Of a stretch of DNA of 64,000 nucleotides, positions 1 through 64,000 are shown one piece after another. The notes under the pieces were generated by a model. It was not told the DNA's origin. It did not search any database and worked only from the letters and a program-made list of their open reading frames with translations. Position 1 is the first letter of the stretch. Every line of letters starts with the position of its first letter. The translations under genes were made by a program, and so were the position numbers. Source of the stretch: Clostridiales bacterium (GTDB lineage: Bacteria; Bacillota; Clostridia; Christensenellales; Borkfalkiaceae); assembly GCA_015071005.1 (NCBI GenBank), contig SVIG01000001.1, forward strand, positions 62,001-126,000, read 5' to 3'.

Positions 1-1499
1 AAAATCACGTTCAACGCACGACCCCAAAGCAAATTACAGAACGCACCCGTGAGTACGCAGATAATCGCTTGGATTGCAAGCATGTGCAAGCCTGCTACGC
101 CGATCAACGCCGCTACTGCACCGATAAGGAGCACCGCATAAACGTCAAGCATACCCCAGAAGGTCTTCTTGTAGCCGCCCTTAACCGAAGAAGCAATCGT
201 CTTACCGAGCGCGAATTCCGCTTTGATTGCCGAATATACACGCGCTTGGAATACGTTGGTGAGCACAAGCCCCAAAAGGAAGATAAGCACCGTACCCATC
301 GTTACGACCAAAACGCCCTTCGTGATGAACGCGAAGCAGAACGTCGTGATAACGAAATAGGTGAGCGTCGTGAAAAGATTTACCACGCCGAAGCCGCCCA
401 TCTTTACGATTGCCAAAGCAAGCAATACGATCAAGGTAACGCCGACTGCGATAAAGAGCATATTCAAAGCGTTGCTTCTATATACGGATTCAAATTTATA
501 AACGTCCGTTTGACTGCTCACGTTTTGGAACGCAAAGATTACGTCGCTTTCCCCGATAAAGATTTCCCCATCGTTCATAAGGGAGTTCAGCAAAAGGGAA
601 AGGGTTTCCACGTAACGGATTTCTCCATCTTCCGTGTTACCGGGGAGAATTTCCACGTTGTTATTGCTGTTGATATGTCCGGTTTGAATCGACAAAAGCT
701 TGTGTACGCCCGTCCCCGCACTATTTTCCAAAACGAGATCAAGCGTCGTCGCGCTGCTACCCGAAGAACTTTCCGACTTAAACGTCTTCAACATATCCTT
801 ACCTTTCGACGTGAAGTTAATCTTCAAGTAGGATTGATCGTACTTCATCTTCGAGCTAACGCTGCTAATGATATCGTTGATATCCGCGTCTTCATCTTTC
901 AGCTCGCTGACCGTTTCACCGTTCTTTTGGAAGGTGAGCTTACCAACGCTCGCAAAAAGGGAAAGCACTTGCGCTGCATTCTCTTCCGAATTGATGTTTT
1001 CCATGTTTTCGGAATCGGGAATTTCCACGCGAAGCGCAACGCCGTCTACGACCGAAACGCGGTATTCCGTAAAGCCCTTCTTTGCAAAACGAGCTTTTAC
1101 CTGCGCAACCGCTTCGTTGAACGCCGCTTGGAAATCTTCGTTCAATACGTATTCAATCGCCCCGTTTTCCCCTGCTACTTCGGAAACGACCTTCAAGTCT
1201 TCATCCGTCGAGAGATAGAAATCGGTATCCCCGTAACGAACGTAATCTTCTGCTTTGATGTCACCGCTAAGAAGATCTTCTTCGTAGTCCGTTTCGGTGA
1301 TTACGCCGTTAGGATAGTAGTAGGTGTAGTACCCACCGCCAAAATCCGAGTTCAAGTCATATTGCAAGACCGTAGGATTCCACTTCTTCACGCCGTTCGA
1401 ACCGGGGATCGTGAATACGGGGAAAGCTATGATTCCGCACAATACAACGAGTACGATGGTAATCAATACTGTCAATACCACCGATTTTTTCTTGCCCAT
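1..1499 (-). CDS. SecD-like protein translocase subunit (3' end beyond window)
   Basis: The frame is open from an ATG at 1499, preceded by AGGAGG, to the window edge, giving about 499 codons. It has an N-terminal membrane segment (MGKKKSVVLTVLITIVLVV), an LNSDFGGGYY stretch matching the SecD LDLxGG signature, a long extracytoplasmic region and then several membrane helices. The helix-loop AIKAEFALGKT matches RIKEELRLGKS of SecD. SecD works with SecF and SecYEG in protein export. The neighbours yajC and tgt fit a secD locus. The TM4 aspartate motif (VDANV in typical SecD) reads as LTNVF/FQARV here, so the proton-coupling Asp seems absent. It could be a SecD paralogue or a diverged SecD. Confidence 0.75.
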   Translation of the reverse strand, partial: MGKKKSVVLTVLITIVLVVLCGIIAFPVFTIPGSNGVKKWNPTVLQYDLNSDFGGGYYTYYYPNGVITETDYEEDLLSGDIKAEDYVRYGDTDFYLSTDEDLKVVSEVAGENGAIEYVLNEDFQAAFNEAVAQVKARFAKKGFTEYRVSVVDGVALRVEIPDSENMENINSEENAAQVLSLFASVGKLTFQKNGETVSELKDEDADINDIISSVSSKMKYDQSYLKINFTSKGKDMLKTFKSESSSGSSATTLDLVLENSAGTGVHKLLSIQTGHINSNNNVEILPGNTEDGEIRYVETLSLLLNSLMNDGEIFIGESDVIFAFQNVSSQTDVYKFESVYRSNALNMLFIAVGVTLIVLLALAIVKMGGFGVVNLFTTLTYFVITTFCFAFITKGVLVVTMGTVLIFLLGLVLTNVFQARVYSAIKAEFALGKTIASSVKGGYKKTFWGMLDVYAVLLIGAVAALIGVAGLHMLAIQAIICVLTGAFCNLLWGRALNVI

Positions 1500-1669
1500 G
1501 TATAGCCTCCTGTTGTGTTTCGGGGCGTAGCCCCGTGAACAATGTACCTTGTTATTATAGCTTATTTTCAACCGTGTAGTCAAGTCATAAATGCTTGGAT
1601 ATACGATTTTTTTCTTTTTTCATAGAAAAAAACCGCTTTTTTTAGCGATTTTTTCCTGTATTTTTGGTT

Positions 1670-3004
1670 TTACTTGTTTTCCGCAAGCAATTTCTTTTCC
1701 GCAAGGATATGCATTGCGCATTCCACGCGCTTTTTCATCATCGCGCAGGTCACTTCGTAGGGATCGTTGATATCGCCGTTGAAGTTGTAGTTGTTCGCGC
1801 TGCAACCGCCCGAGCAAATGAATTTTGCAAAGCAATCTTCGCATTTCTTTCTCGTGAAAAGGCAGGAATTTTTGAAAAGCTCTCTCGTGTCCTCACGGGT
1901 AATCCCCTCGTACACGCTCCCCATGCGGAATTTCTCGTTGCCTGCAAATTGATGGCAGGGATACAAGTCGCCGTTCGGGGTCACCGAGAAATATTCGTTG
2001 CCTGCACCGCACGCCGAAACGCGTTTCGAAAGACAAGGACCGCCCTCCAAATCGATATTGAAATGGAAGAAATTAAAGCCTTCGCCTTTGGCGTGTCTTT
2101 CCAAGTACGCCTCGCAAAGATTTTCGTATTCCTTGCTGATTTCGTCCAAGTGTTCCTCGCGGATTTGCAAGTCCTCAATATCGGTAACAACGGGCTCCAT
2201 TGAAATGGAGTCTACGCCCTGATCGGCAATGAACAAAACGTCCTTCGAAAAATCAAGATTTTTCGCCGTAAACGTACCGCGCACGTAATAGCTCTTATCG
2301 CCGCGCAAGGAAATGAATTTCTTGATCTTGCCGATGATGAGATCGAACGTACCCTTGCCGTTGGGGGTTTTGCGGATTGCGTCGTGGATTTCCTTTCTAC
2401 CGTCAAGCGAAAGCACCACGTTTTCCATTTCCGCATTGAAGAATTCAATCACTTCGTCCGTCAACAAAAGGGCGTTGGTCGTCGTCGTGAATAAGAATTT
2501 CTTGCCCGCCTTTTCCCCTTCTTCCTTCGCGTAAGCGACCGTCGCTTTCAATACGTCGAAATTCATCAAGGGTTCGCCGCCGAAAAAGTCCATTTCCAAG
2601 ACCTTTCTCTTACCGCTGTTTTGAATAAGAAAATCGACCGCTTTTTTCGCCGTTTCCAAGCTCATACTCTCCCGCTTAGAGTGGTATGCGCCCTCGTCGG
2701 CAAAGCAGTAGCGGCAACGGAAGTTGCAATCGTGACAAATATGAATGCAAAGCGCCTTCACTTCGTTGCTCTTCATGGGATACGATTTCACTTCGTCCTT
2801 GAAAAGCAAACCCTGCGCTTTGAGCCCTTCCACGTCGGAAAGAATTTCCGCAATTTGCGCGTCGGTCAAATAGGTGATGTCGACGGCTTGTCCTTCTTCC
2901 TTAGCTTTCAAATAGTCGGCGGTGGGCGTGTCGCACTCGTGCAAAGAGCCGCTGCCCACGTCGTAAATGTAGTTTTTATCTCTGTAATTAAATACGTGTA
3001 TCAA
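1670..3004 (-). CDS. scfB: SCIFF peptide maturase, radical SAM/SPASM (ScfB)
   Basis: 444 residues. This is the radical SAM enzyme that forms Cys-to-alpha-carbon thioether bonds in the SCIFF peptide. The CX3CX2C cluster motif is at Cys93/97/100 (CNFRCRYC), followed by a DFFGGEPL glycine-rich region. A C-terminal SPASM domain holds CGAGNEY, YPCHQF and KKCEDCFAKFICSGGC cysteines. An in-frame TTG exists at 3052 but lies inside a hairpin. The TTG at 3004 follows GGAGG by 11 bases and gives the family-typical start (IHVF, then DVGSGSLHE), so it was chosen. It lies directly downstream of scfA. Identity is firm; the exact start is inferred. Confidence 0.93.
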   Translation of the reverse strand: MIHVFNYRDKNYIYDVGSGSLHECDTPTADYLKAKEEGQAVDITYLTDAQIAEILSDVEGLKAQGLLFKDEVKSYPMKSNEVKALCIHICHDCNFRCRYCFADEGAYHSKRESMSLETAKKAVDFLIQNSGKRKVLEMDFFGGEPLMNFDVLKATVAYAKEEGEKAGKKFLFTTTTNALLLTDEVIEFFNAEMENVVLSLDGRKEIHDAIRKTPNGKGTFDLIIGKIKKFISLRGDKSYYVRGTFTAKNLDFSKDVLFIADQGVDSISMEPVVTDIEDLQIREEHLDEISKEYENLCEAYLERHAKGEGFNFFHFNIDLEGGPCLSKRVSACGAGNEYFSVTPNGDLYPCHQFAGNEKFRMGSVYEGITREDTRELFKNSCLFTRKKCEDCFAKFICSGGCSANNYNFNGDINDPYEVTCAMMKKRVECAMHILAEKKLLAENK

Positions 3005-3031
3005 GGGATAAATATCCTCCGTAAATCGGTC

Positions 3032-3063
3032 AAAAACGGCGTACTGATCCAATACGCCGTTTT
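3032..3063 (-). terminator. Attenuator-like hairpin between scfA and scfB
   Basis: On the minus strand an 11-bp stem (AAAACGGCGTA / TACGCCGTTTT) with a 9-base loop is followed by a short T run. It sits between the SCIFF peptide gene and its maturase, so it could reduce read-through and give more peptide than enzyme. This role is inferred. Confidence 0.7.
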
Positions 3064-3089
3064 GATTACGTTAAGTTAACTAAAATAAA

Positions 3090-3242
3090 TTATCTGCGTT
3101 CGATTTTTTCTTCACGCGTGATTCTTTCGCAGGATTGGTTCCCTACCGTGCAGCTCGTTTTGCAAGCGGATTGACAGGTACTTCTGCATTCGCCGCAAGC
3201 GGTTACTTTCTTATCTGCGGGTTTCGCAATCGTTTTAATCAT
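3090..3242 (-). CDS. scfA: SCIFF ribosomally made peptide precursor (ScfA)
   Basis: 50 residues starting MIKTIAKPADKK and ending EEKIERR. It carries six cysteines (positions 16, 19, 23, 27, 31, 38) in the CGEC...C...CKTSC...QSCE arrangement characteristic of 'six Cys in forty-five' peptides, which are nearly universal in Clostridia and are substrates of ScfB. The ATG at 3242 is preceded by GGAGG. It is a small gene easily missed by gene callers, and the maturase follows after an 85-base gap containing a hairpin. The biological role of SCIFF is not established. Confidence 0.93.
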   Translation of the reverse strand: MIKTIAKPADKKVTACGECRSTCQSACKTSCTVGNQSCERITREEKIERR

Positions 3243-3362
3243 AATCAAGTCCTCCAAAGTTCGTTTATAGGATTTTGTGTATTTATTATAATATACTTTT
3301 CACGAAATTGCAAGCGCTTTTTTTATCTTTTTTCGAGTTTTACTCCCCTTTTCCCTATTTTT

Positions 3363-3740
3363 TTACGCGCGCCGCATGTTTACCGCCAAAGAACCGCTTA
3401 CCGCGCCGATAAACGCCGTGAGCAAAAGCTCCACGAAAAACAGCCACGAAAGGGCAAAATTCCCGCCGATCGACGAGAACGCAAGATAGGAAAGCGCCGT
3501 AAACAATATGCCGCAAATTCCACCTTTAAGCCAACCCTTTTCACCGCGGATATACAAAAGCACCCCCACGCAAAGCGCCACTCCTTTCAAAACTTGATTG
3601 ATGGGATACACCGCCTTATACGGCAACGACGTTACGCGGAGTACGAATGCGAAAATAATCGCGAATACCAACGACAGCGCAAGCGCGCTCACCGCGCTTT
3701 TGATCACCGAAAACACCGAGTTTTTTTGCGAATTTTCCAT
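3363..3740 (-). CDS. TIGR04086-type small membrane protein
   Basis: 125 residues beginning MENSQKNSVFSVIKSAVSA, with about four hydrophobic helices and no catalytic motif. The size, topology and position between yajC and the SCIFF genes match the TIGR04086 (YrzE-like) membrane family often found in this locus; function is unknown. An in-frame start nine bases upstream (3749) is less likely, because GGAGGTG lies 6 bases before the ATG at 3740. That ribosome site is part of the 3' arm of a terminator-like hairpin. Confidence 0.75.
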   Translation of the reverse strand: MENSQKNSVFSVIKSAVSALALSLVFAIIFAFVLRVTSLPYKAVYPINQVLKGVALCVGVLLYIRGEKGWLKGGICGILFTALSYLAFSSIGGNFALSWLFFVELLLTAFIGAVSGSLAVNMRRA

Positions 3741-3746
3741 AAAAAA

Positions 3747-3774
3747 CACCTCCGCTTTATGCTATGCGGAGGCG
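3747..3774 (-). terminator. Hairpin that terminates yajC transcript and overlaps the next ribosome site
   Basis: On the minus strand GCCTCCGC pairs with GCGGAGG around a short loop and is followed by TGTTTTTT, the form of an intrinsic terminator. The right arm is also the GGAGGTG Shine-Dalgarno of the gene starting at 3740. Confidence 0.75.
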
Positions 3775-3797
3775 TCTTTTTTTAGAATGATTTTTTC

Positions 3798-4295
3798 TTA
3801 TTCTGCGTCGGATTTTTCTTCTGCAGGTGCTTCTTCCGTTTCTTCTGCAACGGGCGCGTCGCCTTCTTCGAATACGGGTTCTTCCGTAGCAGGCACTTCA
3901 CCAGAAGCTTCTTCTACGGGTGCTTCTTGCGTAGCAAGCGCGTCGGACATATAGATCGCTTGCATATCAAATTTAAGATAGCTCTTACCGCTTGCTTCCG
4001 TACCCGTTTCCAAAACGAACGTGTTGTCTTCGGGGCAAATTTCTACAACGACGCCGCAAATACCGCCAATCGTCTTTACTTTATTACCAGGACGGAGCGC
4101 TTGATGTTCTTTCATCACTTCTTCCTGTCTCTTCTTTTGCGAGCGCTTGCTCATAAAGGACATCACGAGCATGATCAAGGCAAAAATGCCGACCATAACC
4201 CAAATTCCCCAGCCGCCTCCGCAGCCGGACGTTTTACCTTCGCTGTCGCTAGCAGAAACCGATTCCGCCGCGCTAGTCAATAAATTCCAAAGCAT
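3798..4295 (-). CDS. yajC: Preprotein translocase subunit YajC
   Basis: 165 residues. A single membrane helix (WVMVGIFALIMLVMSFM) follows a short N-terminal tail, then the YajC pattern KKRQEEVMKEHQALRPGNKVKTIGG begins and a small beta domain follows. The C-terminus is a long acidic tail rich in E, A and P, absent from classic YajC of about 90-110 residues. YajC associates with SecDF, and a secD-like gene lies downstream. The ATG at 4295 has AAGGAG six bases upstream; the in-frame start at 4334 lacks such a site. Confidence 0.9.
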   Translation of the reverse strand: MLWNLLTSAAESVSASDSEGKTSGCGGGWGIWVMVGIFALIMLVMSFMSKRSQKKRQEEVMKEHQALRPGNKVKTIGGICGVVVEICPEDNTFVLETGTEASGKSYLKFDMQAIYMSDALATQEAPVEEASGEVPATEEPVFEEGDAPVAEETEEAPAEEKSDAE

Positions 4296-4431
4296 ATTTT
4301 TCTCCTTAAACGCTGCACGCATTTGTGCAACCAAATTATTTTCGTACTAATATGATATCCGTTTTTTTCCTTTTTTGCAAGCAATTTCAGGCAAAAAACA
4401 GACTTTTTTTATTTTTCACCGTTTTTTCATT

Positions 4432-6021
4432 TTAAGCGAGCTTTTCAAAAATCTTCGTGCCGCGTTTGACAAGCCAAACGCCAAGCGCCGCCGTCGACAC
4501 GAGCAAAATACCGATCCCCACGAGCAAATATCCCCACGTCGGCAAATATTTGCCGAACCAGAAAAAGCCGCCCACCAAAAGTCCGCAGGTCGCCCAGCCC
4601 GAAAAAAGGGACAAGAACGCCGAAAAGCTTTGTTTGACGCACGCCATTTCACTCGTCCAATGCAACTTGGGCATTTTGAGATTGATAAACAGCCCCAACG
4701 CCGCAAAAAACGCCGAAAAAGCGAGAATTGCCGTCAAAAGCAATACGCTAAACAAGACGCCAAGCTTAAAAAGTACGCAAAGCACAAGCCCCGAAAGCAG
4801 GGCAATCGGCGCAGTCCATAAGAAATGGAATACGGCTTTTGCAAGTAGAATTTTCTTCGTGGGAACGGGGCTCGTTTGCAAAATCCAAACGTTTTCCCCT
4901 TCCAAGGACACGGAAACGCCCGAGATAATATTCGAGCCGACGATAAAACCGTAAAGCACGCCAAGTACGAGGGTGATTCCGCCCTCCCATGCGGGCTTAG
5001 AAAGAGCGCGCACCAGCTTCATATTGCAAGCGGCAAAAATCGGAAGCGCCACCGCCAAAAGTACCCCCATAAAGCAATTCAACGCGACCATGGGGTTACC
5101 AAAATACCTTTTCAGCTCCTTTTTCAAGAGGGTGGAAACAAGGGATTTTTGCTTATGCGTTCTTTCTTTATATTGCACTTTTCGCGCACCTTTATTCACG
5201 ATAATTAAACGCAAATAGGTGCAAGAAATCAAGAAATAAATTGCCGCGAAAATACCGATAAATAGCAGCGCGAAAAGGAAGAATGCGCTCCCTTTTCCCA
5301 AGCAAGCGAGCGCGAGCTGATAAAACGGATAGAGATAACTCTTAATGTTTTTGCCAAGTCTATCCCCATGCTCCATCACGTATTGCAAATAACTATTCGT
5401 CTTGCTATACAACACGAAATACGCAACCAAAAACGCAAGCGAAAAGAAAACCGACACCAAATTTTTAGAGGGGATTTTCGAGGTCACCCAAGCAATCAGC
5501 CAACCAAGCAAACAGCTAATCGCAAGCGAGCCGAAGGGTAAAATAAAATTGACTGCAATTTGCCCTAAAATCACAAAAGCCGACGGTTTTGCAAAGGTCG
5601 CATACCGTACAATCGCAGGTAAAAATACCACCGAGGAAAAGAAGAGCGAAAAAAGATACAAGCTCACCATTCTCACAAACAAAATCGCTTTGGGAGAAAT
5701 AGGCATCGAAAGCAAGAAATCGTTGTCCTTTGCCTCGTACAGCTTTGCCTTGGTCGTAAAAATACCGCCGATAATGCTAAACGTGACGGCAATCAAGCCC
5801 ATCATCGCAAAATATACCCACGTCAAGCCGCTTTCCACAAGCGGTTTGCAAAGCATATCCCCCGTGTGCCAAAAAAGAGTACACACGGAAAAGAGTGCTG
5901 CCAAAAGGATCAACGCAAGCCAAAATCCTGCGCTCCCCGCTCGTTTCTTTTGCTTTTTCGCATCCACAAATAGAAAGGAAACACTCTCTAAAAGCTGTTT
6001 TTTTAATAACGCCTTTACCAT
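4432..6021 (-). CDS. ABC transporter permease, large multi-spanning
   Basis: 529 residues with about twelve hydrophobic segments and no ATPase motif. It resembles the putative ABC exporter permeases that pair with a single CcmA/NatA-type ATPase. The upstream gene at 6029 encodes that ATPase and ends 8 bases before this start, so they form one transporter. The substrate is unknown. The ATG at 6021 (MVKALLKKQLLESVSFLF) was preferred to an in-frame TTG at 6045 that would overlap the ATPase gene. A weak AAAGG lies close to the start and GGAGG is 16 bases away, so coupling is likely. Confidence 0.75.
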   Translation of the reverse strand: MVKALLKKQLLESVSFLFVDAKKQKKRAGSAGFWLALILLAALFSVCTLFWHTGDMLCKPLVESGLTWVYFAMMGLIAVTFSIIGGIFTTKAKLYEAKDNDFLLSMPISPKAILFVRMVSLYLFSLFFSSVVFLPAIVRYATFAKPSAFVILGQIAVNFILPFGSLAISCLLGWLIAWVTSKIPSKNLVSVFFSLAFLVAYFVLYSKTNSYLQYVMEHGDRLGKNIKSYLYPFYQLALACLGKGSAFFLFALLFIGIFAAIYFLISCTYLRLIIVNKGARKVQYKERTHKQKSLVSTLLKKELKRYFGNPMVALNCFMGVLLAVALPIFAACNMKLVRALSKPAWEGGITLVLGVLYGFIVGSNIISGVSVSLEGENVWILQTSPVPTKKILLAKAVFHFLWTAPIALLSGLVLCVLFKLGVLFSVLLLTAILAFSAFFAALGLFINLKMPKLHWTSEMACVKQSFSAFLSLFSGWATCGLLVGGFFWFGKYLPTWGYLLVGIGILLVSTAALGVWLVKRGTKIFEKLA

Positions 6022-6028
6022 ACCTTTT

Positions 6029-6739
6029 CTATTTCGCCTCCACAAGCTCCAAGAACACGTTTTCGAGGTCGGAATCCCCTTTCACCTCGTCCACGGTGCC
6101 TTGCTTTATCAATTTTCCATCCTTAATGATGGCGATTTTATCACATAATTTTTCCGCGACTTCGAGTACGTGGGTAGAGAAGAAAATCGCGCTGCCGTTA
6201 TCGCAAAACTCACGCATAATCTCTTTTAACGAGTGCGCCGCCTTAGGGTCAAGCCCCACGAACGGTTCGTCAAGCAAAATCAGCTTCGGCTCGTGAATGA
6301 GCGCGGAAATAATCGCGAGCTTTTGCTTCATCCCATGCGAGTACGCGGAAATGGACTGCGCCAAATCTTTCGTTAAATCAAAAATATCTCCGTACTTGCG
6401 AATACGCTCTTTGCGCACGTTAGACGGAATTTTGAAAATATCCGCCACAAAATTCAAGTATTGTATCCCCGACATAAAAGCATACAAATCGGGATTATCG
6501 GGTATATAGGCAATTTTTGCCTTGCAATCGAGCGGTTTTTCCCTAATGGAAACCCCGTCGACAAAAATTTCCCCTTCTTCAAAGCTCAAAATACCGCAGC
6601 AGGCTTTCAGCGTGGTGGTTTTCCCCGCGCCGTTATGCCCAATAAAGCCGTAAATCTCCCCTTTTTGAATGTGCAAGGACAAACCGTCCACCGCTTTTTT
6701 GTTTCCATAGGTTTTTGTCAAATTTTCGATTTTTAACAT
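6029..6739 (-). CDS. ABC transporter ATP-binding protein (CcmA/NatA type)
   Basis: 236 residues. Walker A is GHNGAGKTTT near residue 34, the signature region reads YSHGMKQKL, Walker B is LILLDEPFVGLDP, and the H-loop is FFSTHVLE. It energises the permease encoded immediately downstream. It lies 32 bases after tgt and is probably in the same transcript. Substrate unknown; family assignment certain. Confidence 0.92.
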   Translation of the reverse strand: MLKIENLTKTYGNKKAVDGLSLHIQKGEIYGFIGHNGAGKTTTLKACCGILSFEEGEIFVDGVSIREKPLDCKAKIAYIPDNPDLYAFMSGIQYLNFVADIFKIPSNVRKERIRKYGDIFDLTKDLAQSISAYSHGMKQKLAIISALIHEPKLILLDEPFVGLDPKAAHSLKEIMREFCDNGSAIFFSTHVLEVAEKLCDKIAIIKDGKLIKQGTVDEVKGDSDLENVFLELVEAK

Positions 6740-6771
6740 AGATAACTCCTTAGTTGTCGTAAAGCCGAATC

Positions 6772-7935
<1,164 letters not shown>

Positions 7936-7937
7936 TC

Positions 7938-7966
7938 ATTATAGCATAGTTTTCTTAAAAAATCAA
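7938..7966 (-). promoter_or_regulatory. Sigma-A promoter of the tgt operon
   Basis: On the minus strand TTGATT, a 17-base spacer ending TGC (extended -10) and TATAAT lie about 36 bases upstream of the tgt start. Confidence 0.8.
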
Positions 7967-8103
7967 GATTTTCCGCGCACTCTTAAAAAGCTTGTTTTTG
8001 GGATGAAAAATACTTTTATGCGTTATATTCATTTCTTTTATACATTTATACATACAAGTCTTAATAAAAAAGTAAAAAAAGTGTTTTGGGGCGTGAAAAT
8101 CGA

Positions 8104-8132
8104 TTGACTTATTATTAAATAAGGTATAAAAT
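8104..8132 (+). promoter_or_regulatory. Sigma-A promoter of the amino-acid ABC operon
   Basis: TTGACT and TAAAAT are separated by 17 bases, about 50 bases before the binding-protein start. I see no T-box or riboswitch fold in the short leader. Confidence 0.75.
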
Positions 8133-8183
8133 AAGCTTCATAAATAAACTTTGTCACAAAGTAAAAAAAAGGAGAATAAAACT

Positions 8184-9041
8184 ATGAAACTCAAGAAAAT
8201 TTTGGCAACCGTTATGGCAACGATTGCGGCAGTAGCAACGTTCGGCTTCGCAGGCTGCGGCAGCTCGAAGGGCGAAGACGTAAAAGTTATGAAAGATATC
8301 TATCTTACGGCTGAAGATTATGCGTTTGCCATTGCAAAGGAAAACAACACTTTGCTCGAAGAAGTAAACACCATGCTCGATAATTGGACGAAGGACGGCA
8401 GCCTTGATACCCTTATCAATTCCTACTTCGACGGCAACGCTGATTTCACCTATGAAAACAAATCGAGCTCGCCCAAGGATGGCGATTTCATTATGGCAAC
8501 GAACGCGGCGTTCCCTCCTTTCGAATACAAGAAAGGCGCATATTTTTGCGGCGTTGACGTAGAAATCGCATACAATATCGCACAAGAACTCGGCAAAACC
8601 CTTTTCGTTTATGATATGGAATTCGACTCCATCATCTCCAGCGTTAAAACGGGCGAAAGCGATATCGGTATGGCAGGTATGACGGTAAACGAAACGAGAC
8701 TTCAACAAGTTAATTTCGCTACCCCCTACTATTCTTCCGCACAAGTTATCACCGTACTTGAAAGCGACAAGACTTTCGACAACTGCACGACAGCTGCTGA
8801 AGTAGAAGCTATCCTTGCAACGAAAGGTAAGAGCTATAAAATCGGTACGCAAAATGGTACGACGGGTTATATGTATTCCAAGGGCGACGAAGGTTTCGGC
8901 TATCCCGGTTTCAAAAACTTGACGACGAACGGCTACTCGTCCGGTGCGCTTGCCATGAAAGACCTTTCCAACGAAAAGATCGACGCTGTAATTCTCGACC
9001 TTCAACCTTCCCTTCTTATTGCAGAAAGCATCAACAAATAA
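8184..9041 (+). CDS. Amino-acid ABC transporter binding lipoprotein, circularly permuted
   Basis: 285 residues. A signal peptide ends in FAGC (lipid-modified Cys25). Residues 102-285 run from ATNAAFPPFEYK to the DAVILDLQPSLLIAE strand, as in family 3 solute-binding proteins. The usual C-terminal block (E-x-YxxAxxK...LL..VN..L...DGxL..I...YF) is instead at residues 41-82, before the canonical N-terminus, and the protein stops where that block would normally follow. This indicates circular permutation of the second lobe. The ATG at 8184 follows AGGAG; an upstream TTG at 8151 is rejected. Permease and ATPase genes follow, so it delivers a polar amino acid to them. Confidence 0.88.
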   Translation: MKLKKILATVMATIAAVATFGFAGCGSSKGEDVKVMKDIYLTAEDYAFAIAKENNTLLEEVNTMLDNWTKDGSLDTLINSYFDGNADFTYENKSSSPKDGDFIMATNAAFPPFEYKKGAYFCGVDVEIAYNIAQELGKTLFVYDMEFDSIISSVKTGESDIGMAGMTVNETRLQQVNFATPYYSSAQVITVLESDKTFDNCTTAAEVEAILATKGKSYKIGTQNGTTGYMYSKGDEGFGYPGFKNLTTNGYSSGALAMKDLSNEKIDAVILDLQPSLLIAESINK

Positions 9042-9060
9042 GATTTAAGGAATCTCTATA

Positions 9061-9753
9061 ATGACTAATTTCGATATCTTTTACGAGCATTTCATTACGT
9101 ATAAGGGATATAAAGAGTATTTTACTGGGCTTAAAAACACCGCAATCATTGCGGTGTTTGGTCTTGTAATAGGCTTTCTTCTCGGTGCGATTATTGCGAC
9201 CGTGAAAATTATTCCCCGTAAGAACGTGCCCCTTAAAATCGCCGAAAAATTTTTCGACGTATACGTAGCGCTTTTCCGCGGAACGCCTATGACGGTGCAG
9301 CTTTTGCTCCTTCATTATGCGCTTTTCCCGATGATGGGATTAAATATTGAACCCGTCGCGGAAGCGGTATTTATTTTCGGTTTGAATAGCGCCGCTTATA
9401 TGGCGGAAATTCTTCGAAGCGGTATCAACGCGGTAGATAAAGGACAAATGGAAGCAAGCCGCTCTTTGGGCTTTGGTTTCGTTCCGTCTATGACGCGCAT
9501 CATCTTACCACAAGCCATTAAAAATATTTTACCCACGCTCGGCAATGAGTTTATTACGCTCATCAAAGAAACTTCCGTCCTCTCGTTTATCGCGTTGATG
9601 GACGTTACTAAAGCGTTAAAGTCTCTTGCTGATTCCACGTTTGAATACTTCATTCCCTATATCGTCTTGGCGCTTACGTATCTCGTTATCGTCTTGATTA
9701 TTACTGGACTGATTAAAATCATGGAAAAGAGGTTAGCAAAAAATGAACGATAA
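9061..9753 (+). CDS. Amino-acid ABC transporter permease (HisM/GlnP type)
   Basis: 230 residues with five to six membrane helices. The coupling loop [25 protein letters not shown] matches the EAA motif of polar amino-acid permeases, followed by [11 protein letters not shown]. It forms the membrane channel with the binding protein upstream (19-base gap) and the ATPase downstream (11-base overlap). Specificity cannot be read from the sequence; histidine is only a guess from the PHP gene in the operon. Confidence 0.93.
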
Positions 9754-10627
9754 AATTCTTTCCGTTAAAGATTTGCATAAGTCCTTCAAGGATTTGAAAG
9801 TGCTCCAAGGCGTGACGATCGATATCAACAAGGGGGACGTGGTCGCGATTATCGGGCCTTCGGGGTGCGGTAAGTCTACCTTCCTTCGTTGCTTGAATAT
9901 GCTCGAAACCCCTACCATCGGTCAAATTATTTTGAACGGCGAATACCTTTATAAAAACGAACGCGTATACTTGAAACGCGAGATGAAAGCCTTGCTCGCC
10001 TTGAAAAAACAAAAGCTTTTCGACGAAGAAACGCAGGAAAAATATAATGCGATTGAGGCGGAATACGTCGCGCTTCGTAAAGCAGAAAAGGAAATCGAAA
10101 AGAAGGCGAATAAAAACATCGATAAGCAACGCCAAAAAATCGGTATGGTGTTCCAACAGTTTAACCTGTTCCCCCACCTCACCGTAATGCAAAATATCAC
10201 GCTCGCGCCGATAAAGCTGAAAAAGATGCCCAAGGAAGACGCGCAAAAGCTCGCGCTCAACCTTTTGGAAAAAGTCGGGCTTGCGGATAAGGCGGATGCG
10301 TATCCTTCCACCCTTTCGGGCGGTCAAAAGCAACGTATCGCAATTGTGCGCGCGCTTGCTATGGAACCCGACGTACTCCTTTTCGACGAACCCACGTCCG
10401 CGCTCGACCCTGAAATGGTCGGCGAAGTACTCGCCGTTATGAGCGAGCTTGCGAAAGAGGGTATGACCATGGTCGTAGTCACGCACGAAATGGGCTTTGC
10501 AAAAGAAGTAGCTAACCGCGTTGTCTTCATCGACGAAGGGGTTATCAAGGAAGAAAGCGCGCCTGCAGAATTTTTTGGCAATCCAAAGAACGAACGTCTT
10601 AAAGAATTCTTATCGAAGGTGCTTTAA
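9743..10627 (+). CDS. Amino-acid ABC transporter ATPase with extra charged insert
   Basis: 294 residues, about 50 more than the GlnQ/HisP family norm of about 240. Walker A (GPSGCGKST) is at 38-46, LSGGQ at 191-195, Walker B ([13 protein letters not shown]) from 211 and the H-loop VVTHEMGFA. The extra residues, about 69-126, are Lys/Glu-rich and probably helical. They lie between Walker A and the Q-loop (VFQQFNLF, 136-143), the face that meets the permease. The start overlaps the permease end by 11 bases, and the stop overlaps the next ATG by one base (TAATG). Confidence 0.93.
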
Positions 10628-11391
10628 TGCTGTATAATTACCATACGCACACGGCGCGTTGCAATCACGCGTCGCTTGCCCCCGAACGGGAATACGTGGA
10701 AAAAGCGATTGAGGCAGGGATGAAAACGTTCGGTTTTTCCGACCATGCCCCCTACCTTTTCGTAGGCACAGATTATCAATCCTGCTTCCGTATGAAACAG
10801 GACGAAATCGAATTGTACGCGGACACGGTACGCGCACTTGCCAAAGAATACGAAAAAGATATCCGTATTTTGTGCGGCTTCGAGCTGGAATATTATCCCG
10901 ATTATCATAAGGAAGAAATGCAATTTTTGCAGTCGGTCAAACCCGACTACTTAATTCTCGGCCAACACTTTCTCGGCAATGAGCTGAACAATCAACCCGT
11001 CCACAATCGTTTGAAGACGGACGAAGACTTGTCGGCGTACGTCACGCAGGTGCTTGCAGGGCTTGCCACGGGCGATTTTCTCTATCTTGCCCATCCCGAT
11101 ATCGCGGGGGCGCATTATTCCCCTGAGGCGGTGGAACGGGAATACACGCGGCTTTGCGAGGGCGCAAAAAGAATGGGGATTCCCTTGGAAATCAATTTCT
11201 TGGGACTTCGGACAAACCGCTGCTATCCTAACGACGCGCTTTTGAAAATCGCGGCAAAAGTGGGAAATGAAATCGTTTTCGGCTTGGATTCCCACGAGCC
11301 CGAATCGGTCAACGATCCCACTACCTTGCAAAAAGCGCACGAGCTCGTCGATAAATTCGGCTTAAAACTAATAGAAAAACCCTTTTTCTAA
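10627..11391 (+). CDS. PHP-domain phosphatase, histidinol-phosphatase-like (HisJ/HisK)
   Basis: 254 residues. The N-terminal YNYHTHTARCNHA is the PHP metal-binding HxH motif. GFSDHAPY, GFELEYYP, LGQHF, AHPD and GLDSHEP supply further metal ligands typical of PHP-type histidinol-phosphatases, which remove phosphate from L-histidinol phosphate in histidine synthesis. Translation is coupled to the ABC ATPase by a TAATG overlap. No other his gene is in the window, so the physiological substrate could be another phosphate ester. Confidence 0.85.
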   Translation: MLYNYHTHTARCNHASLAPEREYVEKAIEAGMKTFGFSDHAPYLFVGTDYQSCFRMKQDEIELYADTVRALAKEYEKDIRILCGFELEYYPDYHKEEMQFLQSVKPDYLILGQHFLGNELNNQPVHNRLKTDEDLSAYVTQVLAGLATGDFLYLAHPDIAGAHYSPEAVEREYTRLCEGAKRMGIPLEINFLGLRTNRCYPNDALLKIAAKVGNEIVFGLDSHEPESVNDPTTLQKAHELVDKFGLKLIEKPFF

Positions 11392-11395
11392 ACAT

Positions 11396-11430
11396 AAAAA
11401 AGAACGGCTGTTTTGCAGCCGTTCTTTTTT
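11396..11430. terminator. Bidirectional intrinsic terminator
   Basis: GAACGGCTG / CAGCCGTTC hairpin flanked by A and T runs, between convergent genes ending at 11391 (+) and 11429 (-). Confidence 0.9.
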
Positions 11431-12484
11431 ATACTCTTTTTTTCTTATAATGCCATCGTATCAAGCCTACGATTAAGAATATAACTCCTAATGCGGCAAT
11501 CGTTAAAAAGACAATACAATGGATATTCCTGTCAATGAATAACTCCGCATTCCATTTCGAGAAATCCGCTTTATAAAATTTCAAATCTTCAAGGTCCTCT
11601 TGCAGATGCACGTTCTTCGTTTGTACGGCGAGGGGTACAATGCAATAAAGTAGATTGATGAGGAAAAGCACCGCGCTCGTTTTCAAGAAACGGTTTATTT
11701 TAAGAAAACGCACGCTCAAAAATACGTTCAAGATTGCGTAAATGCTGACGGTGACGGGTAGACCGATTTTCAAATACCAATGTTTCTCTACATAGCCGTT
11801 GGAAACGCTATAAAAATTGCACGTAATCAACAAAATATTCAGCAGGATAAACGCTACGCCAACGGTGATGAAATCGTTATATTTTCTCACTTTGGCAAAG
11901 ACTTTATAATGCGCAATATACGTAGGCGTGAAAATAATCGTAAAACCAAGCAAAATGGATAACACAGCAATCACAAACCAATCCCCTTTGCTGTAAATTG
12001 CGCAAACGGCAAGCAAAAGATACAATGCGGCAAGCATAGAAAGCGGAACCCATAATAAGCGATTTTTTCTAATCAATTTCGGCAAGTTCGTAAACGTAAA
12101 TGCGAGCGACAACGCAGCTACCACAATCCAAAACCACGAAAGCGTTTTATCTATCGCCAAATTGCAAATAAAACAAGGTATTAACGCAATCGCATAGGCA
12201 ATATAAAAGAACAAACTCCAAGAAAAAGAAACCACTCGCCATTTTCTCGCCTGCGTTTTTTCCAATCGCGCTTGTTTATCCACACTTGCCGTAATAAGCT
12301 CGTGCTCCGTCACTCCCAAAATTTCCGAAAGCTTTGGCAAAAGTGTAATATCGGGATGCGCAACGTCCTTTTCCCACTTACTCACCGCCGACGCCGACAC
12401 AAATAATCGCTCCGCCAAATCCTTTTGCGTTAGATTTTTTTCTAACCGTTTTTCTTTCAAAAATTTGCCAAACGTATTTTTCAT
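11429..12484 (-). CDS. XRE-type HTH regulator fused to a membrane domain
   Basis: 351 residues. Residues 5-62 form a Cro/CI helix-turn-helix (NLTQKDLAERLFVSASAVSKWEKD). After a linker come about eight hydrophobic helices (residues about 85-345) ending in KKKRV. Such fusions are common in Firmicutes and are thought to sense the membrane or a membrane ligand, but no signal is known. The gene stands alone; its start lies next to a hairpin that may be an operator or terminator. Confidence 0.85.
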   Translation of the reverse strand: MKNTFGKFLKEKRLEKNLTQKDLAERLFVSASAVSKWEKDVAHPDITLLPKLSEILGVTEHELITASVDKQARLEKTQARKWRVVSFSWSLFFYIAYAIALIPCFICNLAIDKTLSWFWIVVAALSLAFTFTNLPKLIRKNRLLWVPLSMLAALYLLLAVCAIYSKGDWFVIAVLSILLGFTIIFTPTYIAHYKVFAKVRKYNDFITVGVAFILLNILLITCNFYSVSNGYVEKHWYLKIGLPVTVSIYAILNVFLSVRFLKINRFLKTSAVLFLINLLYCIVPLAVQTKNVHLQEDLEDLKFYKADFSKWNAELFIDRNIHCIVFLTIAALGVIFLIVGLIRWHYKKKRV

Positions 12485-12556
12485 AGTTTGCTCCCTTCGA
12501 TTTCTTTACACTTATTATAACACGCCCATAAAAAAATAGGAATACTTTTTCGTAAA

Positions 12557-12588
12557 AATCCCACTTGAATATTTTTCAAGTGGGGATT
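12557..12588 (-). terminator. Long inverted repeat upstream of the XRE gene
   Basis: AATCCCACTTGAA pairs with TTCAAGTGGGGATT (one bulged G). On the minus strand it is followed by TTTTTA, so it may be a second terminator for the exporter transcript. It could also be an operator for the XRE protein. Confidence 0.55.
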
Positions 12589-12592
12589 ACAC

Positions 12593-12625
12593 AAAAAACA
12601 ACGGCTTGAACAGCCGTTGTTTTTT
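12593..12625 (-). terminator. Terminator of the ABC exporter transcript
   Basis: ACAACGGCT and AGCCGTTGT form the stem around a short loop, followed on the minus strand by TTTTTTG. It ends transcription arriving from 13031 through the tandem repeat. Confidence 0.8.
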
Positions 12626-12667
12626 ACACTTTTAAGATTGCACCGCATTGCCCTATTATGCGAAGGT

Positions 12668-12977
12668 GTGAGCAAAGCGCGCAGAGGGAAGCCTGTCCCA
12701 CGCTTTTTTAACGCGAAAATAGAGCAAGACGCAAGCAAGACGAGGCGTGCGAGGCTTTTCGACGGGAGCGTACTAGCCGTACGTGAGCAAAGCGCGCAGA
12801 GCTTTTAACGCGAAAATAGAGCAAGACGCAAGCAAGACGAGGCGCGCGAGGCTTTTCGACGGGAGCATACTTAAACGTACGTGAGCAAAGCGCGCAGAGC
12901 TTTTAACGCGAAAATAGAGCAAGACGCAAGCAAGACGAGGCGCGCGAGGCTTTTCGACGGGAGCGTACTAGCCGTAC
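12668..12977. repeat. Three-copy tandem repeat, unit about 98 bp
   Basis: Copies start at 12668, 12783 and 12881, each opening GTGAGCAAAGCGCGCAGAG. The last two differ at only a few positions near their 3' ends (GAGCATACTTAAACGTAC versus GAGCGTACTAGCCGTAC). The first is 115 bp because of an inserted stretch. A partial unit (GCGAGCAAGAAAAACGC) continues after 12977. No credible gene lies in 12485-13030. The array falls between the exporter stop codon and its terminator, so it would be transcribed as 3' untranslated RNA. Confidence 0.9.
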
Positions 12978-13030
12978 GCGAGCAAGAAAAACGCAGCGCA
13001 ACGAAGTATTGCGCCGCGTATTCTCTATTT

Positions 13031-15037
13031 TTATTCAAGCTCGAAAGCACCAGTATATAACTGATAATACGTCCCCTTCTGCTCGAGGAGCTGTTCGTGC
13101 GTGCCGCGTTCGATAATTTTTCCGTGGTCAAGCACCATGATTGCGTTGGAATTGCGCACCGTTGAAAGTCTATGCGCGATTACGAAGACCGTTCTGCCGT
13201 GCATGAGTTTATCCATACCGTCTTGCACGAGCGCTTCCGTGCGCGTATCGATCGACGACGTCGCTTCATCCAAAATCATAACGGGCGCGTCCGCTACTTC
13301 CGCGCGTGCGATGGACAAGAGCTGTCTTTGCCCTTGCGAAAGGTTTGCGCCGTTGTTCGTCAGCATCGTGTTATAGCCGTCGGGCAAACGAGTGATGAAA
13401 TCGTCCGCGTTTGCAAGCTTTGCCGCCGCGATACATTCTTCGTCCGTCGCGTCTAATCTACCGTATCGAATGTTATCCATTACCGTACCCGTGAAAAGGT
13501 TCGTGTCCTGCAAGACAATACCGAGCGAGCGGCGCAAATCGGACTTGCGAATCTTATTGATATTGATGCCGTCGTAACGGATTTTACCGTCCGCAATATC
13601 GTAGAAACGGTTGATAAGATTGGTGATCGTCGTTTTCCCTGCGCCCGTCGCGCCAACGAAGGCAATCTTTTGCCCAGGCTTTGCGTACAGCGTGACGTCG
13701 GTAAGCACTTGCTTTTCAGGCACGTAGCAAAAGTCCACCATATCCATCACGATATCGCCGCGAAGCTCGGTGTACGTCGTCGTGCCGTCCGCTTTGTGGA
13801 AGTGTTTCCACGCCCAAAGCCCCGTTCTTTCGTCCGTTTCGCGCAATTCGCCGTTCTCGTCCCTTTTCGCGTGCACGAGCGTAACGTACCCTTCGTCTTT
13901 CTCGGGTTCTTCATCCATAAGCGTGAATACGCGGCTCGCCCCTGCCATACCCATAGCGACCATGGAAATTTGGTGCGACATTTGGTTCACGGTTTGGGTA
14001 AAGTTTCTCGACGCGCCTAAGAATGCTACGATTACGCTGATACCAAACACCTTATCGCCCGTAAACAGACTTCTAAACCCTACGTTCGGCACGTCTTTTG
14101 CGAACAAAATCCCGCCGACAATAGCAATGAGTACGTAGGTAATATTCCCAATATTACCGAGAATCGGGCCGAGAATATTCCCGAAAATATGCGCTCTTTC
14201 GCTGTCTTTGAAGAGTTTTTCGTTGAGTTTATCGAAGTCTTCCTTCGATTTTTCTTCATGGGTAAAGACCTTGACGACCTTTTGCCCTTTCATCATTTCT
14301 TCGACAAAGCCTTCTTCCACGGCAAGCGAGGTTTGCTGTGCAACCATGTATTTAGCGCTGTTCCCGCCGATTTTTTTCAAGGTCGTGGTCATCACGAGCG
14401 TACTTGCCAGCACGACTAAAAACAACCAAAAGCTGTACGTGAGCATAAACACGATCGATGCAATCAACGTCAGCGAGCTACTCAATAGTGTGGGCAAACT
14501 TTGCCCGATGAGCTGACGGGTCGCGTCGGTGTCGTTGGTGTAGGTACTCATAATATCGCCGTGCGCGTGCGTATCGAAATACTTAATCGGCAACGTTTGC
14601 ATTTTCTCAAACATTTCCGTACGCAAATGATAGAGAGTACCCTGCGTGACCGTTGCCATAATTCGCGTGTAGGTAAAGGATGCGAGTACGACCAAGCTAT
14701 ACACCGAAACCATCATAACGACGAGCCCGATTAACACCTTACGGAGCTCGGACGTCAACCCTACCATAGCTCCTGTCGCAGAATCTATGGAAAGGGCAGG
14801 CATAATTACTTTTCTAATCAACTGTTCCATATAAATTGTGGAAACCAAACCGCCGATAGACGTAAAAGCCAAGCAAAGCAGGGCGAATATCACGCGCCAT
14901 TTATAATGCTTGAATATCAATTTCAAAAGCCGACCGAGCGTACCTTTTTTAATCATTCCTTTGGGCACGGGCATACCGCGACCGCGCATCGGACCTTTGG
15001 GAATTACGGGGCGTTTTTGCGTTTTAACTTCAGCCAT
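13031..15037 (-). CDS. ABC exporter half, permease-ATPase fusion (subunit B)
   Basis: 668 residues with six N-terminal membrane helices after a basic, Gly/Pro-rich leader. The ATPase half has Walker A GATGAGKTT, the Q-loop LGIVLQDTNLF, signature LSQGQ, Walker B VMILDEATSS and switch AHRLST. The catalytic Glu is present. A segment of about 45 residues (NGELRETDERTGLWAWK) between the domains is usual for this subfamily. It forms a heterodimer with the product of the upstream gene; the genes overlap by one base (TAATG). Such YfiB/YfiC-like exporters often move drugs or peptides; the substrate is unknown. Confidence 0.92.
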   Translation of the reverse strand: MAEVKTQKRPVIPKGPMRGRGMPVPKGMIKKGTLGRLLKLIFKHYKWRVIFALLCLAFTSIGGLVSTIYMEQLIRKVIMPALSIDSATGAMVGLTSELRKVLIGLVVMMVSVYSLVVLASFTYTRIMATVTQGTLYHLRTEMFEKMQTLPIKYFDTHAHGDIMSTYTNDTDATRQLIGQSLPTLLSSSLTLIASIVFMLTYSFWLFLVVLASTLVMTTTLKKIGGNSAKYMVAQQTSLAVEEGFVEEMMKGQKVVKVFTHEEKSKEDFDKLNEKLFKDSERAHIFGNILGPILGNIGNITYVLIAIVGGILFAKDVPNVGFRSLFTGDKVFGISVIVAFLGASRNFTQTVNQMSHQISMVAMGMAGASRVFTLMDEEPEKDEGYVTLVHAKRDENGELRETDERTGLWAWKHFHKADGTTTYTELRGDIVMDMVDFCYVPEKQVLTDVTLYAKPGQKIAFVGATGAGKTTITNLINRFYDIADGKIRYDGININKIRKSDLRRSLGIVLQDTNLFTGTVMDNIRYGRLDATDEECIAAAKLANADDFITRLPDGYNTMLTNNGANLSQGQRQLLSIARAEVADAPVMILDEATSSIDTRTEALVQDGMDKLMHGRTVFVIAHRLSTVRNSNAIMVLDHGKIIERGTHEQLLEQKGTYYQLYTGAFELE

Positions 15038-16860
15038 TATGCGTCACCCCCTTCTTCTTTTTCAGGCGCTTTGCTCTTGGTCTGCGCTTCGTAAATTTCA
15101 CGGTAAATATCGCTCGTTTTCAAGAGCGTTTCGTGATTGCCGCAAGCGACGATTTTACCGCCGTCGAGAATGAGAATTTTATCCGCATGCTCTACGGACG
15201 ATACGCGCTGCGCGATAATGATTTTCGTCGTGTTCGGAATTTCTTCCTTGAACGCGTGACGAATCAATGCGTCCGTTTTGGTGTCTACCGCAGACGTCGA
15301 GTCATCCAAAATTAACACCTTCGGTTTACGAAGCAGGGCTCTTGCAATACAAAGGCGTTGTTTTTGCCCGCCCGAAACGTTCGTACCGCCCGCTTCGATA
15401 TACGTATCGTAACCGTCGGGGAAGCTTTCAATAAAGCTATGCGCTTGAGCAAGCTTTGCCACGCGGACAAGCTCTTCGTCGCTCGCTTCCGCATTCCCCC
15501 AACGCAAATTCTCCTTAATCGTACCCGAGAAAAGCACGTTTTTTTGTAAAACGACCGCCACTTCTTGACGAAGTACGTCCAAATCGTACTCTTTTACGTT
15601 CACGCCGCCGACGTACACAGCACCATCCGTCGCGTCGTACAAACGGGGAATGAGCTGAATCAACGTCGTTTTTGACGAGCCCGTACCCCCTAAAATGCCC
15701 ACCGTTTCCCCCGAAGCGACGTCCAAATCGATATCGGAAAGAGCATACTTATTCGCCGTCTTGGCATACTTGAAATTCACGTTTTCAAAACGGATCGAGC
15801 CGTCCTTGACTTCCTTTAATCCATTTTCGGGGCTCGTTAAATCGGATTCGGTGGTTAAAACTTCGCTGATACGTCTTGCCGATTCAAGCGACATTGAAAG
15901 CATAACGAAAATCATCGAGAACATCATCAAACACGAAAGCATTTGAATGCCGTAGGAAATAAGCGTAGAAAGCTGACCTACCTCAAAATTCGAAGTCGCC
16001 GCCCAAAAATCCGCTTTGACAATCGCAAACGACGCAAGTACGGAAATTACGACGCAGGCGAAGTTGATAAAGAAGGTCATAATGGGGTTATTCAGGGCGA
16101 GAATTTTCTCTGCTTTTGTGAAGTCGTCGCGTACCTCCCCTGCCGCTTTTTTGAATTTGACCGTTTCATAGTCCTCACGCACGTAGGATTTAACTACGCG
16201 AATACCGCCGACGTTTTCCTGCACGGAATTGTTCAAAGCGTCGTATTTTTTGAAAATTTTTCTAAAGAAAGGCATTACGTAGAGCATAATCAGCACCAAG
16301 AGCACGCCCAAAATCGGCGTAATTGCAAGGAAAATCCACGCAAGCTTGGCGTTGGTGATAAAGCTCATAATAATGGCAAACAAGAATTGCAGCGGTACGC
16401 GGATGACGATACGCAGGCACATTTGATAGGACTGCTGTACGTTGGTGACGTCCGTCGTCAATCTCGTTACGAGCGAAGAGCTAGAGAATTTGTCCACGTT
16501 TGCAAAGGAGAATTTTTGCACTTTATAAAAAAGGTCGTGGCGCAAATTTTTTGCAAAACCGCAACTCGCTGTCGCGGCAAACTTGCCCGCAAGACCGCCG
16601 CTTAAGAGTGAAAGAATTGCCAAACCGAGCAAAATTCCGCCGTATTTGAGAATTTGCCGCATTGCCGCGTCCGCTTGAATCCCCGTAACGTTGATTTTGC
16701 TAATCAATAAGCCTGCAAAGAAGGGAATTAGGCATTCGCAAAAAGCTTCCACCGCCATAAAAAAGGGGGTGATGAGCGAAGGCTTTTTATATTCCCTCAC
16801 GCTGCCGAGCAACGGTTTGATCGTGCTCAACGGCTTTGTTTTCGTTTTCGTTTTTGCCAT
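15037..16860 (-). CDS. ABC exporter half, permease-ATPase fusion (subunit A)
   Basis: 607 residues: six membrane helices, then an ATPase with Walker A GGTGSSKTT, signature VSGGQKQR and Walker B VLILDDSTSAVD. The Walker B follow-on residue is Asp instead of Glu and the switch His reads AQRVSS (Gln-Arg), so this is the degenerate site partner of a heterodimeric exporter whose other half supplies the active residues. AAGGAAAAGAAAAT precedes the ATG. A promoter and a perfect palindrome lie upstream. Confidence 0.92.
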   Translation of the reverse strand: MAKTKTKTKPLSTIKPLLGSVREYKKPSLITPFFMAVEAFCECLIPFFAGLLISKINVTGIQADAAMRQILKYGGILLGLAILSLLSGGLAGKFAATASCGFAKNLRHDLFYKVQKFSFANVDKFSSSSLVTRLTTDVTNVQQSYQMCLRIVIRVPLQFLFAIIMSFITNAKLAWIFLAITPILGVLLVLIMLYVMPFFRKIFKKYDALNNSVQENVGGIRVVKSYVREDYETVKFKKAAGEVRDDFTKAEKILALNNPIMTFFINFACVVISVLASFAIVKADFWAATSNFEVGQLSTLISYGIQMLSCLMMFSMIFVMLSMSLESARRISEVLTTESDLTSPENGLKEVKDGSIRFENVNFKYAKTANKYALSDIDLDVASGETVGILGGTGSSKTTLIQLIPRLYDATDGAVYVGGVNVKEYDLDVLRQEVAVVLQKNVLFSGTIKENLRWGNAEASDEELVRVAKLAQAHSFIESFPDGYDTYIEAGGTNVSGGQKQRLCIARALLRKPKVLILDDSTSAVDTKTDALIRHAFKEEIPNTTKIIIAQRVSSVEHADKILILDGGKIVACGNHETLLKTSDIYREIYEAQTKSKAPEKEEGGDA

Positions 16861-16880
16861 ATTTTCTTTTCCTTAAATCC

Positions 16881-16903
16881 AATAGCGTATTTATACGCTA
16901 TTT
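16881..16903. promoter_or_regulatory. Perfect palindrome in the exporter 5' leader
   Basis: AATAGCGTA and TACGCTATT are separated by four bases, just downstream of the -10 element and before the ribosome site. The position suits a repressor operator (for example a MarR or TetR type) or an RNA hairpin; no T run follows. Confidence 0.6.
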
Positions 16904-16932
16904 ATTGTATTCCTTTCAAAAAATATTGTCAA
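16904..16932 (-). promoter_or_regulatory. Sigma-A promoter of the ABC exporter operon
   Basis: TTGACA, 17-base spacer and TACAAT on the minus strand. Confidence 0.85.
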
Positions 16933-16983
16933 CCGTTTAAGTGAAAGAATCTTACGCTTTCACAAAATTTTCTCATTCCAAAA

Positions 16984-19194
16984 TCAAAAAGCGCGTTCCG
17001 TTTTGCAGGTCAAGTACACGATTTGATATTTTTGCGAAAGTTTTTTCACAAACGCCTTGGCGCGTTCCGTTTTTTCGTCGTCGAAATTCACGAACGGATC
17101 GTCCAAAATTAAGGTCGGTTTGTCCTTTTCAAACAAAGCATCCGCAAGCGCAATCCGCATGCAAAAATCCACGAGCTCTTTCGAGCCGACGCTGTAATAT
17201 TCCAGTTCCCGTTGTAAGCCGTTTTCTTCCACGCGTACTCTGCCGTCCGCGGCAAACCGCGTTGCCATTGCCACGTTCAACTCCGTCAAATATCGCTTAC
17301 AGCCGCTTTCCACGCCGTTTAAGTACCGTGAAGCCAAATTTTCCTGCGCGCGGCGTAAAATTTCCTTGGCTCTTACAATCGCCAAATGCCGTTTTTCCAA
17401 GCGCGTTTTTTCTTCCGTCAAGCGTTCTTCTTCGCCAAGCAAGGCGGACGCGTCCGCCCTTTCTTCCGCATTTTCCGCTTCGGTTAATTTGCGACTGCGC
17501 AAAGCGAGATTTTCTTCCTTTTGAGCTGTTTTTTCCTCCAATTTGGCTTTCAAAACCTCTATATCCTGTGCATAAGCAGGCAAATCCCTATCGTCAAAGG
17601 ACAACGCCTGCGCCTTTTCCGCATACGCCTGCACCGTTTCCGAGTGCTTTTTATAATCTTCTACGCCGCGTTTTAAGCTTTCAAGCGCCGCGCGGTAATC
17701 GTAAATTTCATCAAAACGGAAATAGCTCAAAAACTCTCGTATCCCCTTTTCAAGAGCTTGCATACGCGCCACTTTTTGCGTTTGTCCTTCATCCAACACG
17801 CTTTCCTGCGGATATGCCGCGAGTTTTTCTTGCAGGGCTTGCAATTCCCCAAGCGCATCCCTATAAAGGGGCTCATATTTCTCATAATCCGCTTGCGAAA
17901 CGGTCGGTTCGTTCGAAACAACCTTCTCACGTTTCGGCAACGTACGGAAAAACATTGCAATCAAGCCTAAGCCGCCCACACCAAGAAGCGCCGCGCCGAG
18001 CTGCCATTTCGTAGCGATAAACGCCGCACCGAGAAAAGCGAGCGTTAAACTTATGAGCAAAATCCATTTCGTACTCTTACGATGGGGTGGATAAATTTTC
18101 TTCCCTTTTTCCTTTCGACGCGTACCTGCCCCCTGCGTATCCCTTTTTTGCAAAAGTTCCTCGTAGGTTTTGACGACTTGTTCTTTAGCGGTGATTTGGG
18201 CGAGAAGCATTTCTCTTTCCGCCTTTTGCGCTTGTACACGCGCAAGCCCTTCCGCGCTCGCGTCCACCTGCGTTTTCAACGCGTAAAATTCGTCCACCGC
18301 CGCTTGCAAACCGTCCGTATTCACGCTTGCGGGATTGTTGTCGCCAAAAAAGAGCTTCAAGCGCGCAAGCTCTTTGTTCGCGTAATCGTACTGTGATTTC
18401 AATTCCTCGTAAACGCGGCGATTGGTTTCCAAGGTTTCTCGTTTTTGTTCCTGCTCAATTTCTTTTGTGAGTCTTTTAATATTCTCTTCCGCGTCGCTAA
18501 TGGCTAAGCTCGCCCTTTCTACGTCCTCCCAAGCGGCTTTTGCCGACAGCGCGTAGCCTTCCTTTTCCGCTTTTAAGCGCAAAATTTCCATGAGCCGTTC
18601 GTCGATTTCATCGAGTTTCCCCTTCGCAGGCTTACGTTTCGCGCGAAGTGCTTTGTCCGCGGCGTCCAAACGTTCCAGCGCGCGCGAACCGCCGTTTTCC
18701 CCGTTCGCGCTCAAAAGGCTCAAAAGCTTTGCCTTGATTCCGTCGGGCAATTCCCCCGTTTCAATCTCCCCTTGAGGCACGTACACGCTACGGCGATAGC
18801 TATCTCCGTCCATGCCGAAAAGAATCTCGCCCAAGCGCTCCGCTTTCTCGCCAAATTCATAACAAAGCATTTGATTTCCGTCCAAAACGCGCGCAAAATC
18901 CTGCGCAGGCGTTTGTCCAAATGTACGCTCTACACGGTAAATTTTTTCGTTGTATTCGAAGGTCAACGCGCCGCCGAACGTACCGCCCGACCAAGGCCGA
19001 TAATGGGCGCGATCATTCTCCGCAATTTCCTTTTTTCTGCCCCCGTCCAAGCCGAAGAACATACAGCGGATAAAATCTGCAAAGGTCGTTTTTCCCCAGC
19101 CGTTATCCTGCTTGATAACGGTTAGATCCTTCAATTCGATTCTTTTATTGACAAGCTTGCCAAAGCCTGCGATATAGCAAGAAAGTATTCTCAT
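16984..19194 (-). CDS. YhaN-like SMC/Rad50-type ATPase
   Basis: 736 residues. Walker A is DNGWGKTTFADFIRC near residue 31, and the C-terminal ABC half has LILDDPFVNFDDE. Between them lie long coiled coils interrupted at about residues 375-415 by a strongly hydrophobic stretch (two possible membrane helices), as in B. subtilis YhaN. The family resembles SbcC/Rad50 and works with a Mre11/SbcD-type nuclease, here the overlapping upstream gene (4-base ATGA overlap). The membrane-like hinge suggests a membrane-associated DNA-processing complex; this is inference. Confidence 0.85.
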   Translation of the reverse strand: MRILSCYIAGFGKLVNKRIELKDLTVIKQDNGWGKTTFADFIRCMFFGLDGGRKKEIAENDRAHYRPWSGGTFGGALTFEYNEKIYRVERTFGQTPAQDFARVLDGNQMLCYEFGEKAERLGEILFGMDGDSYRRSVYVPQGEIETGELPDGIKAKLLSLLSANGENGGSRALERLDAADKALRAKRKPAKGKLDEIDERLMEILRLKAEKEGYALSAKAAWEDVERASLAISDAEENIKRLTKEIEQEQKRETLETNRRVYEELKSQYDYANKELARLKLFFGDNNPASVNTDGLQAAVDEFYALKTQVDASAEGLARVQAQKAEREMLLAQITAKEQVVKTYEELLQKRDTQGAGTRRKEKGKKIYPPHRKSTKWILLISLTLAFLGAAFIATKWQLGAALLGVGGLGLIAMFFRTLPKREKVVSNEPTVSQADYEKYEPLYRDALGELQALQEKLAAYPQESVLDEGQTQKVARMQALEKGIREFLSYFRFDEIYDYRAALESLKRGVEDYKKHSETVQAYAEKAQALSFDDRDLPAYAQDIEVLKAKLEEKTAQKEENLALRSRKLTEAENAEERADASALLGEEERLTEEKTRLEKRHLAIVRAKEILRRAQENLASRYLNGVESGCKRYLTELNVAMATRFAADGRVRVEENGLQRELEYYSVGSKELVDFCMRIALADALFEKDKPTLILDDPFVNFDDEKTERAKAFVKKLSQKYQIVYLTCKTERAF

Positions 19195-20273
19195 AAATCG
19201 ATTTCCTCCCCTGCAAGCGCTTTCAAGCCCACGTCGAGAATTTCCGCGCGTTCTTCGTCGCTCAACTCGTACCTGCCCACCTCTTTCACAAACTCTCCGC
19301 GCTCGGAAAGATCGTTCGAAAAGGCGTTAAAATCCATCGCCAAACGAGAATTGTCCACCACTTTTGCGTAAAAATAGTTTTGCAAAAGCCGCGCGGTGAG
19401 AAGGGATATATCCTTACGCAGCCCAAGCTTGTGCCGACCAACTAATACCACTTTCACGATGTCGTCCGCGCGCACGTTCGTAAGCGCAGAACGAACGGCA
19501 CTTTCCACGTTATAATAGGTTTCACACGTGGAAATGTCCACGCCGCATTCTAAAATTCTGCGTTTTGCAAGCGTGAAAAACTGTTCGCCGACAAGCCGAC
19601 CGTTTTGAATATCCAAAAGAAAAAATCCGCGCTCGCCGCACTCGTCGAAGCCCCTGCCTTCCAAGCAACCGCAATAGCGGTATACGCCGCGCCCGTCCAA
19701 TCGCTCCAACGTACGATTGGGGATATGGATATGCCCAAGCGCCAAATAATCCACGCCCTTATTTTGCAACCGCGCAAGGGGTATGCAGTCCGCACTACCC
19801 GTTTCCATACGTGCGATTTCGCCGTGTAAAAGCAGGATATTATACCGCTCGGCACGCAGCGTAAGCGCGTGAAAAAGCCCAGGCGAAAAATAGGCGCTGT
19901 CCGCGCCCGTAACCGTGATATTTTCGGGCAAATCGTAGCTTCTCCAACCCTGACTATTGGAAAACGTACAAACGTTTTTAGGCAAATTTTCAATGGCAAA
20001 CGTACCGTCGTGATTGCCGGAGACGTAGAAAAAACACACGGGGCTTGCCTTTTCAAAAATATTCGCCACTTCTTGCTGCAAACTGCGCGGCACTTTTCTC
20101 TCGTCGAACAAATCCCCAGCAATCAGCACCGCGCTAACCCCCTGCTCTTTCGCAAACGTGCAAAGACGGCGGAATCCGTCCAGGATTTCGCTTCTCCGTA
20201 CCGCAGCTCTATCGGGCGGTAAGTTTTTGAATGCCGAACCGAGGTGTATATCCCCCGTATGTATAATCCGCAT
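19191..20273 (-). CDS. SbcD/YhaO-like DNA repair metallophosphoesterase
   Basis: 360 residues. Calcineurin-like motifs appear in order: GDIHLG (residue 7), AGDLFDE, SGNHDG, LLLHGE and ALGHIH. These ligate the two metal ions of Mre11/SbcD/YhaO nucleases. The C-terminal domain of about 100 residues probably contacts the partner ATPase encoded downstream. The pair is usually linked to DNA end processing. Confidence 0.9.
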   Translation of the reverse strand: MRIIHTGDIHLGSAFKNLPPDRAAVRRSEILDGFRRLCTFAKEQGVSAVLIAGDLFDERKVPRSLQQEVANIFEKASPVCFFYVSGNHDGTFAIENLPKNVCTFSNSQGWRSYDLPENITVTGADSAYFSPGLFHALTLRAERYNILLLHGEIARMETGSADCIPLARLQNKGVDYLALGHIHIPNRTLERLDGRGVYRYCGCLEGRGFDECGERGFFLLDIQNGRLVGEQFFTLAKRRILECGVDISTCETYYNVESAVRSALTNVRADDIVKVVLVGRHKLGLRKDISLLTARLLQNYFYAKVVDNSRLAMDFNAFSNDLSERGEFVKEVGRYELSDEERAEILDVGLKALAGEEIDL

Positions 20274-20430
20274 AATCCACTCTCTTTCGTTCTTTTTTCT
20301 TAATTATAGCACGCGCGCGCGAAAAAGTAAAGAGCGCGCGCAAATTTTTCGTCTATTTTTTTTTGTTAAACGCGTACACGGTAGCCGCAAAATGAGAAAA
20401 CTCCCCGTTTTTACGGGAAGCTTTTACTCT

Positions 20431-20772
20431 TTATTTCGACATTTGCAAAATCGCGAACAACGCGGCGAATACGACAAGCATAATCCCCGTCGCAATCCAC
20501 TTAATTTTGCGTTGCTTTTGTTTGTTCATCGGCACGTAAATCGTATGTCCGCAAACGGGACATTTCCCGTTTTCCATCAGCGTTTTACAACGCCGACAAT
20601 GAATTTCTTGCGGCATTGTATCGTCGTACTCACGTTTATACTTTTCTTCCTTTTCAATCTTATCAATAGGCTTTGAAATCGGCGCTAAGCCCTGCGCTTC
20701 TAACGCCTTGTCCATCTCCGCCAAAATACGCGCTTCTTCTTCCCTTTTTTGCTGTCTTGTTTTTTTACTCAT
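20431..20772 (-). CDS. Small zinc-ribbon membrane protein
   Basis: 113 residues. A charged N-terminal region (KKTRQQKREEEARILAEMDK) is followed by a zinc-ribbon (CRRCKTLMENGKCPVC) and one C-terminal helix (WIATGIMLVVFAALFAIL). I do not recognise a named family. AAGGAAAA precedes the ATG. It lies 12 bases after cardiolipin synthase and is probably co-transcribed with it. Confidence 0.7.
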   Translation of the reverse strand: MSKKTRQQKREEEARILAEMDKALEAQGLAPISKPIDKIEKEEKYKREYDDTMPQEIHCRRCKTLMENGKCPVCGHTIYVPMNKQKQRKIKWIATGIMLVVFAALFAILQMSK

Positions 20773-20784
20773 CGTTTTTTCCTT

Positions 20785-22374
20785 TTATAGTAAAGTTTCA
20801 AATACCCGTAAAAGCGAATCGACAATCCGCCCTACCATACTCCGTTTCGTGTTTTCTTTCGTGCAAAGGGTACTGATTGCAAAGGTTTCCTCGCAATCTC
20901 TTTCCAAATCCTTCACCGCTTGACAAGACGAGAAATACACCGCGTTTTCAAAGTGGTGATAAAAACTCCGATAATCGAAGTTTATCGTTCCCACTACGGC
21001 GCTCTCCCCGTCGCAAAGCACGCTCTTCGCATGAATAAACCCACGCGTATATTCGTAAATTTTGACGCCTGCTTTGAGCAAAATCCCATAGTTAGCGCGC
21101 GTCAAACGATACACCGTCTTTTTATCGGGAACTCCCGGTGTGACGATTCTTACGTCCACGCCGCGAAGCGCTGCTCGGCAAAGCGCCGCACGCAAGCTAT
21201 CCCCTAACACCAAGTAAGGCGTGAAAATATACACGTACGATTTCGCCCGTTCAATCATATCGACGTACACGTTTTCCCCGACGCTCAAATTATCAAGCGG
21301 CGACGAATCGTAGGGCTGAATCACAGCACCGCTCTCTCCGCCGTTTAAGGGGGGCAGGTACGCAACCAAGTCCTCTTTTTCTTTATAAAACGCGTTCCAA
21401 AAATGGAAAAACATACGGACAAAGGACGCCACCGCGTTCCCCGATACCATAATCCCCGTATCCTTCCAATGCCCAAAACGCTGTTTTTCGCCGATATATT
21501 CATCCGCGATATTGATACCGCCCGTGAACGCGGTTTTTCCGTCCACAACGAGCATTTTTCGATGATCGCGATTGTTCATACGCACCGCAAAAAAAGGTAC
21601 GACCTTGTTAAAGCGCATCGCTTTCACGTTCTCGTGCAAGCTCTCTAAATACCGATCGTATTTTGGCGGCAGGGAAGTCATACACCCAAAATCATCGTAG
21701 ATAATACGGATTTGTACCCCTTCTTCCGCTTTTTCGAGCAGGATTTGCAAAATTTCGCTCCACATCTTGCCATGCGACAGAATAAAATACTCCAAAAGTA
21801 TAAACTTTTCGGCTTTTTTAAGCTCCGCTTTCATACTTTCGAACATCTTTTCGCCACAATCGTAATAAACGACGTCCCCATCATACGCAGCAGGACACCC
21901 TGCATATCGATGCAAAAACCGACTGATTGTGTCCGCGCGCGTTTGCGCGTTCTTTTGTTTTACGCCCCCGAACGAGCTATCAAAAGCCGCGGCATTCTCT
22001 TTTCCCGAGGCGGCAAGCTGTTTTTTGATTTTGTGCGCAGGTCTGCCCTCGCCGTACAAAAGATACATCGGCACGCCGACAATCGGTACAATCAGCATCA
22101 ACAAAATCCAATTCAGCTTCATAGACGGCCGATCGTTGCGGTTGATTAGATAAATCACCGCGATCAAGGCAAGCAAGCCGACCGTCGCCTCCACCGCCAT
22201 TGCAATTTTGGACGAATACACAAGCGTGTATAAAAGCCAAACGTAGCCGATAATTTGCAAAAGCACCAAAATCAGGAAAATAAAAAAGCGATTGTATAGA
22301 AAAACTTTATAACTTCTATCGTTGGCGATCGTTCTTTCTATTCGTTTTTTCTTTTTCTCACTAATTTTCCGCAA
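20785..22374 (-). CDS. cls: Cardiolipin synthase (phospholipase D type)
   Basis: 529 residues. Two or three N-terminal membrane helices precede two phospholipase-D motifs: HRKMLVVDGKTAFTGG and HAKSVLCDGESAVVGTINFD. The enzyme joins two phosphatidylglycerol molecules into cardiolipin. The frame opens at an ATG at 22455, but a perfect promoter (TTGACA-17-TACAAT) lies inside that extension, so translation cannot begin there from this promoter. TTG at 22374 has GGTGA four bases upstream and is the best start. Confidence 0.9.
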   Translation of the reverse strand: MRKISEKKKKRIERTIANDRSYKVFLYNRFFIFLILVLLQIIGYVWLLYTLVYSSKIAMAVEATVGLLALIAVIYLINRNDRPSMKLNWILLMLIVPIVGVPMYLLYGEGRPAHKIKKQLAASGKENAAAFDSSFGGVKQKNAQTRADTISRFLHRYAGCPAAYDGDVVYYDCGEKMFESMKAELKKAEKFILLEYFILSHGKMWSEILQILLEKAEEGVQIRIIYDDFGCMTSLPPKYDRYLESLHENVKAMRFNKVVPFFAVRMNNRDHRKMLVVDGKTAFTGGINIADEYIGEKQRFGHWKDTGIMVSGNAVASFVRMFFHFWNAFYKEKEDLVAYLPPLNGGESGAVIQPYDSSPLDNLSVGENVYVDMIERAKSYVYIFTPYLVLGDSLRAALCRAALRGVDVRIVTPGVPDKKTVYRLTRANYGILLKAGVKIYEYTRGFIHAKSVLCDGESAVVGTINFDYRSFYHHFENAVYFSSCQAVKDLERDCEETFAISTLCTKENTKRSMVGRIVDSLLRVFETLL

Positions 22375-22414
22375 TTTCTCACCCGTTTTTAGTATGGTCG
22401 AACACCATGATTTT

Positions 22415-22443
22415 ATTGTATCAGCTTCCGCCCGTTTTGTCAA
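22415..22443 (-). promoter_or_regulatory. Sigma-A promoter of cls
   Basis: Minus strand TTGACA, 17 bases, TACAAT, lying within the open frame upstream of the TTG start; this rules out the longer start. Confidence 0.85.
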
Positions 22444-22562
22444 ACTTTTTTTCATTATATTATATACGTATCAAAATTGCGTTTCCGTTTCGTGAAAATT
22501 TTGTAAAAATACCCCCTTTCCCAAGTTCAAAAAATTTTTTTCAACTTTTTTATAAAAAACTA

Positions 22563-22591
22563 TTGACAAACGCGCTGTTTTGTATTATACT
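22563..22591 (+). promoter_or_regulatory. Sigma-A promoter of the rubrerythrin gene
   Basis: TTGACA, exactly 17 bases, TATACT. No PerR-like palindrome is obvious around it. Confidence 0.88.
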
Positions 22592-22645
22592 ATAAACAGT
22601 TAATAAAACTAAATCCTAATAAGGAAACAAAGCAGAGGTAAAATT

Positions 22646-23284
22646 ATGAAAAAATTTGAATGTCAGGTATGTCACTACGTAGCAGAAGGCGAAGCGCCCG
22701 AAGTATGCCCCGTTTGCAAGCAAAGCGGTAAGTTTGTAGAAGTTCCCACCCTTAAAGGTTCGAGAACGGAAGCGAACCTTCAAGCGGCTTTCGCGGGCGA
22801 ATCGCAAGCGAGAAATAAGTACACCTATTTTGCAAGCAAGGCAAGAAAAGAAGGTTTCGTACAAATCGCGGCTATCTTTGAAGAAACGGCGAAGAACGAA
22901 CAAGAACATGCAAAGATTTGGTTCAAGCTTTTGAACGGCGGCGAAATCTCCTCCACCGCGGAAAACCTTTTGGCTGCAGCGGAAGGCGAAAACTACGAAT
23001 GGACGGATATGTACGACGAATTCGCGAAAGTTGCTCACGAAGAAGGCTTTGAAGATATCGCAAAGCTTTTCGAAGGTGTTGCAGCAATCGAAAAAGAACA
23101 CGAAGAAAGATATAGAAAACTCCTTGCGAACGTAAAGGGCAACCTTGTATTCTCGAAGGATGGCGACGCTGTATGGCAATGCTCGAACTGCGGTCATATC
23201 GTAGTTGGTAAGCAAGCTCCCGAAGTTTGCCCTATTTGTGCGCATCCCCAAGCATATTTCCAAGTAAGAGCTGAAAACTACTAA
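22646..23284 (+). CDS. Rubrerythrin with rubredoxin-like domains at both ends
   Basis: 212 residues. The N-terminal [13 protein letters not shown]...CPVCK (residues 4-25) and the C-terminal [13 protein letters not shown]...CPICA are both four-cysteine rubredoxin-like iron sites. Between them is a ferritin-like di-iron helix bundle ([36 protein letters not shown]). Rubrerythrins reduce hydrogen peroxide in anaerobes. Classical members carry one rubredoxin domain, at the C-terminus, or at the N-terminus in reverse rubrerythrin; this one has two. It is a single-gene transcript between a strong promoter and terminator. Confidence 0.95.
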
Positions 23285-23308
23285 TTAAAAACCTCCGATA
23301 ATATAGGA

Positions 23309-23342
23309 AGCGCCCCCGACTTTGGTCGGGGGCGCTTTTTTT
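23309..23342 (+). terminator. Rubrerythrin terminator
   Basis: GC-rich hairpin AGCGCCCCCGAC / GTCGGGGGCGCT followed by seven T residues. Confidence 0.93.
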
Positions 23343-23363
23343 CGCACACGGTCGCAATACGGC

Positions 23364-23395
23364 AAAAAAAGCTCCCGAATATTCGGGAGCTTTTT
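23364..23395 (-). terminator. Terminator of the lipoprotein gene at 23412
   Basis: GCTCCCGAAT / ATTCGGGAGC palindrome with T runs on both strands, just after the minus-strand gene. Confidence 0.88.
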
Positions 23396-23411
23396 GTTTT
23401 TATCAATAGGT

Positions 23412-24260
23412 TTATGCCGTTACAGGTGCGGTTACAACCGTCGTGCCGATATCGCTGAACACGATGTCGCCGTCGAATACATAGTTATAGGTAAGCCCCT
23501 GGTAGGTCATCTTTACCGTGTAATAGATTTCTGCGTGATCGAAAGTACCTTCTTCCGTCAAAACGAACTTATATTCAATATTTGAGAATTTGGTCTTCGC
23601 GCCTTCCAAAGAAACCTTCATCGTATTGTTTGCAAATTCTTCCGCTGCGTCGCCCTTGATAACGAGCTTGAAATAGGACGGTACGTCCACTTCGTCTTCC
23701 ATGTTTTCATCTACAAAGAAGGAAACGTCGCTAAACGAATAGTCGGTGAAATCATACAACGGGTTGAAAATCTTGTCAGGATCCATACCTGCGTTTGCGC
23801 AAATTTCCGCCCAAGTCATATTTGCAGACATTAAAGGTCCGTTATTGTCTTTCGCGTACGCCGTTCCGGAAATTGTGCCGTCCTCCGCTTCTTCTTCGAT
23901 GTACCATACCTGCAATTTACGCGTTTCACCCAAATCGCCCGTGTCTACGTAAGAATATTCGTAAAGATTTGCGCCGTCAATTTTATCAATGACCTCGATG
24001 TCCATAACGACATCCATACCCATTACGTTGCACGTTGCGTCATACGTCGTCGTACACGTAAAATTGCCTTTGCAATCATTGATCACCGTCATAATGTCGG
24101 TGTAAGTTTGCTCCGCCGTCTTACCGTTCAAATTTTCCACTTTCGTGTAACCTTCGGGAGTTTTTTCCCCGCCATCGCCGCCTTTATCGCCGCAAGCCAC
24201 CATCGATAACGTGGATACCGCACAAAGCGTACCAAGCAATACTTTCGCCCATTTCTTCAT
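23412..24260 (-). CDS. Lipoprotein of unknown function
   Basis: 282 residues. A signal peptide ends in the lipobox SMVAC (Cys23), followed by a Gly/Asp/Lys linker. The mature part is acidic and rich in Thr, Tyr and Asp, with alternating patterns that suggest beta structure (DIEVIDKIDGANLYEYSYV). I recognise no family. It is monocistronic with its own strong promoter and terminator. A sensor or surface-binding role is possible, but nothing in the sequence shows it. Confidence 0.8.
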   Translation of the reverse strand: MKKWAKVLLGTLCAVSTLSMVACGDKGGDGGEKTPEGYTKVENLNGKTAEQTYTDIMTVINDCKGNFTCTTTYDATCNVMGMDVVMDIEVIDKIDGANLYEYSYVDTGDLGETRKLQVWYIEEEAEDGTISGTAYAKDNNGPLMSANMTWAEICANAGMDPDKIFNPLYDFTDYSFSDVSFFVDENMEDEVDVPSYFKLVIKGDAAEEFANNTMKVSLEGAKTKFSNIEYKFVLTEEGTFDHAEIYYTVKMTYQGLTYNYVFDGDIVFSDIGTTVVTAPVTA

Positions 24261-24301
24261 AATATTTTCTCCTTTTCTACCCTCTGGGTAATATTGAAAA
24301 T

Positions 24302-24330
24302 ATTATACTACTTAAAACAAATATTGTCAA
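24302..24330 (-). promoter_or_regulatory. Sigma-A promoter of the 23412 lipoprotein gene
   Basis: Consensus TTGACA, 17 bases, TATAAT on the minus strand. Confidence 0.9.
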
Positions 24331-24355
24331 TATATTTTCAAAAATTTTTCATAGT

Positions 24356-24387
24356 AAACCGCCGCGAGCGCTTGCTCGCGGCGGTTT
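24356..24387 (-). terminator. Terminator after trxA
   Basis: AAACCGCCGCGAGC / GCTCGCGGCGGTTT palindrome with a four-base loop, directly after the trxA stop on the minus strand. Confidence 0.85.
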
Positions 24388-24404
24388 GTTTCTCGTGAAA
24401 CGAA

Positions 24405-24728
24405 TTAAAGATTTTCTTGAATAAACCCTTCGAGCATCGCTTCGGGCTTAAAGCCTAAGCTGTTTGCTACGGGTTTTCCATCCTTGAATGCAATGATATT
24501 CGGAATACTCGTAATCCCGTATTGAATCGCGGCGGGTTCGTTTTCTTCTTCATCAATGTCCATTTTTACAAACACCGCTTTCCCGTCGTATTTGTCCGAA
24601 AGGTCTTCAAATACGGGCGCGAGCATTCTGCAAGGTCCGCACCAGCTCGCCCAAAAATCACAAAATACCGTCTTATCCGTATTTTGCAAGAGTTCGTCCA
24701 ATTCTTTCGCCGTAATGTATTTTACCAT
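24405..24728 (-). CDS. trxA: Thioredoxin
   Basis: 107 residues, usual length. The active-site WCGPCR lies in FWASWCGPCRMLAP, and the conserved cis-Pro appears in ITSIPNIIAF. It is a cytosolic dithiol reductant. GGGG precedes the ATG. It follows hisS by 24 bases and is probably the last gene of that operon. Confidence 0.96.
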   Translation of the reverse strand: MVKYITAKELDELLQNTDKTVFCDFWASWCGPCRMLAPVFEDLSDKYDGKAVFVKMDIDEEENEPAAIQYGITSIPNIIAFKDGKPVANSLGFKPEAMLEGFIQENL

Positions 24729-24752
24729 AATCTTTCCCCTTTGTTAGTATGT

Positions 24753-26003
24753 TTATTTGCTTTGAAAATATGCGAGCATCTCGGCAAAAGCTACGCTTTC
24801 GCTTTCCCCTGTCGCCATACATTTCACGTTCGCTTTCCCTTCCGCAAGCTCGTTACCGCCAATGACCGCTACGTACTGCGCGCCAATCTTGTCCGCGTAC
24901 TTAAACTGCGCTTTAATCGAACGCTCCATGTGGTCGATTTCCGCGAAAATCCCCGCTTTTCTCAAAGTGGTCGCAATTTCAAACGCCTTTTGACGGCAGT
25001 CCTTGTCCATACCCGCTAAGTACACGACGGGTTTCGCTTCATCGGGAATTTCCACGCCCGTTTGCTCCATCACGATCAACAGACGTTCAATCCCTGCCGC
25101 AAACCCGACCGCAGGCATCGCCTTACCGCCAAGCTCCTCAATGAGTCCGTCGTATCTACCGCCTGCGCAAACGGTACCCTGCGCGCCGATGGACGTGGAA
25201 ACAAACTCGAACACGGTACGGGTATAATAGTCCAAACCGCGCACGATACGGGAATCGATTTCATACGCAATCCCCGATAAATCCAAGCACGTTTTCACCT
25301 CTTCGAAGTGTGCCGCGCAATCGTCGCAAAGGTATTCCAAAATCGTGGGCGCGTCCGCGTTAATCTTTTTGCAACCCTCTTCCTTACAGTCGAGAAGTCG
25401 AAGCGGATTCTTTTCATAGCGCGTTTTACAATCGTGGCAAAGTCCTTCCAAATGGGGCGCAAAAAACTCCTTCAACGCCTTGTTGTACGCCGCGCGACAG
25501 GTTTTACAACCGATAGAATTGAGTTTAAGCGCAACGTTCAAGCCGAGCTTTTTCAAGAGCGTATCCGCCATCAAAATCGCTTCCGCATCCGTTTGCGCGC
25601 TTGCCGCGCCGAAAATTTCCACGCCGAATTGGTGGAATTCACGCAGTCTGCCTGCTTGCGGTCTTTCATAACGGAATGCCGGCGTTATATAGTACATCTT
25701 CGCAGGAAGTACGCCGCCTGCGAGTCCGTTTTCAATGAACGCGCGTACCGCGCCTGCCGTGCCTTCGGGTTTGAGGGTAATCGAGCGGTCGCCCTTGTCC
25801 TTGAAGGTGTACATTTCTTTCGTGACAATGTCCGTCGTATCCCCCACGCCGCGCTGGAAAAGCTCGGTGTGTTCAAAGGTCGGCGTACGGATTTCTTTTA
25901 AGTTGAAAAGCTTGGCAACGTCGCGCGCCATGCCCTCCACGTATTGCCATTTATATGCGTCTTGGGGCAAAACGTCTTTCGTGCCCTTGGGAATATAAAT
26001 CAT
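24753..26003 (-). CDS. hisS: Histidyl-tRNA synthetase
   Basis: 416 residues. It charges tRNA-His. Class II motif 2 is FRYERPQAGRLREFHQFG and motif 3 is VGFAAGIERLL; the histidine A-box is visible as GLDYYTRTVFE. A cysteine-rich insert (about residues 168-236) contains several CxxC pairs. The C-terminal anticodon-binding domain ends the protein. It lies 61 bases after hslU. No T-box leader is possible in that gap. Confidence 0.97.
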   Translation of the reverse strand: MIYIPKGTKDVLPQDAYKWQYVEGMARDVAKLFNLKEIRTPTFEHTELFQRGVGDTTDIVTKEMYTFKDKGDRSITLKPEGTAGAVRAFIENGLAGGVLPAKMYYITPAFRYERPQAGRLREFHQFGVEIFGAASAQTDAEAILMADTLLKKLGLNVALKLNSIGCKTCRAAYNKALKEFFAPHLEGLCHDCKTRYEKNPLRLLDCKEEGCKKINADAPTILEYLCDDCAAHFEEVKTCLDLSGIAYEIDSRIVRGLDYYTRTVFEFVSTSIGAQGTVCAGGRYDGLIEELGGKAMPAVGFAAGIERLLIVMEQTGVEIPDEAKPVVYLAGMDKDCRQKAFEIATTLRKAGIFAEIDHMERSIKAQFKYADKIGAQYVAVIGGNELAEGKANVKCMATGESESVAFAEMLAYFQSK

Positions 26004-26064
26004 AAATGTTTTCCTTTTTGAGTTCGTTAAAATTATGCTTGCTTAAAAAATTCGTTTGATTTGT

Positions 26065-27375
26065 TTACAAAACGTATTTCTTCAAGTTTCTGTCGCCCGT
26101 GAGCTTTTTCAAATGCTCATCGACGTACTTCTTGTCGATTTCGAGCGTAAACGTGGGATAATCGCCGCCTGCGTTAAAGGAAATATCTTCGAGCAGGTAT
26201 TCCATAACGGTGTGCAAACGTCTTGCGCCGATGTCCTCGCTCGTCAAGTTCAATTCCACCGCCACTTCCGCGATACGCTCGATTGCGCCTTGGTCGAATA
26301 CCAAACGAATGTTATCCACTTCAAGCAATTTTCCGTATTGGAAAGTAAGCGAATTCTCCGTCTCCGTCAAAATCTTGACAAAATCTTCTTTGGTGAGCGA
26401 CTGCAATTCCACCGAAACGGGGAAACGGCCTTGAAGCTCGGGAATTAAATCCTCAATCGCGGCTACGTGGAACGCACCTGCCGCAATAAAGAGAATGAAA
26501 TCCGTCTTAATCGGCCCATATTTCGTCACAACTGTCGAGCCTTCCACGATGGGAAGAATATCGCGCTGTACCCCTTCACGGGAAACGTCCGCACCATTGC
26601 GATTGCCCTTGCCTGCAATCTTATCGATTTCGTCGATGAAGACGATACCGTCGTTTTCCGCGCGATAGATCGCTTCCGACTTAATCGCGTCCTCGTCCAC
26701 GAGCTTGGAAGATTCTTCTTCAAGTGCAATTTGGAAAGCTTCGCGCACCGTCAAACGGCGTTTTTTCTTCTTTTGGGGGAACATATCGCCGAAAATACTG
26801 CCAAGTGAAATTGCCGCGCCGCCGGGCATCAATTCCATCGGTTGAGAAGGCACGTCGACGACTTCCATTTCAATCGTGAAATTATCGTAGAAGCCCTTTC
26901 TGAATTCTTCCAAAAGGTTGGCTTCCCATACTTCTTTCGCCGTGTCGCCCTTTTCGTCCTTCTTCGCTTCTACAAGCGCGCGAAGAATACGTTTTTCCGC
27001 ATACGCCGTTGCGCGAGCCTTGACCTCTTCTTCCTTTTCCGCTTTGACAAGGCGGTACGCACATTCCGCCAAATCGCGGATCATGCCTTCTACGTCCTTG
27101 CCTACGTAACCCACTTCGGTATATTTCGTCGCTTCTACCTTGACAAAAGGCGCTTTAACGAGTTTTGCAAGACGTCTTGCAATCTCCGTTTTACCAACCC
27201 CCGTCGGGCCTTTCATGATGATATTCTTCGGCGTGATTTCCTCACGGATTTCCGCAGGGAGCTGCGCGCGGCGATAACGATTGCGAAGCGCGATTGCCAC
27301 CGCCTTTTTCGCTTCGTCTTGACCGATGATATATTTGTCTAATCTATATACGATTTGCTTGGGGGATAAATCCAT
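26065..27375 (-). CDS. hslU: HslU, ATPase subunit of the HslVU protease
   Basis: 436 residues. Walker A is GPTGVGKTEIARRL near residue 55, Walker B is IVFIDEIDKIAGKG, sensor regions are GRFPVSVEL and ADIGARRLH-like sequence, and the C-terminal KKYVL tail docks in HslV. It unfolds substrates for HslV. The ATG immediately follows the hslV stop (TAAATG), so translation is coupled. Confidence 0.97.
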   Translation of the reverse strand: MDLSPKQIVYRLDKYIIGQDEAKKAVAIALRNRYRRAQLPAEIREEITPKNIIMKGPTGVGKTEIARRLAKLVKAPFVKVEATKYTEVGYVGKDVEGMIRDLAECAYRLVKAEKEEEVKARATAYAEKRILRALVEAKKDEKGDTAKEVWEANLLEEFRKGFYDNFTIEMEVVDVPSQPMELMPGGAAISLGSIFGDMFPQKKKKRRLTVREAFQIALEEESSKLVDEDAIKSEAIYRAENDGIVFIDEIDKIAGKGNRNGADVSREGVQRDILPIVEGSTVVTKYGPIKTDFILFIAAGAFHVAAIEDLIPELQGRFPVSVELQSLTKEDFVKILTETENSLTFQYGKLLEVDNIRLVFDQGAIERIAEVAVELNLTSEDIGARRLHTVMEYLLEDISFNAGGDYPTFTLEIDKKYVDEHLKKLTGDRNLKKYVL

Positions 27376-27978
27376 TTATTTGTCCTCCTTTTTTGTGCAT
27401 TTTTTCGTTTTTGCAGGGGGCGTGTCCGTATTTACCGCATTTTCGCCCACCGTTTCGCAACGGATATTGTCGTTGGTGAATACGCAAATTTCCGAAGCGA
27501 TTTTCAGCGCTTTTCTCGCGATTGTTTCCGCGTCGTAATCGGTTTCTTGGAAGAGCGCACGTGCCGCAGCCAAGGCGTAATTGCCGCCGCTGCCGATTGC
27601 GCAAACCCCTTCGTCCGGCTCGATTACTTCGCCCGTACCCGAAAGAATCAGCAAAGTGTTTTCGTCCGCGGTGATCATCATCGCGTCGAGTTTTCTGCCC
27701 ACTTTATCACTTCTCCAAAGCTCCGCAAGCTCTACCGCCGAGCGCATCAAGTTCCCGCCGAATTTATTGAGCATGCCTTCAAACCGTTCGGTAAGCGCAA
27801 ACGCGTCCGTCACCGAGCCTGCAAAGCCCAAAATTACCTTGCCACCGTAAATACGGCGCACCTTTACCGCGGTATTTTTGAAAATAACCGATTCGCCCAT
27901 CGTCACTTGACCGTCGCCGGCAATTGCCGTCACACCCTTCTTTTTGACTGCGCAAATCGTCGTTCCTCTAAATTCCAT
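27376..27978 (-). CDS. hslV: HslV, peptidase subunit of the HslVU protease
   Basis: 200 residues. After MEFRG comes the conserved TTICAV; the first Thr would be the N-terminal nucleophile after processing. [16 protein letters not shown] and [10 protein letters not shown] are family hallmarks. A Lys/Thr-rich C-terminal extension of about 20 residues is beyond the usual end. AGGAGG before hslU lies within this extension. Confidence 0.96.
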
Positions 27979-27996
27979 ATCTCTTTCCGTCCTTTT

Positions 27997-29319
27997 TTAT
28001 AAAGTTTGAGCTATTTCTTTCATTTTTGCAAGCGCGCGTTCCGCCAAAGCGCGGTAGCGCTCTTTTTTATCGCGAATCCGCATAGGCATCGGCGCGAGAA
28101 TTCCAAAATTCGCGTTCATCGGTTGGAAATCCTTCACCGCCGTGGAAATATGCGTTTCCAAAGCGCCGCACACCGTCTCTTCGTCAAAGACGTGGGCAGG
28201 TCTTCCCAAAATTTCGTCCGCGATATGTATCGCCGCCAAAAGTCCGCTCGCCGCGCTTTCCACATACCCTTCAACGCCCGTGATTTGCCCTGCAAAAAAC
28301 AGCCTTCGATTATTTTTAACCGAAAAATCACGATTCAAAACATCGGGGGACTGAATATACGTATTTCTATGCATAACCCCGTAACGCAAGAACTCCGCGT
28401 TCTTCAAAGCAGGGATCATAGAAAACACCCGTTTTTGCTCGGGAAATTTCAAATTCGTTTGAAACCCAACGAGATTGTAGCAAGTGCCGTCCGCGTTTTC
28501 CTTCCGAAGCTGCAAAACGGCATACGGCCGTTTTCCGTCCTCGTCAAAAAGCCCTACGGGCTTAAGCGTACCGTAGCGGAGGGTGTCTACGCCGCGCGAA
28601 GCCATCACTTCCAAAGGCATACAGCCTTCAAAAATTTCCCGTTTTTCAAATTCGTGCAGCTCCGCCTTTTCCGCTTTCAAAAGCTCGTCCACGAACGCAT
28701 AATATTCTTCCTTGTTCATCGGGCAGTTGATATAATCTCCCGTACCCTTGCCGTAGCGATCGCCCGTGAACGCGCAAGTCATATCCACGCTCTCCGCCGA
28801 AACAATCGGCGCGGACGCGTCGTAAAAATGCAAGCCGCCGCCCGTCTTTTCTAAAATGTCCGCACTTAAACGATCGGACGTGAGCGGTCCGGTCGCAATG
28901 ATCGCGTACCTGTCCCCACCCTTTTGTAATTCAGGGAGCTTTTCCACTTCTTCGCTAATCAGCGTAAGATTGGGAACTGCGCGCAATTTCTCGGTGATGT
29001 ACGCCGAAAATTTTTCTCTATCCACCGCCAAAGCCGCACCGGCAGGTACTTTCGTTGCGTCCGCCGCCTCGATAATCATTGAACCGAGAATACGCATTTC
29101 TTCCTTCAAAAGTCCGCAGGCGTTGGCGTAAAAATCGTTGCTTTTAAGGGAGTTGGAGCAAACCAATTCCCCGTAATTTTCGCTCTCGTGCGCAGGCGTG
29201 AACTTCTTGGGCTTCATTTCGACAAGGGTCGTCTTAATGCCGTGCGAAGCCAAATAGTACGCCGCTTCGCTCCCTGCAAGTCCGCCGCCGATGACAAGTA
29301 CTTCTTTATTCGTTGTCAT
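27997..29319 (-). CDS. trmFO: tRNA U54 methyltransferase, folate/FAD-dependent
   Basis: 440 residues. An N-terminal FAD-binding VIGGGLAGSEAAYYLA is followed by the family motif YGELVCSNSLKSN. The enzyme makes ribothymidine at position 54 of tRNA using methylenetetrahydrofolate. Its start overlaps the topA end by 14 bases. The order dprA-topA-trmFO-hslV-hslU matches Bacillus, but the xerC/codV gene that usually lies between trmFO and hslV is absent. Confidence 0.96.
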   Translation of the reverse strand: MTTNKEVLVIGGGLAGSEAAYYLASHGIKTTLVEMKPKKFTPAHESENYGELVCSNSLKSNDFYANACGLLKEEMRILGSMIIEAADATKVPAGAALAVDREKFSAYITEKLRAVPNLTLISEEVEKLPELQKGGDRYAIIATGPLTSDRLSADILEKTGGGLHFYDASAPIVSAESVDMTCAFTGDRYGKGTGDYINCPMNKEEYYAFVDELLKAEKAELHEFEKREIFEGCMPLEVMASRGVDTLRYGTLKPVGLFDEDGKRPYAVLQLRKENADGTCYNLVGFQTNLKFPEQKRVFSMIPALKNAEFLRYGVMHRNTYIQSPDVLNRDFSVKNNRRLFFAGQITGVEGYVESAASGLLAAIHIADEILGRPAHVFDEETVCGALETHISTAVKDFQPMNANFGILAPMPMRIRDKKERYRALAERALAKMKEIAQTL

Positions 29320-31645
29320 CGATGAACTCCGACGAGAAATATCCCTGTATAAAGTTGGGTTCTTCTTCCAAGGGCGGGGGCAAGAAATCGTCTTCCATTA
29401 CCACCGCTTTTTTAACCTTTTTACCTTTTTCCGCTTGGACGCTACCAACGCAGTCTTTATTGCTGCACTTGATTCCGCCATGCAACACCTTGACCATCGG
29501 TTGACCGCAAACCGTGCACTTTTCACCCGTCGGCTGATCCCAGCTCATAAACTTACATTCGGGATATTTCAAACAGCTATAATACACCTTACCTTTCTTC
29601 GATTTTCTCACCGACGTAGGACTGCCGCAATCGGGACAAATCCCTTTAAGCTTGGGTTCTTCATCCGTGGGCATAGACATTGTGGATTTACAGTTCGGAT
29701 AGCTCGGACAAGCCAAGAATTTACCGAATTTACCGCTCTTTGCCACCATGTTTAAGCCGCATTTCGGGCAACGCACCGAGGAAACCTCTTCTTCGCTTTC
29801 GCTGATGATATTTTGGCATTCGGGATAGTTGGAGCAAGCCAAATACTTGCCGAATTTTCCCGTTCTTCTAATCATGAAATGTCCGCACTTGCCGCAAACC
29901 TCTTTGGTGAGCTGGTCGCCGTACGTGGACGCTTTGAGAAGGTTTTTCTCAAACCCAGGATAGAAATCACCGATAACCGTACGCCAATTTACGCCGCCCT
30001 CTTCGATCTCGTCGAGTTGGGTTTCCATCTCCGCCGTAAAGCCGACGTCGATAACCTTTGTAAAACAGCTCACGAGCATATCCACAACGTCGTAGGAAAT
30101 GGGCGCAGGAACCATATATTTCCCGTCCTTTTTCACGTATCTTTGCATGAGCTTAGAGATAATCGTCGCATACGTGGACGGTCTGCCAATCCCCTTTTCT
30201 TCCATCGCTTTAACGATGCTCGCGTCCGTATAACGTTGCGGAGGCTTGGTAAATTTTTGTTCTTTCTTCATATTGACAAGGTCAAGCTCGTCTCCCTCGG
30301 AAAGGTTGGGAAGAAGCTTCGCGCTCGACGCCTCGTCGTCCTCGTCCTTCTTTGCGCTAACGTCTTGGTATACTGCCGTAAAGCCAGGAAAGAGCAAGAC
30401 TCTTCCGCTTGCCTTGAAAATATAGCCGCTGTTATCGATTTCCATTTGCATACTGTTGTAGGTCGCTTCCGCCATTTGCGATGCAAGGAAACGCTCGTAA
30501 ACGAGCTTATAAAGCGCGTAGTGTTTTTTATCCAAGAGCGCCTGCGCTTTTTGCGGCGTCATGGAAATATCGTTTGGACGAATCGCTTCGTGCGCGTCCT
30601 GCGCCCCCTTTTTCGTTTGATAGAAATTCGGCTTTGCAGGTACGTACTCGTCGCCGTATACTTTACGGATGTGCGCGAGCGCCTTTGCTTGCGCGTCGGC
30701 AGAAACACGAACGGAGTCGGTACGCATGTACGTAATGAACGCGATATGATCCCCGTTTTCCGTTGCGATACCTTCATACAAATGCTGTGCAAGGTTCATC
30801 GTTTCAGGTGCGCTAAAACCAAGCTTCGTAGCCGCGTCCTGCTGCAACGAGCTCGTCGTAAAAGGCGCGGGCGCGTGCGATTTTACAATATTTTTCTTGG
30901 TCTTGGAAACGATAAATTTCCCTTGCGAAATCGCTGCAAGCACCTTTTCCGTTTCTTCCTTGGACGAAGGCTTAAATGCTTTCGTTCCCTTCTTTTCAAG
31001 CATCGCCTTAAATGCCGCTTGCGCCTTGGGCTGATCTTGCAGCTCCGCCGTCAAATTCCAATATTCCTTAGGAATAAACGCTTGAATTTCCCGTTCTCTC
31101 TCTACGATCAAGCGCAACGCAACCGACTGTACGCGACCGCCCGAAAGAGTGCGTTTTCCGTTCCCTTTTTTATCCTCGATTTTGTGGTTTAAGAGGGTGG
31201 AAAGCTTATAGCCCACCAATCTATCCAAAACGCGGCGGGCTTGCTGCGCGTCTACCAAACTATAATTGATTTGGCGAGGCATCGTCAAAGCTTTCTCAAT
31301 CGCCGTTTGCGATACTTCGTTAAACTCAATACGGTTTAAGCCCTGTTCGTCCAAACCAAGCACCGTTTGCAAGTGCCACGCAATCGCTTCCCCTTCTCTA
31401 TCAGGGTCGGTTGCGAGGTACACGCGGTCCGCGCGCTTCGTCGCTTCTCTCAAACGACGGATGACGTCTTCTTTCCCTTCGGAATCGACGTACTTCGGCT
31501 CAAAATTGTTCTTAATGTCAACGCCGAGCGTGTGCACGGGCAAATCGCGGATGTGCCCAGCGGACGCGTCCACGCGATACTTGCCTTTGAGATACTTGTT
31601 GATGGTTTTCGCCTTGGAAGGCGACTCTACAATAATTAAATCCAT
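29306..31645 (-). CDS. topA: DNA topoisomerase I
   Basis: 779 residues. The TOPRIM domain at the N-terminus has IIVESPSKAKTI and DPDREGEA, and the catalytic Tyr lies in ITYMRTDSVR. The C-terminal part has four zinc-ribbon modules (CGKCGH..., CPKCGLN..., CPDCGSP..., CTVCGQP...). It relaxes negative supercoils. ATG at 31645 has AAGGA upstream; an in-frame start at 31660 lacks one. It is in the same operon as dprA and trmFO. Confidence 0.97.
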   Translation of the reverse strand: MDLIIVESPSKAKTINKYLKGKYRVDASAGHIRDLPVHTLGVDIKNNFEPKYVDSEGKEDVIRRLREATKRADRVYLATDPDREGEAIAWHLQTVLGLDEQGLNRIEFNEVSQTAIEKALTMPRQINYSLVDAQQARRVLDRLVGYKLSTLLNHKIEDKKGNGKRTLSGGRVQSVALRLIVEREREIQAFIPKEYWNLTAELQDQPKAQAAFKAMLEKKGTKAFKPSSKEETEKVLAAISQGKFIVSKTKKNIVKSHAPAPFTTSSLQQDAATKLGFSAPETMNLAQHLYEGIATENGDHIAFITYMRTDSVRVSADAQAKALAHIRKVYGDEYVPAKPNFYQTKKGAQDAHEAIRPNDISMTPQKAQALLDKKHYALYKLVYERFLASQMAEATYNSMQMEIDNSGYIFKASGRVLLFPGFTAVYQDVSAKKDEDDEASSAKLLPNLSEGDELDLVNMKKEQKFTKPPQRYTDASIVKAMEEKGIGRPSTYATIISKLMQRYVKKDGKYMVPAPISYDVVDMLVSCFTKVIDVGFTAEMETQLDEIEEGGVNWRTVIGDFYPGFEKNLLKASTYGDQLTKEVCGKCGHFMIRRTGKFGKYLACSNYPECQNIISESEEEVSSVRCPKCGLNMVAKSGKFGKFLACPSYPNCKSTMSMPTDEEPKLKGICPDCGSPTSVRKSKKGKVYYSCLKYPECKFMSWDQPTGEKCTVCGQPMVKVLHGGIKCSNKDCVGSVQAEKGKKVKKAVVMEDDFLPPPLEEEPNFIQGYFSSEFIDDNE

Positions 31646-31678
31646 TCTATATTCCTTCACGTGATATTTTTTGACAAC

Positions 31679-32551
31679 TTAAATCGCCGTATAGCGGTTT
31701 CCGCCAAGAGCCACGGCAAGCCCTTTCATTTCCAAAGAAGACACAATCGCCCGAAGCTTGAATACGGGTATCCCCGTCTTTTGCGAAAGCTCCGTCGCAT
31801 GCGCTTCCCCTTCTCTTAAAATTTCGTACAACTTCTCTTCATCCGCGGATAACTCCGCGTTTTTCTCTCTCTTTGTAAGCGTAATGCCCAAGCCAAGCGC
31901 AATATCCTGCGCGTTTTCCACGAGCCTACCGCCGTCCTTTATCAAACGATTGCAGCCCGCGCCCACCGCCGAATTCGGGGGATAGGGCAGGGCAAAAATC
32001 AATTTACCCAATTTTTGCGCGTATTTCGCAGTAATCAACGCGCCGCTTTTCTCGCCTGCGCCAAGTACGAAAGTCCCTTCGCCAAGCGCCGCCAAAAGCT
32101 CGTTTCTTCGCTCGTAGGAATACACTCTAATCGGCTCGTCAAACTCGCATTCCGACAAAATCAAGCCGCGCTTTGCCACCCGTTCCAGCAGGGCAAGATT
32201 CCCCTGCGGCAATGCGGAAAAACCACCCGCTAAAAGGCAAATCACCCGACCTTTTTCCAGCGCGCCCTCGATCGCGGCGCTATCGCCGCCATCTGCCGCG
32301 CCCGTGACGATGGCTATCGACGAGGTAAGCTCTTGCACAATTTCCGTGCCGAGCTTTAAGGCGGTGACGGGGGTTCTGCGTGAACCGACTACCGTCAGCT
32401 TTCGCATGCCCAAAAGACTCAAATCCCCCAAGGCGTACAGCTTTTTCGGAGGTGAAGCCAAACCCTTCCACTCGTTTGGATAAACGGGCGAGCAATCGGA
32501 AATTTCCACCACGCTTGCTTTTAAGTTTTCTTTCCCTTCGAGTATGGACAC
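31679..32551 (-). CDS. dprA: DNA-processing protein DprA (Smf)
   Basis: 290 residues. A Rossmann-like core includes VVGSRRTPVTALKLG, VTGAADGGDSAAIEGALEKG and KSGALITAKYA, corresponding to the DprA nucleotide-binding fold, and a C-terminal winged-helix (YEILREGEAHATELSQKTG) follows. DprA loads RecA on incoming single strands during transformation. The usual GxDxxAH element is GGDSAAIEG here, so the protein is somewhat diverged. It lies between comM-like and topA genes. Confidence 0.92.
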   Translation of the reverse strand: MSILEGKENLKASVVEISDCSPVYPNEWKGLASPPKKLYALGDLSLLGMRKLTVVGSRRTPVTALKLGTEIVQELTSSIAIVTGAADGGDSAAIEGALEKGRVICLLAGGFSALPQGNLALLERVAKRGLILSECEFDEPIRVYSYERRNELLAALGEGTFVLGAGEKSGALITAKYAQKLGKLIFALPYPPNSAVGAGCNRLIKDGGRLVENAQDIALGLGITLTKREKNAELSADEEKLYEILREGEAHATELSQKTGIPVFKLRAIVSSLEMKGLAVALGGNRYTAI

Positions 32552-32582
32552 AAACCGCTCCTTTTAACCGAATTCCGAGTAT

Positions 32583-34133
32583 TTAGAGTTTGTTAAGGGG
32601 GCGAATTTCCTCGTCTTCCGCGCCGTAGGTACGGTAGGAAATCGCCTCGTACAAATGATCGGGCTGTATATCTTCCGAAAGCTCTAAATCGGCAATCGTA
32701 CGCGCGACCTTCAAAATACGCGATCTTGCGCGCGCGGATAAATGCAATCTTTCAAACGCTTCGCGAAGCACCCCTTCGCATTCTTCACTTAATTGGCAGT
32801 AGGCATGGGTTTCTTTCTCGCCCATTTCCGCATTCGTCTTGACCATGCTCCCTGCAAAACGCTCTCTTTGGATCGTTCTTGCACGGTCGGCGCGCTCTTT
32901 CACGCTCGCGCTCGTTTCCGATTTTTCTTGGGAAACCAAGTCGTCGTATTCCACACCGTCCACTTCCACTTGAATGTCGATTCTATCGAGCAACGGCCCC
33001 GATACGCGCGCTTTATAACGGCGGATATCGTTGGGGGTACAGCTGCAACGGCGTTTTTTGCTGCCGTAATTGCCGCAAGGGCAAGGGTTCATACTCGCGC
33101 AGAGCATAAAGGACGCGGGATACGTGACCGTACCGCCCGAGCGAGAAATGGTGATTACGCCGTCCTCTAACGGCTGACGGAGTGCTTCAAGCGCCGAACG
33201 CTTATATTCGGGCAGTTCGTCCAAAAACAATACGCCCCCGTGCGCCAAGCTAATTTCCCCAGGGTGCACACTCTTATTGCCGCCGCCGCAAAGGGACACG
33301 GTCGTCGCCGTGTGGTGCGGACTCCTAAACGGACGTTCCGTCACGATCCCCTCTTGACCGAGTGTGCCTGCAACGGAGTGAATTTTCGTAATTTCCAGCG
33401 CTTCGTCGAAAGACATATCGGGAAGCACGGACGGGATCGATCTTGCAAGCATCGTTTTGCCGCTACCCGGGGGGCCGACGAAAAGTACGTTATGCCCACC
33501 GGCTACCGCCACTTCCAAAGCGCGTTTTGCAATTTCCTGCCCTTTCACGAACGCCAAATCGTACGCTCTACCCGTATTCGCGCTCTCGCTTTGAAAGCTC
33601 GACGCAGGCACGGGAGTAATCGGTGCGTGACCGGAAAGGTGGTTGACCACTTCTTTTAAGTTCTTTGCCGCGTACGTTTCCACGCCGCAAATAAACCCCG
33701 CTTCCTTTTCGTTATCCTTGGGGATAACGAATTTTTTGAAACCTTTATCTCTTGCGGAGATAATCGACGGCAACACGCCCGTTACGGGGCGTAAATCACC
33801 GTTCAAGGCAAGCTCGCCAAGGAAGATAATCCCTTCTACGTTCGCTTCTAAAACGCCGTACGCGAGCAGTATACTCACCGCAACGGGCAAATCGAACGCC
33901 GAGCCTTCTTTTTTTACGTAAGCAGGCGCAAGGTTGACGGTAATTTTGTGCATAGGAAATTCCAAAGCGCTGTTTTTAATCGCGCTTCTTACACGTTCCT
34001 TCGATTCTTTGACCGCCGCATCGGGAAGTCCTACCAAATCGTAGGAAGGAATCCCTTTCGAGACGTCCGCTTCTACCGTCACGCTCACCCCTTCCAAGCC
34101 GGAAAGTGCGTAGCTTTGCACCTTTGCAATCAT
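32583..34133 (-). CDS. comM: ComM/YifB-like Mg-chelatase-type AAA ATPase
   Basis: 516 residues. An N-terminal Lon-like domain (SYDLVGLPDAAVKESKERV) precedes an AAA core with Walker A GPPGSGKTMLARS and Walker B GVLFLDELPE. A zinc-finger-like CPCGNYGSKKRRCSC is also present. In Haemophilus and Vibrio ComM is a hexameric helicase promoting branch migration in natural transformation. Next to dprA it suggests DNA-uptake ability, but no pilus or channel gene is in view. Confidence 0.93.
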   Translation of the reverse strand: MIAKVQSYALSGLEGVSVTVEADVSKGIPSYDLVGLPDAAVKESKERVRSAIKNSALEFPMHKITVNLAPAYVKKEGSAFDLPVAVSILLAYGVLEANVEGIIFLGELALNGDLRPVTGVLPSIISARDKGFKKFVIPKDNEKEAGFICGVETYAAKNLKEVVNHLSGHAPITPVPASSFQSESANTGRAYDLAFVKGQEIAKRALEVAVAGGHNVLFVGPPGSGKTMLARSIPSVLPDMSFDEALEITKIHSVAGTLGQEGIVTERPFRSPHHTATTVSLCGGGNKSVHPGEISLAHGGVLFLDELPEYKRSALEALRQPLEDGVITISRSGGTVTYPASFMLCASMNPCPCGNYGSKKRRCSCTPNDIRRYKARVSGPLLDRIDIQVEVDGVEYDDLVSQEKSETSASVKERADRARTIQRERFAGSMVKTNAEMGEKETHAYCQLSEECEGVLREAFERLHLSARARSRILKVARTIADLELSEDIQPDHLYEAISYRTYGAEDEEIRPLNKL

Positions 34134-34153
34134 AAGCCTTTCTCCTTCAAAAA

Positions 34154-34185
34154 GCGTTATCCGCAGGTGTACCTACGGATAACGC
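34154..34185 (-). terminator. Terminator after the GT-C gene
   Basis: GCGTTATCCG / CGGATAACGC stem with a nested AGGT/ACCT, then CTTTTTG on the minus strand. Confidence 0.8.
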
Positions 34186-34200
34186 GTGTATGCGTATATA

Positions 34201-36165
34201 TTATCTGAAATACCCGTTGGAAACGAACGTCGTCCAACCAAAGCATTTGCCCCACGCCGCGCTTACTTTGAAACCGTAAACGCTCGGCAAACTCAAAATA
34301 AAGAGTACGGCAACCGCCGCCACGATCGTCCAAAGAATAATTTCCAGCGCGAGCTTTTTTCCCTTTCCGCCGCATTCGCAGTCGGAAATCGTCTTTGCCG
34401 TCAAGGGCAAGAACGCGAGATAGAGCGCTTGGAATGCGAGCGAGAAAATCACGGACACGTTCACTTTCAACGCGACCATAAGCATCGTCGCCGCCATACC
34501 GCCAAGCAAAATGAAATAGGTTCTGCGCAGTTTGAGCGCTTTTTTATCCTCTGTCTTTTGCACGAACCCGATTGCTACTTTCACGGTCATGAAAAGCACC
34601 GACGCCAAGCAAAGGAAGGAAAGAATTATATTCGGCGCTACGTTCCAAGCCAAGTATTCGTTCCCGCCTACGCCGTTCACGCCTGCATAGAGCGTTGCAG
34701 CGCGTGTGGGCAACCACCAGCTCCAAACGTTGCTTCCGTTCTGATTAGCAAACCAATAAAGGTGACCGCTTCTCACCGATTTCAAAGCGCCCTTTGCAAC
34801 AAATTTCACGTATCCCGTCGCTTCGCTGCCGCCAGCTTTCACGTACGCGAAATAGCAAAGCACCGACGAAAGCACAATCAAAGCGAGCGTAGCCATCACA
34901 AAGGAAAGAATCGCAAAGCACCAGCAAACGCGGTTTTTCGCGTGATATTTCGCCGTTTCTCTCGCCGCAGCCTTGTTCACCGTCTTGCTCTCGCCGCTTT
35001 CTAAAACGACCGTTTCTTCCATACCTTCCGTTTTTGCAAGCGCGACCTTGTACGCCGCTTTTTGTCTACGTAAACCGAAGATACCCAAAACCAAAATGCC
35101 GATTACGGGGAACACCGCCGACGCGTCGATTGCCATCGCCACCGCCGCAAAAAGCCCTGAATAAAGAACGGTCAAGCCGCCCTTTACAACGTGCTTTGAA
35201 GAAATCCCCTTCGCAAAGAATTTGTACGCGAAGTACAAGCTACCCAAAAGCGCGCTTGCGATAATCGTATAGGGCGCGGCAAAGCGCGACATGGGGATAA
35301 GTACGCCGCCAAGCGCGAAAAGCAACGCAAAAATAAAGGAATATTTATCACTCTTCGTCATCTCGCGCACAAGCAGGTATGCGAATACCAAAATCGCCGT
35401 CGCCGCGAGCAATACGGGCACGCGAAGCGCAAATACGCTCTTCCCGAAAACCCCCACCGAACCAGCAAAAATTAAACTCGAAAGATAGTTATAGTTATCG
35501 TCTAAAACGTAGCCCGTCTCATTTTCTACGCCGCGGCCGCCAAGAATGTTTTGCGCGGACGCCATGTAAATACTCTCTTCACGGCCGAGGTTATAATATG
35601 CGCTCGTACTCTTGGTAAAGCTCGATTGCTTATCGCAAGCCTTCGAAAGCAAGTTCATCGTATATCCGCTATCCGCAATCAAAATCGGGGATATTTTAAT
35701 TCTTTCGCCATTTTGATCCAAGCAAACGAGTTCGTTCAAAACGGTACTTACAGAAAAGCTTACTTTAATCTTTTTCGCATTCAAGACCGTTGCGTCGTGG
35801 ATCTTCATCCAGTTATAGGTAACGCCCTGCTTTGCATATTCGTAGGTAGAGCCTACGTTTGTAAAAGTGATCGGATCGCCGTGTTTCACCCAAGTACCGC
35901 TTGCATTCGCGGTGCTCGACGTGCTCGTTTCCAAGATCACGTCAATCTTTTCGCCCACTTTTGCGTTCGACACGCCGACGTTGACGTACACTTCGTCTAA
36001 TTTCTGTCCATCGGTCAAATGGAGCGTATAATACACGGGCGCGGACGATCGAACCGTCAACGAATCCCCCGTCGTCTTTACGCTGCCCAGCGTCGCAAAA
36101 CCCGTCGTCACAAAGACGATGAGTAACGCTAAAAACGCCCATACGTACGCAGTAATTTTTTTCAT
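34201..36165 (-). CDS. GT-C fold membrane glycosyltransferase (PMT-like)
   Basis: 654 residues. An N-terminal helix is followed by about 170 residues of extracytoplasmic beta-like sequence (residues 30-195). Then comes STSAYYNLGREESIYM and more than ten membrane helices with PMSRFAAPYTIIASA, resembling the phospholipid-carrier-dependent glycosyltransferases (PMT/ArnT, GT39/GT83). These move sugars from polyprenyl carriers to acceptors outside the cell. The exact reaction is unknown. It has its own promoter and terminator. Confidence 0.65.
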   Translation of the reverse strand: MKKITAYVWAFLALLIVFVTTGFATLGSVKTTGDSLTVRSSAPVYYTLHLTDGQKLDEVYVNVGVSNAKVGEKIDVILETSTSSTANASGTWVKHGDPITFTNVGSTYEYAKQGVTYNWMKIHDATVLNAKKIKVSFSVSTVLNELVCLDQNGERIKISPILIADSGYTMNLLSKACDKQSSFTKSTSAYYNLGREESIYMASAQNILGGRGVENETGYVLDDNYNYLSSLIFAGSVGVFGKSVFALRVPVLLAATAILVFAYLLVREMTKSDKYSFIFALLFALGGVLIPMSRFAAPYTIIASALLGSLYFAYKFFAKGISSKHVVKGGLTVLYSGLFAAVAMAIDASAVFPVIGILVLGIFGLRRQKAAYKVALAKTEGMEETVVLESGESKTVNKAAARETAKYHAKNRVCWCFAILSFVMATLALIVLSSVLCYFAYVKAGGSEATGYVKFVAKGALKSVRSGHLYWFANQNGSNVWSWWLPTRAATLYAGVNGVGGNEYLAWNVAPNIILSFLCLASVLFMTVKVAIGFVQKTEDKKALKLRRTYFILLGGMAATMLMVALKVNVSVIFSLAFQALYLAFLPLTAKTISDCECGGKGKKLALEIILWTIVAAVAVLFILSLPSVYGFKVSAAWGKCFGWTTFVSNGYFR

Positions 36166-36275
36166 ATTGCACCTTTAAGACTTCCCCGTTTTCCCTTTAT
36201 ACACGCGCGCGTTTTTTCGCGCGGATTTTAGGTAAAAAAGAGAACTCTCTCCTTCCTTATATATTCCTGTCCTTC

Positions 36276-36304
36276 ATTATATATGAAAACTTTGAAAAAG
36301 TAAA
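36276..36304 (-). promoter_or_regulatory. Sigma-A promoter of the GT-C gene
   Basis: Minus strand TTTACT, 17 bases, TATAAT, about 110 bases upstream of the start. Confidence 0.75.
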
Positions 36305-36335
36305 CTGAATTTTCAATATTTTTTCCCTTTTAGAC

Positions 36336-36428
36336 AAAAAAAATCGCTCTATCGCGACAAACGGTTGTTGCGCGCTTACACGCTCGCGGTCGTGATAGAG
36401 ACAAAAAAAATAAGTCCGCCGTTGACTT
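36336..36428 (-). terminator. Two tandem terminators after rplS
   Basis: The first is AAGTC-loop-GACTT followed by ATTTTTTTT (36403-36428). The second is a 12-bp stem CTCTATCACGAC / GTCGCGATAGAG with an internal structured loop and eight T residues (36336-36400). No gene is seen in the 300 bases between rplS and the GT-C gene. Confidence 0.8.
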
Positions 36429-36464
36429 TGGGCGAACCTACTCTTTTCGGTGATAAATCCGAGG

Positions 36465-36809
36465 TTAAATTTTTTCCTTAACTTTAGCTGCTTTACCGGT
36501 AAGACCGCGCAAATAGTACAACTTAGCTCTTCTTACTTTACCCTTTCTAACGACCGTGATGGACGCGATTTTCGGGGAATGAAGGGGATAAGTTTTTTCT
36601 ACGCCTACGCCGTAAGAAATGTGGCGTACGGTGAAAGTTTCGGAAATGCCGCCGTTACGCTTTGCGATTACGACGCCTTCGAAGTTCTGTACACGTTCCT
36701 TGCCGCCTTCGATGATCTTGTAGCCAACCTTAATCGTGTCGCCTACGTTGAATGCGGGAACTTCTGCTTTCATGCTTTCAGCGTTGATTGCTTCGATAAT
36801 TCCTTTCAT
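36465..36809 (-). CDS. rplS: Ribosomal protein L19
   Basis: 114 residues, usual length. It contains [25 protein letters not shown] and the conserved [27 protein letters not shown]. It is a component of the large subunit at the interface with the 30S subunit. It stands in its own transcription unit with an L19-leader-like element upstream. Confidence 0.98.
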
Positions 36810-36839
36810 TTTTAGACTTTACCTCCGTTATTTACGAAA

Positions 36840-36895
36840 CGTTCATTACCTGCTGCGTGATTCCTCACCACGCCCAATAAAAAGGCAGCGGAACG
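36840..36895 (-). ncRNA. L19 leader, autoregulatory RNA
   Basis: On the minus strand, between promoter and rplS, CGTTC pairs with GAACG and CGCTGC with GCAGC(A)G around a GTGAGGAATCAC hairpin. Position and architecture match the Firmicutes ribosomal L19 leader, which is thought to bind L19 and repress its own synthesis. Confidence 0.7.
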
Positions 36896-36911
36896 CTCGA
36901 AGTCAACAGTA

Positions 36912-36940
36912 ATTATATATAATTTTTCTCCGTTTAGCAA
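36912..36940 (-). promoter_or_regulatory. Promoter of rplS
   Basis: TTGCTA, 17 bases, TATAAT on the minus strand, just before the leader. Confidence 0.75.
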
Positions 36941-36986
36941 GCATTTTTGCATGCCTTTTGAAAAAAAATTCTATTTTTGCGATATT

Positions 36987-37994
36987 TTATAACGCGAACA
37001 GGTACACGTAATAGCTCGCAAACCCAACGAGCATCACAATTCCGCCCCAACGCTTGATTTTATGCCCGGGCAAATACGCAAGTGCCGCTAAAAGTGCAGC
37101 CGTCGCAATCGCGATGATTCCGTCGATTCTAAACGCCGACTCGAAATCGAGCGGCAAAATCATACTCGTAATCCCAATCGTTCGCAAAATATTAAAGATA
37201 CAGCTACCGACGATATCCCCCACGGCGATATCCGTTTCCCCTTTCGACGCGGCAACAACCGCCGTCACAAGCTCGGGCAAGGACGTACCGATGGCAACCA
37301 CCGTCAAGCCGATAATACGTTGCGAAAGTCCAATTTCTACGGCAATCGTCGTTGCGCCTTCCACGGCAAGCTGCGCGCCAAGCACCACGATTCCCAAGCC
37401 GACCAAGGTCAAAACGCTTAAAAACCAAGCGCGCGTTTTCATTCGCTCATACCAACCCTTAAAGCCTTTCGCCGCCGTTTCGGGCGCAGGATCTTCGAGC
37501 GCGTGCGTTTCTAAATTAGGGATTGTTTCCTTCTTACGGGCACGGAGCGCCATCCAAATAAGCACCACCGTATAAATCATCGAAATTGCGAAGAGTACCA
37601 ACCCTTCCCAGCGCGCTATTTCGCCGTCCAAGCCAAACGCTAAAAACAACACGGACGCACCGAGCAAAACGGGAAAATCCATACGCAGGGTGTCTTTTTG
37701 TACAAGCAACGGACAAATGATCGCCGCCACGCCCAAAATCAACAAAATGTTCGTTATATTACTGCCGAGAATATTCCCCACGGCAAGGCTCGCGTCCCCG
37801 TCCACCGCCGAAATAATCGACGTGGCAAGCTCGGGTGCGCTCGTCCCAAAGGCTACGATCGTAAGCCCGATAATCAGCGTAGGAACGCGCAATTTTTCCG
37901 CAATTCCCGCCGCTCCGTCCACGAACCAGTCCGCGCCTTTCACCAAGCATACAAACCCTATTACAAGCAGTACGATTGCGATAAACATATCCAT
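36987..37994 (-). CDS. CaCA-family cation antiporter under Mn riboswitch
   Basis: 335 residues with about ten membrane helices. The two alpha-repeats are visible as FGTSAPELATSIISA and IGTSLPELVTAVVAA, each followed by a GN/GDI-x-GS block. These form the ion site of the Na+/Ca2+ exchanger superfamily. Because a yybP-ykoY-type element precedes it, manganese export is plausible besides calcium. ATG at 37994 follows AGGAG by seven bases; an in-frame start at 38021 lies inside the riboswitch terminator. Confidence 0.92.
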   Translation of the reverse strand: MDMFIAIVLLVIGFVCLVKGADWFVDGAAGIAEKLRVPTLIIGLTIVAFGTSAPELATSIISAVDGDASLAVGNILGSNITNILLILGVAAIICPLLVQKDTLRMDFPVLLGASVLFLAFGLDGEIARWEGLVLFAISMIYTVVLIWMALRARKKETIPNLETHALEDPAPETAAKGFKGWYERMKTRAWFLSVLTLVGLGIVVLGAQLAVEGATTIAVEIGLSQRIIGLTVVAIGTSLPELVTAVVAASKGETDIAVGDIVGSCIFNILRTIGITSMILPLDFESAFRIDGIIAIATAALLAALAYLPGHKIKRWGGIVMLVGFASYYVYLFAL

Positions 37995-38016
37995 ATATTT
38001 TCTCCTAAAAAATACA

Positions 38017-38138
38017 CGCAAAAGACTTTAATCTTTCGCGCATAAGTCTTGCCGCTTTATAAAAAACGCCTTGAACTTTCGTTCCGTGCTGTAGACGCTT
38101 TTCACCGCACTTTGCGCGGTCGGCTACTCCCTTATTAT
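38017..38138 (-). ncRNA. yybP-ykoY manganese riboswitch
   Basis: The minus-strand leader starts GGGAGTAGCCGACCGCGC and later has GCAAGACTTATGCG, the two conserved loops that form the Mn2+ site of this class. A 9-bp terminator hairpin CGCGAAAGA / TCTTTTGCG with TGTATTTTTT follows directly, ending at the AGGAG of the antiporter gene. Mn2+ would be expected to prevent terminator formation. The outer helices were not computed. Confidence 0.75.
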
Positions 38139-38144
38139 GCCCAT

Positions 38145-38174
38145 ATTTTACCATATCGTTACTCTTTTTGTCAA
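38145..38174 (-). promoter_or_regulatory. Promoter of the riboswitch-antiporter unit
   Basis: TTGACA, 18-base spacer, TAAAAT on the minus strand. Confidence 0.8.
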
Positions 38175-38204
38175 GGTTTTTTCAAGTGCCCACCTCCTTT
38201 TTGA

Positions 38205-38233
38205 TTGACAAAATCTTTCATGTTTTTTATAAT
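38205..38233 (+). promoter_or_regulatory. Promoter of the CDF transporter gene
   Basis: Consensus TTGACA, 17 bases, TATAAT, divergent from the riboswitch promoter about 30 bases away. Confidence 0.9.
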
Positions 38234-38262
38234 AGCCATATCACATATAAAAGAAGGGACTT

Positions 38263-39429
38263 ATGACGAACTTCCTTATTCGTATTTTTATCGGCAAGAA
38301 TAAAGACCCGAACGATCCAAAGGTACGGGGCAGGTACGCGTCCATGGCAGGTTTTACGGGGATTTTGCTCAACGTTTTGCTCTTTGCGGGCAAGCTGACC
38401 TTGGGTATTATCGCAGGCTCGGTCGCCATCATCGCGGACGCGTTCAATAATATCTCGGACGCAGGCTCGGCAATCGTCACCTTGATCGGTTTCCGCCTTG
38501 CAAGCAAGCCCGTGGATAAAGAACACCCCTTGGGGCACGGCAGAGCGGAATACGTGACCGGCTTCATCGTCGATATGCTGATCATCTTGGTCGGTTTCGA
38601 GCTTTTCAAAAGCTCTATCGACAAAATTATTCACCCCACCACCCCGACCGTCGGGATCGCAACGACTATTCTTCTTTGCGTGGCGGTACTTGTGAAAATT
38701 TGGCTGTTTTTCTTCTACCGCAAAGTCGCTATCACCATTCGCTCGTCCGCGATTAAAGCGGCTTCGTTCGATAGCTTGACCGACTGCGTTGCGACCACAC
38801 TCGTACTCGTCTCCGCGATTCTTTCCAAGCATTTCAGCTTCGGCATCGACGGCTATGCGGGGATTCTCGTTGCCGCATTCATTATGTTCACGGGAATCAA
38901 AGCGGCGAAAGAAACCATCAATCTTTTGCTCGGTTCTCCCCCCGAGCCCGAATTTATCGAAAAAATCTACGAGTTCAGCAAAGGCTATCCGCGCGTGATC
39001 GGTATTCACGACGTTATGGTGCACGACTACGGTCCCGGCAGACAAATCGTTTCCTTCCACGCGGAAGTGCCTGCAAATGAAGATATCAATATTGCACACG
39101 AAGAAATCGATCAATTAGAACGGGATTTACACGCCAAGCTCGGCTGTATTGTGACGGTGCATTTAGACCCCGTCGTAACCGACGATCCCGTTGTCAACGA
39201 GCTGCACGCTATTGCGGAAACCGCGGCAAAAGAACTTAACCCTGCGTTTAGCATACACGATTTCCGTATCACCAAAGGCGAAACGAACGTAAATATGATT
39301 TTTGATTTGGTATTACCCGTAGACTGCAAAATGCCTGCGGAAGAAGCGGAAAACGCCGTTTCCGAAAAGATTCGAGAACGCGTACCAAACAGCTTCTGCG
39401 TAATCCGCGTAGAACACCCCTTCGTATAA
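38263..39429 (+). CDS. Cation diffusion facilitator (CDF) exporter
   Basis: 388 residues. Membrane helices contain the metal site pattern IADAFNNISDAGS and the paired SFDSLTDCVATT, then HPLGHGRAEY between helices 2 and 3. A cytosolic ferredoxin-like domain with GIHDVMVHDYGPG follows, plus a second C-terminal domain of about 90 residues. CDF proteins export Zn2+, Fe2+ or Mn2+. The Asn-rich site (DAFNN) and the divergent Mn-riboswitch antiporter make Mn2+ a reasonable guess. GAAGGGA lies before the ATG. Confidence 0.9.
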   Translation: MTNFLIRIFIGKNKDPNDPKVRGRYASMAGFTGILLNVLLFAGKLTLGIIAGSVAIIADAFNNISDAGSAIVTLIGFRLASKPVDKEHPLGHGRAEYVTGFIVDMLIILVGFELFKSSIDKIIHPTTPTVGIATTILLCVAVLVKIWLFFFYRKVAITIRSSAIKAASFDSLTDCVATTLVLVSAILSKHFSFGIDGYAGILVAAFIMFTGIKAAKETINLLLGSPPEPEFIEKIYEFSKGYPRVIGIHDVMVHDYGPGRQIVSFHAEVPANEDINIAHEEIDQLERDLHAKLGCIVTVHLDPVVTDDPVVNELHAIAETAAKELNPAFSIHDFRITKGETNVNMIFDLVLPVDCKMPAEEAENAVSEKIRERVPNSFCVIRVEHPFV

Positions 39430-39465
39430 TTCAACGCGTACACGGTACGTTGTAATTTGAAATGA

Positions 39466-39502
39466 GAAACGCCCGACCTTGCGGTCGGGCGTTTAATTTT
39501 TT
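39466..39502. terminator. Bidirectional terminator
   Basis: GAAACGCCCGACC / GGTCGGGCGTTT hairpin with T tails, between convergent genes. Confidence 0.88.
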
Positions 39503-39503
39503 C

Positions 39504-39752
39504 TTATTTCTTTCTTGCTTTTGCTGCGTCGATACGCGCTTGCGCCGCCGCTTTGCGCGCGTTCGCTTCCGCGATTTGTTTTTCGTGTTCTTCCTGCATC
39601 ATCGCTTGACGAGCCGAGGGCGAAAGCTTCGCTTCTTCCCAAGTCGCCTTAGATTCCGCCTTCACCGCTTGAAAGTTCGCCTTGTCTACTTCATGTTGCG
39701 CTTTCGCGCTTGCCTTCATATCTTGAAATGCTTTTTTGAAAAAGTTTGCCAT
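39504..39752 (-). CDS. Small charged helical protein, unknown
   Basis: 82 residues, MANFFKKAFQDMKASAKAQH onward, nearly all Lys/Glu/Ala/Gln, predicted to be a single long amphipathic or coiled helix without cysteines or membrane span. AAGGAG precedes the ATG. It follows the 117-residue membrane protein gene by 18 bases, so the two are probably co-transcribed. I recognise no function. Confidence 0.65.
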   Translation of the reverse strand: MANFFKKAFQDMKASAKAQHEVDKANFQAVKAESKATWEEAKLSPSARQAMMQEEHEKQIAEANARKAAAQARIDAAKARKK

Positions 39753-39770
39753 CGGTATTCTCTCCTTTTA

Positions 39771-40124
39771 TTATTCGTTTAATAAGCTATCGCTCAACCC
39801 AATGATTTGCTTTGCGTACTTGTTCTTTCTACTTTTAAGCATCTTTTTGTAGATAGGATAGGTCAAAGAAACGAGTCCAATCCCCACAACGCCCACTACG
39901 ATACCAAGCGCCATCAAATCCCCTATCACTTCCATCGCAAGACACATACCCGTGCCAAGCACGAGCGCGCCAATCGTTCCAAATACGTACCCAAAGATTC
40001 GAGCGGGAAGCTTTACCTTTTTGTGCAACTCTTTCAATTCTTCCATTTTCGTTTTCGCCCCTTCGTTGGCTACGTACTGTCCTTTAATTTTTGCTACTTG
40101 TTTTTTTTCTGCATTCGTCATCAT
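39771..40124 (-). CDS. Two-helix membrane protein, paralogue of the 40294 gene
   Basis: 117 residues. A cytosolic KIKGQYVANEGAKTKMEELKELHKKVK stretch leads to two hydrophobic helices and a basic tail ending KYAKQIIGLSDSLLNE. The gene at 40294 encodes the same pattern (IRAQYTEKT...KLEKLRRLNRQV, two helices, YPVYKWIFNRNKKKYGAEILQLSEELL). Function unknown. AGGAG lies eight bases before the first of two adjacent ATGs. Confidence 0.75.
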   Translation of the reverse strand: MMTNAEKKQVAKIKGQYVANEGAKTKMEELKELHKKVKLPARIFGYVFGTIGALVLGTGMCLAMEVIGDLMALGIVVGVVGIGLVSLTYPIYKKMLKSRKNKYAKQIIGLSDSLLNE

Positions 40125-40229
40125 TTTTTTATCTCCTTGATTGATTTTGTAGCCATATTATAATCAACGGTTATTTCCAAAAAAACAAAATTCTGTATTG
40201 GTTTTGAAAAGATCTTGTAAAAGAAATGT

Positions 40230-40265
40230 AAACGCGGCGATGGGACTTGCCCATCGCCGCGTTTT
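40230..40265 (-). terminator. Terminator of the two-component operon
   Basis: AAACGCGGCGATGGG / CCCATCGCCGCGTTT hairpin with T tail; it separates the 40294 gene from its downstream paralogue. Confidence 0.88.
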
Positions 40266-40293
40266 TCTCATATCTTCTTTATTCCTATTTTTC

Positions 40294-40683
40294 TTATTCT
40301 TCGCCGCGCAAAAGTTCTTCCGAAAGCTGCAAAATCTCCGCGCCGTATTTTTTCTTGTTACGGTTAAAAATCCATTTGTAAACGGGATAGGCAATGCCAA
40401 ACACCACCGCGCCAACCGCGCCAAGCAACACGCCCCAAATCCAAATCCCTTTCACCAATACGAGCGACATACCGCCGCCAAAAATCAAAATGCCGACTAC
40501 ACCCAAGATCAACGCGACAATCGTCGCCGTACTCGTCACTTGACGATTTAACCTACGGAGCTTTTCCAATTTCGTTTCCGGCTCACACGTTTTTTCCGTG
40601 TACTGTGCGCGAATGCTCTCTATTTCCTTTCTTTCCCGTTCCGACGGTGCGGAATAGGTGTAATGAAATTCCTTATTTTCCAT
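40294..40683 (-). CDS. Two-helix membrane protein, last gene of the two-component operon
   Basis: 129 residues with a charged N-terminal half, two membrane helices (about residues 53-100) and a basic C-terminal helix. It is a paralogue of the 117-residue protein at 39771. Its start overlaps the end of the 308-residue membrane protein gene by 11 bases, which places it in the response-regulator/kinase operon. Function unknown. Confidence 0.78.
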   Translation of the reverse strand: MENKEFHYTYSAPSERERKEIESIRAQYTEKTCEPETKLEKLRRLNRQVTSTATIVALILGVVGILIFGGGMSLVLVKGIWIWGVLLGAVGAVVFGIAYPVYKWIFNRNKKKYGAEILQLSEELLRGEE

Positions 40684-41599
40684 CTCGTTTTTCTCCTCGT
40701 ATCTCTTTCAACTTTTTATTCGCGTAAGCAATCATTTGCACCCCAATTCCAATCGAAAGCAAGCTGACCGCAATCCCCGTAAGGGTGTTGAACAGTGCAA
40801 CGTTCAATCCTTCCGAACCAAACGTGCCCAAAAGCGCCGTTTGCAAGGCTAAAATGGACACCGCGGCATCCGCCAAGTTCACGTTTCGTATCGCTTGCAC
40901 CGTCAAATCCATTTGTTTTCTCGCCTTGAAAAGATTGATGATTGACATCGTAATCTTATAAAACGCGTACGCCGCAAAAGCATAAATCGTCCAACCGGCA
41001 TACTCGAATTTCCGATTGGAAAAAATCATTTGCGCGATCGCCGCCGAGAGCGCGACGTTGAGTATCAACAGCCAAAAACCGCATTTACGGTACACCCGTG
41101 TACGCGTTGAATAACTATCCTCGCGTTTTTTCGCGTTCTTTTTTCGATGGTAGGTGAGTACGCTACCGCGAAGCAGTGCAAGGAAAATATAGTACGCCGC
41201 GAGCGCGCCAAACCATATCGATTTCATCATAATCCCCAAAACGCCGTTGTAAATCCCGAACGCGATACTCAACGAAAAAGAACCGATGGTAAGCACGATC
41301 GTCCGAAACCCGTAGTTGCGTAAAAGGGAGCGGGTGAATTCGTATTTTTCCGCCCAGCTGATAATCCCCTTTTTTACCTTTGGCGCAAAGCGTATCAAAA
41401 GGTATACGCTATACGCAAGGCTACAAGCCGCTATGCCAAAAAGGGTATATGCCAAAATTGCCATCGGCATTTTTGAAAAGTCGGTGAGCAACATACACAG
41501 CGACCCAACGCACGCTGAAAAGGTAATCAACCCGTTCAATATTGCCGCCCATTTCGGCGGGCTTTTGAATTTTTCCCAAAAACTCGACGAATTAGACAT
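40673..41599 (-). CDS. Multi-spanning membrane protein of unknown function
   Basis: 308 residues with about eight hydrophobic helices, including two halves of similar size separated by a basic loop (YHRKKNAKKREDSYSTRTRVYRKCG). No transport or enzyme motif is evident. It overlaps the kinase gene by 8 bases and the next gene by 11, so it is translated with the signalling pair and may be its partner or target. Confidence 0.78.
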   Translation of the reverse strand: MSNSSSFWEKFKSPPKWAAILNGLITFSACVGSLCMLLTDFSKMPMAILAYTLFGIAACSLAYSVYLLIRFAPKVKKGIISWAEKYEFTRSLLRNYGFRTIVLTIGSFSLSIAFGIYNGVLGIMMKSIWFGALAAYYIFLALLRGSVLTYHRKKNAKKREDSYSTRTRVYRKCGFWLLILNVALSAAIAQMIFSNRKFEYAGWTIYAFAAYAFYKITMSIINLFKARKQMDLTVQAIRNVNLADAAVSILALQTALLGTFGSEGLNVALFNTLTGIAVSLLSIGIGVQMIAYANKKLKEIRGEKRDGK

Positions 41600-42644
41600 C
41601 GCAAACTTCCTTTAAGGTGACTTCAAAGCAGCTCCCTTTCCCAAGCTCGCTATGCACGGAAATTTCACCGCCCAAAACGTCCACGACTTTTTTAACGAGC
41701 GCAAGTCCGAGCCCATTTCCTTCTTGCGCGTGGGAAGTGTCCCCTTGATAGAATTTTTCAAAGATCCGCGCGCCCGTTTCAGGGGAAATACCGCAACCCG
41801 TATCAGACACCGAAACCACCGCGTTTTTGCCTTGTTTTTTGAGCGTAATCTCGACCCTGCCCCCCTCGTTTGTGAATTTCGCGGCATTGGAAAGCAGGTT
41901 ATTCCAAATCAGCTCTAAAAGAGACGGCACGGAATATGCCGTAACTTCGTCCAAATCGCAAACAAGCTCGATTCTCTTATTTTCCAAAAGCTCTTCGTAG
42001 GCAACGACGCACTCCGCTACAAGCGCGGTGAGATCGAAACGTTGATATTCAGGCTGAATCTTTTGATTTTCAAGCTTATTGAGCTTCAAAATGTTCGTAA
42101 TCAAATCGGAAAAGCGTTTCGCCGCCTGCGAAAGAATTTTCGCGTATTTTTGTCGAGATTCTTCGTCTAAATCTTCCTTTTGCAAAAGTTGCGAATAATT
42201 TTGAATCACGGTAAGCGGCGTTTTTAATTCGTGCGAAACGTTGGAAATAAAGTCCGTTTTCAAAACTTCCGTCTTTTCCAGCTCCGCCGCAAGGGTGTTG
42301 ATATTTTCCATAATCAAATCGTAGCCCGTGTATTTTCCATATTCGTGGTCGAGCTGTAAACGTGCCGAAAAATCCCCTTTTGCAATTTCATCCGTCACTT
42401 TTAGGATTTTTTCAACAGGTTTTTCCACCATAAATTTTCGACGAATTACGTCCACCGTCGTACACACAAAAGACAAAATTAAAATATCGACAAGTAGCAG
42501 TACGCCGATCAAAAAATTATTGTCCGTCTTTTGGATAATGAAATCATAAGAGAGTACGGCAATCTGAATCACGAGCGCGATTAAGATAAAGAAGAATACC
42601 GCACCCCACAAAAAGCCGTGCTTTCTAAACCCACGTTTTTTCAT
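41592..42644 (-). CDS. Sensor histidine kinase (PhoR-like)
   Basis: 350 residues. Two N-terminal membrane helices with almost no outside loop are followed by a HAMP region (VEKILKVTDEIAKGDFSARL). The phospho-acceptor H-box is NVSHELKTPLTVIQ, the N-box NLLSNAAKF, G1 DTGCGIS and G2 GNGLGLALVKKVV. With no large sensor domain it may sense through partner membrane proteins such as those encoded downstream. It overlaps the regulator gene by four bases (ATGA). Confidence 0.95.
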   Translation of the reverse strand: MKKRGFRKHGFLWGAVFFFILIALVIQIAVLSYDFIIQKTDNNFLIGVLLLVDILILSFVCTTVDVIRRKFMVEKPVEKILKVTDEIAKGDFSARLQLDHEYGKYTGYDLIMENINTLAAELEKTEVLKTDFISNVSHELKTPLTVIQNYSQLLQKEDLDEESRQKYAKILSQAAKRFSDLITNILKLNKLENQKIQPEYQRFDLTALVAECVVAYEELLENKRIELVCDLDEVTAYSVPSLLELIWNNLLSNAAKFTNEGGRVEITLKKQGKNAVVSVSDTGCGISPETGARIFEKFYQGDTSHAQEGNGLGLALVKKVVDVLGGEISVHSELGKGSCFEVTLKEVCDV

Positions 42645-43312
42645 TTTAGCACCGCCTTATAGCCAAGTCCGTGCACCGTCACTATCTCAAAGCCGTCGCA
42701 AGCGGAAGTCTTTTCGCGAAGCTTTGCCATGTACACGTCCACCGTCCGCGAAGTCGCGGAAGAATCGTAATCCCAAAATTCGTTCATGAGCGCCGAACGC
42801 GTAAACGTCTTCTTCGGGTAGGATAAAAACTTGAAAAGCAAATCGAATTCTCGTACGGTCAGCGCCAATTCCTCGCCGTCTAAATACGCCGTATGCTCTT
42901 CCGCATTCATCGTCAAATTTCCCACCGTCAAGCTTTTGCTTTCAGCAATCCCCGCACGGCGTAAAAGCGCCGCAACTTTGAGCATAAATACGTCCATATC
43001 AAAGGGTTTGACTACGTAATCGTCCACGCCGAGTGTATAAGCAAAAAGCTTGGACGGCTTATCATCCTTCGCCGTCATAAATAAAATAGGGATTTGTTTA
43101 TCGCTCGCGCGAACGTTTTCCGCAAACTCAAAACCGTCCATTTTCGGCATCATAATATCGCTGATGATCATCGAAAAAGACGCATTTTCCATCGCCGTCA
43201 AGCCTTCTTCTCCATTGTAGCACGCGGTCGGCTCGTACCCCTTTTCCCGAAGATACGCGCACACCAAGCCGTTGATCGCTTTATCGTCTTCTACCACCAA
43301 AATTTTAACCAT
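42641..43312 (-). CDS. OmpR/PhoB-family response regulator
   Basis: 223 residues. The receiver domain has the acidic pair (VVEDDKA), phospho-acceptor Asp in IISDIMMPKMDG, Thr in LFMTAKDD and Lys in YVVKPFD. The C-terminal winged-helix has ALTVREFDLLFKFLSY and TVHGLGYK. ATG at 43312 begins the receiver domain; an in-frame start at 43360 would put the -10 region inside the gene. Upstream are three TTWACA repeats, suggesting it binds PhoP-like boxes and regulates itself. Confidence 0.95.
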   Translation of the reverse strand: MVKILVVEDDKAINGLVCAYLREKGYEPTACYNGEEGLTAMENASFSMIISDIMMPKMDGFEFAENVRASDKQIPILFMTAKDDKPSKLFAYTLGVDDYVVKPFDMDVFMLKVAALLRRAGIAESKSLTVGNLTMNAEEHTAYLDGEELALTVREFDLLFKFLSYPKKTFTRSALMNEFWDYDSSATSRTVDVYMAKLREKTSACDGFEIVTVHGLGYKAVLK

Positions 43313-43342
43313 AACCGCATACCTGCCCCACTCTTTTTGCCT

Positions 43343-43396
43343 ATTATACCCCTTCTTCATTCGAGAAGTGTTAAGAAAATGTTAAAGTTTTGTAAA
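43343..43396 (-). promoter_or_regulatory. PhoP-box-like promoter: three TTWACA repeats at 11-bp spacing plus -10
   Basis: On the minus strand TTTACA (43391-43396), TTAACA (43380-43385) and TTAACA (43369-43374) repeat every 11 bp. A TATAAT (43343-43348) follows 20 bp downstream and no good -35 is present. This is the layout of PhoP-activated promoters in Bacillus. Confidence 0.75.
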
Positions 43397-43400
43397 ACTC

Positions 43401-43436
43401 AAAAAAAGGAAGCGTTTCCCCATAGGAAACGCTTTT
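43401..43436 (-). terminator. Terminator of the flavoprotein gene
   Basis: AAGCGTTTCC / GGAAACGCTT hairpin then seven T on the minus strand. Confidence 0.88.
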
Positions 43437-43448
43437 GGTTTTCGCTTA

Positions 43449-44066
43449 TTAGCGAATGAAATTCGTCATAATTTTGCGTTCTCTTACGGGCTCTAAACCT
43501 GCTTCTTTGCCCTTTTCGATACACTTCAAAAGCCAAGCCATATTATTCCCTAAAATCCGCATCGTTTGCAAGCCTTCTTCGTCTTGTGCCGCTTCTTCCG
43601 CGGTGTTGCCGTGGATTTCGTTCCAATAGTTCGAGCCGACGATGGGCATATTGTTGATCGTAAAATATTTATTGATCACATCAAACGTCGTCGACGCGCC
43701 TGCACGTCTGCAGCTCACTACCGCCGCCGCAGGTTTATACGCCAAATTCTTGCCGCCACTATAAAAAACTCTATCCATAAAGCTCACGAGCGCGCCTGAC
43801 GCCGATGCGTAATACACGGGCGAACCGAATACGAAACCGTCAAACTCCGCCGCTTTCGCCACAAACTCGTTCACGCCGTCGTCCATAACGCATTTTTTGA
43901 TTTTTTTGCAAGCCCAACAGCCCTTGCAACCGCTAATTTGCTGTTTGCCAAGCTGATAAATTTCCGTTTCCACGCCGTTTGCGTTGAGTGCTTTCGCCAC
44001 TTCCGCGAGCGCGGTGTAGGTGCAGCCCTGTTCGTGCGAGCTTCCGTTTACAAGCAATACCTTCAT
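43449..44066 (-). CDS. Flavodoxin-fold iron-sulfur flavoprotein
   Basis: 205 residues. The N-terminal LLVNGSSHEQGCTYTAL is the FMN phosphate loop. GCKGCWACKKIKKC (residues 46-59) is a compact cysteine motif like that of iron-sulfur flavoproteins, and FGSPVYYASASG is the second FMN contact. Such NAD(P)H-FMN oxidoreductases move electrons in anaerobes; the substrate is unknown. It lies just after mutY (20 bases), perhaps by read-through. Confidence 0.88.
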   Translation of the reverse strand: MKVLLVNGSSHEQGCTYTALAEVAKALNANGVETEIYQLGKQQISGCKGCWACKKIKKCVMDDGVNEFVAKAAEFDGFVFGSPVYYASASGALVSFMDRVFYSGGKNLAYKPAAAVVSCRRAGASTTFDVINKYFTINNMPIVGSNYWNEIHGNTAEEAAQDEEGLQTMRILGNNMAWLLKCIEKGKEAGLEPVRERKIMTNFIR

Positions 44067-44086
44067 TTTATTATCTCCTATTCATT

Positions 44087-45133
44087 TTATTCGTTATCGA
44101 GTGTTTTCAAGCATTGCTTAAACGCCGTCGGCAAAGAAATGCTCTCTTCTATTTCATCAAGCGCAAACGTATCGAACGGCGCGCTGTCCGTTTGCACCCA
44201 TACGCACGTAATATCCCAACGGATATGCGTAAAAATATGAGTATACTTTTCCCTTTTCCTCTCGTTAAACTCGTACACGCCCCACTCGTTTAAGATATTT
44301 TCCGCACTTTCGCCGAACTCGACCACGTGCGAGGGAAACTCGTTCATACCGCGCAAAACACCCTGCTTCCTTCTGCGAATGCAAAAGCCCTGCGGCGTTT
44401 CTATCAAGAAAACGTATACCTTTTCGAGGCGTTTTTCTCGTTTTTGGGGTAACACGGGGTATTTGTGCTGCGTGCCATTTTGATATGCGCGGCAAAGCCC
44501 CTTTAACGGACATTCTAAGCACACAGGCGAAGTCGGTTTACATACGAGTGCGCCTAGCTCGAAAATGCTTTGCGTAAAATCAGCGCAAAGACTACCCTCT
44601 TTGGGATAAACCGCCGACAAGGTTTCTTCTAAATATTTTCTATACTTCGGATCGGAGATCACGCTTGGATTTTCTTCCAAACGCGAACAAACGCGGAAAA
44701 CGTTTCCGTCCACCGCCGCCGCGCGCTTCCCAAAAGCAATAGAGGCAATCGCGCCTGCGGTATAGCTGCCAATCCCCGAAAGCCCTTTCAATTCTTCTAT
44801 CGACTTTGGAAACTCGCCGCCGTAAACGCTTACAATCGTCTTTGCGGCTTTTTGCAAATTTCTAGCGCGAGAATAATACCCCAAGCCTTCCCATAATTTC
44901 AATAACCGCTCTTCTTCGCAAGCGGCAAGCGCTTCCACCGTCGGAAGCTCTTTCATAAAGCGGACGTAATATTCCTTCACCGCTTCTACACGGGTTTGTT
45001 GGAGCATAATTTCCGATATCCACACTTGATACGGCGTTGGATTATTCCGCCAAGGCAGATCTCTTTTGACCTCTTGATACCACTTAATCAAGGGGGCAGG
45101 TATGCGTTGAAAATCAAAACTTGTTTCTTTCAT
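44087..45133 (-). CDS. mutY: A/G-specific adenine glycosylase
   Basis: 348 residues. The HhH-GPD core has SEIMLQQTRV (catalytic Glu) and LSGIGSYTAGAIASIAF followed by VDGNVFRV (catalytic Asp). The [4Fe-4S] loop is C-x6-C-x2-C-x5-C (CKPTSPVCLECPLKGLC), and a C-terminal MutT-like domain recognises 8-oxoG. It removes adenine opposite 8-oxoguanine. The coding start contains an exact copy of the dispersed motif GGGGCAGGTATGCG on the opposite strand. Confidence 0.96.
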   Translation of the reverse strand: MKETSFDFQRIPAPLIKWYQEVKRDLPWRNNPTPYQVWISEIMLQQTRVEAVKEYYVRFMKELPTVEALAACEEERLLKLWEGLGYYSRARNLQKAAKTIVSVYGGEFPKSIEELKGLSGIGSYTAGAIASIAFGKRAAAVDGNVFRVCSRLEENPSVISDPKYRKYLEETLSAVYPKEGSLCADFTQSIFELGALVCKPTSPVCLECPLKGLCRAYQNGTQHKYPVLPQKREKRLEKVYVFLIETPQGFCIRRRKQGVLRGMNEFPSHVVEFGESAENILNEWGVYEFNERKREKYTHIFTHIRWDITCVWVQTDSAPFDTFALDEIEESISLPTAFKQCLKTLDNE

Positions 45134-45152
45134 ATGTATAAAGCGCCGTTTT

Positions 45153-45890
45153 TCACTCGTCCTTAGGCAAGGAGTTCAAGAAAATAACCGTTTCTAAAAC
45201 GGACGGCGCGGACGGATACGTAATAGGCACGGGCAACGAAAGAGACGCGTCTTCCTTAACGTAGGTGACGTCCGCTTTCCCGTCTTCACGCAGACTGACA
45301 AGGCAGTTCCCAATCCCCACAAACGCGCCCGGATAACCGCCGAAAATACTATGCGTAAGATCCACGCCGCAAATCACGTCCACGTCTTCGCGACGGCGGA
45401 TAAGCTCGAAAATCGCGCGGTATTCTTCTAAATCGCCGCTCTTGTTGCAATCGGGCAGGTTTTCCAAACCGTCAAGCACGATAAATAAATGGGGGTAACC
45501 CGTTCCGTTTTCACGCATCAGGAGCAGTTCTTTTAACGTGTCTACCGCGATATCCAAATCGGATTTCAAGCGGACGTAAGGCACGGTCGCGTCGATGGAT
45601 TTCAAGCGCAAAAGCTCGCCGTATTCCGTCTTGGGCGAAAGAATAAAAAAGCACGCTTCGTCCCGTTCGAAAAGGCAGGAAACGGAAATGAGCATACGGC
45701 GAATGAAATTGCTCGTGTTAATCCCCGTCACACAGGTATTACGGACGGTAAGCGGTCTGCGCGTTTTTTGCGCGAGCGCAAGATTGCTCGCCGCGTCTAA
45801 ACCAAGCGGTAATCCGTAGCGAATTTCTTCAAACTTTTCGTCGCCCTGCGACAATGCCGATATGGTGGAAATAAATTCTTCCGAACGCAT
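45153..45890 (-). CDS. FtsK/SpoIIIE-like ATPase domain with degenerate P-loop
   Basis: 245 residues. The order FFILSPKTEYGELLRL, VPYVRLKSDLDIAVDTLKELL and YPHLFIVLDGLENL follows the FtsK motor (DPK, VVTD..A...L and Walker B). The Walker A site reads VTGINTSNF (residues 54-62) where GSGKS is expected, so ATP hydrolysis is unlikely. There is no membrane or gamma domain. ATG at 45890 follows GGAAGGA; an earlier in-frame start (45923) lacks this. It shares a transcript with mutY. Role unknown; it may be a remnant or a structural partner. Confidence 0.7.
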   Translation of the reverse strand: MRSEEFISTISALSQGDEKFEEIRYGLPLGLDAASNLALAQKTRRPLTVRNTCVTGINTSNFIRRMLISVSCLFERDEACFFILSPKTEYGELLRLKSIDATVPYVRLKSDLDIAVDTLKELLLMRENGTGYPHLFIVLDGLENLPDCNKSGDLEEYRAIFELIRRREDVDVICGVDLTHSIFGGYPGAFVGIGNCLVSLREDGKADVTYVKEDASLSLPVPITYPSAPSVLETVIFLNSLPKDE

Positions 45891-45938
45891 ATTTTTTCCT
45901 TCCTTTTCCCTTTTTAAGGACAAATTTTCACGATTACT

Positions 45939-45967
45939 ATTATACTATACCCGTTATAAATTGTCAA
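45939..45967 (-). promoter_or_regulatory. Promoter of the FtsK-like/mutY unit
   Basis: Consensus TTGACA, 17 bases, TATAAT on the minus strand. Confidence 0.9.
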
Positions 45968-46085
45968 GCCTTACGCCGAAAAAGACCGTTAATGCTGCAA
46001 ATGGTAGGCTAGAAAGTAAACCTATTTACCACCAGCATAGCTGGTCAGCTTTGAAAAGGAGTGGCAAGTGACCCCTCTTGTATAC

Positions 46086-46115
46086 AAAAAGCGACGGCAA
46101 AAGCCGTCGCTTTTC
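46086..46115 (-). terminator. Terminator after the MFS gene
   Basis: GCGACGGC-AAAA-GCCGTCGC hairpin; the minus strand continues with TTTTTG. Confidence 0.88.
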
Positions 46116-46119
46116 TTCC

Positions 46120-47379
46120 TTATTCGTTTGTTTGCAACGGCAAGCCGTCTTGTTTTTTCTTCGTTTTCCAAATACAAAGGAATACGAAAATGGCAAGCAA
46201 CGGGAAAATCGCACCCACCGCCATACCAGCCTTCATGCTCAACTGCTCGATCGACAAATGTAAACTATCCGCAAGCTCTACCGCCCAACCGCTTTTTGCA
46301 ACTGCGTCCGTCACCGCGCCTACAAGCTGCGGTCCTGCCGACGCGCCGAGATCGCCGCCTGCCGCCATCATTGCGTACATAAACACACCTGCCGTTGGCA
46401 TTTTTTCCGCCGCAACAATCAAGCTCCCCGGCCAAAGCATCGCCGTACAAAATCCCGTCATCGCACAGGCAATCAAGCCAATGATTGCGATATTAGAAAG
46501 AATTGCCACCACGTAGCACGCGAACGCGCCAAGCGCACTCAAAAAGAGCACTTTTTCGATATTTTTCCCTTTCTTCGCGTACATGGTACGCCCCAATCCA
46601 AGCATTAAGCCGAATCCGGCAACCCCGAAAACGTCCCCCCATACCTTTTTAATTTTAAGCGCTTCCTCCAAATACCCCGAGCTCCATTGCGCCATAGACA
46701 CTTCGCTCGCACCGCCCAAGAAAATACCGAAAACGCACAGCCAAAGGGCTTTTGATTTCATCAAGGCAAGCGCGCCCGTTGCTTTTTCGGGCGTTTCCAT
46801 CTTCGGGAATTTTGCGCCTAAAAAGAGCGCGAAGGAAATAAGCGGCACAAGCGAAAGCCCCAACGAAAGCCACTGCCAATACTTATTATCAAAAAGGAGC
46901 AAATAGACAGTCGCAATAATAATCACCGCCACGACGCCCCACGCGTAAATGGAATGAAGCTTACTCATTTCCTTATCGGGATTCTCACTCGGAATTGCGC
47001 CCACAACGGAACTTAACAGCACTTCTGCAAGTCCGCTAGACGCCGCAAAAATAAACGTGCCGAGCACGAACCCTGCGTAGACGGCATTCGGGAAAAGCGT
47101 CGGCGCGAGAGAAAAGAGTACAAGCCCCAGCGCCGCAATTACAGGCGTGAGCTTTACCGTCAAAATAATATTGAATTTATGCGAGAAAAAAGAGAATATT
47201 AAATCCACGCTAAGCTGCGTCAAGAAATTGATCAGCACGAGCGTGCCTAAAAGGGTAAACGAAATCCCGTATAAATTGCGAAACGTCAAAAAAAGCACGG
47301 GCGGTAAATTCCCAATCACCGCCATCGTAATATTGCTCGCATAGCACGCGTATTTCACGCGCGAATAACACTTATCCAT
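46120..47379 (-). CDS. Major facilitator superfamily transporter
   Basis: 419 residues with twelve membrane helices. The N-terminal half has NLPPVLFLTFRNLYGISFTLLG and the C-terminal half GFCTAMLWPGSLIVAAEKMPTAG, a pattern seen in sugar/fucose-permease-like MFS proteins. The substrate is not determined. It is a single gene with TATAAT at 47408-47413 upstream. Confidence 0.88.
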   Translation of the reverse strand: MDKCYSRVKYACYASNITMAVIGNLPPVLFLTFRNLYGISFTLLGTLVLINFLTQLSVDLIFSFFSHKFNIILTVKLTPVIAALGLVLFSLAPTLFPNAVYAGFVLGTFIFAASSGLAEVLLSSVVGAIPSENPDKEMSKLHSIYAWGVVAVIIIATVYLLLFDNKYWQWLSLGLSLVPLISFALFLGAKFPKMETPEKATGALALMKSKALWLCVFGIFLGGASEVSMAQWSSGYLEEALKIKKVWGDVFGVAGFGLMLGLGRTMYAKKGKNIEKVLFLSALGAFACYVVAILSNIAIIGLIACAMTGFCTAMLWPGSLIVAAEKMPTAGVFMYAMMAAGGDLGASAGPQLVGAVTDAVAKSGWAVELADSLHLSIEQLSMKAGMAVGAIFPLLAIFVFLCIWKTKKKQDGLPLQTNE

Positions 47380-47680
47380 TGCTAAAATCCTTCCTTTCGT
47401 CCCCCCTATTATATAGGAAAATTTTGCTTTTCGCTACTATATTTTACACAAAAAAAGCCCTTCTTTTTGGTCATTTTGTCTTTCTTCTTTCCCAGCGACA
47501 CAAATAGGCGGTTTTTAATGAAAAGCACTTGACAATTCCCCCCTAAAGCCTTACAATTATATATGTAATATATAAATCTTGAGAAGATAATTTTTGACAT
47601 AAATAAAATAAGTATTAACAGCCCTAAACAAGTCTTTCGTGCTATAATAATTACAAATTATATCTTTTAGGAGCAACTCT
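47380..47680 (+). promoter_or_regulatory. Divergent intergenic region with extended -10 promoter
   Basis: No credible gene. At 47640-47648 TGCTATAAT is an extended -10 for the lipoprotein gene, without a good -35. On the other strand a TATAAT at 47408-47413 serves the MFS gene. The middle is AT-rich without clear structure. Confidence 0.6.
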
Positions 47681-49309
47681 ATGAAAAAGAAACTTGCCGG
47701 ATTTTTAGCCTTCCTTTGCACATTCAGCGCGTTTAGCGCATGCGGCGGCAGCAAAGATAAGAGCGAATCGAACATATACAACTTTGAAAGCGTATATGAT
47801 TCCAAGGAAGAAAAAACGCTTAAAAGCGACGAAAGCGCAGTCTTTACCATAAACGAAGACATTTCGGGCAAAAACTATATTCGCTTGAAGGTGAAAACGA
47901 ACGTACAGCTTTTGGGGCAGTACACCTACGCCAACGCGGACAACCCTAGCGAAGTGGGGAAGGAAGACTTCTTTATCGAAGCACCCAAAAACGGCGAAGC
48001 GGAAATCGAATTCAAGCAATTCCTGGATACGTACCGCCCGAACGCAGTCGGAAAATACGACAAAATCCTGCAAAGCATTTCCCTCACGAATAAGAGCGGC
48101 GTAGACGGTACGTGCACCCTTTTGGACGTTTCCGTTTCCGATAGAGCCTTCCCGACGGAAGGTATGATGGTCTATTTGGAAAAAGACTCCATGAAAATCG
48201 GCGCGGACCTCGCTACGGGCGGTTCTCTTTCCTACCTTGAAAGAAAGGACCACGAAGGCGAAACGCTTGACGAAGTTGTCGACACGGATGGCAACGTGGT
48301 ATACGGCAAAAATTATAAAGAAAATTGCAGAGAATTTTGTTCTTCGTCCGTCAATTTAATCAATATTCACGACGCGGGCAGACAGGTTCAGCAAAGCTAT
48401 TACGCGAACGTCGGCGGTAGCACGGAAGCAACGAAGGGTGAAAACGGCTATACGCGCGGCTATTGCTTTACGGGCGCGGTAGACGGCTACTATTGGCCGT
48501 ACAACCCCGTTCAAGCGGGCGACTGTGCGGATAACCCCGGCCAAGTCGTCGATTTTGAAATCACGGAAGACTATATCTACGTCAAAGCACGCGCAATGGA
48601 CTGGGGCAAAGGCCTTGCCCAAAAATGGAAACATATGTACCCTGTTAACCATAATACCGTAGAAGGCGGCGTGACCACGAAATCGTATATGGAAAACTGG
48701 TATCGCATCGAGGAAAACAACCTCGTCGTTGTGGAAAACACCTTTATCGATTGGAACGGCTTTACGGATATGGAAACCGTACCCGTCCACACGAACGAGC
48801 TTCCCGCGAGTTTCTTCACTTCCTCTTTGAGCACGTTTGTTTATTACGATGGTAAAGAATTGAAATACCTCTCCAATGTCGCTTCTCAAAACACGGGTAC
48901 CACTCCGTCGATTCATTCCCATCCCGAAGATTGGTACGCATGGGTCAACAAAGACAATTTCGGCGTAGGCGTCTACGTTGCCGGGATTGATTATTACAGC
49001 ATTAGCAGAGTGCATCCCACGTCGAATATCGCGAGTGATAGAAATAAGGGCGCATTCGACGCACCGATGGTGACCGATCCCGAATTGCTCTCGAATAAAC
49101 CCTACCCCGCATCGAATTATACGAGCTGCTACGTCTTTAATACAAGCTACGTTGCGCCCGTCAATATGTGGACGATGAAAACGTATGACAAAATGCACTA
49201 TAATTATGCAATCGCCGTGGACTACGTCCCTATGATGCGTGCACAATTCAACGCTTTGGCAAAAGAAGAAAGAATGCAAAATACAAAGTTTAAGGAGTGG
49301 ATCGGTTAA
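47681..49309 (+). CDS. Surface lipoprotein with a beta-sandwich and an unrecognised module of about 400 residues
   Basis: 542 residues. The signal peptide ends FSAC (Cys21). Residues about 45-155 look like a carbohydrate-binding-type beta domain (NYIRLKVKTNVQLLGQY, EAEIEFKQFLDTYR). Residues about 165-540 form a module with MKIGADLATGGSLSYLE, NLINIHDAGRQVQQSYYANVGG, YWPYNPVQAGDC and FIDWNGFTDM. The same two-domain arrangement forms the C-terminus of the giant protein at 55834. The conserved His/Asp/Trp/Asn-rich motifs suggest a carbohydrate-active enzyme, but I cannot name a family. AGGAG precedes the ATG. Confidence 0.8.
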   Translation: MKKKLAGFLAFLCTFSAFSACGGSKDKSESNIYNFESVYDSKEEKTLKSDESAVFTINEDISGKNYIRLKVKTNVQLLGQYTYANADNPSEVGKEDFFIEAPKNGEAEIEFKQFLDTYRPNAVGKYDKILQSISLTNKSGVDGTCTLLDVSVSDRAFPTEGMMVYLEKDSMKIGADLATGGSLSYLERKDHEGETLDEVVDTDGNVVYGKNYKENCREFCSSSVNLINIHDAGRQVQQSYYANVGGSTEATKGENGYTRGYCFTGAVDGYYWPYNPVQAGDCADNPGQVVDFEITEDYIYVKARAMDWGKGLAQKWKHMYPVNHNTVEGGVTTKSYMENWYRIEENNLVVVENTFIDWNGFTDMETVPVHTNELPASFFTSSLSTFVYYDGKELKYLSNVASQNTGTTPSIHSHPEDWYAWVNKDNFGVGVYVAGIDYYSISRVHPTSNIASDRNKGAFDAPMVTDPELLSNKPYPASNYTSCYVFNTSYVAPVNMWTMKTYDKMHYNYAIAVDYVPMMRAQFNALAKEERMQNTKFKEWIG

Positions 49310-49353
49310 GCCTTCAACGCGTACATGCCCCCCCCTCTTTACGGAGAAAACTT

Positions 49354-51318
49354 ATGAAAAAATGGATTTTAATGCCCTCCCTTTTGCTCGCTTTTTTGTT
49401 TACGGGCTGCACTTCTCTTTCGAAGAATTCTACGTCGGAAAACTCCGAGCCCCCTACAACGTCCGAAGGGTCGTTTAGCGAAAACAGCGAATTCCCCGAA
49501 ACGAGTGAAAAACCTGAAACGAGCGAAACACCTGAAACGAGCGAAAGCCCTACCCCCCCGACGGGCGATGAAGACTGCGCGCACAAGGATAAAAACAGCG
49601 ACGACGAGTGCGACGTTTGTCATATTCCCTTGACGGTGACCTTGGATTTTTACTCGATTAACGATATGCACGGCAAGTTCGACGATACCTACGCCAATAT
49701 CGGCGTAGACGAAATGAGCGCGTACTTGCGCAATGCCCAAACGGTGAGTGAAAACACCATTATTCTTTCGGCGGGCGATATGTGGCAAGGCAGCGCGGAA
49801 TCGAATTTCACGCAAGGTAACGTCGTCGTAGAATGGATGAACGATTTAGGCTTTGTCGCGATGGCAATGGGCAATCACGAATACGATTGGGGTTCAACGC
49901 CCATTGAAACGAATGCAGAGCTTGCGGAATTCCCTTTCCTTGGTATCAATATTTTTGAACGAAATACAAATCAGCGCGTAGATTACTGCCAACCCTCCGT
50001 TATGGTGGAAAGAAGCGGCGCAAAAATCGGGATTATCGGCGCGATTGGCGATTGTTATTCCTCGATTGCGGCAGGTATGGCGGACGACGTTTACTTTAAG
50101 GTGGGCAGCGAGCTTACGACGCTCGTGAAAAACGAATCGACCAGACTTCGCGGTCTCGGCGCGGATTTAATCGTCTTCGTCGTACACGACGGCGACGGCA
50201 ATTACGATAGCTCCCTTTCGAACGGCTACGTGGATTTGGTCTTTGAAGGACACACCCACAAAGAGGTACGCAAAGCCGACAGCTACGGCGTATGGCACTT
50301 GCAGGCAGGCGGCGACAACGGCACGGGGCTTTCCCACGCGCAAGTGGAAGTGAATATCCTTTCGGACGCACACACCGTTTCCACGAAAATCGTCAAGCAT
50401 TCCACTTATGAAAATATGCAAGACGATCCTATCGTCGACGAAATCTTGGAAAAATACTCGGACAAACTCACCGCCATCAATACTACGCTCGGCACAAACG
50501 ATTCCTACCGCAACAGCGACGCAATCGTGGAAGCGACCGCCGAAGCAATGTACATAAAAGGCGCGGAAAAATGGGGCAATAACTCTAAATATCAGGGAAA
50601 AATCGTGCTTGGCGGCGGTTTTTTGCAAGCGAGAAGTCCTTACTATTTGCCCGCAAAGGAAGTCACCTACGGCGATATTTACCCCCTGCTCCCCTTTGAT
50701 AATCCTTTGGTTTTGTGCGAAGTGAGCGGTTCACGCCTCAAGTCGCAGTTTATCAATAGCAGCAACTACGTTTGTTTCTACGGCGAAGACGGTCAAGCGA
50801 TCAAAAACAACGTGAGCAATAACGAAACCTATTACGTGGTTGTGGACACCTATTGTGCGAACTATAATTTTAGCGGACTTGGTTTCTTAAAAATTGTCGA
50901 ATATTACGAAGACGGCGACCACTCTTACTATCCCCGTCACGCGCTTGCGGAATATATCTACAACGGCGGTTGGAGCGTGCAAGCGGAAGAAAAAACGATT
51001 CCCGAAATCCTCGCCATCGGCAAAGGGCTTGCTTCGGGGGCGCAAACGAGTGAGCGTTACCGCGTCACAGGCAAAATCGTAAAAATTGAAAATTCATCAA
51101 GCGGTATTTTCTATATTGAAGATACGAGCGGCAATCAGCTCTACGTTTATCGTGCTTACGATACAAACGGAAACCCCTTCGGCTCAATGAGCTACGTCCC
51201 GAAGGTAGGCGACACCGTCACCTTAGAAAGCGTAATTAAAAATTATTACGATAAGTATAACAGTAAAACTACCATCGAATTCTTTGACGCGACAATTAAA
51301 AGCGTGAGTAAGCAATAA
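49354..51318 (+). CDS. 5'-nucleotidase/UshA-like metallophosphoesterase lipoprotein
   Basis: 654 residues. A lipobox FTGC is followed by a Glu/Thr/Ser/Pro linker and a CAHKDKNSDDECDVC element. The catalytic domain has SINDMHGKFDD, SAGDMWQGS, AMGNHEYDWG, VHDGDG and EGHTHKE. Next is the 5'-nucleotidase C-terminal domain (LGGGFLQARSPY, YPLLPFDNPLV) and a final OB-like domain (YRVTGKIVKIENSSSGIFYIED). It probably removes phosphate from extracellular nucleotides. ATG at 49354 has GGAG upstream; earlier in-frame codons lack one. Confidence 0.92.
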   Translation: MKKWILMPSLLLAFLFTGCTSLSKNSTSENSEPPTTSEGSFSENSEFPETSEKPETSETPETSESPTPPTGDEDCAHKDKNSDDECDVCHIPLTVTLDFYSINDMHGKFDDTYANIGVDEMSAYLRNAQTVSENTIILSAGDMWQGSAESNFTQGNVVVEWMNDLGFVAMAMGNHEYDWGSTPIETNAELAEFPFLGINIFERNTNQRVDYCQPSVMVERSGAKIGIIGAIGDCYSSIAAGMADDVYFKVGSELTTLVKNESTRLRGLGADLIVFVVHDGDGNYDSSLSNGYVDLVFEGHTHKEVRKADSYGVWHLQAGGDNGTGLSHAQVEVNILSDAHTVSTKIVKHSTYENMQDDPIVDEILEKYSDKLTAINTTLGTNDSYRNSDAIVEATAEAMYIKGAEKWGNNSKYQGKIVLGGGFLQARSPYYLPAKEVTYGDIYPLLPFDNPLVLCEVSGSRLKSQFINSSNYVCFYGEDGQAIKNNVSNNETYYVVVDTYCANYNFSGLGFLKIVEYYEDGDHSYYPRHALAEYIYNGGWSVQAEEKTIPEILAIGKGLASGAQTSERYRVTGKIVKIENSSSGIFYIEDTSGNQLYVYRAYDTNGNPFGSMSYVPKVGDTVTLESVIKNYYDKYNSKTTIEFFDATIKSVSKQ

Positions 51319-51345
51319 ACGAACAAAAAGGGCGGTAAAACGCAT

Positions 51346-51387
51346 AAAAAACCGCGGTGTGGAAGTTTCCACACCGCGGTTTTTTTC
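51346..51387. terminator. Bidirectional terminator
   Basis: Strong ACCGCGGTGTGGA / TCCACACCGCGGT hairpin flanked by A and T runs between convergent genes. Confidence 0.93.
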
Positions 51388-51405
51388 GTGCTTTTTTCAG
51401 CCTAT

Positions 51406-53352
51406 TTAGTTCTTCGTAAAGGTGAGCGTTGCGCTGCCGTTCGATAAACTATCCACCGTAAAGGTATACGCAATTTTGTTCCCTTGATCGTCCTTGATCG
51501 ACGAAGAAAGCGAATCGCCCACGCCGTAAACGTATTCAAACGAGCGCGATTTTACAAGCTCGATCAAGTTATCTTCCGTACCGTAATTCGGATCGGAAGC
51601 ACTCGTATTCGTGTTGTAAACGTCGTAATAGGTTTCGCCGCCGTATTCTTGCTCAAAAAGGCTCGCGTTTACGTGATATACCACAATCCCTTCATCCGTG
51701 AAATACCCTGCATTCTTGCCGCTATTTAAGCCGTTATTCGTGTAATACATTAAGACGTAATATTCTTGGTATGCGCCAAGCGTCTCGTCCCAGTTGTTCG
51801 CGATGAGAATCGTATCGCCATTCTTCGAAAAATCTTCTAACGTAAGCGTTACGCTCGTTTCCGCCGTCACCAAGCGGGAAGTCGTCAGCCAACCGTAATT
51901 GAACTTCGTATACGGGTTATGATCGCCGAGCATAGAGTCCATAATATCGTAGCCGTCCATCGGCGCGCCCTCGTAAGTCGTATCGTAGTAATCGTCCGCG
52001 CCCAAAATATGCCCGAATTCGTGGATATACGTGTAGGTGTTCATCTCGTTATCGTCATAGTACGTGTCGCCGTCCGCGTCGTAACATTCCAGCATAAATT
52101 GATAGGACGCCCACAAATAATCGTTCGCGGACACTTTATCGTACTCGTAATAATATCCATCGTCATCCGTGTACATATTCCAGTAACGATACGCCCATTG
52201 GAAATCCACCTCGTCGTCGATATTCATCGTGTTAATCATCACGACCGCGTCAATAACGCCGTTGCCGTCCGAGTCAAACGCCGACAAATCCATACGACTC
52301 TCCAAGTACGCGAGCGCCTCGTCCAAAATCAGTTGATCGCCAATGAAAAGTTCCTCACCCTCATAATTCTCCGTTTGTTCTGCATAATACGAACTCGTAT
52401 TTTTCGGTCTAAACCAACTCTCCAAAACGGTGAAATCCAAGTCCAATTTCCCATAGCTCGAAATGGAATAATACTCGCTTACGGAATGGTAGTCCGTCGT
52501 GTCTGCCGCACCGTTAAACGCCGTGTTGATCGCGGACACTCTATACCCCTTGTCTGCCGCCGTCACGTCGCTAAACTCTACGGGAATCACCAAAACCTTG
52601 ATATTTCCGCTCGTCGGACAACCGTCGAGATAATAGCCTTGATCGGTCACGTCTTTTACATTTTTTGCTTTCGTGAAGTCGACGTTATATACGCCGCCCA
52701 CGTCGCTTCCAACGTCACCGCCAACATCGCCGCCACCTATATCATCACCGCCAACGTCGCCGCCGATATCGTCACCGCCGTCGTCACCACCGCCGATATC
52801 GTCACCGCCTTCCCATTCCTTACTCATCGAAGAATAAACGTATACGTCAATCCAATATCCGCCTTCATCGAAATAGTAAGCAAGGTCGACTTCAATATCG
52901 TTTTTCGTGTAATAATACCACGTATCGCCATACACTTCGTCTTCGTAAGTTTCTATAAAGGTATAGCCGATTTTTTCGTACGCTTTTAAGTAATCGTTAA
53001 ATTCTTCTTGCGTGTTGCCATACGTATAGAAATTTATGCCGTACTCATAGCCCGTTTGGTCGTAGTACCCTTCCACGTAGTATTCGTTATTCGGCACAAA
53101 GGGAATCCGACCGCCGATATATTGATCGAAAAGCGCCATTTCCGCGTCGGTAAAATCCATATATTCGTGTGTTTTTTCAGGCGGGGTTATAGGGGTATCG
53201 CTTGTTTCGGAATTTTCACTCTCTCCGCCCTGCGATGTTTCCGTCTGACCGTTTTGCGAAGAGGAATCCCTCGCGTCTTGAAAATCGGCACAACCACCCA
53301 TCGCGCAAGCCAACGCAAGGGTTGCTAAAATGGCAATCAATTTCTTTTTCAT
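51406..53352 (-). CDS. M6-like (immune inhibitor A type) zinc metalloprotease lipoprotein
   Basis: 648 residues. The lipobox is GGC, followed by an acidic Ser/Glu linker. Residues about 60-175 form a Tyr-rich domain. Residues about 180-221 are a low-complexity linker of GGDDIGG/GGDVGG repeats. The protease domain has KVLVIPVEFSD and zinc motif HEFGH at 444-448 followed by ILGADDYYD, then a C-terminal beta domain. It is presumably surface-anchored. ATG at 53352 follows AAGGAG; the longer start at 53406 would include the promoter. Confidence 0.88.
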   Translation of the reverse strand: MKKKLIAILATLALACAMGGCADFQDARDSSSQNGQTETSQGGESENSETSDTPITPPEKTHEYMDFTDAEMALFDQYIGGRIPFVPNNEYYVEGYYDQTGYEYGINFYTYGNTQEEFNDYLKAYEKIGYTFIETYEDEVYGDTWYYYTKNDIEVDLAYYFDEGGYWIDVYVYSSMSKEWEGGDDIGGGDDGGDDIGGDVGGDDIGGGDVGGDVGSDVGGVYNVDFTKAKNVKDVTDQGYYLDGCPTSGNIKVLVIPVEFSDVTAADKGYRVSAINTAFNGAADTTDYHSVSEYYSISSYGKLDLDFTVLESWFRPKNTSSYYAEQTENYEGEELFIGDQLILDEALAYLESRMDLSAFDSDGNGVIDAVVMINTMNIDDEVDFQWAYRYWNMYTDDDGYYYEYDKVSANDYLWASYQFMLECYDADGDTYYDDNEMNTYTYIHEFGHILGADDYYDTTYEGAPMDGYDIMDSMLGDHNPYTKFNYGWLTTSRLVTAETSVTLTLEDFSKNGDTILIANNWDETLGAYQEYYVLMYYTNNGLNSGKNAGYFTDEGIVVYHVNASLFEQEYGGETYYDVYNTNTSASDPNYGTEDNLIELVKSRSFEYVYGVGDSLSSSIKDDQGNKIAYTFTVDSLSNGSATLTFTKN

Positions 53353-53396
53353 AAGTACTCCTTGCTTTTCACAACACCGTGCGCAAAAGCAAATAT

Positions 53397-53425
53397 ATTG
53401 TATCACGACTTAATAAAAATTGCAA
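53397..53425 (-). promoter_or_regulatory. Promoter of the metalloprotease gene
   Basis: TTGCAA, 17 bases, TACAAT on the minus strand. Confidence 0.75.
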
Positions 53426-53488
53426 GAGTATTTGTAAAAAAACGAAATTTTCACGCTTTTTGCGTGTTTGTAAGCAAAAAATTGCCTA

Positions 53489-53517
53489 TTGACTTATACA
53501 GTTTCGTATGTTATAAT
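53489..53517 (+). promoter_or_regulatory. Promoter of the HAD phosphatase gene
   Basis: TTGACT, 17 bases, TATAAT. Confidence 0.88.
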
Positions 53518-53547
53518 AAACAAAACGCCTTATATAAGGAGTATGCT

Positions 53548-54405
53548 ATGAAAAAGAAACCCACGATTGCGTTTATGTACGATTTTGATAAAACTTTATG
53601 CGATCAAGACATGCAGGATTATTCCTTTATCCCAAATTTGGATATGACCAGCGAAGAATTTTGGGGAGAAACCGAAGCCTTCCGTAAAAAGAATTATATG
53701 GAAGGAATCCTTGGGTATATGTACTATATGAAGCTCAAATGCGATGAAAAAGGAATCCCTTTCACCAAGGAATATTTACGCTCGCTTGGAAAGAATATCA
53801 ATTTTTATAAGGGCGTGCAAAATTGGTTTAAGCGAATCAATCAATACGGGGAATCTATTGGCGTCAAGATCGAGCACTACATTATTTCCAGCGGTATCAA
53901 GGACATTATCGACGGCTGCGCGATCAAAGACGAATTCAAAAAGATTTTTGCCTGCCAATATTATTTTAACGAAGAAGGCGAAGCCGTTTGGCCTAAGATC
54001 GCCATTAACTACACGCAAAAAACGCAGTATATCTTCCGTATTTCCAAGGGCATTTACGACGAAACGGAAAATAGAAAGGTCAACGAAAAAATGACCGAAC
54101 GCATCGTTTCCTACGATAATATGATTTATTTCGGCGACGGAATCACCGATATTCCTTGTATGACCTTCGTGAAAAAACAAGGCGGTATCTCGATTGCGAT
54201 TTATCCGAAGGGGAAGAAAAATAAAGTAACCAATTTGCTTTTGGACAACCGCGTAAATTATATTTGCACCGCCGACTACCAAGAAGGAAGCGAACTCGAT
54301 TCATTGATAAAATGTATTGTGCAAGAGCGCCAGCTTTCCCATACCTTAAAGCTGAAACAGCGCAAACAAAAATCCCGCGAATCCAAGAACAGCGACACGA
54401 AATAA
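53548..54405 (+). CDS. HAD-family phosphatase
   Basis: 285 residues. Motif I is FMYDFDKTLCDQD (nucleophile Asp), motif II IISSGIKDIID, and motif IV YFGDGITDIPCM. A cap of about 60 residues between I and II places it near the phosphoserine-phosphatase-like group. The substrate is unknown. ATG at 53548 follows AAGGAG; the frame is open further upstream but passes through the promoter. It has a basic C-terminal tail (LKLKQRKQKSRESKNS). The tRNA-linked repeats begin 20 bases after the stop. Confidence 0.88.
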   Translation: MKKKPTIAFMYDFDKTLCDQDMQDYSFIPNLDMTSEEFWGETEAFRKKNYMEGILGYMYYMKLKCDEKGIPFTKEYLRSLGKNINFYKGVQNWFKRINQYGESIGVKIEHYIISSGIKDIIDGCAIKDEFKKIFACQYYFNEEGEAVWPKIAINYTQKTQYIFRISKGIYDETENRKVNEKMTERIVSYDNMIYFGDGITDIPCMTFVKKQGGISIAIYPKGKKNKVTNLLLDNRVNYICTADYQEGSELDSLIKCIVQERQLSHTLKLKQRKQKSRESKNSDTK

Positions 54406-54424
54406 TAACGCGTTCATTATGCCC

Positions 54425-54990
54425 TTCGCGCGACTATCTACAACACCACAAAAAAGGGAACCCCTCATTGGGATTCCCTTTTATAGCATACGCAGGAATT
54501 GCGCCTTTAGCGGCTCGTTCACTATTGTTAGACTTATATGCACTCGACAGGAATCTGCCGAAACTCCGCAAGCGGAGCCCTCTCGGCAGAGCTTCGAAAC
54601 GCCGACAAGTACCGCCCTATTTTTCAAATTATCCGTGCGGTCGTTTCTCGCGTGAACCTGCATAGAATGATGCAGTTCGCGCGACTATCTACAACACCAC
54701 AAAAAAGGGAACCCCTCATTGGGATTCCCTTTTATAGCATACGCGGGAATTGCGCCTTTAGCGGCTCGTTCACTATTGTTAGACTTATATGCACTCGACA
54801 GGAATCTGCCGAAACTCCGCAAGCGGAGCCCTCTCGGCAGAGCTTCGAAACGCCGACAAGCACCGCCCTATTTTTCAAATTATCCGTGCAGTCGTTTCTC
54901 GCGTGAACCTGCATTTAATTATGCCCTTCGCGCGACTATCTACAACACCACAAAAAAAGGAACCCCTCATTGGAATTCCCTTTTTTGTGG
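54425..54990. repeat. 251-bp tandem repeats carrying tRNA-Leu 3'-end sequences
   Basis: Unit 1 is 54425-54675 and unit 2 is 54676-54926. A third, partial unit runs from 54927 into the tRNA-Leu terminator. Units are about 97% identical. Each has a terminator-like hairpin (GGGAATCCC / GGGGTTCCC on the minus strand) and a long stem-loop (54555-54589 in unit 1). Each also has a near-copy of the tRNA 3' half: GTGCGGTCG, nine different bases, TGAACCTGCAT (54635-54663). Open frames inside are identical between copies and look incidental. Confidence 0.9.
54953..54986 (-). terminator. Terminator of tRNA-Leu
   Basis: GGGAATTCC / GGGGTTCC hairpin followed by seven T on the minus strand, immediately after the tRNA CCA end. 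It is the same element found in each 251-bp unit. Confidence 0.8.
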
Positions 54991-55072
54991 TGCGGTCGAC
55001 AGGAATTGAACCTGCATGGAGTTACCCACAAGATCCTTAGTCTTGCGCGTCTGCCAGTTCCGCCACGACCGC
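54988..55072 (-). tRNA. tRNA-Leu (anticodon AAG)
   Basis: The full cloverleaf is visible: acceptor GCGGTCG / CGACCGC, D arm GCG..CGC, anticodon stem CAAGA / TCTTG with loop CTAAGGA (AAG), long variable arm, T arm GCAGG-TTCAATT-CCTGT, and encoded CCA. The long variable arm is typical of leucine tRNAs. Confidence 0.95.
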
Positions 55073-55085
55073 ATTAACGAAATCT

Positions 55086-55114
55086 ATTATAACCTAACTA
55101 GCTACCTTTGTCAA
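55086..55114 (-). promoter_or_regulatory. Promoter of tRNA-Leu
   Basis: Consensus TTGACA, 17 bases, TATAAT on the minus strand. Confidence 0.9.
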
Positions 55115-55223
55115 CTCATTTTATCCCACTTTTTGAAAAAATTGCAACTTTTTTCACGCTTTCTATCACCACTTTGCATATTATCCTTTCTTTCACACAA
55201 AATAATGGTAAATGGAGGATAAA

Positions 55224-55769
55224 ATGAAAGCTACTGGTATTGTAAGAAGAATAGACGAGCTTGGCAGAGTGGTCATTCCAAAGGAAATTCGCCGCACACT
55301 TCGTATCAAAGAAGGCGATCCCTTGGAAATTTTCACAGACCGCGACGAGCTCATGCTTAAAAAATATTCCCCTATCGCAACGCTTGAAAAATTTAGCAAG
55401 GCTACCGCCCGATCCCTCAACGATTTATGCGGAAAACTTGCCGTGATTTGCGATACTGACGGCGTTTTACACGCCTACGGGGAAGGGAAAAAGGATTTGG
55501 ATGGGAAGAGCCTTTCCGAGGAAATGGACCGCATTTTGCGTGAACGGCGCAGCTATATCGCAAATGCCGCGGAAGGCGGCGACGTAATTCCCCTGACGAA
55601 CACCCGCGAGGAAGGCGTCACGGCGCAAGTAATCGTGCCGATTGTATCGGGTGGGGACTGTCTTGGCGCAGTTGCCGTACTCTCCAAAGAAGACGGCGCA
55701 AAGCTTGACGCAAACGAGGTCAATCTCGCCCGTCTCACGGCGGATATTTTAGCCAATCAATTCGAATAA
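55224..55769 (+). CDS. spoVT: Stage V sporulation protein T
   Basis: 181 residues. The N-terminal AbrB-type swapped-hairpin DNA-binding domain reads MKATGIVRRIDELGRVVIPK and continues EIRRTLRIKEGDPLEIF. A C-terminal GAF-like domain of about 120 residues distinguishes SpoVT from AbrB/Abh. SpoVT controls late forespore genes. ATG at 55224 lies five bases after GGAGG. The gene implies an endospore-forming ancestor. Confidence 0.93.
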   Translation: MKATGIVRRIDELGRVVIPKEIRRTLRIKEGDPLEIFTDRDELMLKKYSPIATLEKFSKATARSLNDLCGKLAVICDTDGVLHAYGEGKKDLDGKSLSEEMDRILRERRSYIANAAEGGDVIPLTNTREEGVTAQVIVPIVSGGDCLGAVAVLSKEDGAKLDANEVNLARLTADILANQFE

Positions 55770-55775
55770 ATAATC

Positions 55776-55808
55776 AGGGCAGGTATGCGTTCAACGCATA
55801 CCTGCCCC
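55776..55808. repeat. Inverted pair of the GGGCAGGTATGCG motif, probable spoVT terminator
   Basis: GGGCAGGTATGCGTT and its complement face each other around one base, just after spoVT, followed by CCTTCTTTT. The right arm is an exact copy of the dispersed GGGGCAGGTATGCG motif. Confidence 0.85.
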
Positions 55809-55833
55809 CTTCTTTTATGCTATTTGAGCTCGA

Positions 55834-58800
55834 TTAGACTTGCGTCCAAATCTTATCCGAGCGTGCCCATGCGTCAAGCCCTGCCTTTACGCCTGCCTGG
55901 CTGCTCGCATTCGTAACTTTACCGCTTTCGTAAATCGCCTTAAACTGGCTGCGAATCGTATTGATATCGTTTACAGCCAATACGTAGGTGTATTCGATAG
56001 GTACGTACGCTTCCATTCTAAAGGATACGCCCGCCGCGGTATAGCTCGTATTTTGCACGTACGTGCTTTGATAGCTATAAGAAATCGCCGGCATATTCGA
56101 CATTAAGCCTTTCGATTTCAAATAATTACTCGAAGCATTTACGTTCGCGCTTGTTGCCGTGGTAACGGCATTCTGCGATCTACCAGAAGTGAATCTGTTG
56201 ACGTTGGGAATATACATACCAAGCGCAACGGAACCGTTCGTATCGTTTGCCCAAGCCACCCATTCTTCGCCGACTTTACCGTTTGCCGCGGTGTCGTTCG
56301 TGCTTTGATAATGAGAAGTACCGCCCGTCCACGAAGACAAATCAGATCTCTTCGTCAAGCTACCACCCGTCCAAGGGGAAGCACCGTCATAGGTGAAGAA
56401 ATAATTCAAGGTTTGTACGGGATAAAGCGCGGGAAGCTCTACAAGCTGATAGTCACACTTATCCATATCCGTGAAGCCGTTCCAGTCCACAAAGCTGTTG
56501 TTGACGTAAACCGTACCGTCCGCATTCAAGCGGTAGTAGTTTTCCATATACGATTTCGTCGTAGAGCCGTATTCATAGCCGCCCTTGGACGTATCGCCGT
56601 AAGCCCAGTCCATCGCGCGGGTCTTTACGTAAATATAGCCCTTTGCTTTGTTTACTTCATAGTCAATGATCTGACCGGGGTTGCTCTTACAGTCGCCTGC
56701 TTGTACAGGGTTGTACGGCCAGTAGCCGCCTGCACCCGTGGTACAATCCAAACGAGTGTAGCCGTTCGCGCCCGTGTTGCCGCTCAACGAACCGCCGACG
56801 TTCGCATACCACGATTGCTGAATCTGTCTGCCTGCATCATAGTTGTTGATAAGGTTTACTGCGCCGTCGCCAGGTTTACTGCTCTCTGCGTGACCGTAAT
56901 AGCCAGCTTCCGTTGTTTTATTCCCCGTTGCGCGGTTCTCATCAAATACGGAGCTATCCTTGCTTAATACGATGCTACCAGTATTATATTTATACTTTGT
57001 ATAGCCCAAATAGTTCTGGTAGAAAGAAGAATTTTCGCTTTGACCCGTAACCCCTTCGTATATCCCCGATTTTGCAAGATAGGTGAGTGCGCCGCCAAGA
57101 CCGAGATGCGCACCGACCGTCATTTCACCGCCCGCAGTCAACGACTTCGTGACGTATACTTCAAGGTTTGCGGTGTCGAGCGTATTATTCGAAGAATACA
57201 AGCCAAGGAATTTGAACGTACCTGAGCTGGACATATCTACCGTTGCGTTTTGGAACTCTATCTTCGTCAAATACAAATCGTTTGCCGTTAAGCCTGCAAG
57301 CGTACCTACGCCGTTATAACGGAACAAATCGAGATATTGCTTATGCTGCGAAGAGCCCTTCGGCAAATAGAAATCTTCCACCGCCGATTTTGTATCTGCG
57401 GCGTTCCGATAATAGAACTTGCCCCAAACGTCAATATTCGTTTGATAATTCAGCGTTACGTATGCGCCGCTCAATTTCTTATTTACCGTCAACGTGCCCG
57501 TATTGCGGGTGCTGCTTGCATCCGAAGACAATTTACCGTCGGAAGTTAACGTGAAGCTCTCAGCCGTAGCTTCCGTTTCCGTTAACGTGCCCATATACAG
57601 CTTCAAGAAAGCAATTTCCCCTTCCGTATAAGGCGACCAGTTGTTATTTTCCTCGATTTTATACTTGTAGGGGCCGTCTTGCGTTTCGCTACGATCCGCA
57701 ACCGCCGCCTGCGCGATATACGACGCCGAACGGCTGGACGATTGATTATAAGAAGCGTAGAAATAGGTGGGTTCCGTTTCCCCTTCCTTGACTATCGCAA
57801 TATAGCCAACGCCCGAGAAATATCTATTATGATTTGTTGATTTCAAGTTGACAATCGAGCCGAAGAAGGTAACTTCATCGTCCGTTTCAGCCGCAAACGC
57901 CCAACCGCCCTGCGTAAGCTCTGCGCTGGACGCAATATCCATATACTGGATACTGTTCGCTTCAAGCCATTCGTGCGTAAATTCACCGCCAACAAGGTCT
58001 GCCGAAGGTACAATCAACGTACCGAAGGAAACGCTTGTATAAATGCCGTCTGCTAAGTAAGACTGCATTTGCGCAAGGGATTCCTTGGAAATCCACGTTT
58101 GGAAACGAATACCGCTCTTTTTGTAGCCTTCCGTTTCCATATAATTTTGCGAGCCGTCGTAATTATCAAGATTCGTAATACGGATTGCCGCGCCGTCCGC
58201 CATATAAATATCATAGCCGGAAACGGTTGCGCCGAACGGCGTTGTCCAAGAGTCAACTTTGTTGCCCGCACTATCTACCCCTTGCGTAGCGGTTCCTGAT
58301 TGGAAAACTGTTTCAGAGTAAACCATAAAACGAGTGTCCGTTTCGCCGTCATTGCACGCATATTCATAGGAAGGGAACTGCGTACCCGCTTTCACAACGA
58401 TTTCCTTAATGGAATCGTACGCAGGCGTGTTTATAATACGTATACCAAACGTACCTTCGCCCCAAGTATTGATATATCTGCCTTCACCTCGACCGTTTTG
58501 CGCAAAAATCTCCGCAAGCGTCGCTTCCGAAACCGTACTCGTGGTCGAGCCTGAACCAATCGTACCTTTCAAAATAACATTATCCAAGAATCCGATACGC
58601 TGCAATTCTTCATAGCTAACGCTATAAGCAGTCCCGCCCGTCGCACAAGCATAGTCATGGTTAGAAAGCGTAAAAATCAACCAGTTGTCAGTAGAACCGT
58701 TATATCGGAATTGAATGGATACAATATCCGTTTCTTCGAGCGAAATAGCTTGCTCGTCATACTGCGCGATAATCGTAATATCGCCCGTAATCGGCGTATT

Positions 58801-61800
58801 AAAGCTGAAATCGTTGCCATCGCTATCTTTCCAACCCGTGAACGTATAAATACCCGTCGTCGTGGTCGGTCTCGAAGGATTAGGAACTGCCGTTGCATAG
58901 CCGCCTTTTGCTACAATCTGCGTATCAAGCACCGTGCCGTTATAGTCTTCCACTCTTACGACGTAGTTACCGCCAACTACTTGAGATTTTTCTTCAAGCA
59001 GGACAGTTCCACTATCATAAACAACCGCAAGACCGACGTCAAGCGTTACGGTAATATCGCCCGTGCCGAGCGAAGCAATATAATCCTTATGAATCCAAAG
59101 GGTTAACGTGTTGCCCCCTTTGATCGATTGAATGAGTACGGGGTTCGCAAACAAATCGTAGCCCGTTCCAGTATCCGTACTTGTATTCGTCATAGGCGAC
59201 GTCCTGTATGTGTAGGAACTATCGTCTACGGTCGTATTGATATCGTAAATAGATACGCCGTTAATGTAGATATTTCTACGAACGTTTTGGTACTGTGCAC
59301 CAAAATAGTTATAGTCGAATTCGTTGACACCTATCGTCCAATTTGTAGAAGTAATATCTACTTTATAAAGCTCATTTTCAACGCCGTCAACGCGCAGGTC
59401 GGAAATCGTCACTTCACTCGACGACAGCTTCTCGCTTATCGTAGCCATAGCACCTGCGCTATTATAGAACTCCTGCGTAGCAGAAGCAACGTAAGTTTTC
59501 GATCCGTTATCAAACGACCAACCTTCTTTAATCGCCATCGTCATTACGTTATCTACGGACATTACTGCTTCGGGAATATATACACGAAGGAAACTAAACG
59601 AGTAGTTCCCCTGCGAGTCTTGTGCAGGCTGCATCATAAGGGTGAGCTTTTGCCCTTCCGTAATCCCTGCGTTGATTTCCGTCACCGACTTGCCGTTGAT
59701 AAGCGTATTGTCCGCAATGCTTGCCCAGTCCGCCGCAGCTACCCAGCTATGGCTGGTTGTCCACTGTACGCCTACCGTATTGAAACGAATTGATTTACCG
59801 TAGGTATCATTCGAGTCCTTATCCAACACCGCCGTAAAGCTTACTTGAACGGTCGTGTCTTTGGGATTCGCCGTAAATCTCGATTCTACGTTATAATCTT
59901 GCGTGATTGCCGTATCGAAATCGAACACGATGTCCGTGTCTACGATATACCAATTATCAAAGGTATAGGTGTAGTTTTCGTCCTCTGCCTTGGTGGGCGT
60001 TTCGGTGGGCGCTACTGCATAGCCGCCTTCTTCAACGGTTTGCGCTACGCCGTCTACCGTTACCGTGTAGGTCGTTACGCCTTCATCTAATACCCAGTTC
60101 CCGCTGCTATCTTTGATGAACGTAACGTCTTCCGTTGTCACGTACACTTCCTTCGCGCCGTTCAAAAGCGCGTTATACGTAGGGAATTGACAGCCTGCCA
60201 AAATCGTAATCTTCGTTGCAGAAACATTGCCTGGACGGAAGGTGAAATAGCCCATCTTCCCCCATACGTTCAAGTACGCTTCGCCAGGTTTATTCAAGGC
60301 AGCGTCGTCAATCAAAATATGCGAAAGGAAATTCGCGCTTTGCGCATAGGATTTTGCCGTCTTTACCGTACCGGCATACGTGCTAGGCGCCACCGCATAA
60401 TCGCTGCCAGCAAGGCTAATACCCGCAAACGCGTCCGTCGTACTGCTACCGTTAAAGAATATCTTTGCGTCATCGACAGACGTTTCAATCTTTTCTACGT
60501 GTTCGCCCCAAGCGCCGTTTTCATAGTCCCATTGAACGTCTTTCGTCACTTCGTATTTGATATTCGTGGAAGTATCTACAACGTAGAAGCCTTTTTTGAT
60601 AGTAATGGTCGTTTTATTTCCAGGATATGCAGACGGAATTTGTATGGTTATCGCACTACCGCCCAAAGTAGAGTTATATGGTACTACCCAAGCCATAATC
60701 GGCGCAAATTTTGCTGTACCGCTGGAAATATTGCCATGCGTAGATCCGTACGCCTCGTTATCCGTTGCGTTAATATCGTAAACGGATTGTCCGTTTATAT
60801 ACATAAAGGACATTTGCACCGAACCGCCTTGCTTGCTTGTATCGGATTGCCCCTTCCATTCATATTCGCCAAGCGCCGTTGAACCAGTGCTTCCATAGGC
60901 TGCTGTCCATTTTTGCCCGCCTTTCGTATAGATATAATAGGTGTCCGTTGCCTCACTAGTACCACCGTTATAGAACGTCAACGTGTCCGAAATATCTACC
61001 GCCGAAGCAACTTTTTCAAACGACGAACCCGATTTTACGTATTCTACGTCTTTCGCAACGTAGTAAAACGTGCCGTCGTCCGTCAACCAACCCATACCCT
61101 TGGAAACCTTGTAGGAGCTTACGTTGGAAATGTAGCCCGTAGGAATCCAAGTTTGCGCGTAGCAGCCGCCAACGCCTGCGTCGTACGCGGCATTCCATAC
61201 GAAAATCGGCGCATAGACACCTTTGTTTCCGCTAATCGTGCCGTGACCGGAGCCGTACGTGATATCCGTAATCTCGCCCGCGTCTAACGCCGCGTGCGCT
61301 TGCTTATTCCAATCCCTAACGCTCGTGCCGTTTACGTAGAGCATATTCAGGAACGCACCGCCGTGTTCATTCGGGGTGAAACCCGACCAATACGCCGTCC
61401 CTGTCGTTTTTAACAAAATCGAACGGGTATTCGTCGCTATAACCCCTTGATCTTGAAGCACAATGTCATCGGAAATATCCACAACGTTTGCTGCTGGAAT
61501 ATATTTCCACGTGTCACCTTGACTTGCCGCAGTTTGCTTGTGCGCGAAATATAAGTCGGTATCAATCGTATAAGTACCATTCGCATCGGTGTGCGACCAA
61601 CCTGCTCTCACCTTAACCGTACCGAGATCGTGACGGGTAAGGTCGGAAACTGCCGAATTGATGGTTACACGATAGAAACTACCAATAGTCCCCCCTGCAG
61701 GCTGCAAGGTAACCGTAATCGCACCCGGAGTTTCCGCATTGATTTCGGAAAGGGTCTTACCGTTAATTTCCGTGTAATCAAGCATGCTCTCCGTCGTTAC

Positions 61801-62010
61801 GTCATTCGTGTAGGTCGACCAATACGTATTCCCGTTTTGAATACGGAACGCATAGTCCCCTTCAATGGCGAGCGTCCAATTCTCCGTAGAGAGCGTTTCC
61901 GCGCTTGCTTTTTTGATTTGAGGACGGCCAAACGCAATACCTAGCGCAAGCGCCATAAAAGCAAATGCGCTGAGCAACCAAGTTAATACTTTTTTCGTCA
62001 ATCTTGTCAT
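55834..62010 (-). CDS. Giant secreted multidomain protein with C-terminal module shared with 47681
   Basis: 2058 residues. An N-terminal signal/membrane segment (VLTWLLSAFAFMALALGIAFG) is followed by repeated beta-rich blocks of about 130-160 residues. Each has a phrase such as INGKTLSEINAE, VNGTSVRDWNKQ, INGQSVYDINAT or INGVSIYDINTT. Two InlB-type repeats lie near residues 655-715 and 1030-1090 (TFTGWKDSDGNDFSF). Residues about 1500-1610 match the beta domain, and 1625-2055 the module with YDAGRQIQQSWYANVGG, of the lipoprotein at 47681. No sortase signal is seen. It is probably a polysaccharide-binding or -cleaving surface protein; the activity is unknown. AAGGAGG precedes the ATG. Confidence 0.85.
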   Translation of the reverse strand: MTRLTKKVLTWLLSAFAFMALALGIAFGRPQIKKASAETLSTENWTLAIEGDYAFRIQNGNTYWSTYTNDVTTESMLDYTEINGKTLSEINAETPGAITVTLQPAGGTIGSFYRVTINSAVSDLTRHDLGTVKVRAGWSHTDANGTYTIDTDLYFAHKQTAASQGDTWKYIPAANVVDISDDIVLQDQGVIATNTRSILLKTTGTAYWSGFTPNEHGGAFLNMLYVNGTSVRDWNKQAHAALDAGEITDITYGSGHGTISGNKGVYAPIFVWNAAYDAGVGGCYAQTWIPTGYISNVSSYKVSKGMGWLTDDGTFYYVAKDVEYVKSGSSFEKVASAVDISDTLTFYNGGTSEATDTYYIYTKGGQKWTAAYGSTGSTALGEYEWKGQSDTSKQGGSVQMSFMYINGQSVYDINATDNEAYGSTHGNISSGTAKFAPIMAWVVPYNSTLGGSAITIQIPSAYPGNKTTITIKKGFYVVDTSTNIKYEVTKDVQWDYENGAWGEHVEKIETSVDDAKIFFNGSSTTDAFAGISLAGSDYAVAPSTYAGTVKTAKSYAQSANFLSHILIDDAALNKPGEAYLNVWGKMGYFTFRPGNVSATKITILAGCQFPTYNALLNGAKEVYVTTEDVTFIKDSSGNWVLDEGVTTYTVTVDGVAQTVEEGGYAVAPTETPTKAEDENYTYTFDNWYIVDTDIVFDFDTAITQDYNVESRFTANPKDTTVQVSFTAVLDKDSNDTYGKSIRFNTVGVQWTTSHSWVAAADWASIADNTLINGKSVTEINAGITEGQKLTLMMQPAQDSQGNYSFSFLRVYIPEAVMSVDNVMTMAIKEGWSFDNGSKTYVASATQEFYNSAGAMATISEKLSSSEVTISDLRVDGVENELYKVDITSTNWTIGVNEFDYNYFGAQYQNVRRNIYINGVSIYDINTTVDDSSYTYRTSPMTNTSTDTGTGYDLFANPVLIQSIKGGNTLTLWIHKDYIASLGTGDITVTLDVGLAVVYDSGTVLLEEKSQVVGGNYVVRVEDYNGTVLDTQIVAKGGYATAVPNPSRPTTTTGIYTFTGWKDSDGNDFSFNTPITGDITIIAQYDEQAISLEETDIVSIQFRYNGSTDNWLIFTLSNHDYACATGGTAYSVSYEELQRIGFLDNVILKGTIGSGSTTSTVSEATLAEIFAQNGRGEGRYINTWGEGTFGIRIINTPAYDSIKEIVVKAGTQFPSYEYACNDGETDTRFMVYSETVFQSGTATQGVDSAGNKVDSWTTPFGATVSGYDIYMADGAAIRITNLDNYDGSQNYMETEGYKKSGIRFQTWISKESLAQMQSYLADGIYTSVSFGTLIVPSADLVGGEFTHEWLEANSIQYMDIASSAELTQGGWAFAAETDDEVTFFGSIVNLKSTNHNRYFSGVGYIAIVKEGETEPTYFYASYNQSSSRSASYIAQAAVADRSETQDGPYKYKIEENNNWSPYTEGEIAFLKLYMGTLTETEATAESFTLTSDGKLSSDASSTRNTGTLTVNKKLSGAYVTLNYQTNIDVWGKFYYRNAADTKSAVEDFYLPKGSSQHKQYLDLFRYNGVGTLAGLTANDLYLTKIEFQNATVDMSSSGTFKFLGLYSSNNTLDTANLEVYVTKSLTAGGEMTVGAHLGLGGALTYLAKSGIYEGVTGQSENSSFYQNYLGYTKYKYNTGSIVLSKDSSVFDENRATGNKTTEAGYYGHAESSKPGDGAVNLINNYDAGRQIQQSWYANVGGSLSGNTGANGYTRLDCTTGAGGYWPYNPVQAGDCKSNPGQIIDYEVNKAKGYIYVKTRAMDWAYGDTSKGGYEYGSTTKSYMENYYRLNADGTVYVNNSFVDWNGFTDMDKCDYQLVELPALYPVQTLNYFFTYDGASPWTGGSLTKRSDLSSWTGGTSHYQSTNDTAANGKVGEEWVAWANDTNGSVALGMYIPNVNRFTSGRSQNAVTTATSANVNASSNYLKSKGLMSNMPAISYSYQSTYVQNTSYTAAGVSFRMEAYVPIEYTYVLAVNDINTIRSQFKAIYESGKVTNASSQAGVKAGLDAWARSDKIWTQV

Positions 62011-62025
62011 TCTCTTTGTCCCTCC

Positions 62026-62139
62026 TTAACCAAAAATGTCCTCTTTTGTGTCGTCGCCGACTTCAAACGTATTCGAGCAACGCACCACTTCCTCGCTGAT
62101 GAGTAAAATCTCCACGATTAACTCTTCATACTTCTTCAT
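62026..62139 (-). CDS. 37-residue peptide gene upstream of the giant protein
   Basis: MKKYEELIVEILLISEEVVR, then CSNTFEVGDDTKEDIFG. An AGGAGG lies nine bases before the ATG. The stop codon (TAA) abuts AAGGAGG of the giant gene, so translation is probably coupled. There is no signal peptide. The layout (KKYE start, hydrophobic middle, Cys/Ser then acidic Gly/Asp tail) resembles small clostridial peptides of unknown role, some of which could be modified-peptide precursors. No modification enzyme is adjacent. Confidence 0.75.
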   Translation of the reverse strand: MKKYEELIVEILLISEEVVRCSNTFEVGDDTKEDIFG

Positions 62140-62489
62140 TTAGGTTTTCCTCCTATGCTTGCCAATTTACAAGTCGCAAACCTGTCAACTAATAGATTAC
62201 AATATCATTATAACATAATAAAAACATTTTTTGTTGCTATATTTTTTGCTTTATTTGTCATTTATTAACCAATTTCACTATGATTAAGCCGTTTAACATT
62301 CAATTAATCCGTTTCCGCTTAAAAAAAAAGATAAATATCCTAGTGCAATTATTGAACGAAAATTATTATACAATCGAAAAATCACAAGGGCAGATATGCG
62401 TTCAACGCATACCTGCCCTAACTTTATCCATTAAATCCCTGCGTATTTAATTCATTTGTTCACCATACCAATATGCCAATGGCTACTCA
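62140..62489 (-). promoter_or_regulatory. Intergenic region with extended -10 promoter
   Basis: TGTTATAAT on the minus strand at 62207-62215 can drive the peptide-giant operon; no good -35 is seen. The rest is AT-rich apart from the inverted motif pair at 62387-62419. No gene recognised. Confidence 0.6.
62387..62419. repeat. Second inverted pair of the GGGCAGGTATGCG motif
   Basis: AGGGCAGATATGCGTT and AACGCATACCTGCCCT, almost the same palindrome as at 55776-55808 (one mismatch), located downstream of the rhamnosidase gene on the minus strand and possibly acting as its terminator. Confidence 0.8.
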
Positions 62490-64000
62490 TTATGCAAGAA
62501 GAAATATGTGTTTATTTCCTTGTTTTTCTTGGGATACGATCGTTTTGTTCGCAAAGGCAAATTCAAGCGCAAAATCCCCCGCTTGCTCTACTTCTAAGCG
62601 AACGTTCTCATCCACATAACGCCATTCCACCTTCACTTCGCCCTTTTCAAAAGCGTAGCTGCCCTTTGCATAACCAAACTGCTTCGAGAATACGGGCGCA
62701 ATGCGCAATCCTTTCCCTGCACACGGCTGAATCCCCAAAACGTAGGAGTACAGCCAATATACGCACGAGCCGAGCGAGTAATGATTAAAGGAATTCATGG
62801 ACGGATTGAAGAAACCCTTATCCGTTGTGTAACCGTTCCAACGCTCCCAAATGGTCGTCGCGCCGTTGATAACACTATACCCCCAAGACGGATACTGCGT
62901 GTTTTTCATAAGTTTATACGCAAGCTCTACTTCTCCGATATCGCAAAGCACAGGCAAAAGAAATCTTACGCCGATAAAGCCCGTCGTGAGCGTATCGTCT
63001 TGACGGGAAATCGCCCGCACGAGCGGCTGATGAATTTCGTCGCCTGACATAAATCCTGCTACGTATGCCACCAAATACGCCGTTTGCGTATCGCTCGTAA
63101 CACGTCCCTTTTCGTCTACCAAGTGTTTGCGGAACGCCGCTTTTGCCGCGCTGTGCAACGCTCTATATTCCGTTCCGTCCTCGCCCATAATTTCGCACAT
63201 TTTTGCAACCAACAGCAAGGAATAGCCGTAGAAGCATTGTATCATAACCGCCTTATCCGTTTCTTCCTTTACGGAAAGCCAGTCGCCGTACGTGAACAAT
63301 CCGTCCACTACGTTTTCCTCGTTAAGATGCGCCTTGTAAAAATCAATCCACCTTTTCGCTTGGGGTAAATTTTCTTCCACCATTTTCTTATCGCCATAGA
63401 AACGATAATGCATATAGGGAATCACCGTCACCGCGTCCCCCCAACAAGGGCTACCGCACGTTTCTTGGGTTACACAATGGAACATCGGCACAAAAGACGG
63501 TACAGCACCGTTTTCTTCACAGTCCGCACGCAAGGCTTGCATATAGTTGCGATAGAAGCGCTTGCAGTTCGCGTTGTACATCGCGCTGTCGCAAAAAATC
63601 TGTGTATCCCCCGTCCAGCCCAAACGCTCGTCACGTTGCGGACAATCGGTCGGCACGGAAATAAAGTTCCCAAGCTGCCCCCAATAGGCGTTTTGGTACA
63701 CCTTATTCACAATTTCGTCCGAGCACTCGAAATAGCCCGTTCTTTTCAAATCTTGCGAAAGAACCAACCCAACGATATCCGTAATTTCTACTTCGTCTAT
63801 ACTACCGTTTACTACCGTAATTTCCGCATAACGGAAACCGTGATAGGTAAACTTCGGCTCAAAACGGCAAATCTCGTCCGACAAAACCAATACGTCCGTA
63901 CAATGCGCGCTGCGGAGATTTTCCATATACAGCTCCCCACCGAGAGAAAGCATTTCCGCATGGCGGACGGTTACTTTTAACCCCCTTTTCCCTTTTGCAG
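62490..64000 (-). CDS. Alpha-L-rhamnosidase, GH78-type (5' end beyond window)
   Basis: About 503 C-terminal codons; the frame is open to the window edge and begins KGKRGLKVTVRHAEML, so the N-terminal domains are missing. The catalytic (alpha/alpha)6 barrel shows PTDCPQRDERLGWTGD (general acid region), WGDAVTVIPY, GYSVINGATTIWERWNGY and SFNHYSLGS. These are hallmarks of GH78 enzymes, which release L-rhamnose from plant or bacterial glycans. No signal peptide can be judged. It fits the carbohydrate theme of the neighbouring secreted proteins. Confidence 0.93.
   Translation of the reverse strand, partial: AKGKRGLKVTVRHAEMLSLGGELYMENLRSAHCTDVLVLSDEICRFEPKFTYHGFRYAEITVVNGSIDEVEITDIVGLVLSQDLKRTGYFECSDEIVNKVYQNAYWGQLGNFISVPTDCPQRDERLGWTGDTQIFCDSAMYNANCKRFYRNYMQALRADCEENGAVPSFVPMFHCVTQETCGSPCWGDAVTVIPYMHYRFYGDKKMVEENLPQAKRWIDFYKAHLNEENVVDGLFTYGDWLSVKEETDKAVMIQCFYGYSLLLVAKMCEIMGEDGTEYRALHSAAKAAFRKHLVDEKGRVTSDTQTAYLVAYVAGFMSGDEIHQPLVRAISRQDDTLTTGFIGVRFLLPVLCDIGEVELAYKLMKNTQYPSWGYSVINGATTIWERWNGYTTDKGFFNPSMNSFNHYSLGSCVYWLYSYVLGIQPCAGKGLRIAPVFSKQFGYAKGSYAFEKGEVKVEWRYVDENVRLEVEQAGDFALEFAFANKTIVSQEKQGNKHIFLLA

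Follow-up and report, generated by a model that had tools for sequence, protein, structure and literature searches.

Two systems have been described in which proteins bound to dispersed chromosomal sites block division across DNA, namely Noc in Bacillus subtilis and Staphylococcus aureus and SlmA in Escherichia coli. The sites of both systems are reported as dispersed and under-represented at the terminus (Ter) (PMC4726725, PMC5540599), the two proteins are presented as unrelated, and a multicopy plasmid carrying Noc sites is reported to block division (PMC4726725). SlmA, a TetR-family protein, is credited with 24-52 palindromic sites (PMC4726725). In B. subtilis, Noc has about 70 sites, and in S. 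aureus 41 loci, with a 14-bp palindromic consensus. The motif described here resembles both site sets in being dispersed and rarer at the terminus, but it is about 27 bp long and non-palindromic, differs in sequence from the SlmA-binding site (SBS), and is more abundant: extrapolation from site densities gives roughly 300-490 sites for the genome studied, which exceeds the number of SlmA sites and is several times that of Noc sites.

The window analyzed is a stretch of 64,000 nucleotides from a genome of 1.687 Mb in 12 contigs. A first-pass annotation had reported in it a repeated 14-base word, proposed to be a DNA-uptake or architectural signal, and the five exact copies, three one-mismatch copies and two inverted pairs that it listed were all recovered. 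With up to two mismatches, the word occurs 13 times in the window vs. 0.61 expected, and 0 of 100 shuffles reached 13; the repeat is indeed beyond chance, as had been claimed. The 14-base word nevertheless covers only the best-defined portion of a degenerate motif of greater length, approximately 5'-AAAnGnnGGGGGCAKGTAYGCGTTGAA. Weight matrices started from three different seeds converged on one motif of about 27-30 bp. Strong sites, defined by a weight-matrix score of 18 or more, number 23 in the window:

6081..6100, minus strand: score 21.9, in an ABC-transporter ATPase gene
9833..9852, plus strand: score 18.7, in a gene
10813..10832, minus strand: score 18.2, antisense in a gene
16123..16142, minus strand: score 18.7, in an ABC-transporter gene
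18114..18133, minus strand: score 32.6, containing the exact copy 18119-18132, in a 736-aa gene without Pfam match
19261..19280, minus strand: score 28.8, in a metallophosphoesterase gene
20366..20385, minus strand: score 23.2, intergenic
21350..21369, plus strand: score 22.2, antisense in a PLD-family gene
27416..27435, plus strand: score 18.7, antisense in a gene
28898..28917, minus strand: score 27.7, in a GIDA-family gene
38326..38345, plus strand: score 26.9, in a cation-efflux gene
39430..39449, minus strand: score 25.4, TACCGTG-type left half, intergenic
41092..41111, plus strand: score 20.0, antisense in a gene
41845..41864, minus strand: score 23.4, in a histidine-kinase gene
43311..43330, minus strand: score 24.2, in a response-regulator gene
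44265..44284, minus strand: score 30.5, in a MutY-type gene (HhH-GPD and NUDIX_4)
45092..45111, plus strand: score 28.7, scored as intergenic, but within the MutY-type gene if its longest ORF (44087-45133) is taken
46571..46590, minus strand: score 23.9, TACCATG-type left half, in an MFS transporter gene
49313..49332, minus strand: score 32.2, scored as intergenic, right at the beginning of ORF 49297-51318 when this is read at its longest
55775..55794, plus strand: score 27.5, between convergent genes, forming the left arm of an inverted pair
55790..55809, minus strand: score 36.0, right arm of the same pair (with 55775..55794), TTGAA loop
62386..62405, plus strand: score 23.4, left arm of the second inverted pair
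62401..62420, minus strand: score 26.0, right arm of the second inverted pair (with 62386..62405)

The gene previously labelled yhaN, taken as 16984-19194, has no Pfam match. Rfam returned only a tRNA over the window and otherwise no known RNA.

Copies extend well beyond the window, throughout the genome and the genus. The 14-base word with at most one mismatch is found 118 times in the whole genome (54 forward, 64 reverse; 50 exact) vs. 3 times for the backwards-read control, and 158 strong sites were counted over 464 kb vs. 8.8 in a control combining a protein-preserving codon shuffle with a noncoding shuffle, far more than in shuffled sequence. The motif has, on both strands, an abundance of the DNA-uptake type. 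Most strong sites lie inside genes (103/158, the remaining 55/158 being intergenic), the leading strand carries 114/158 of them, and the shuffle control shows the motif to be over-represented in coding DNA. Codon shuffles and noncoding counts rule out protein conservation as its cause, as the first-pass annotation had argued, except that, for the site at 28898, several relatives have similar sequence at the corresponding position of the gene, so that this site is partly explained by the conserved protein. The motif has no clear dyad (best self-correlation, 0.38). In 724 kb with 220 sites, only 4 tight inverted pairs have both arms scoring 14 or more, including the two pairs of the window; because of this rarity, the use as terminators that had been proposed for them is a side feature.

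Some genes end in inverted pairs, and copies occasionally cluster; both observations could point to remnants of a small repeat of the mobile or REP-like type. In such repeats, the conserved unit exceeds the length of the motif and is mainly intergenic. Here, the flanks of the copies have almost no mutual similarity, the intergenic sites are the minority, and one site in comEC is read in place inside an aligned peptide, all of which makes such an origin scarcely credible. Among mobile elements, GGGCAGGTAYGCGTTGAA is held by only two viral contig stretches. The motif is also reminiscent of HIP1 of cyanobacteria, likewise a highly iterated word of patchy occurrence between species; HIP1 is an 8-bp palindrome and is not known to have a terminus gap.

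The distribution of the sites along the chromosome is the most telling property of the motif. The GC skew switches from plus to minus at 38-42 kb of contig 10, where gene direction converges (34 plus and 2 minus in the 40 kb left of the switch, mostly minus to the right), and from this coincidence we infer that the replication terminus lies there. The dif consensus has no good match near the skew switch, and dnaA is located at C2:45.9 kb, where the skew does not switch. Only 1 strong site occurs in the 160 kb at the inferred terminus vs. 184 in 576 kb elsewhere, a density at which about 51 would be expected in the terminus region; 54 column-permuted matrices gave 30 to 59 matches in the same 160 kb. 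The plain core pattern behaves similarly (0 in 160 kb vs. 82 in 576 kb), as does noncoding DNA alone (0 in 24.9 kb at the terminus vs. 64 in 80.5 kb, about 20 being expected). When 6740 9-mers were compared without prior choice, the four most terminus-depleted were pieces of the motif, headed by GGGCAGGTA (1 vs. 67). Against this, at word length 7, the most depleted are GC-rich words such as CGCCGCC, with a motif piece ranking fourth, and the terminus stretch has a lower GC content (0.432 vs. 0.450-0.470).

Three other possible causes of this gap were rejected. It does not arise from the matrix having been fitted to the sequence used to build it: held-out sequence still contains 1 site in 140 kb of terminus, where about 28 would be expected, vs. 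26 in 132 kb elsewhere. Outside the terminus, held-out sequence is less dense in sites than the training sequence, which has 158 in 444 kb. Accessory DNA is not responsible either, since the terminus region consists largely of ordinary core genes; the region with a gyrase B-like gene, argS, mutL, mutS, a RecN-type gene and spoIVB is empty or nearly so. Some stretches away from the terminus are also poor in sites, with 0 in L129, an accessory stretch, and 1 in L281. Finally, terminus genes are more conserved (median identity of 81.4% for 61 genes vs. 71.6% for 111 genes, the species used for comparison not being the same), but genes of similar identity still show the gap in every class of 60% or above: at 60-80% identity to the best match, there are 0 sites in 26.8 kb of terminus vs. 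15 in 48.3 kb, and at 80% or more, 0 in 45.1 kb vs. 6 in 37.1 kb. The lone terminus site is in a gene of the 50-60% class. The gap recurs in related species. In G049, the matching region has no core match in C1:1-143 kb and 2 matrix sites in C1:1-140 kb vs. 19 in seven stretches further along that together add up to the same length; near tex, G080 has 0 sites in 30.3 kb vs. 24 in 80.1 kb elsewhere, and G182 has 0 in 20 kb. We infer that selection acts to maintain this gap.

This gap bears directly on the proposal that natural transformation prefers motif-bearing DNA, so that the motif accumulates. The high density on both strands, the sites in genes and at gene ends, the occasional inverted pairs, the dialects between genera and the recurring orthologous sites would all suit uptake sequences, and those of the Neisseriaceae also combine very high abundance with inter-genus dialects (PMC3630211). 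Furthermore, dprA and comM are both present in the window, as had been noted, and ComEC is found in 57/57 genomes of the genus. Unlike in the Neisseriaceae, the uptake machinery was not found here and the terminus region lacks the motif. A PilB/ComGA-type ATPase (PF00437, E below 1e-130) occurs in only 3/57 genomes of the genus, with no convincing match in the other 54/57, including the studied genome, whose best match has an E of 1.5e-4. The sole match to the ComEA model in this genome falls in tex, and TIGR00426 (ComEA) has no match over cut-off in 201 genomes among the matches listed, this cut-off being reached in only 5/14 controls. ComEC of the studied genome, 554 aa long, matches only PF03772 and DUF4131 in Pfam and has no lactamase_B domain. 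In the sister genus, motif and pilus ATPase do not go together: the motif (at least 20 matches) is present in 4/8 genomes with the ATPase (E below 1e-118) and in 13/20 without it, one of these, G066, having a weaker match at 1.3e-28. Lastly, an uptake bias is not expected to leave core genes around the terminus nearly devoid of the motif. The uptake reading, for which density, dialects and gene-end pairs looked right, was dropped because of the pilus ATPase, ComEA and terminus-gap results; as the role of the motif, DNA uptake is improbable, being unsupported and strongly opposed by the terminus gap. The first half of the label “DNA-uptake or architectural signal” thus falls, and the replication-linked or architectural alternative fits.

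Signals such as Chi and KOPS/SRS are about 5-8 bp long, and KOPS-like signals guide DNA toward the terminus and are expected up to it. A recombination or translocation signal of this sort would agree with the leading-strand bias, the over-representation in coding DNA and the genus specificity of the motif. Yet the motif is far longer and nearly absent from the terminus, where a polar signal should be present, and the net G content of its G-rich version may explain the strand bias. In the sister dialect, neither strand is clearly favored (163/193 in G185; in G027, 73 sense and 81 antisense, from a list set by a reversed-sequence threshold, about half of whose weakest sites are background by codon shuffle, with 166 vs. 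82 at score 10 and 99 vs. 21 at score 14). Such a signal is therefore very improbable.

Because a terminus-avoiding pattern is known from systems that block division across DNA, the motif probably acts as a signal for the chromosome or for division, rather than as a tag for DNA uptake. More specifically, its copies may be the sites of a candidate terminus-excluded protein working like a nucleoid-occlusion factor, a reading to which we give about an even chance. A sequence-specific DNA-binding protein would bind the motif and mark the chromosome everywhere except at the terminus; the occupied sites would exclude the division ring from the nucleoid, as in the Noc and SlmA systems; and the terminus, which has no sites and is the last region at mid-cell, would lift the block on division when replication and segregation approach completion. 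No cognate protein was found: GERRxRA, a ParB signature, has two matches only, in frames of 45 and 34 aa, in loci amounting to less than half of the genome. In 736 kb of genome, the Noc site (NBS) has no match with fewer than two mismatches, a parS word has three near-perfect matches, and the 12-bp SBS, to which the motif is unrelated, has 8 matches at two mismatches and none better.

The terminus gap would also fit another terminus-excluded role in organizing the chromosome, without direct effect on the division ring, through condensin loading or anchoring sites, a macrodomain factor or a membrane tether. The leading-strand bias is allowed by such a role, and sites this dense are more in keeping with a coated nucleoid than with a few regulatory loci. 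We know of no described condensin, macrodomain or tether system with dispersed terminus-excluded sites, from a literature search barely aimed at such systems; an organizing role thus has less precedent than nucleoid occlusion and, while possible, seems rather unlikely.

Of 29 sampled species of the genus, 24 have the motif (at least 20 copies), and 17/28 species of the sister genus carry a related dialect, ACCATGTCYGMR. Within the same genus as the studied genome, the motif is nearly absent from G020, G126 and G060. No dispersed motif of such kind was recognized among the over-represented words of G060, G007 and G010. Some sites recur at the same gene position in diverged species. In the sister genus, one stretch near tex contains 3 CCATGTCYG in 20 kb without a skew switch, and counts elsewhere are 3 to 7, those in sampled G027 stretches being 4 to 7. 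Expectation maximization (EM) drifted, for G185 and G145, to codon periodicity, and its result was set aside. We tentatively propose, and with more doubt than conviction, a new nucleoid-occlusion-type system in uncultured gut Clostridia, with hundreds of non-palindromic sites over all of the chromosome but the terminus and a reader protein that would be unrelated to Noc and SlmA, its specificity drifting into dialects between genera and some sites being held at the same gene positions while the carrier proteins diverge.

The repeat illustrates that an uptake-like pattern need not mean uptake, and that mapping the sites relative to the terminus is a quick test. If the proposal is true, this would be a third system of terminus-excluded sites after Noc and SlmA, with longer and more numerous sites and dialects across sister genera; the same chromosomal solution would then arise repeatedly, and the evolution of such site sets would be traceable through dozens of species.

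The first-pass annotation had described a word of 14 bases that recurs across unrelated genes of the window, and the copies that it listed were confirmed at their positions; allowing two mismatches, there are 13 matches, whereas shuffling predicts 0.61. Counted over the whole genome, a MAG of 1.687 Mb in 12 contigs with 94% completeness, the word gave 118 matches (50 exact, the rest with one mismatch) vs. 3 for a backwards-read control. Overall, 736 kb of this genome (about 44%) were analysed, including a motif sample of 464 kb made of the window and 20 stretches of 20 kb. The most over-represented 12-mers of this sample are mostly pieces of one single motif, and weight matrices grown from three seeds led to the same degenerate signal of about 27 bp, approximately aaa.g..gggggCakGTaYGcGtTgAa, the left half of which is variable (GGGGGCAG form vs. 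TACCATG or TACCGTG forms). Strong sites (score of at least 18) number 158 in the 464 kb, vs. 8.8 in a control in which synonymous codons were shuffled within genes and noncoding DNA was shuffled; 55 are noncoding, 76 lie in genes in the sense orientation and 27 antisense. The score distribution is bimodal in an overlapping 464-kb set free of terminus stretches, with 162 strong sites vs. 9.5 expected and 20 vs. 31 at scores 10-12. The sequences flanking the copies have almost nothing in common, unlike what would be expected of transposed units. The leading (G-rich) strand bears 114 of the 158 strong sites, a bias that may stem from how G-rich the motif is. A motif inverted pair also lies beyond each end of a 2058-aa open frame (window 55834-62010, minus strand) that has no Pfam match at E 1e-6. 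The best named relatives of one window protein, in a list from which the records closest to the genome of the window may be missing, come from Clostridia MAGs of sheep, deer and other animal guts (closest 77-86% identity), followed by Ca. Scatosoma (75%) and Ca. Coproplasma (65-68%).

Contig 10 was examined in 13 stretches covering 260 of its 262 kb. Near 40 kb its GC skew switches from about +0.19 to -0.08; 34 genes are on the plus strand and 2 on the minus strand to the left of the switch, including folD, spoIVB and genes for a polyprenyl synthetase, FtsJ-family and RecN-type proteins and a D-Ala-D-Ala carboxypeptidase, and genes to its right are mostly on the minus strand. Since G-rich leading strands and genes both converge there, the region was assigned as the replication terminus on these two grounds; no dif site could be discerned near the switch, and no origin was located in this genome. 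dnaA is found on contig C2 at 45.9 kb (L287:5577-6911; L numbers denote analysed stretches, mostly of about 20 kb), flanked by mnmG and by a divergently oriented SMC_N gene of RecF/RecN-like type, at a locus with neither a DnaA-box cluster nor a skew switch. Separately, a ParB-parS system may exist in this genome, because three matches to a parS word, each with one mismatch, occur far apart at L138:13371, L268:16261 and L282:6717; no ParB was found in the analysed part.

The motif is nearly absent around the terminus. The first 160 kb of contig 10 hold 1 strong site where about 51 would be expected from the 184 in the other 576 kb analysed in this genome, and a sampled stretch bearing a gyrase B-like gene, argS, ychF, miaA, mutL and mutS has none. 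Past 160 kb, the 20-kb stretches contain 3, 6, 2, 2 and 6 strong sites, the mean over the first 21 stretches being 6.7. The lower GC of the terminus stretch (0.432 vs. 0.450-0.470) is controlled for by column-permuted matrices (54 of 60 usable), which give 30 to 59 matches in the same 160 kb. As part of this genome had served to train the matrix, held-out and training sequence were counted apart: outside the terminus there are 26 sites in 132 kb of held-out and 158 in 444 kb of training sequence, and the held-out terminus has 1 in 140 kb vs. about 28 expected. The plain core pattern behaves alike (0 in 160 kb vs. 82 in 576 kb), as does noncoding DNA taken separately (0 sites in 24.9 kb vs. 64 in 80.5 kb), and the gap is also present among genes of equal conservation. 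When 6740 9-mers were tested without bias, the four most depleted near the terminus were pieces of the motif; among 6851 7-mers, the three most depleted were other GC-rich words and a motif piece came fourth. Weak matches show no clear avoidance. The terminus gap is firm in this genome.

Other repeats were encountered. Small hairpins form intergenic arrays, often flanking AT-rich ends, in which the word CAATTCACG serves as the spacer; this word has about 45 copies in 464 kb and is likewise rare near the terminus (1 vs. 52). A noncoding unit of about 97-125 bp with GAAAAGCCTCGC and/or GGCGCGTACTTG is repeated in tandem at several places.

Locations of hairpin arrays and tandem repeats
L127:14563-14760, CAATTCACG hairpin array
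L128:2224-2400, hairpin array
L128:10228-10273, hairpin array
L132:15027-15180, hairpin array
L134:835-1040, hairpin array
L134:3166-3300, hairpin array
L141:2455-2480, hairpin array
L141:9768-9930, hairpin array
L141:12657-12870, hairpin array
Window 12749-12960, GAAAAGCCTCGC/GGCGCGTACTTG tandem repeat
L141:16928-17560, tandem repeat
L128:6290-6430, tandem repeat
L139:1823 and 2294, tandem repeat

Among relatives, G088 C1:1-140000 (L207-L213) has other words repeated 9-11 times over its 140 kb, for example TTTAACTCGACC and GCAGCTAGCT, and G010 C1:1-120000 (L194-L199), from a 63% GC genome, has repeats of TCTACATTCTAC type and TGAGATCCCTCG. CATG is absent from G007 C8:1-140000 (L180-L186; 0 in 140 kb vs. 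about 439 expected from trinucleotides) and scarce in G049 (24 vs. 253 expected in 120 kb), which suggests restriction pressure.

In a one-mismatch search, 24 of the 29 species sampled from the genus, this one included, had at least 20 copies, as did 2 of 172 family members outside it (21 and 22 copies); among 142 order members from other families the maximum is 17, the backwards control reaching up to 24. The core pattern occurs 2 to 248 times across 57 genus genomes (controls, 0 or 1 per strand), being nearly missing from G126 (2), G020 (3), G060 (5), G137 (6), G363 (7) and G352 (8); sampled stretches of the first three contain no strong site. The sister genus g9 uses a related word, ACCATGTCYGMR, present in at least 20 copies in 17 of 28 species, with a maximum of 356 (163 forward, 193 reverse), as well as in genera g4 (4 of 5 members) and g1 (2 of 29); the remaining 139 family genomes all stay below 20 (highest count, 12). 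For the longer motif, 140 kb of G027, a g9 genome, yields 99 sites at score 14 vs. 21 after codon shuffling.

Support for the gap extends to other species. The largest contig of G049 has no core match in its first 143 kb (first 100 of 116 places, in contig order), and a direct count over the first 140 kb gave 0; matrix sites number 2 there vs. 19 in seven later 20-kb stretches. These first stretches correspond to the terminus region of this genome, since 57 of the 61 terminus-region genes with a match have their best match in them, and the gap is well supported in this second species. It is also supported, from short stretches, in G080 and G182, where the tested sequence adjoins tex, a gene that in this genome is some 30 kb away from the terminus: G080 has 0 matrix sites in 30.3 kb next to tex vs. 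24 in 80.1 kb elsewhere, and G182 has 0 in 20 kb, its matrix count covering the tex stretch. The tex contigs of G088 and G002 lend weak support, with no core match over C5:36-224 kb and C7:1-183 kb, respectively, in genomes holding 32 and 21 core matches in all.

The first-pass annotation had read the word as a DNA-uptake or architectural signal. Dispersal and exclusion from the terminus favor the architectural half; the terminus gap and the want of a convincing pilus ATPase speak against uptake. All 57 genus genomes encode ComEC (in this one, 554 aa, matched by PF03772 and DUF4131 only), and 3 of them a convincing PilB/ComGA/Tad ATPase family member, this genome having none. In g9, at least 20 motif copies occur in 4 of the 8 genomes with the ATPase (E below 1e-118) and in 13 of the other twenty, one of which (G066) has a weaker match (1.3e-28); ATPase presence does not track the motif there. 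The ComEA model had no match above cut-off in 201 genomes; most of the weaker matches listed fall in frames about 720-800 aa long, and the single one listed for this genome was rejected, being Tex by Pfam.

The motif persists at one position of comEC. In genus members whose ComEC is 46-51% identical to the copy of this genome (G000), an antisense site recurs about 410 bases in, with scores of 17 (G000), 17 (G080), 27 (G348), 24 (G368), 28 (G359) and 25 (G114), and the peptide there is K/R-L-x-A-Y-L/M in all six. It reads otherwise in motif-poor G020, G126 and G060 and in intermediate G002; intermediate G088 has RLVAYV and no listed site. The comparison suggests that the protein may have been shaped by the motif at that position.

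Cursory literature searches covering few subscription journals, on uptake sequences (Negativicutes, Firmicutes, Clostridia), on nucleoid occlusion in Clostridia/Clostridium and the nucleoid in Christensenellales, and on over-represented motifs and the terminus, found no description of the motif. Known systems offer a parallel: B. subtilis has around 70 Noc sites and E. coli 24-52 SlmA sites, in both cases with under-representation at Ter (PMC4726725), and all but one of 41 Noc loci of S. aureus lie in the origin-proximal half (PMC5540599). Dispersal combined with absence from the terminus is the hallmark of nucleoid-occlusion sites. The motif follows the same plan, but it is longer, has no clear dyad symmetry and, at roughly 300-490 sites (extrapolated from densities), is several times more numerous; by the tests possible from sequence, it would fall outside both the Noc and SlmA families. 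That a putative protein reading it acts instead in chromosome organisation seems rather unlikely. Nucleoid occlusion is the most likely role for such a protein, a proposal with about an even chance of being right; in either role, the motif would serve these bacteria as a terminus-excluded chromosomal address.
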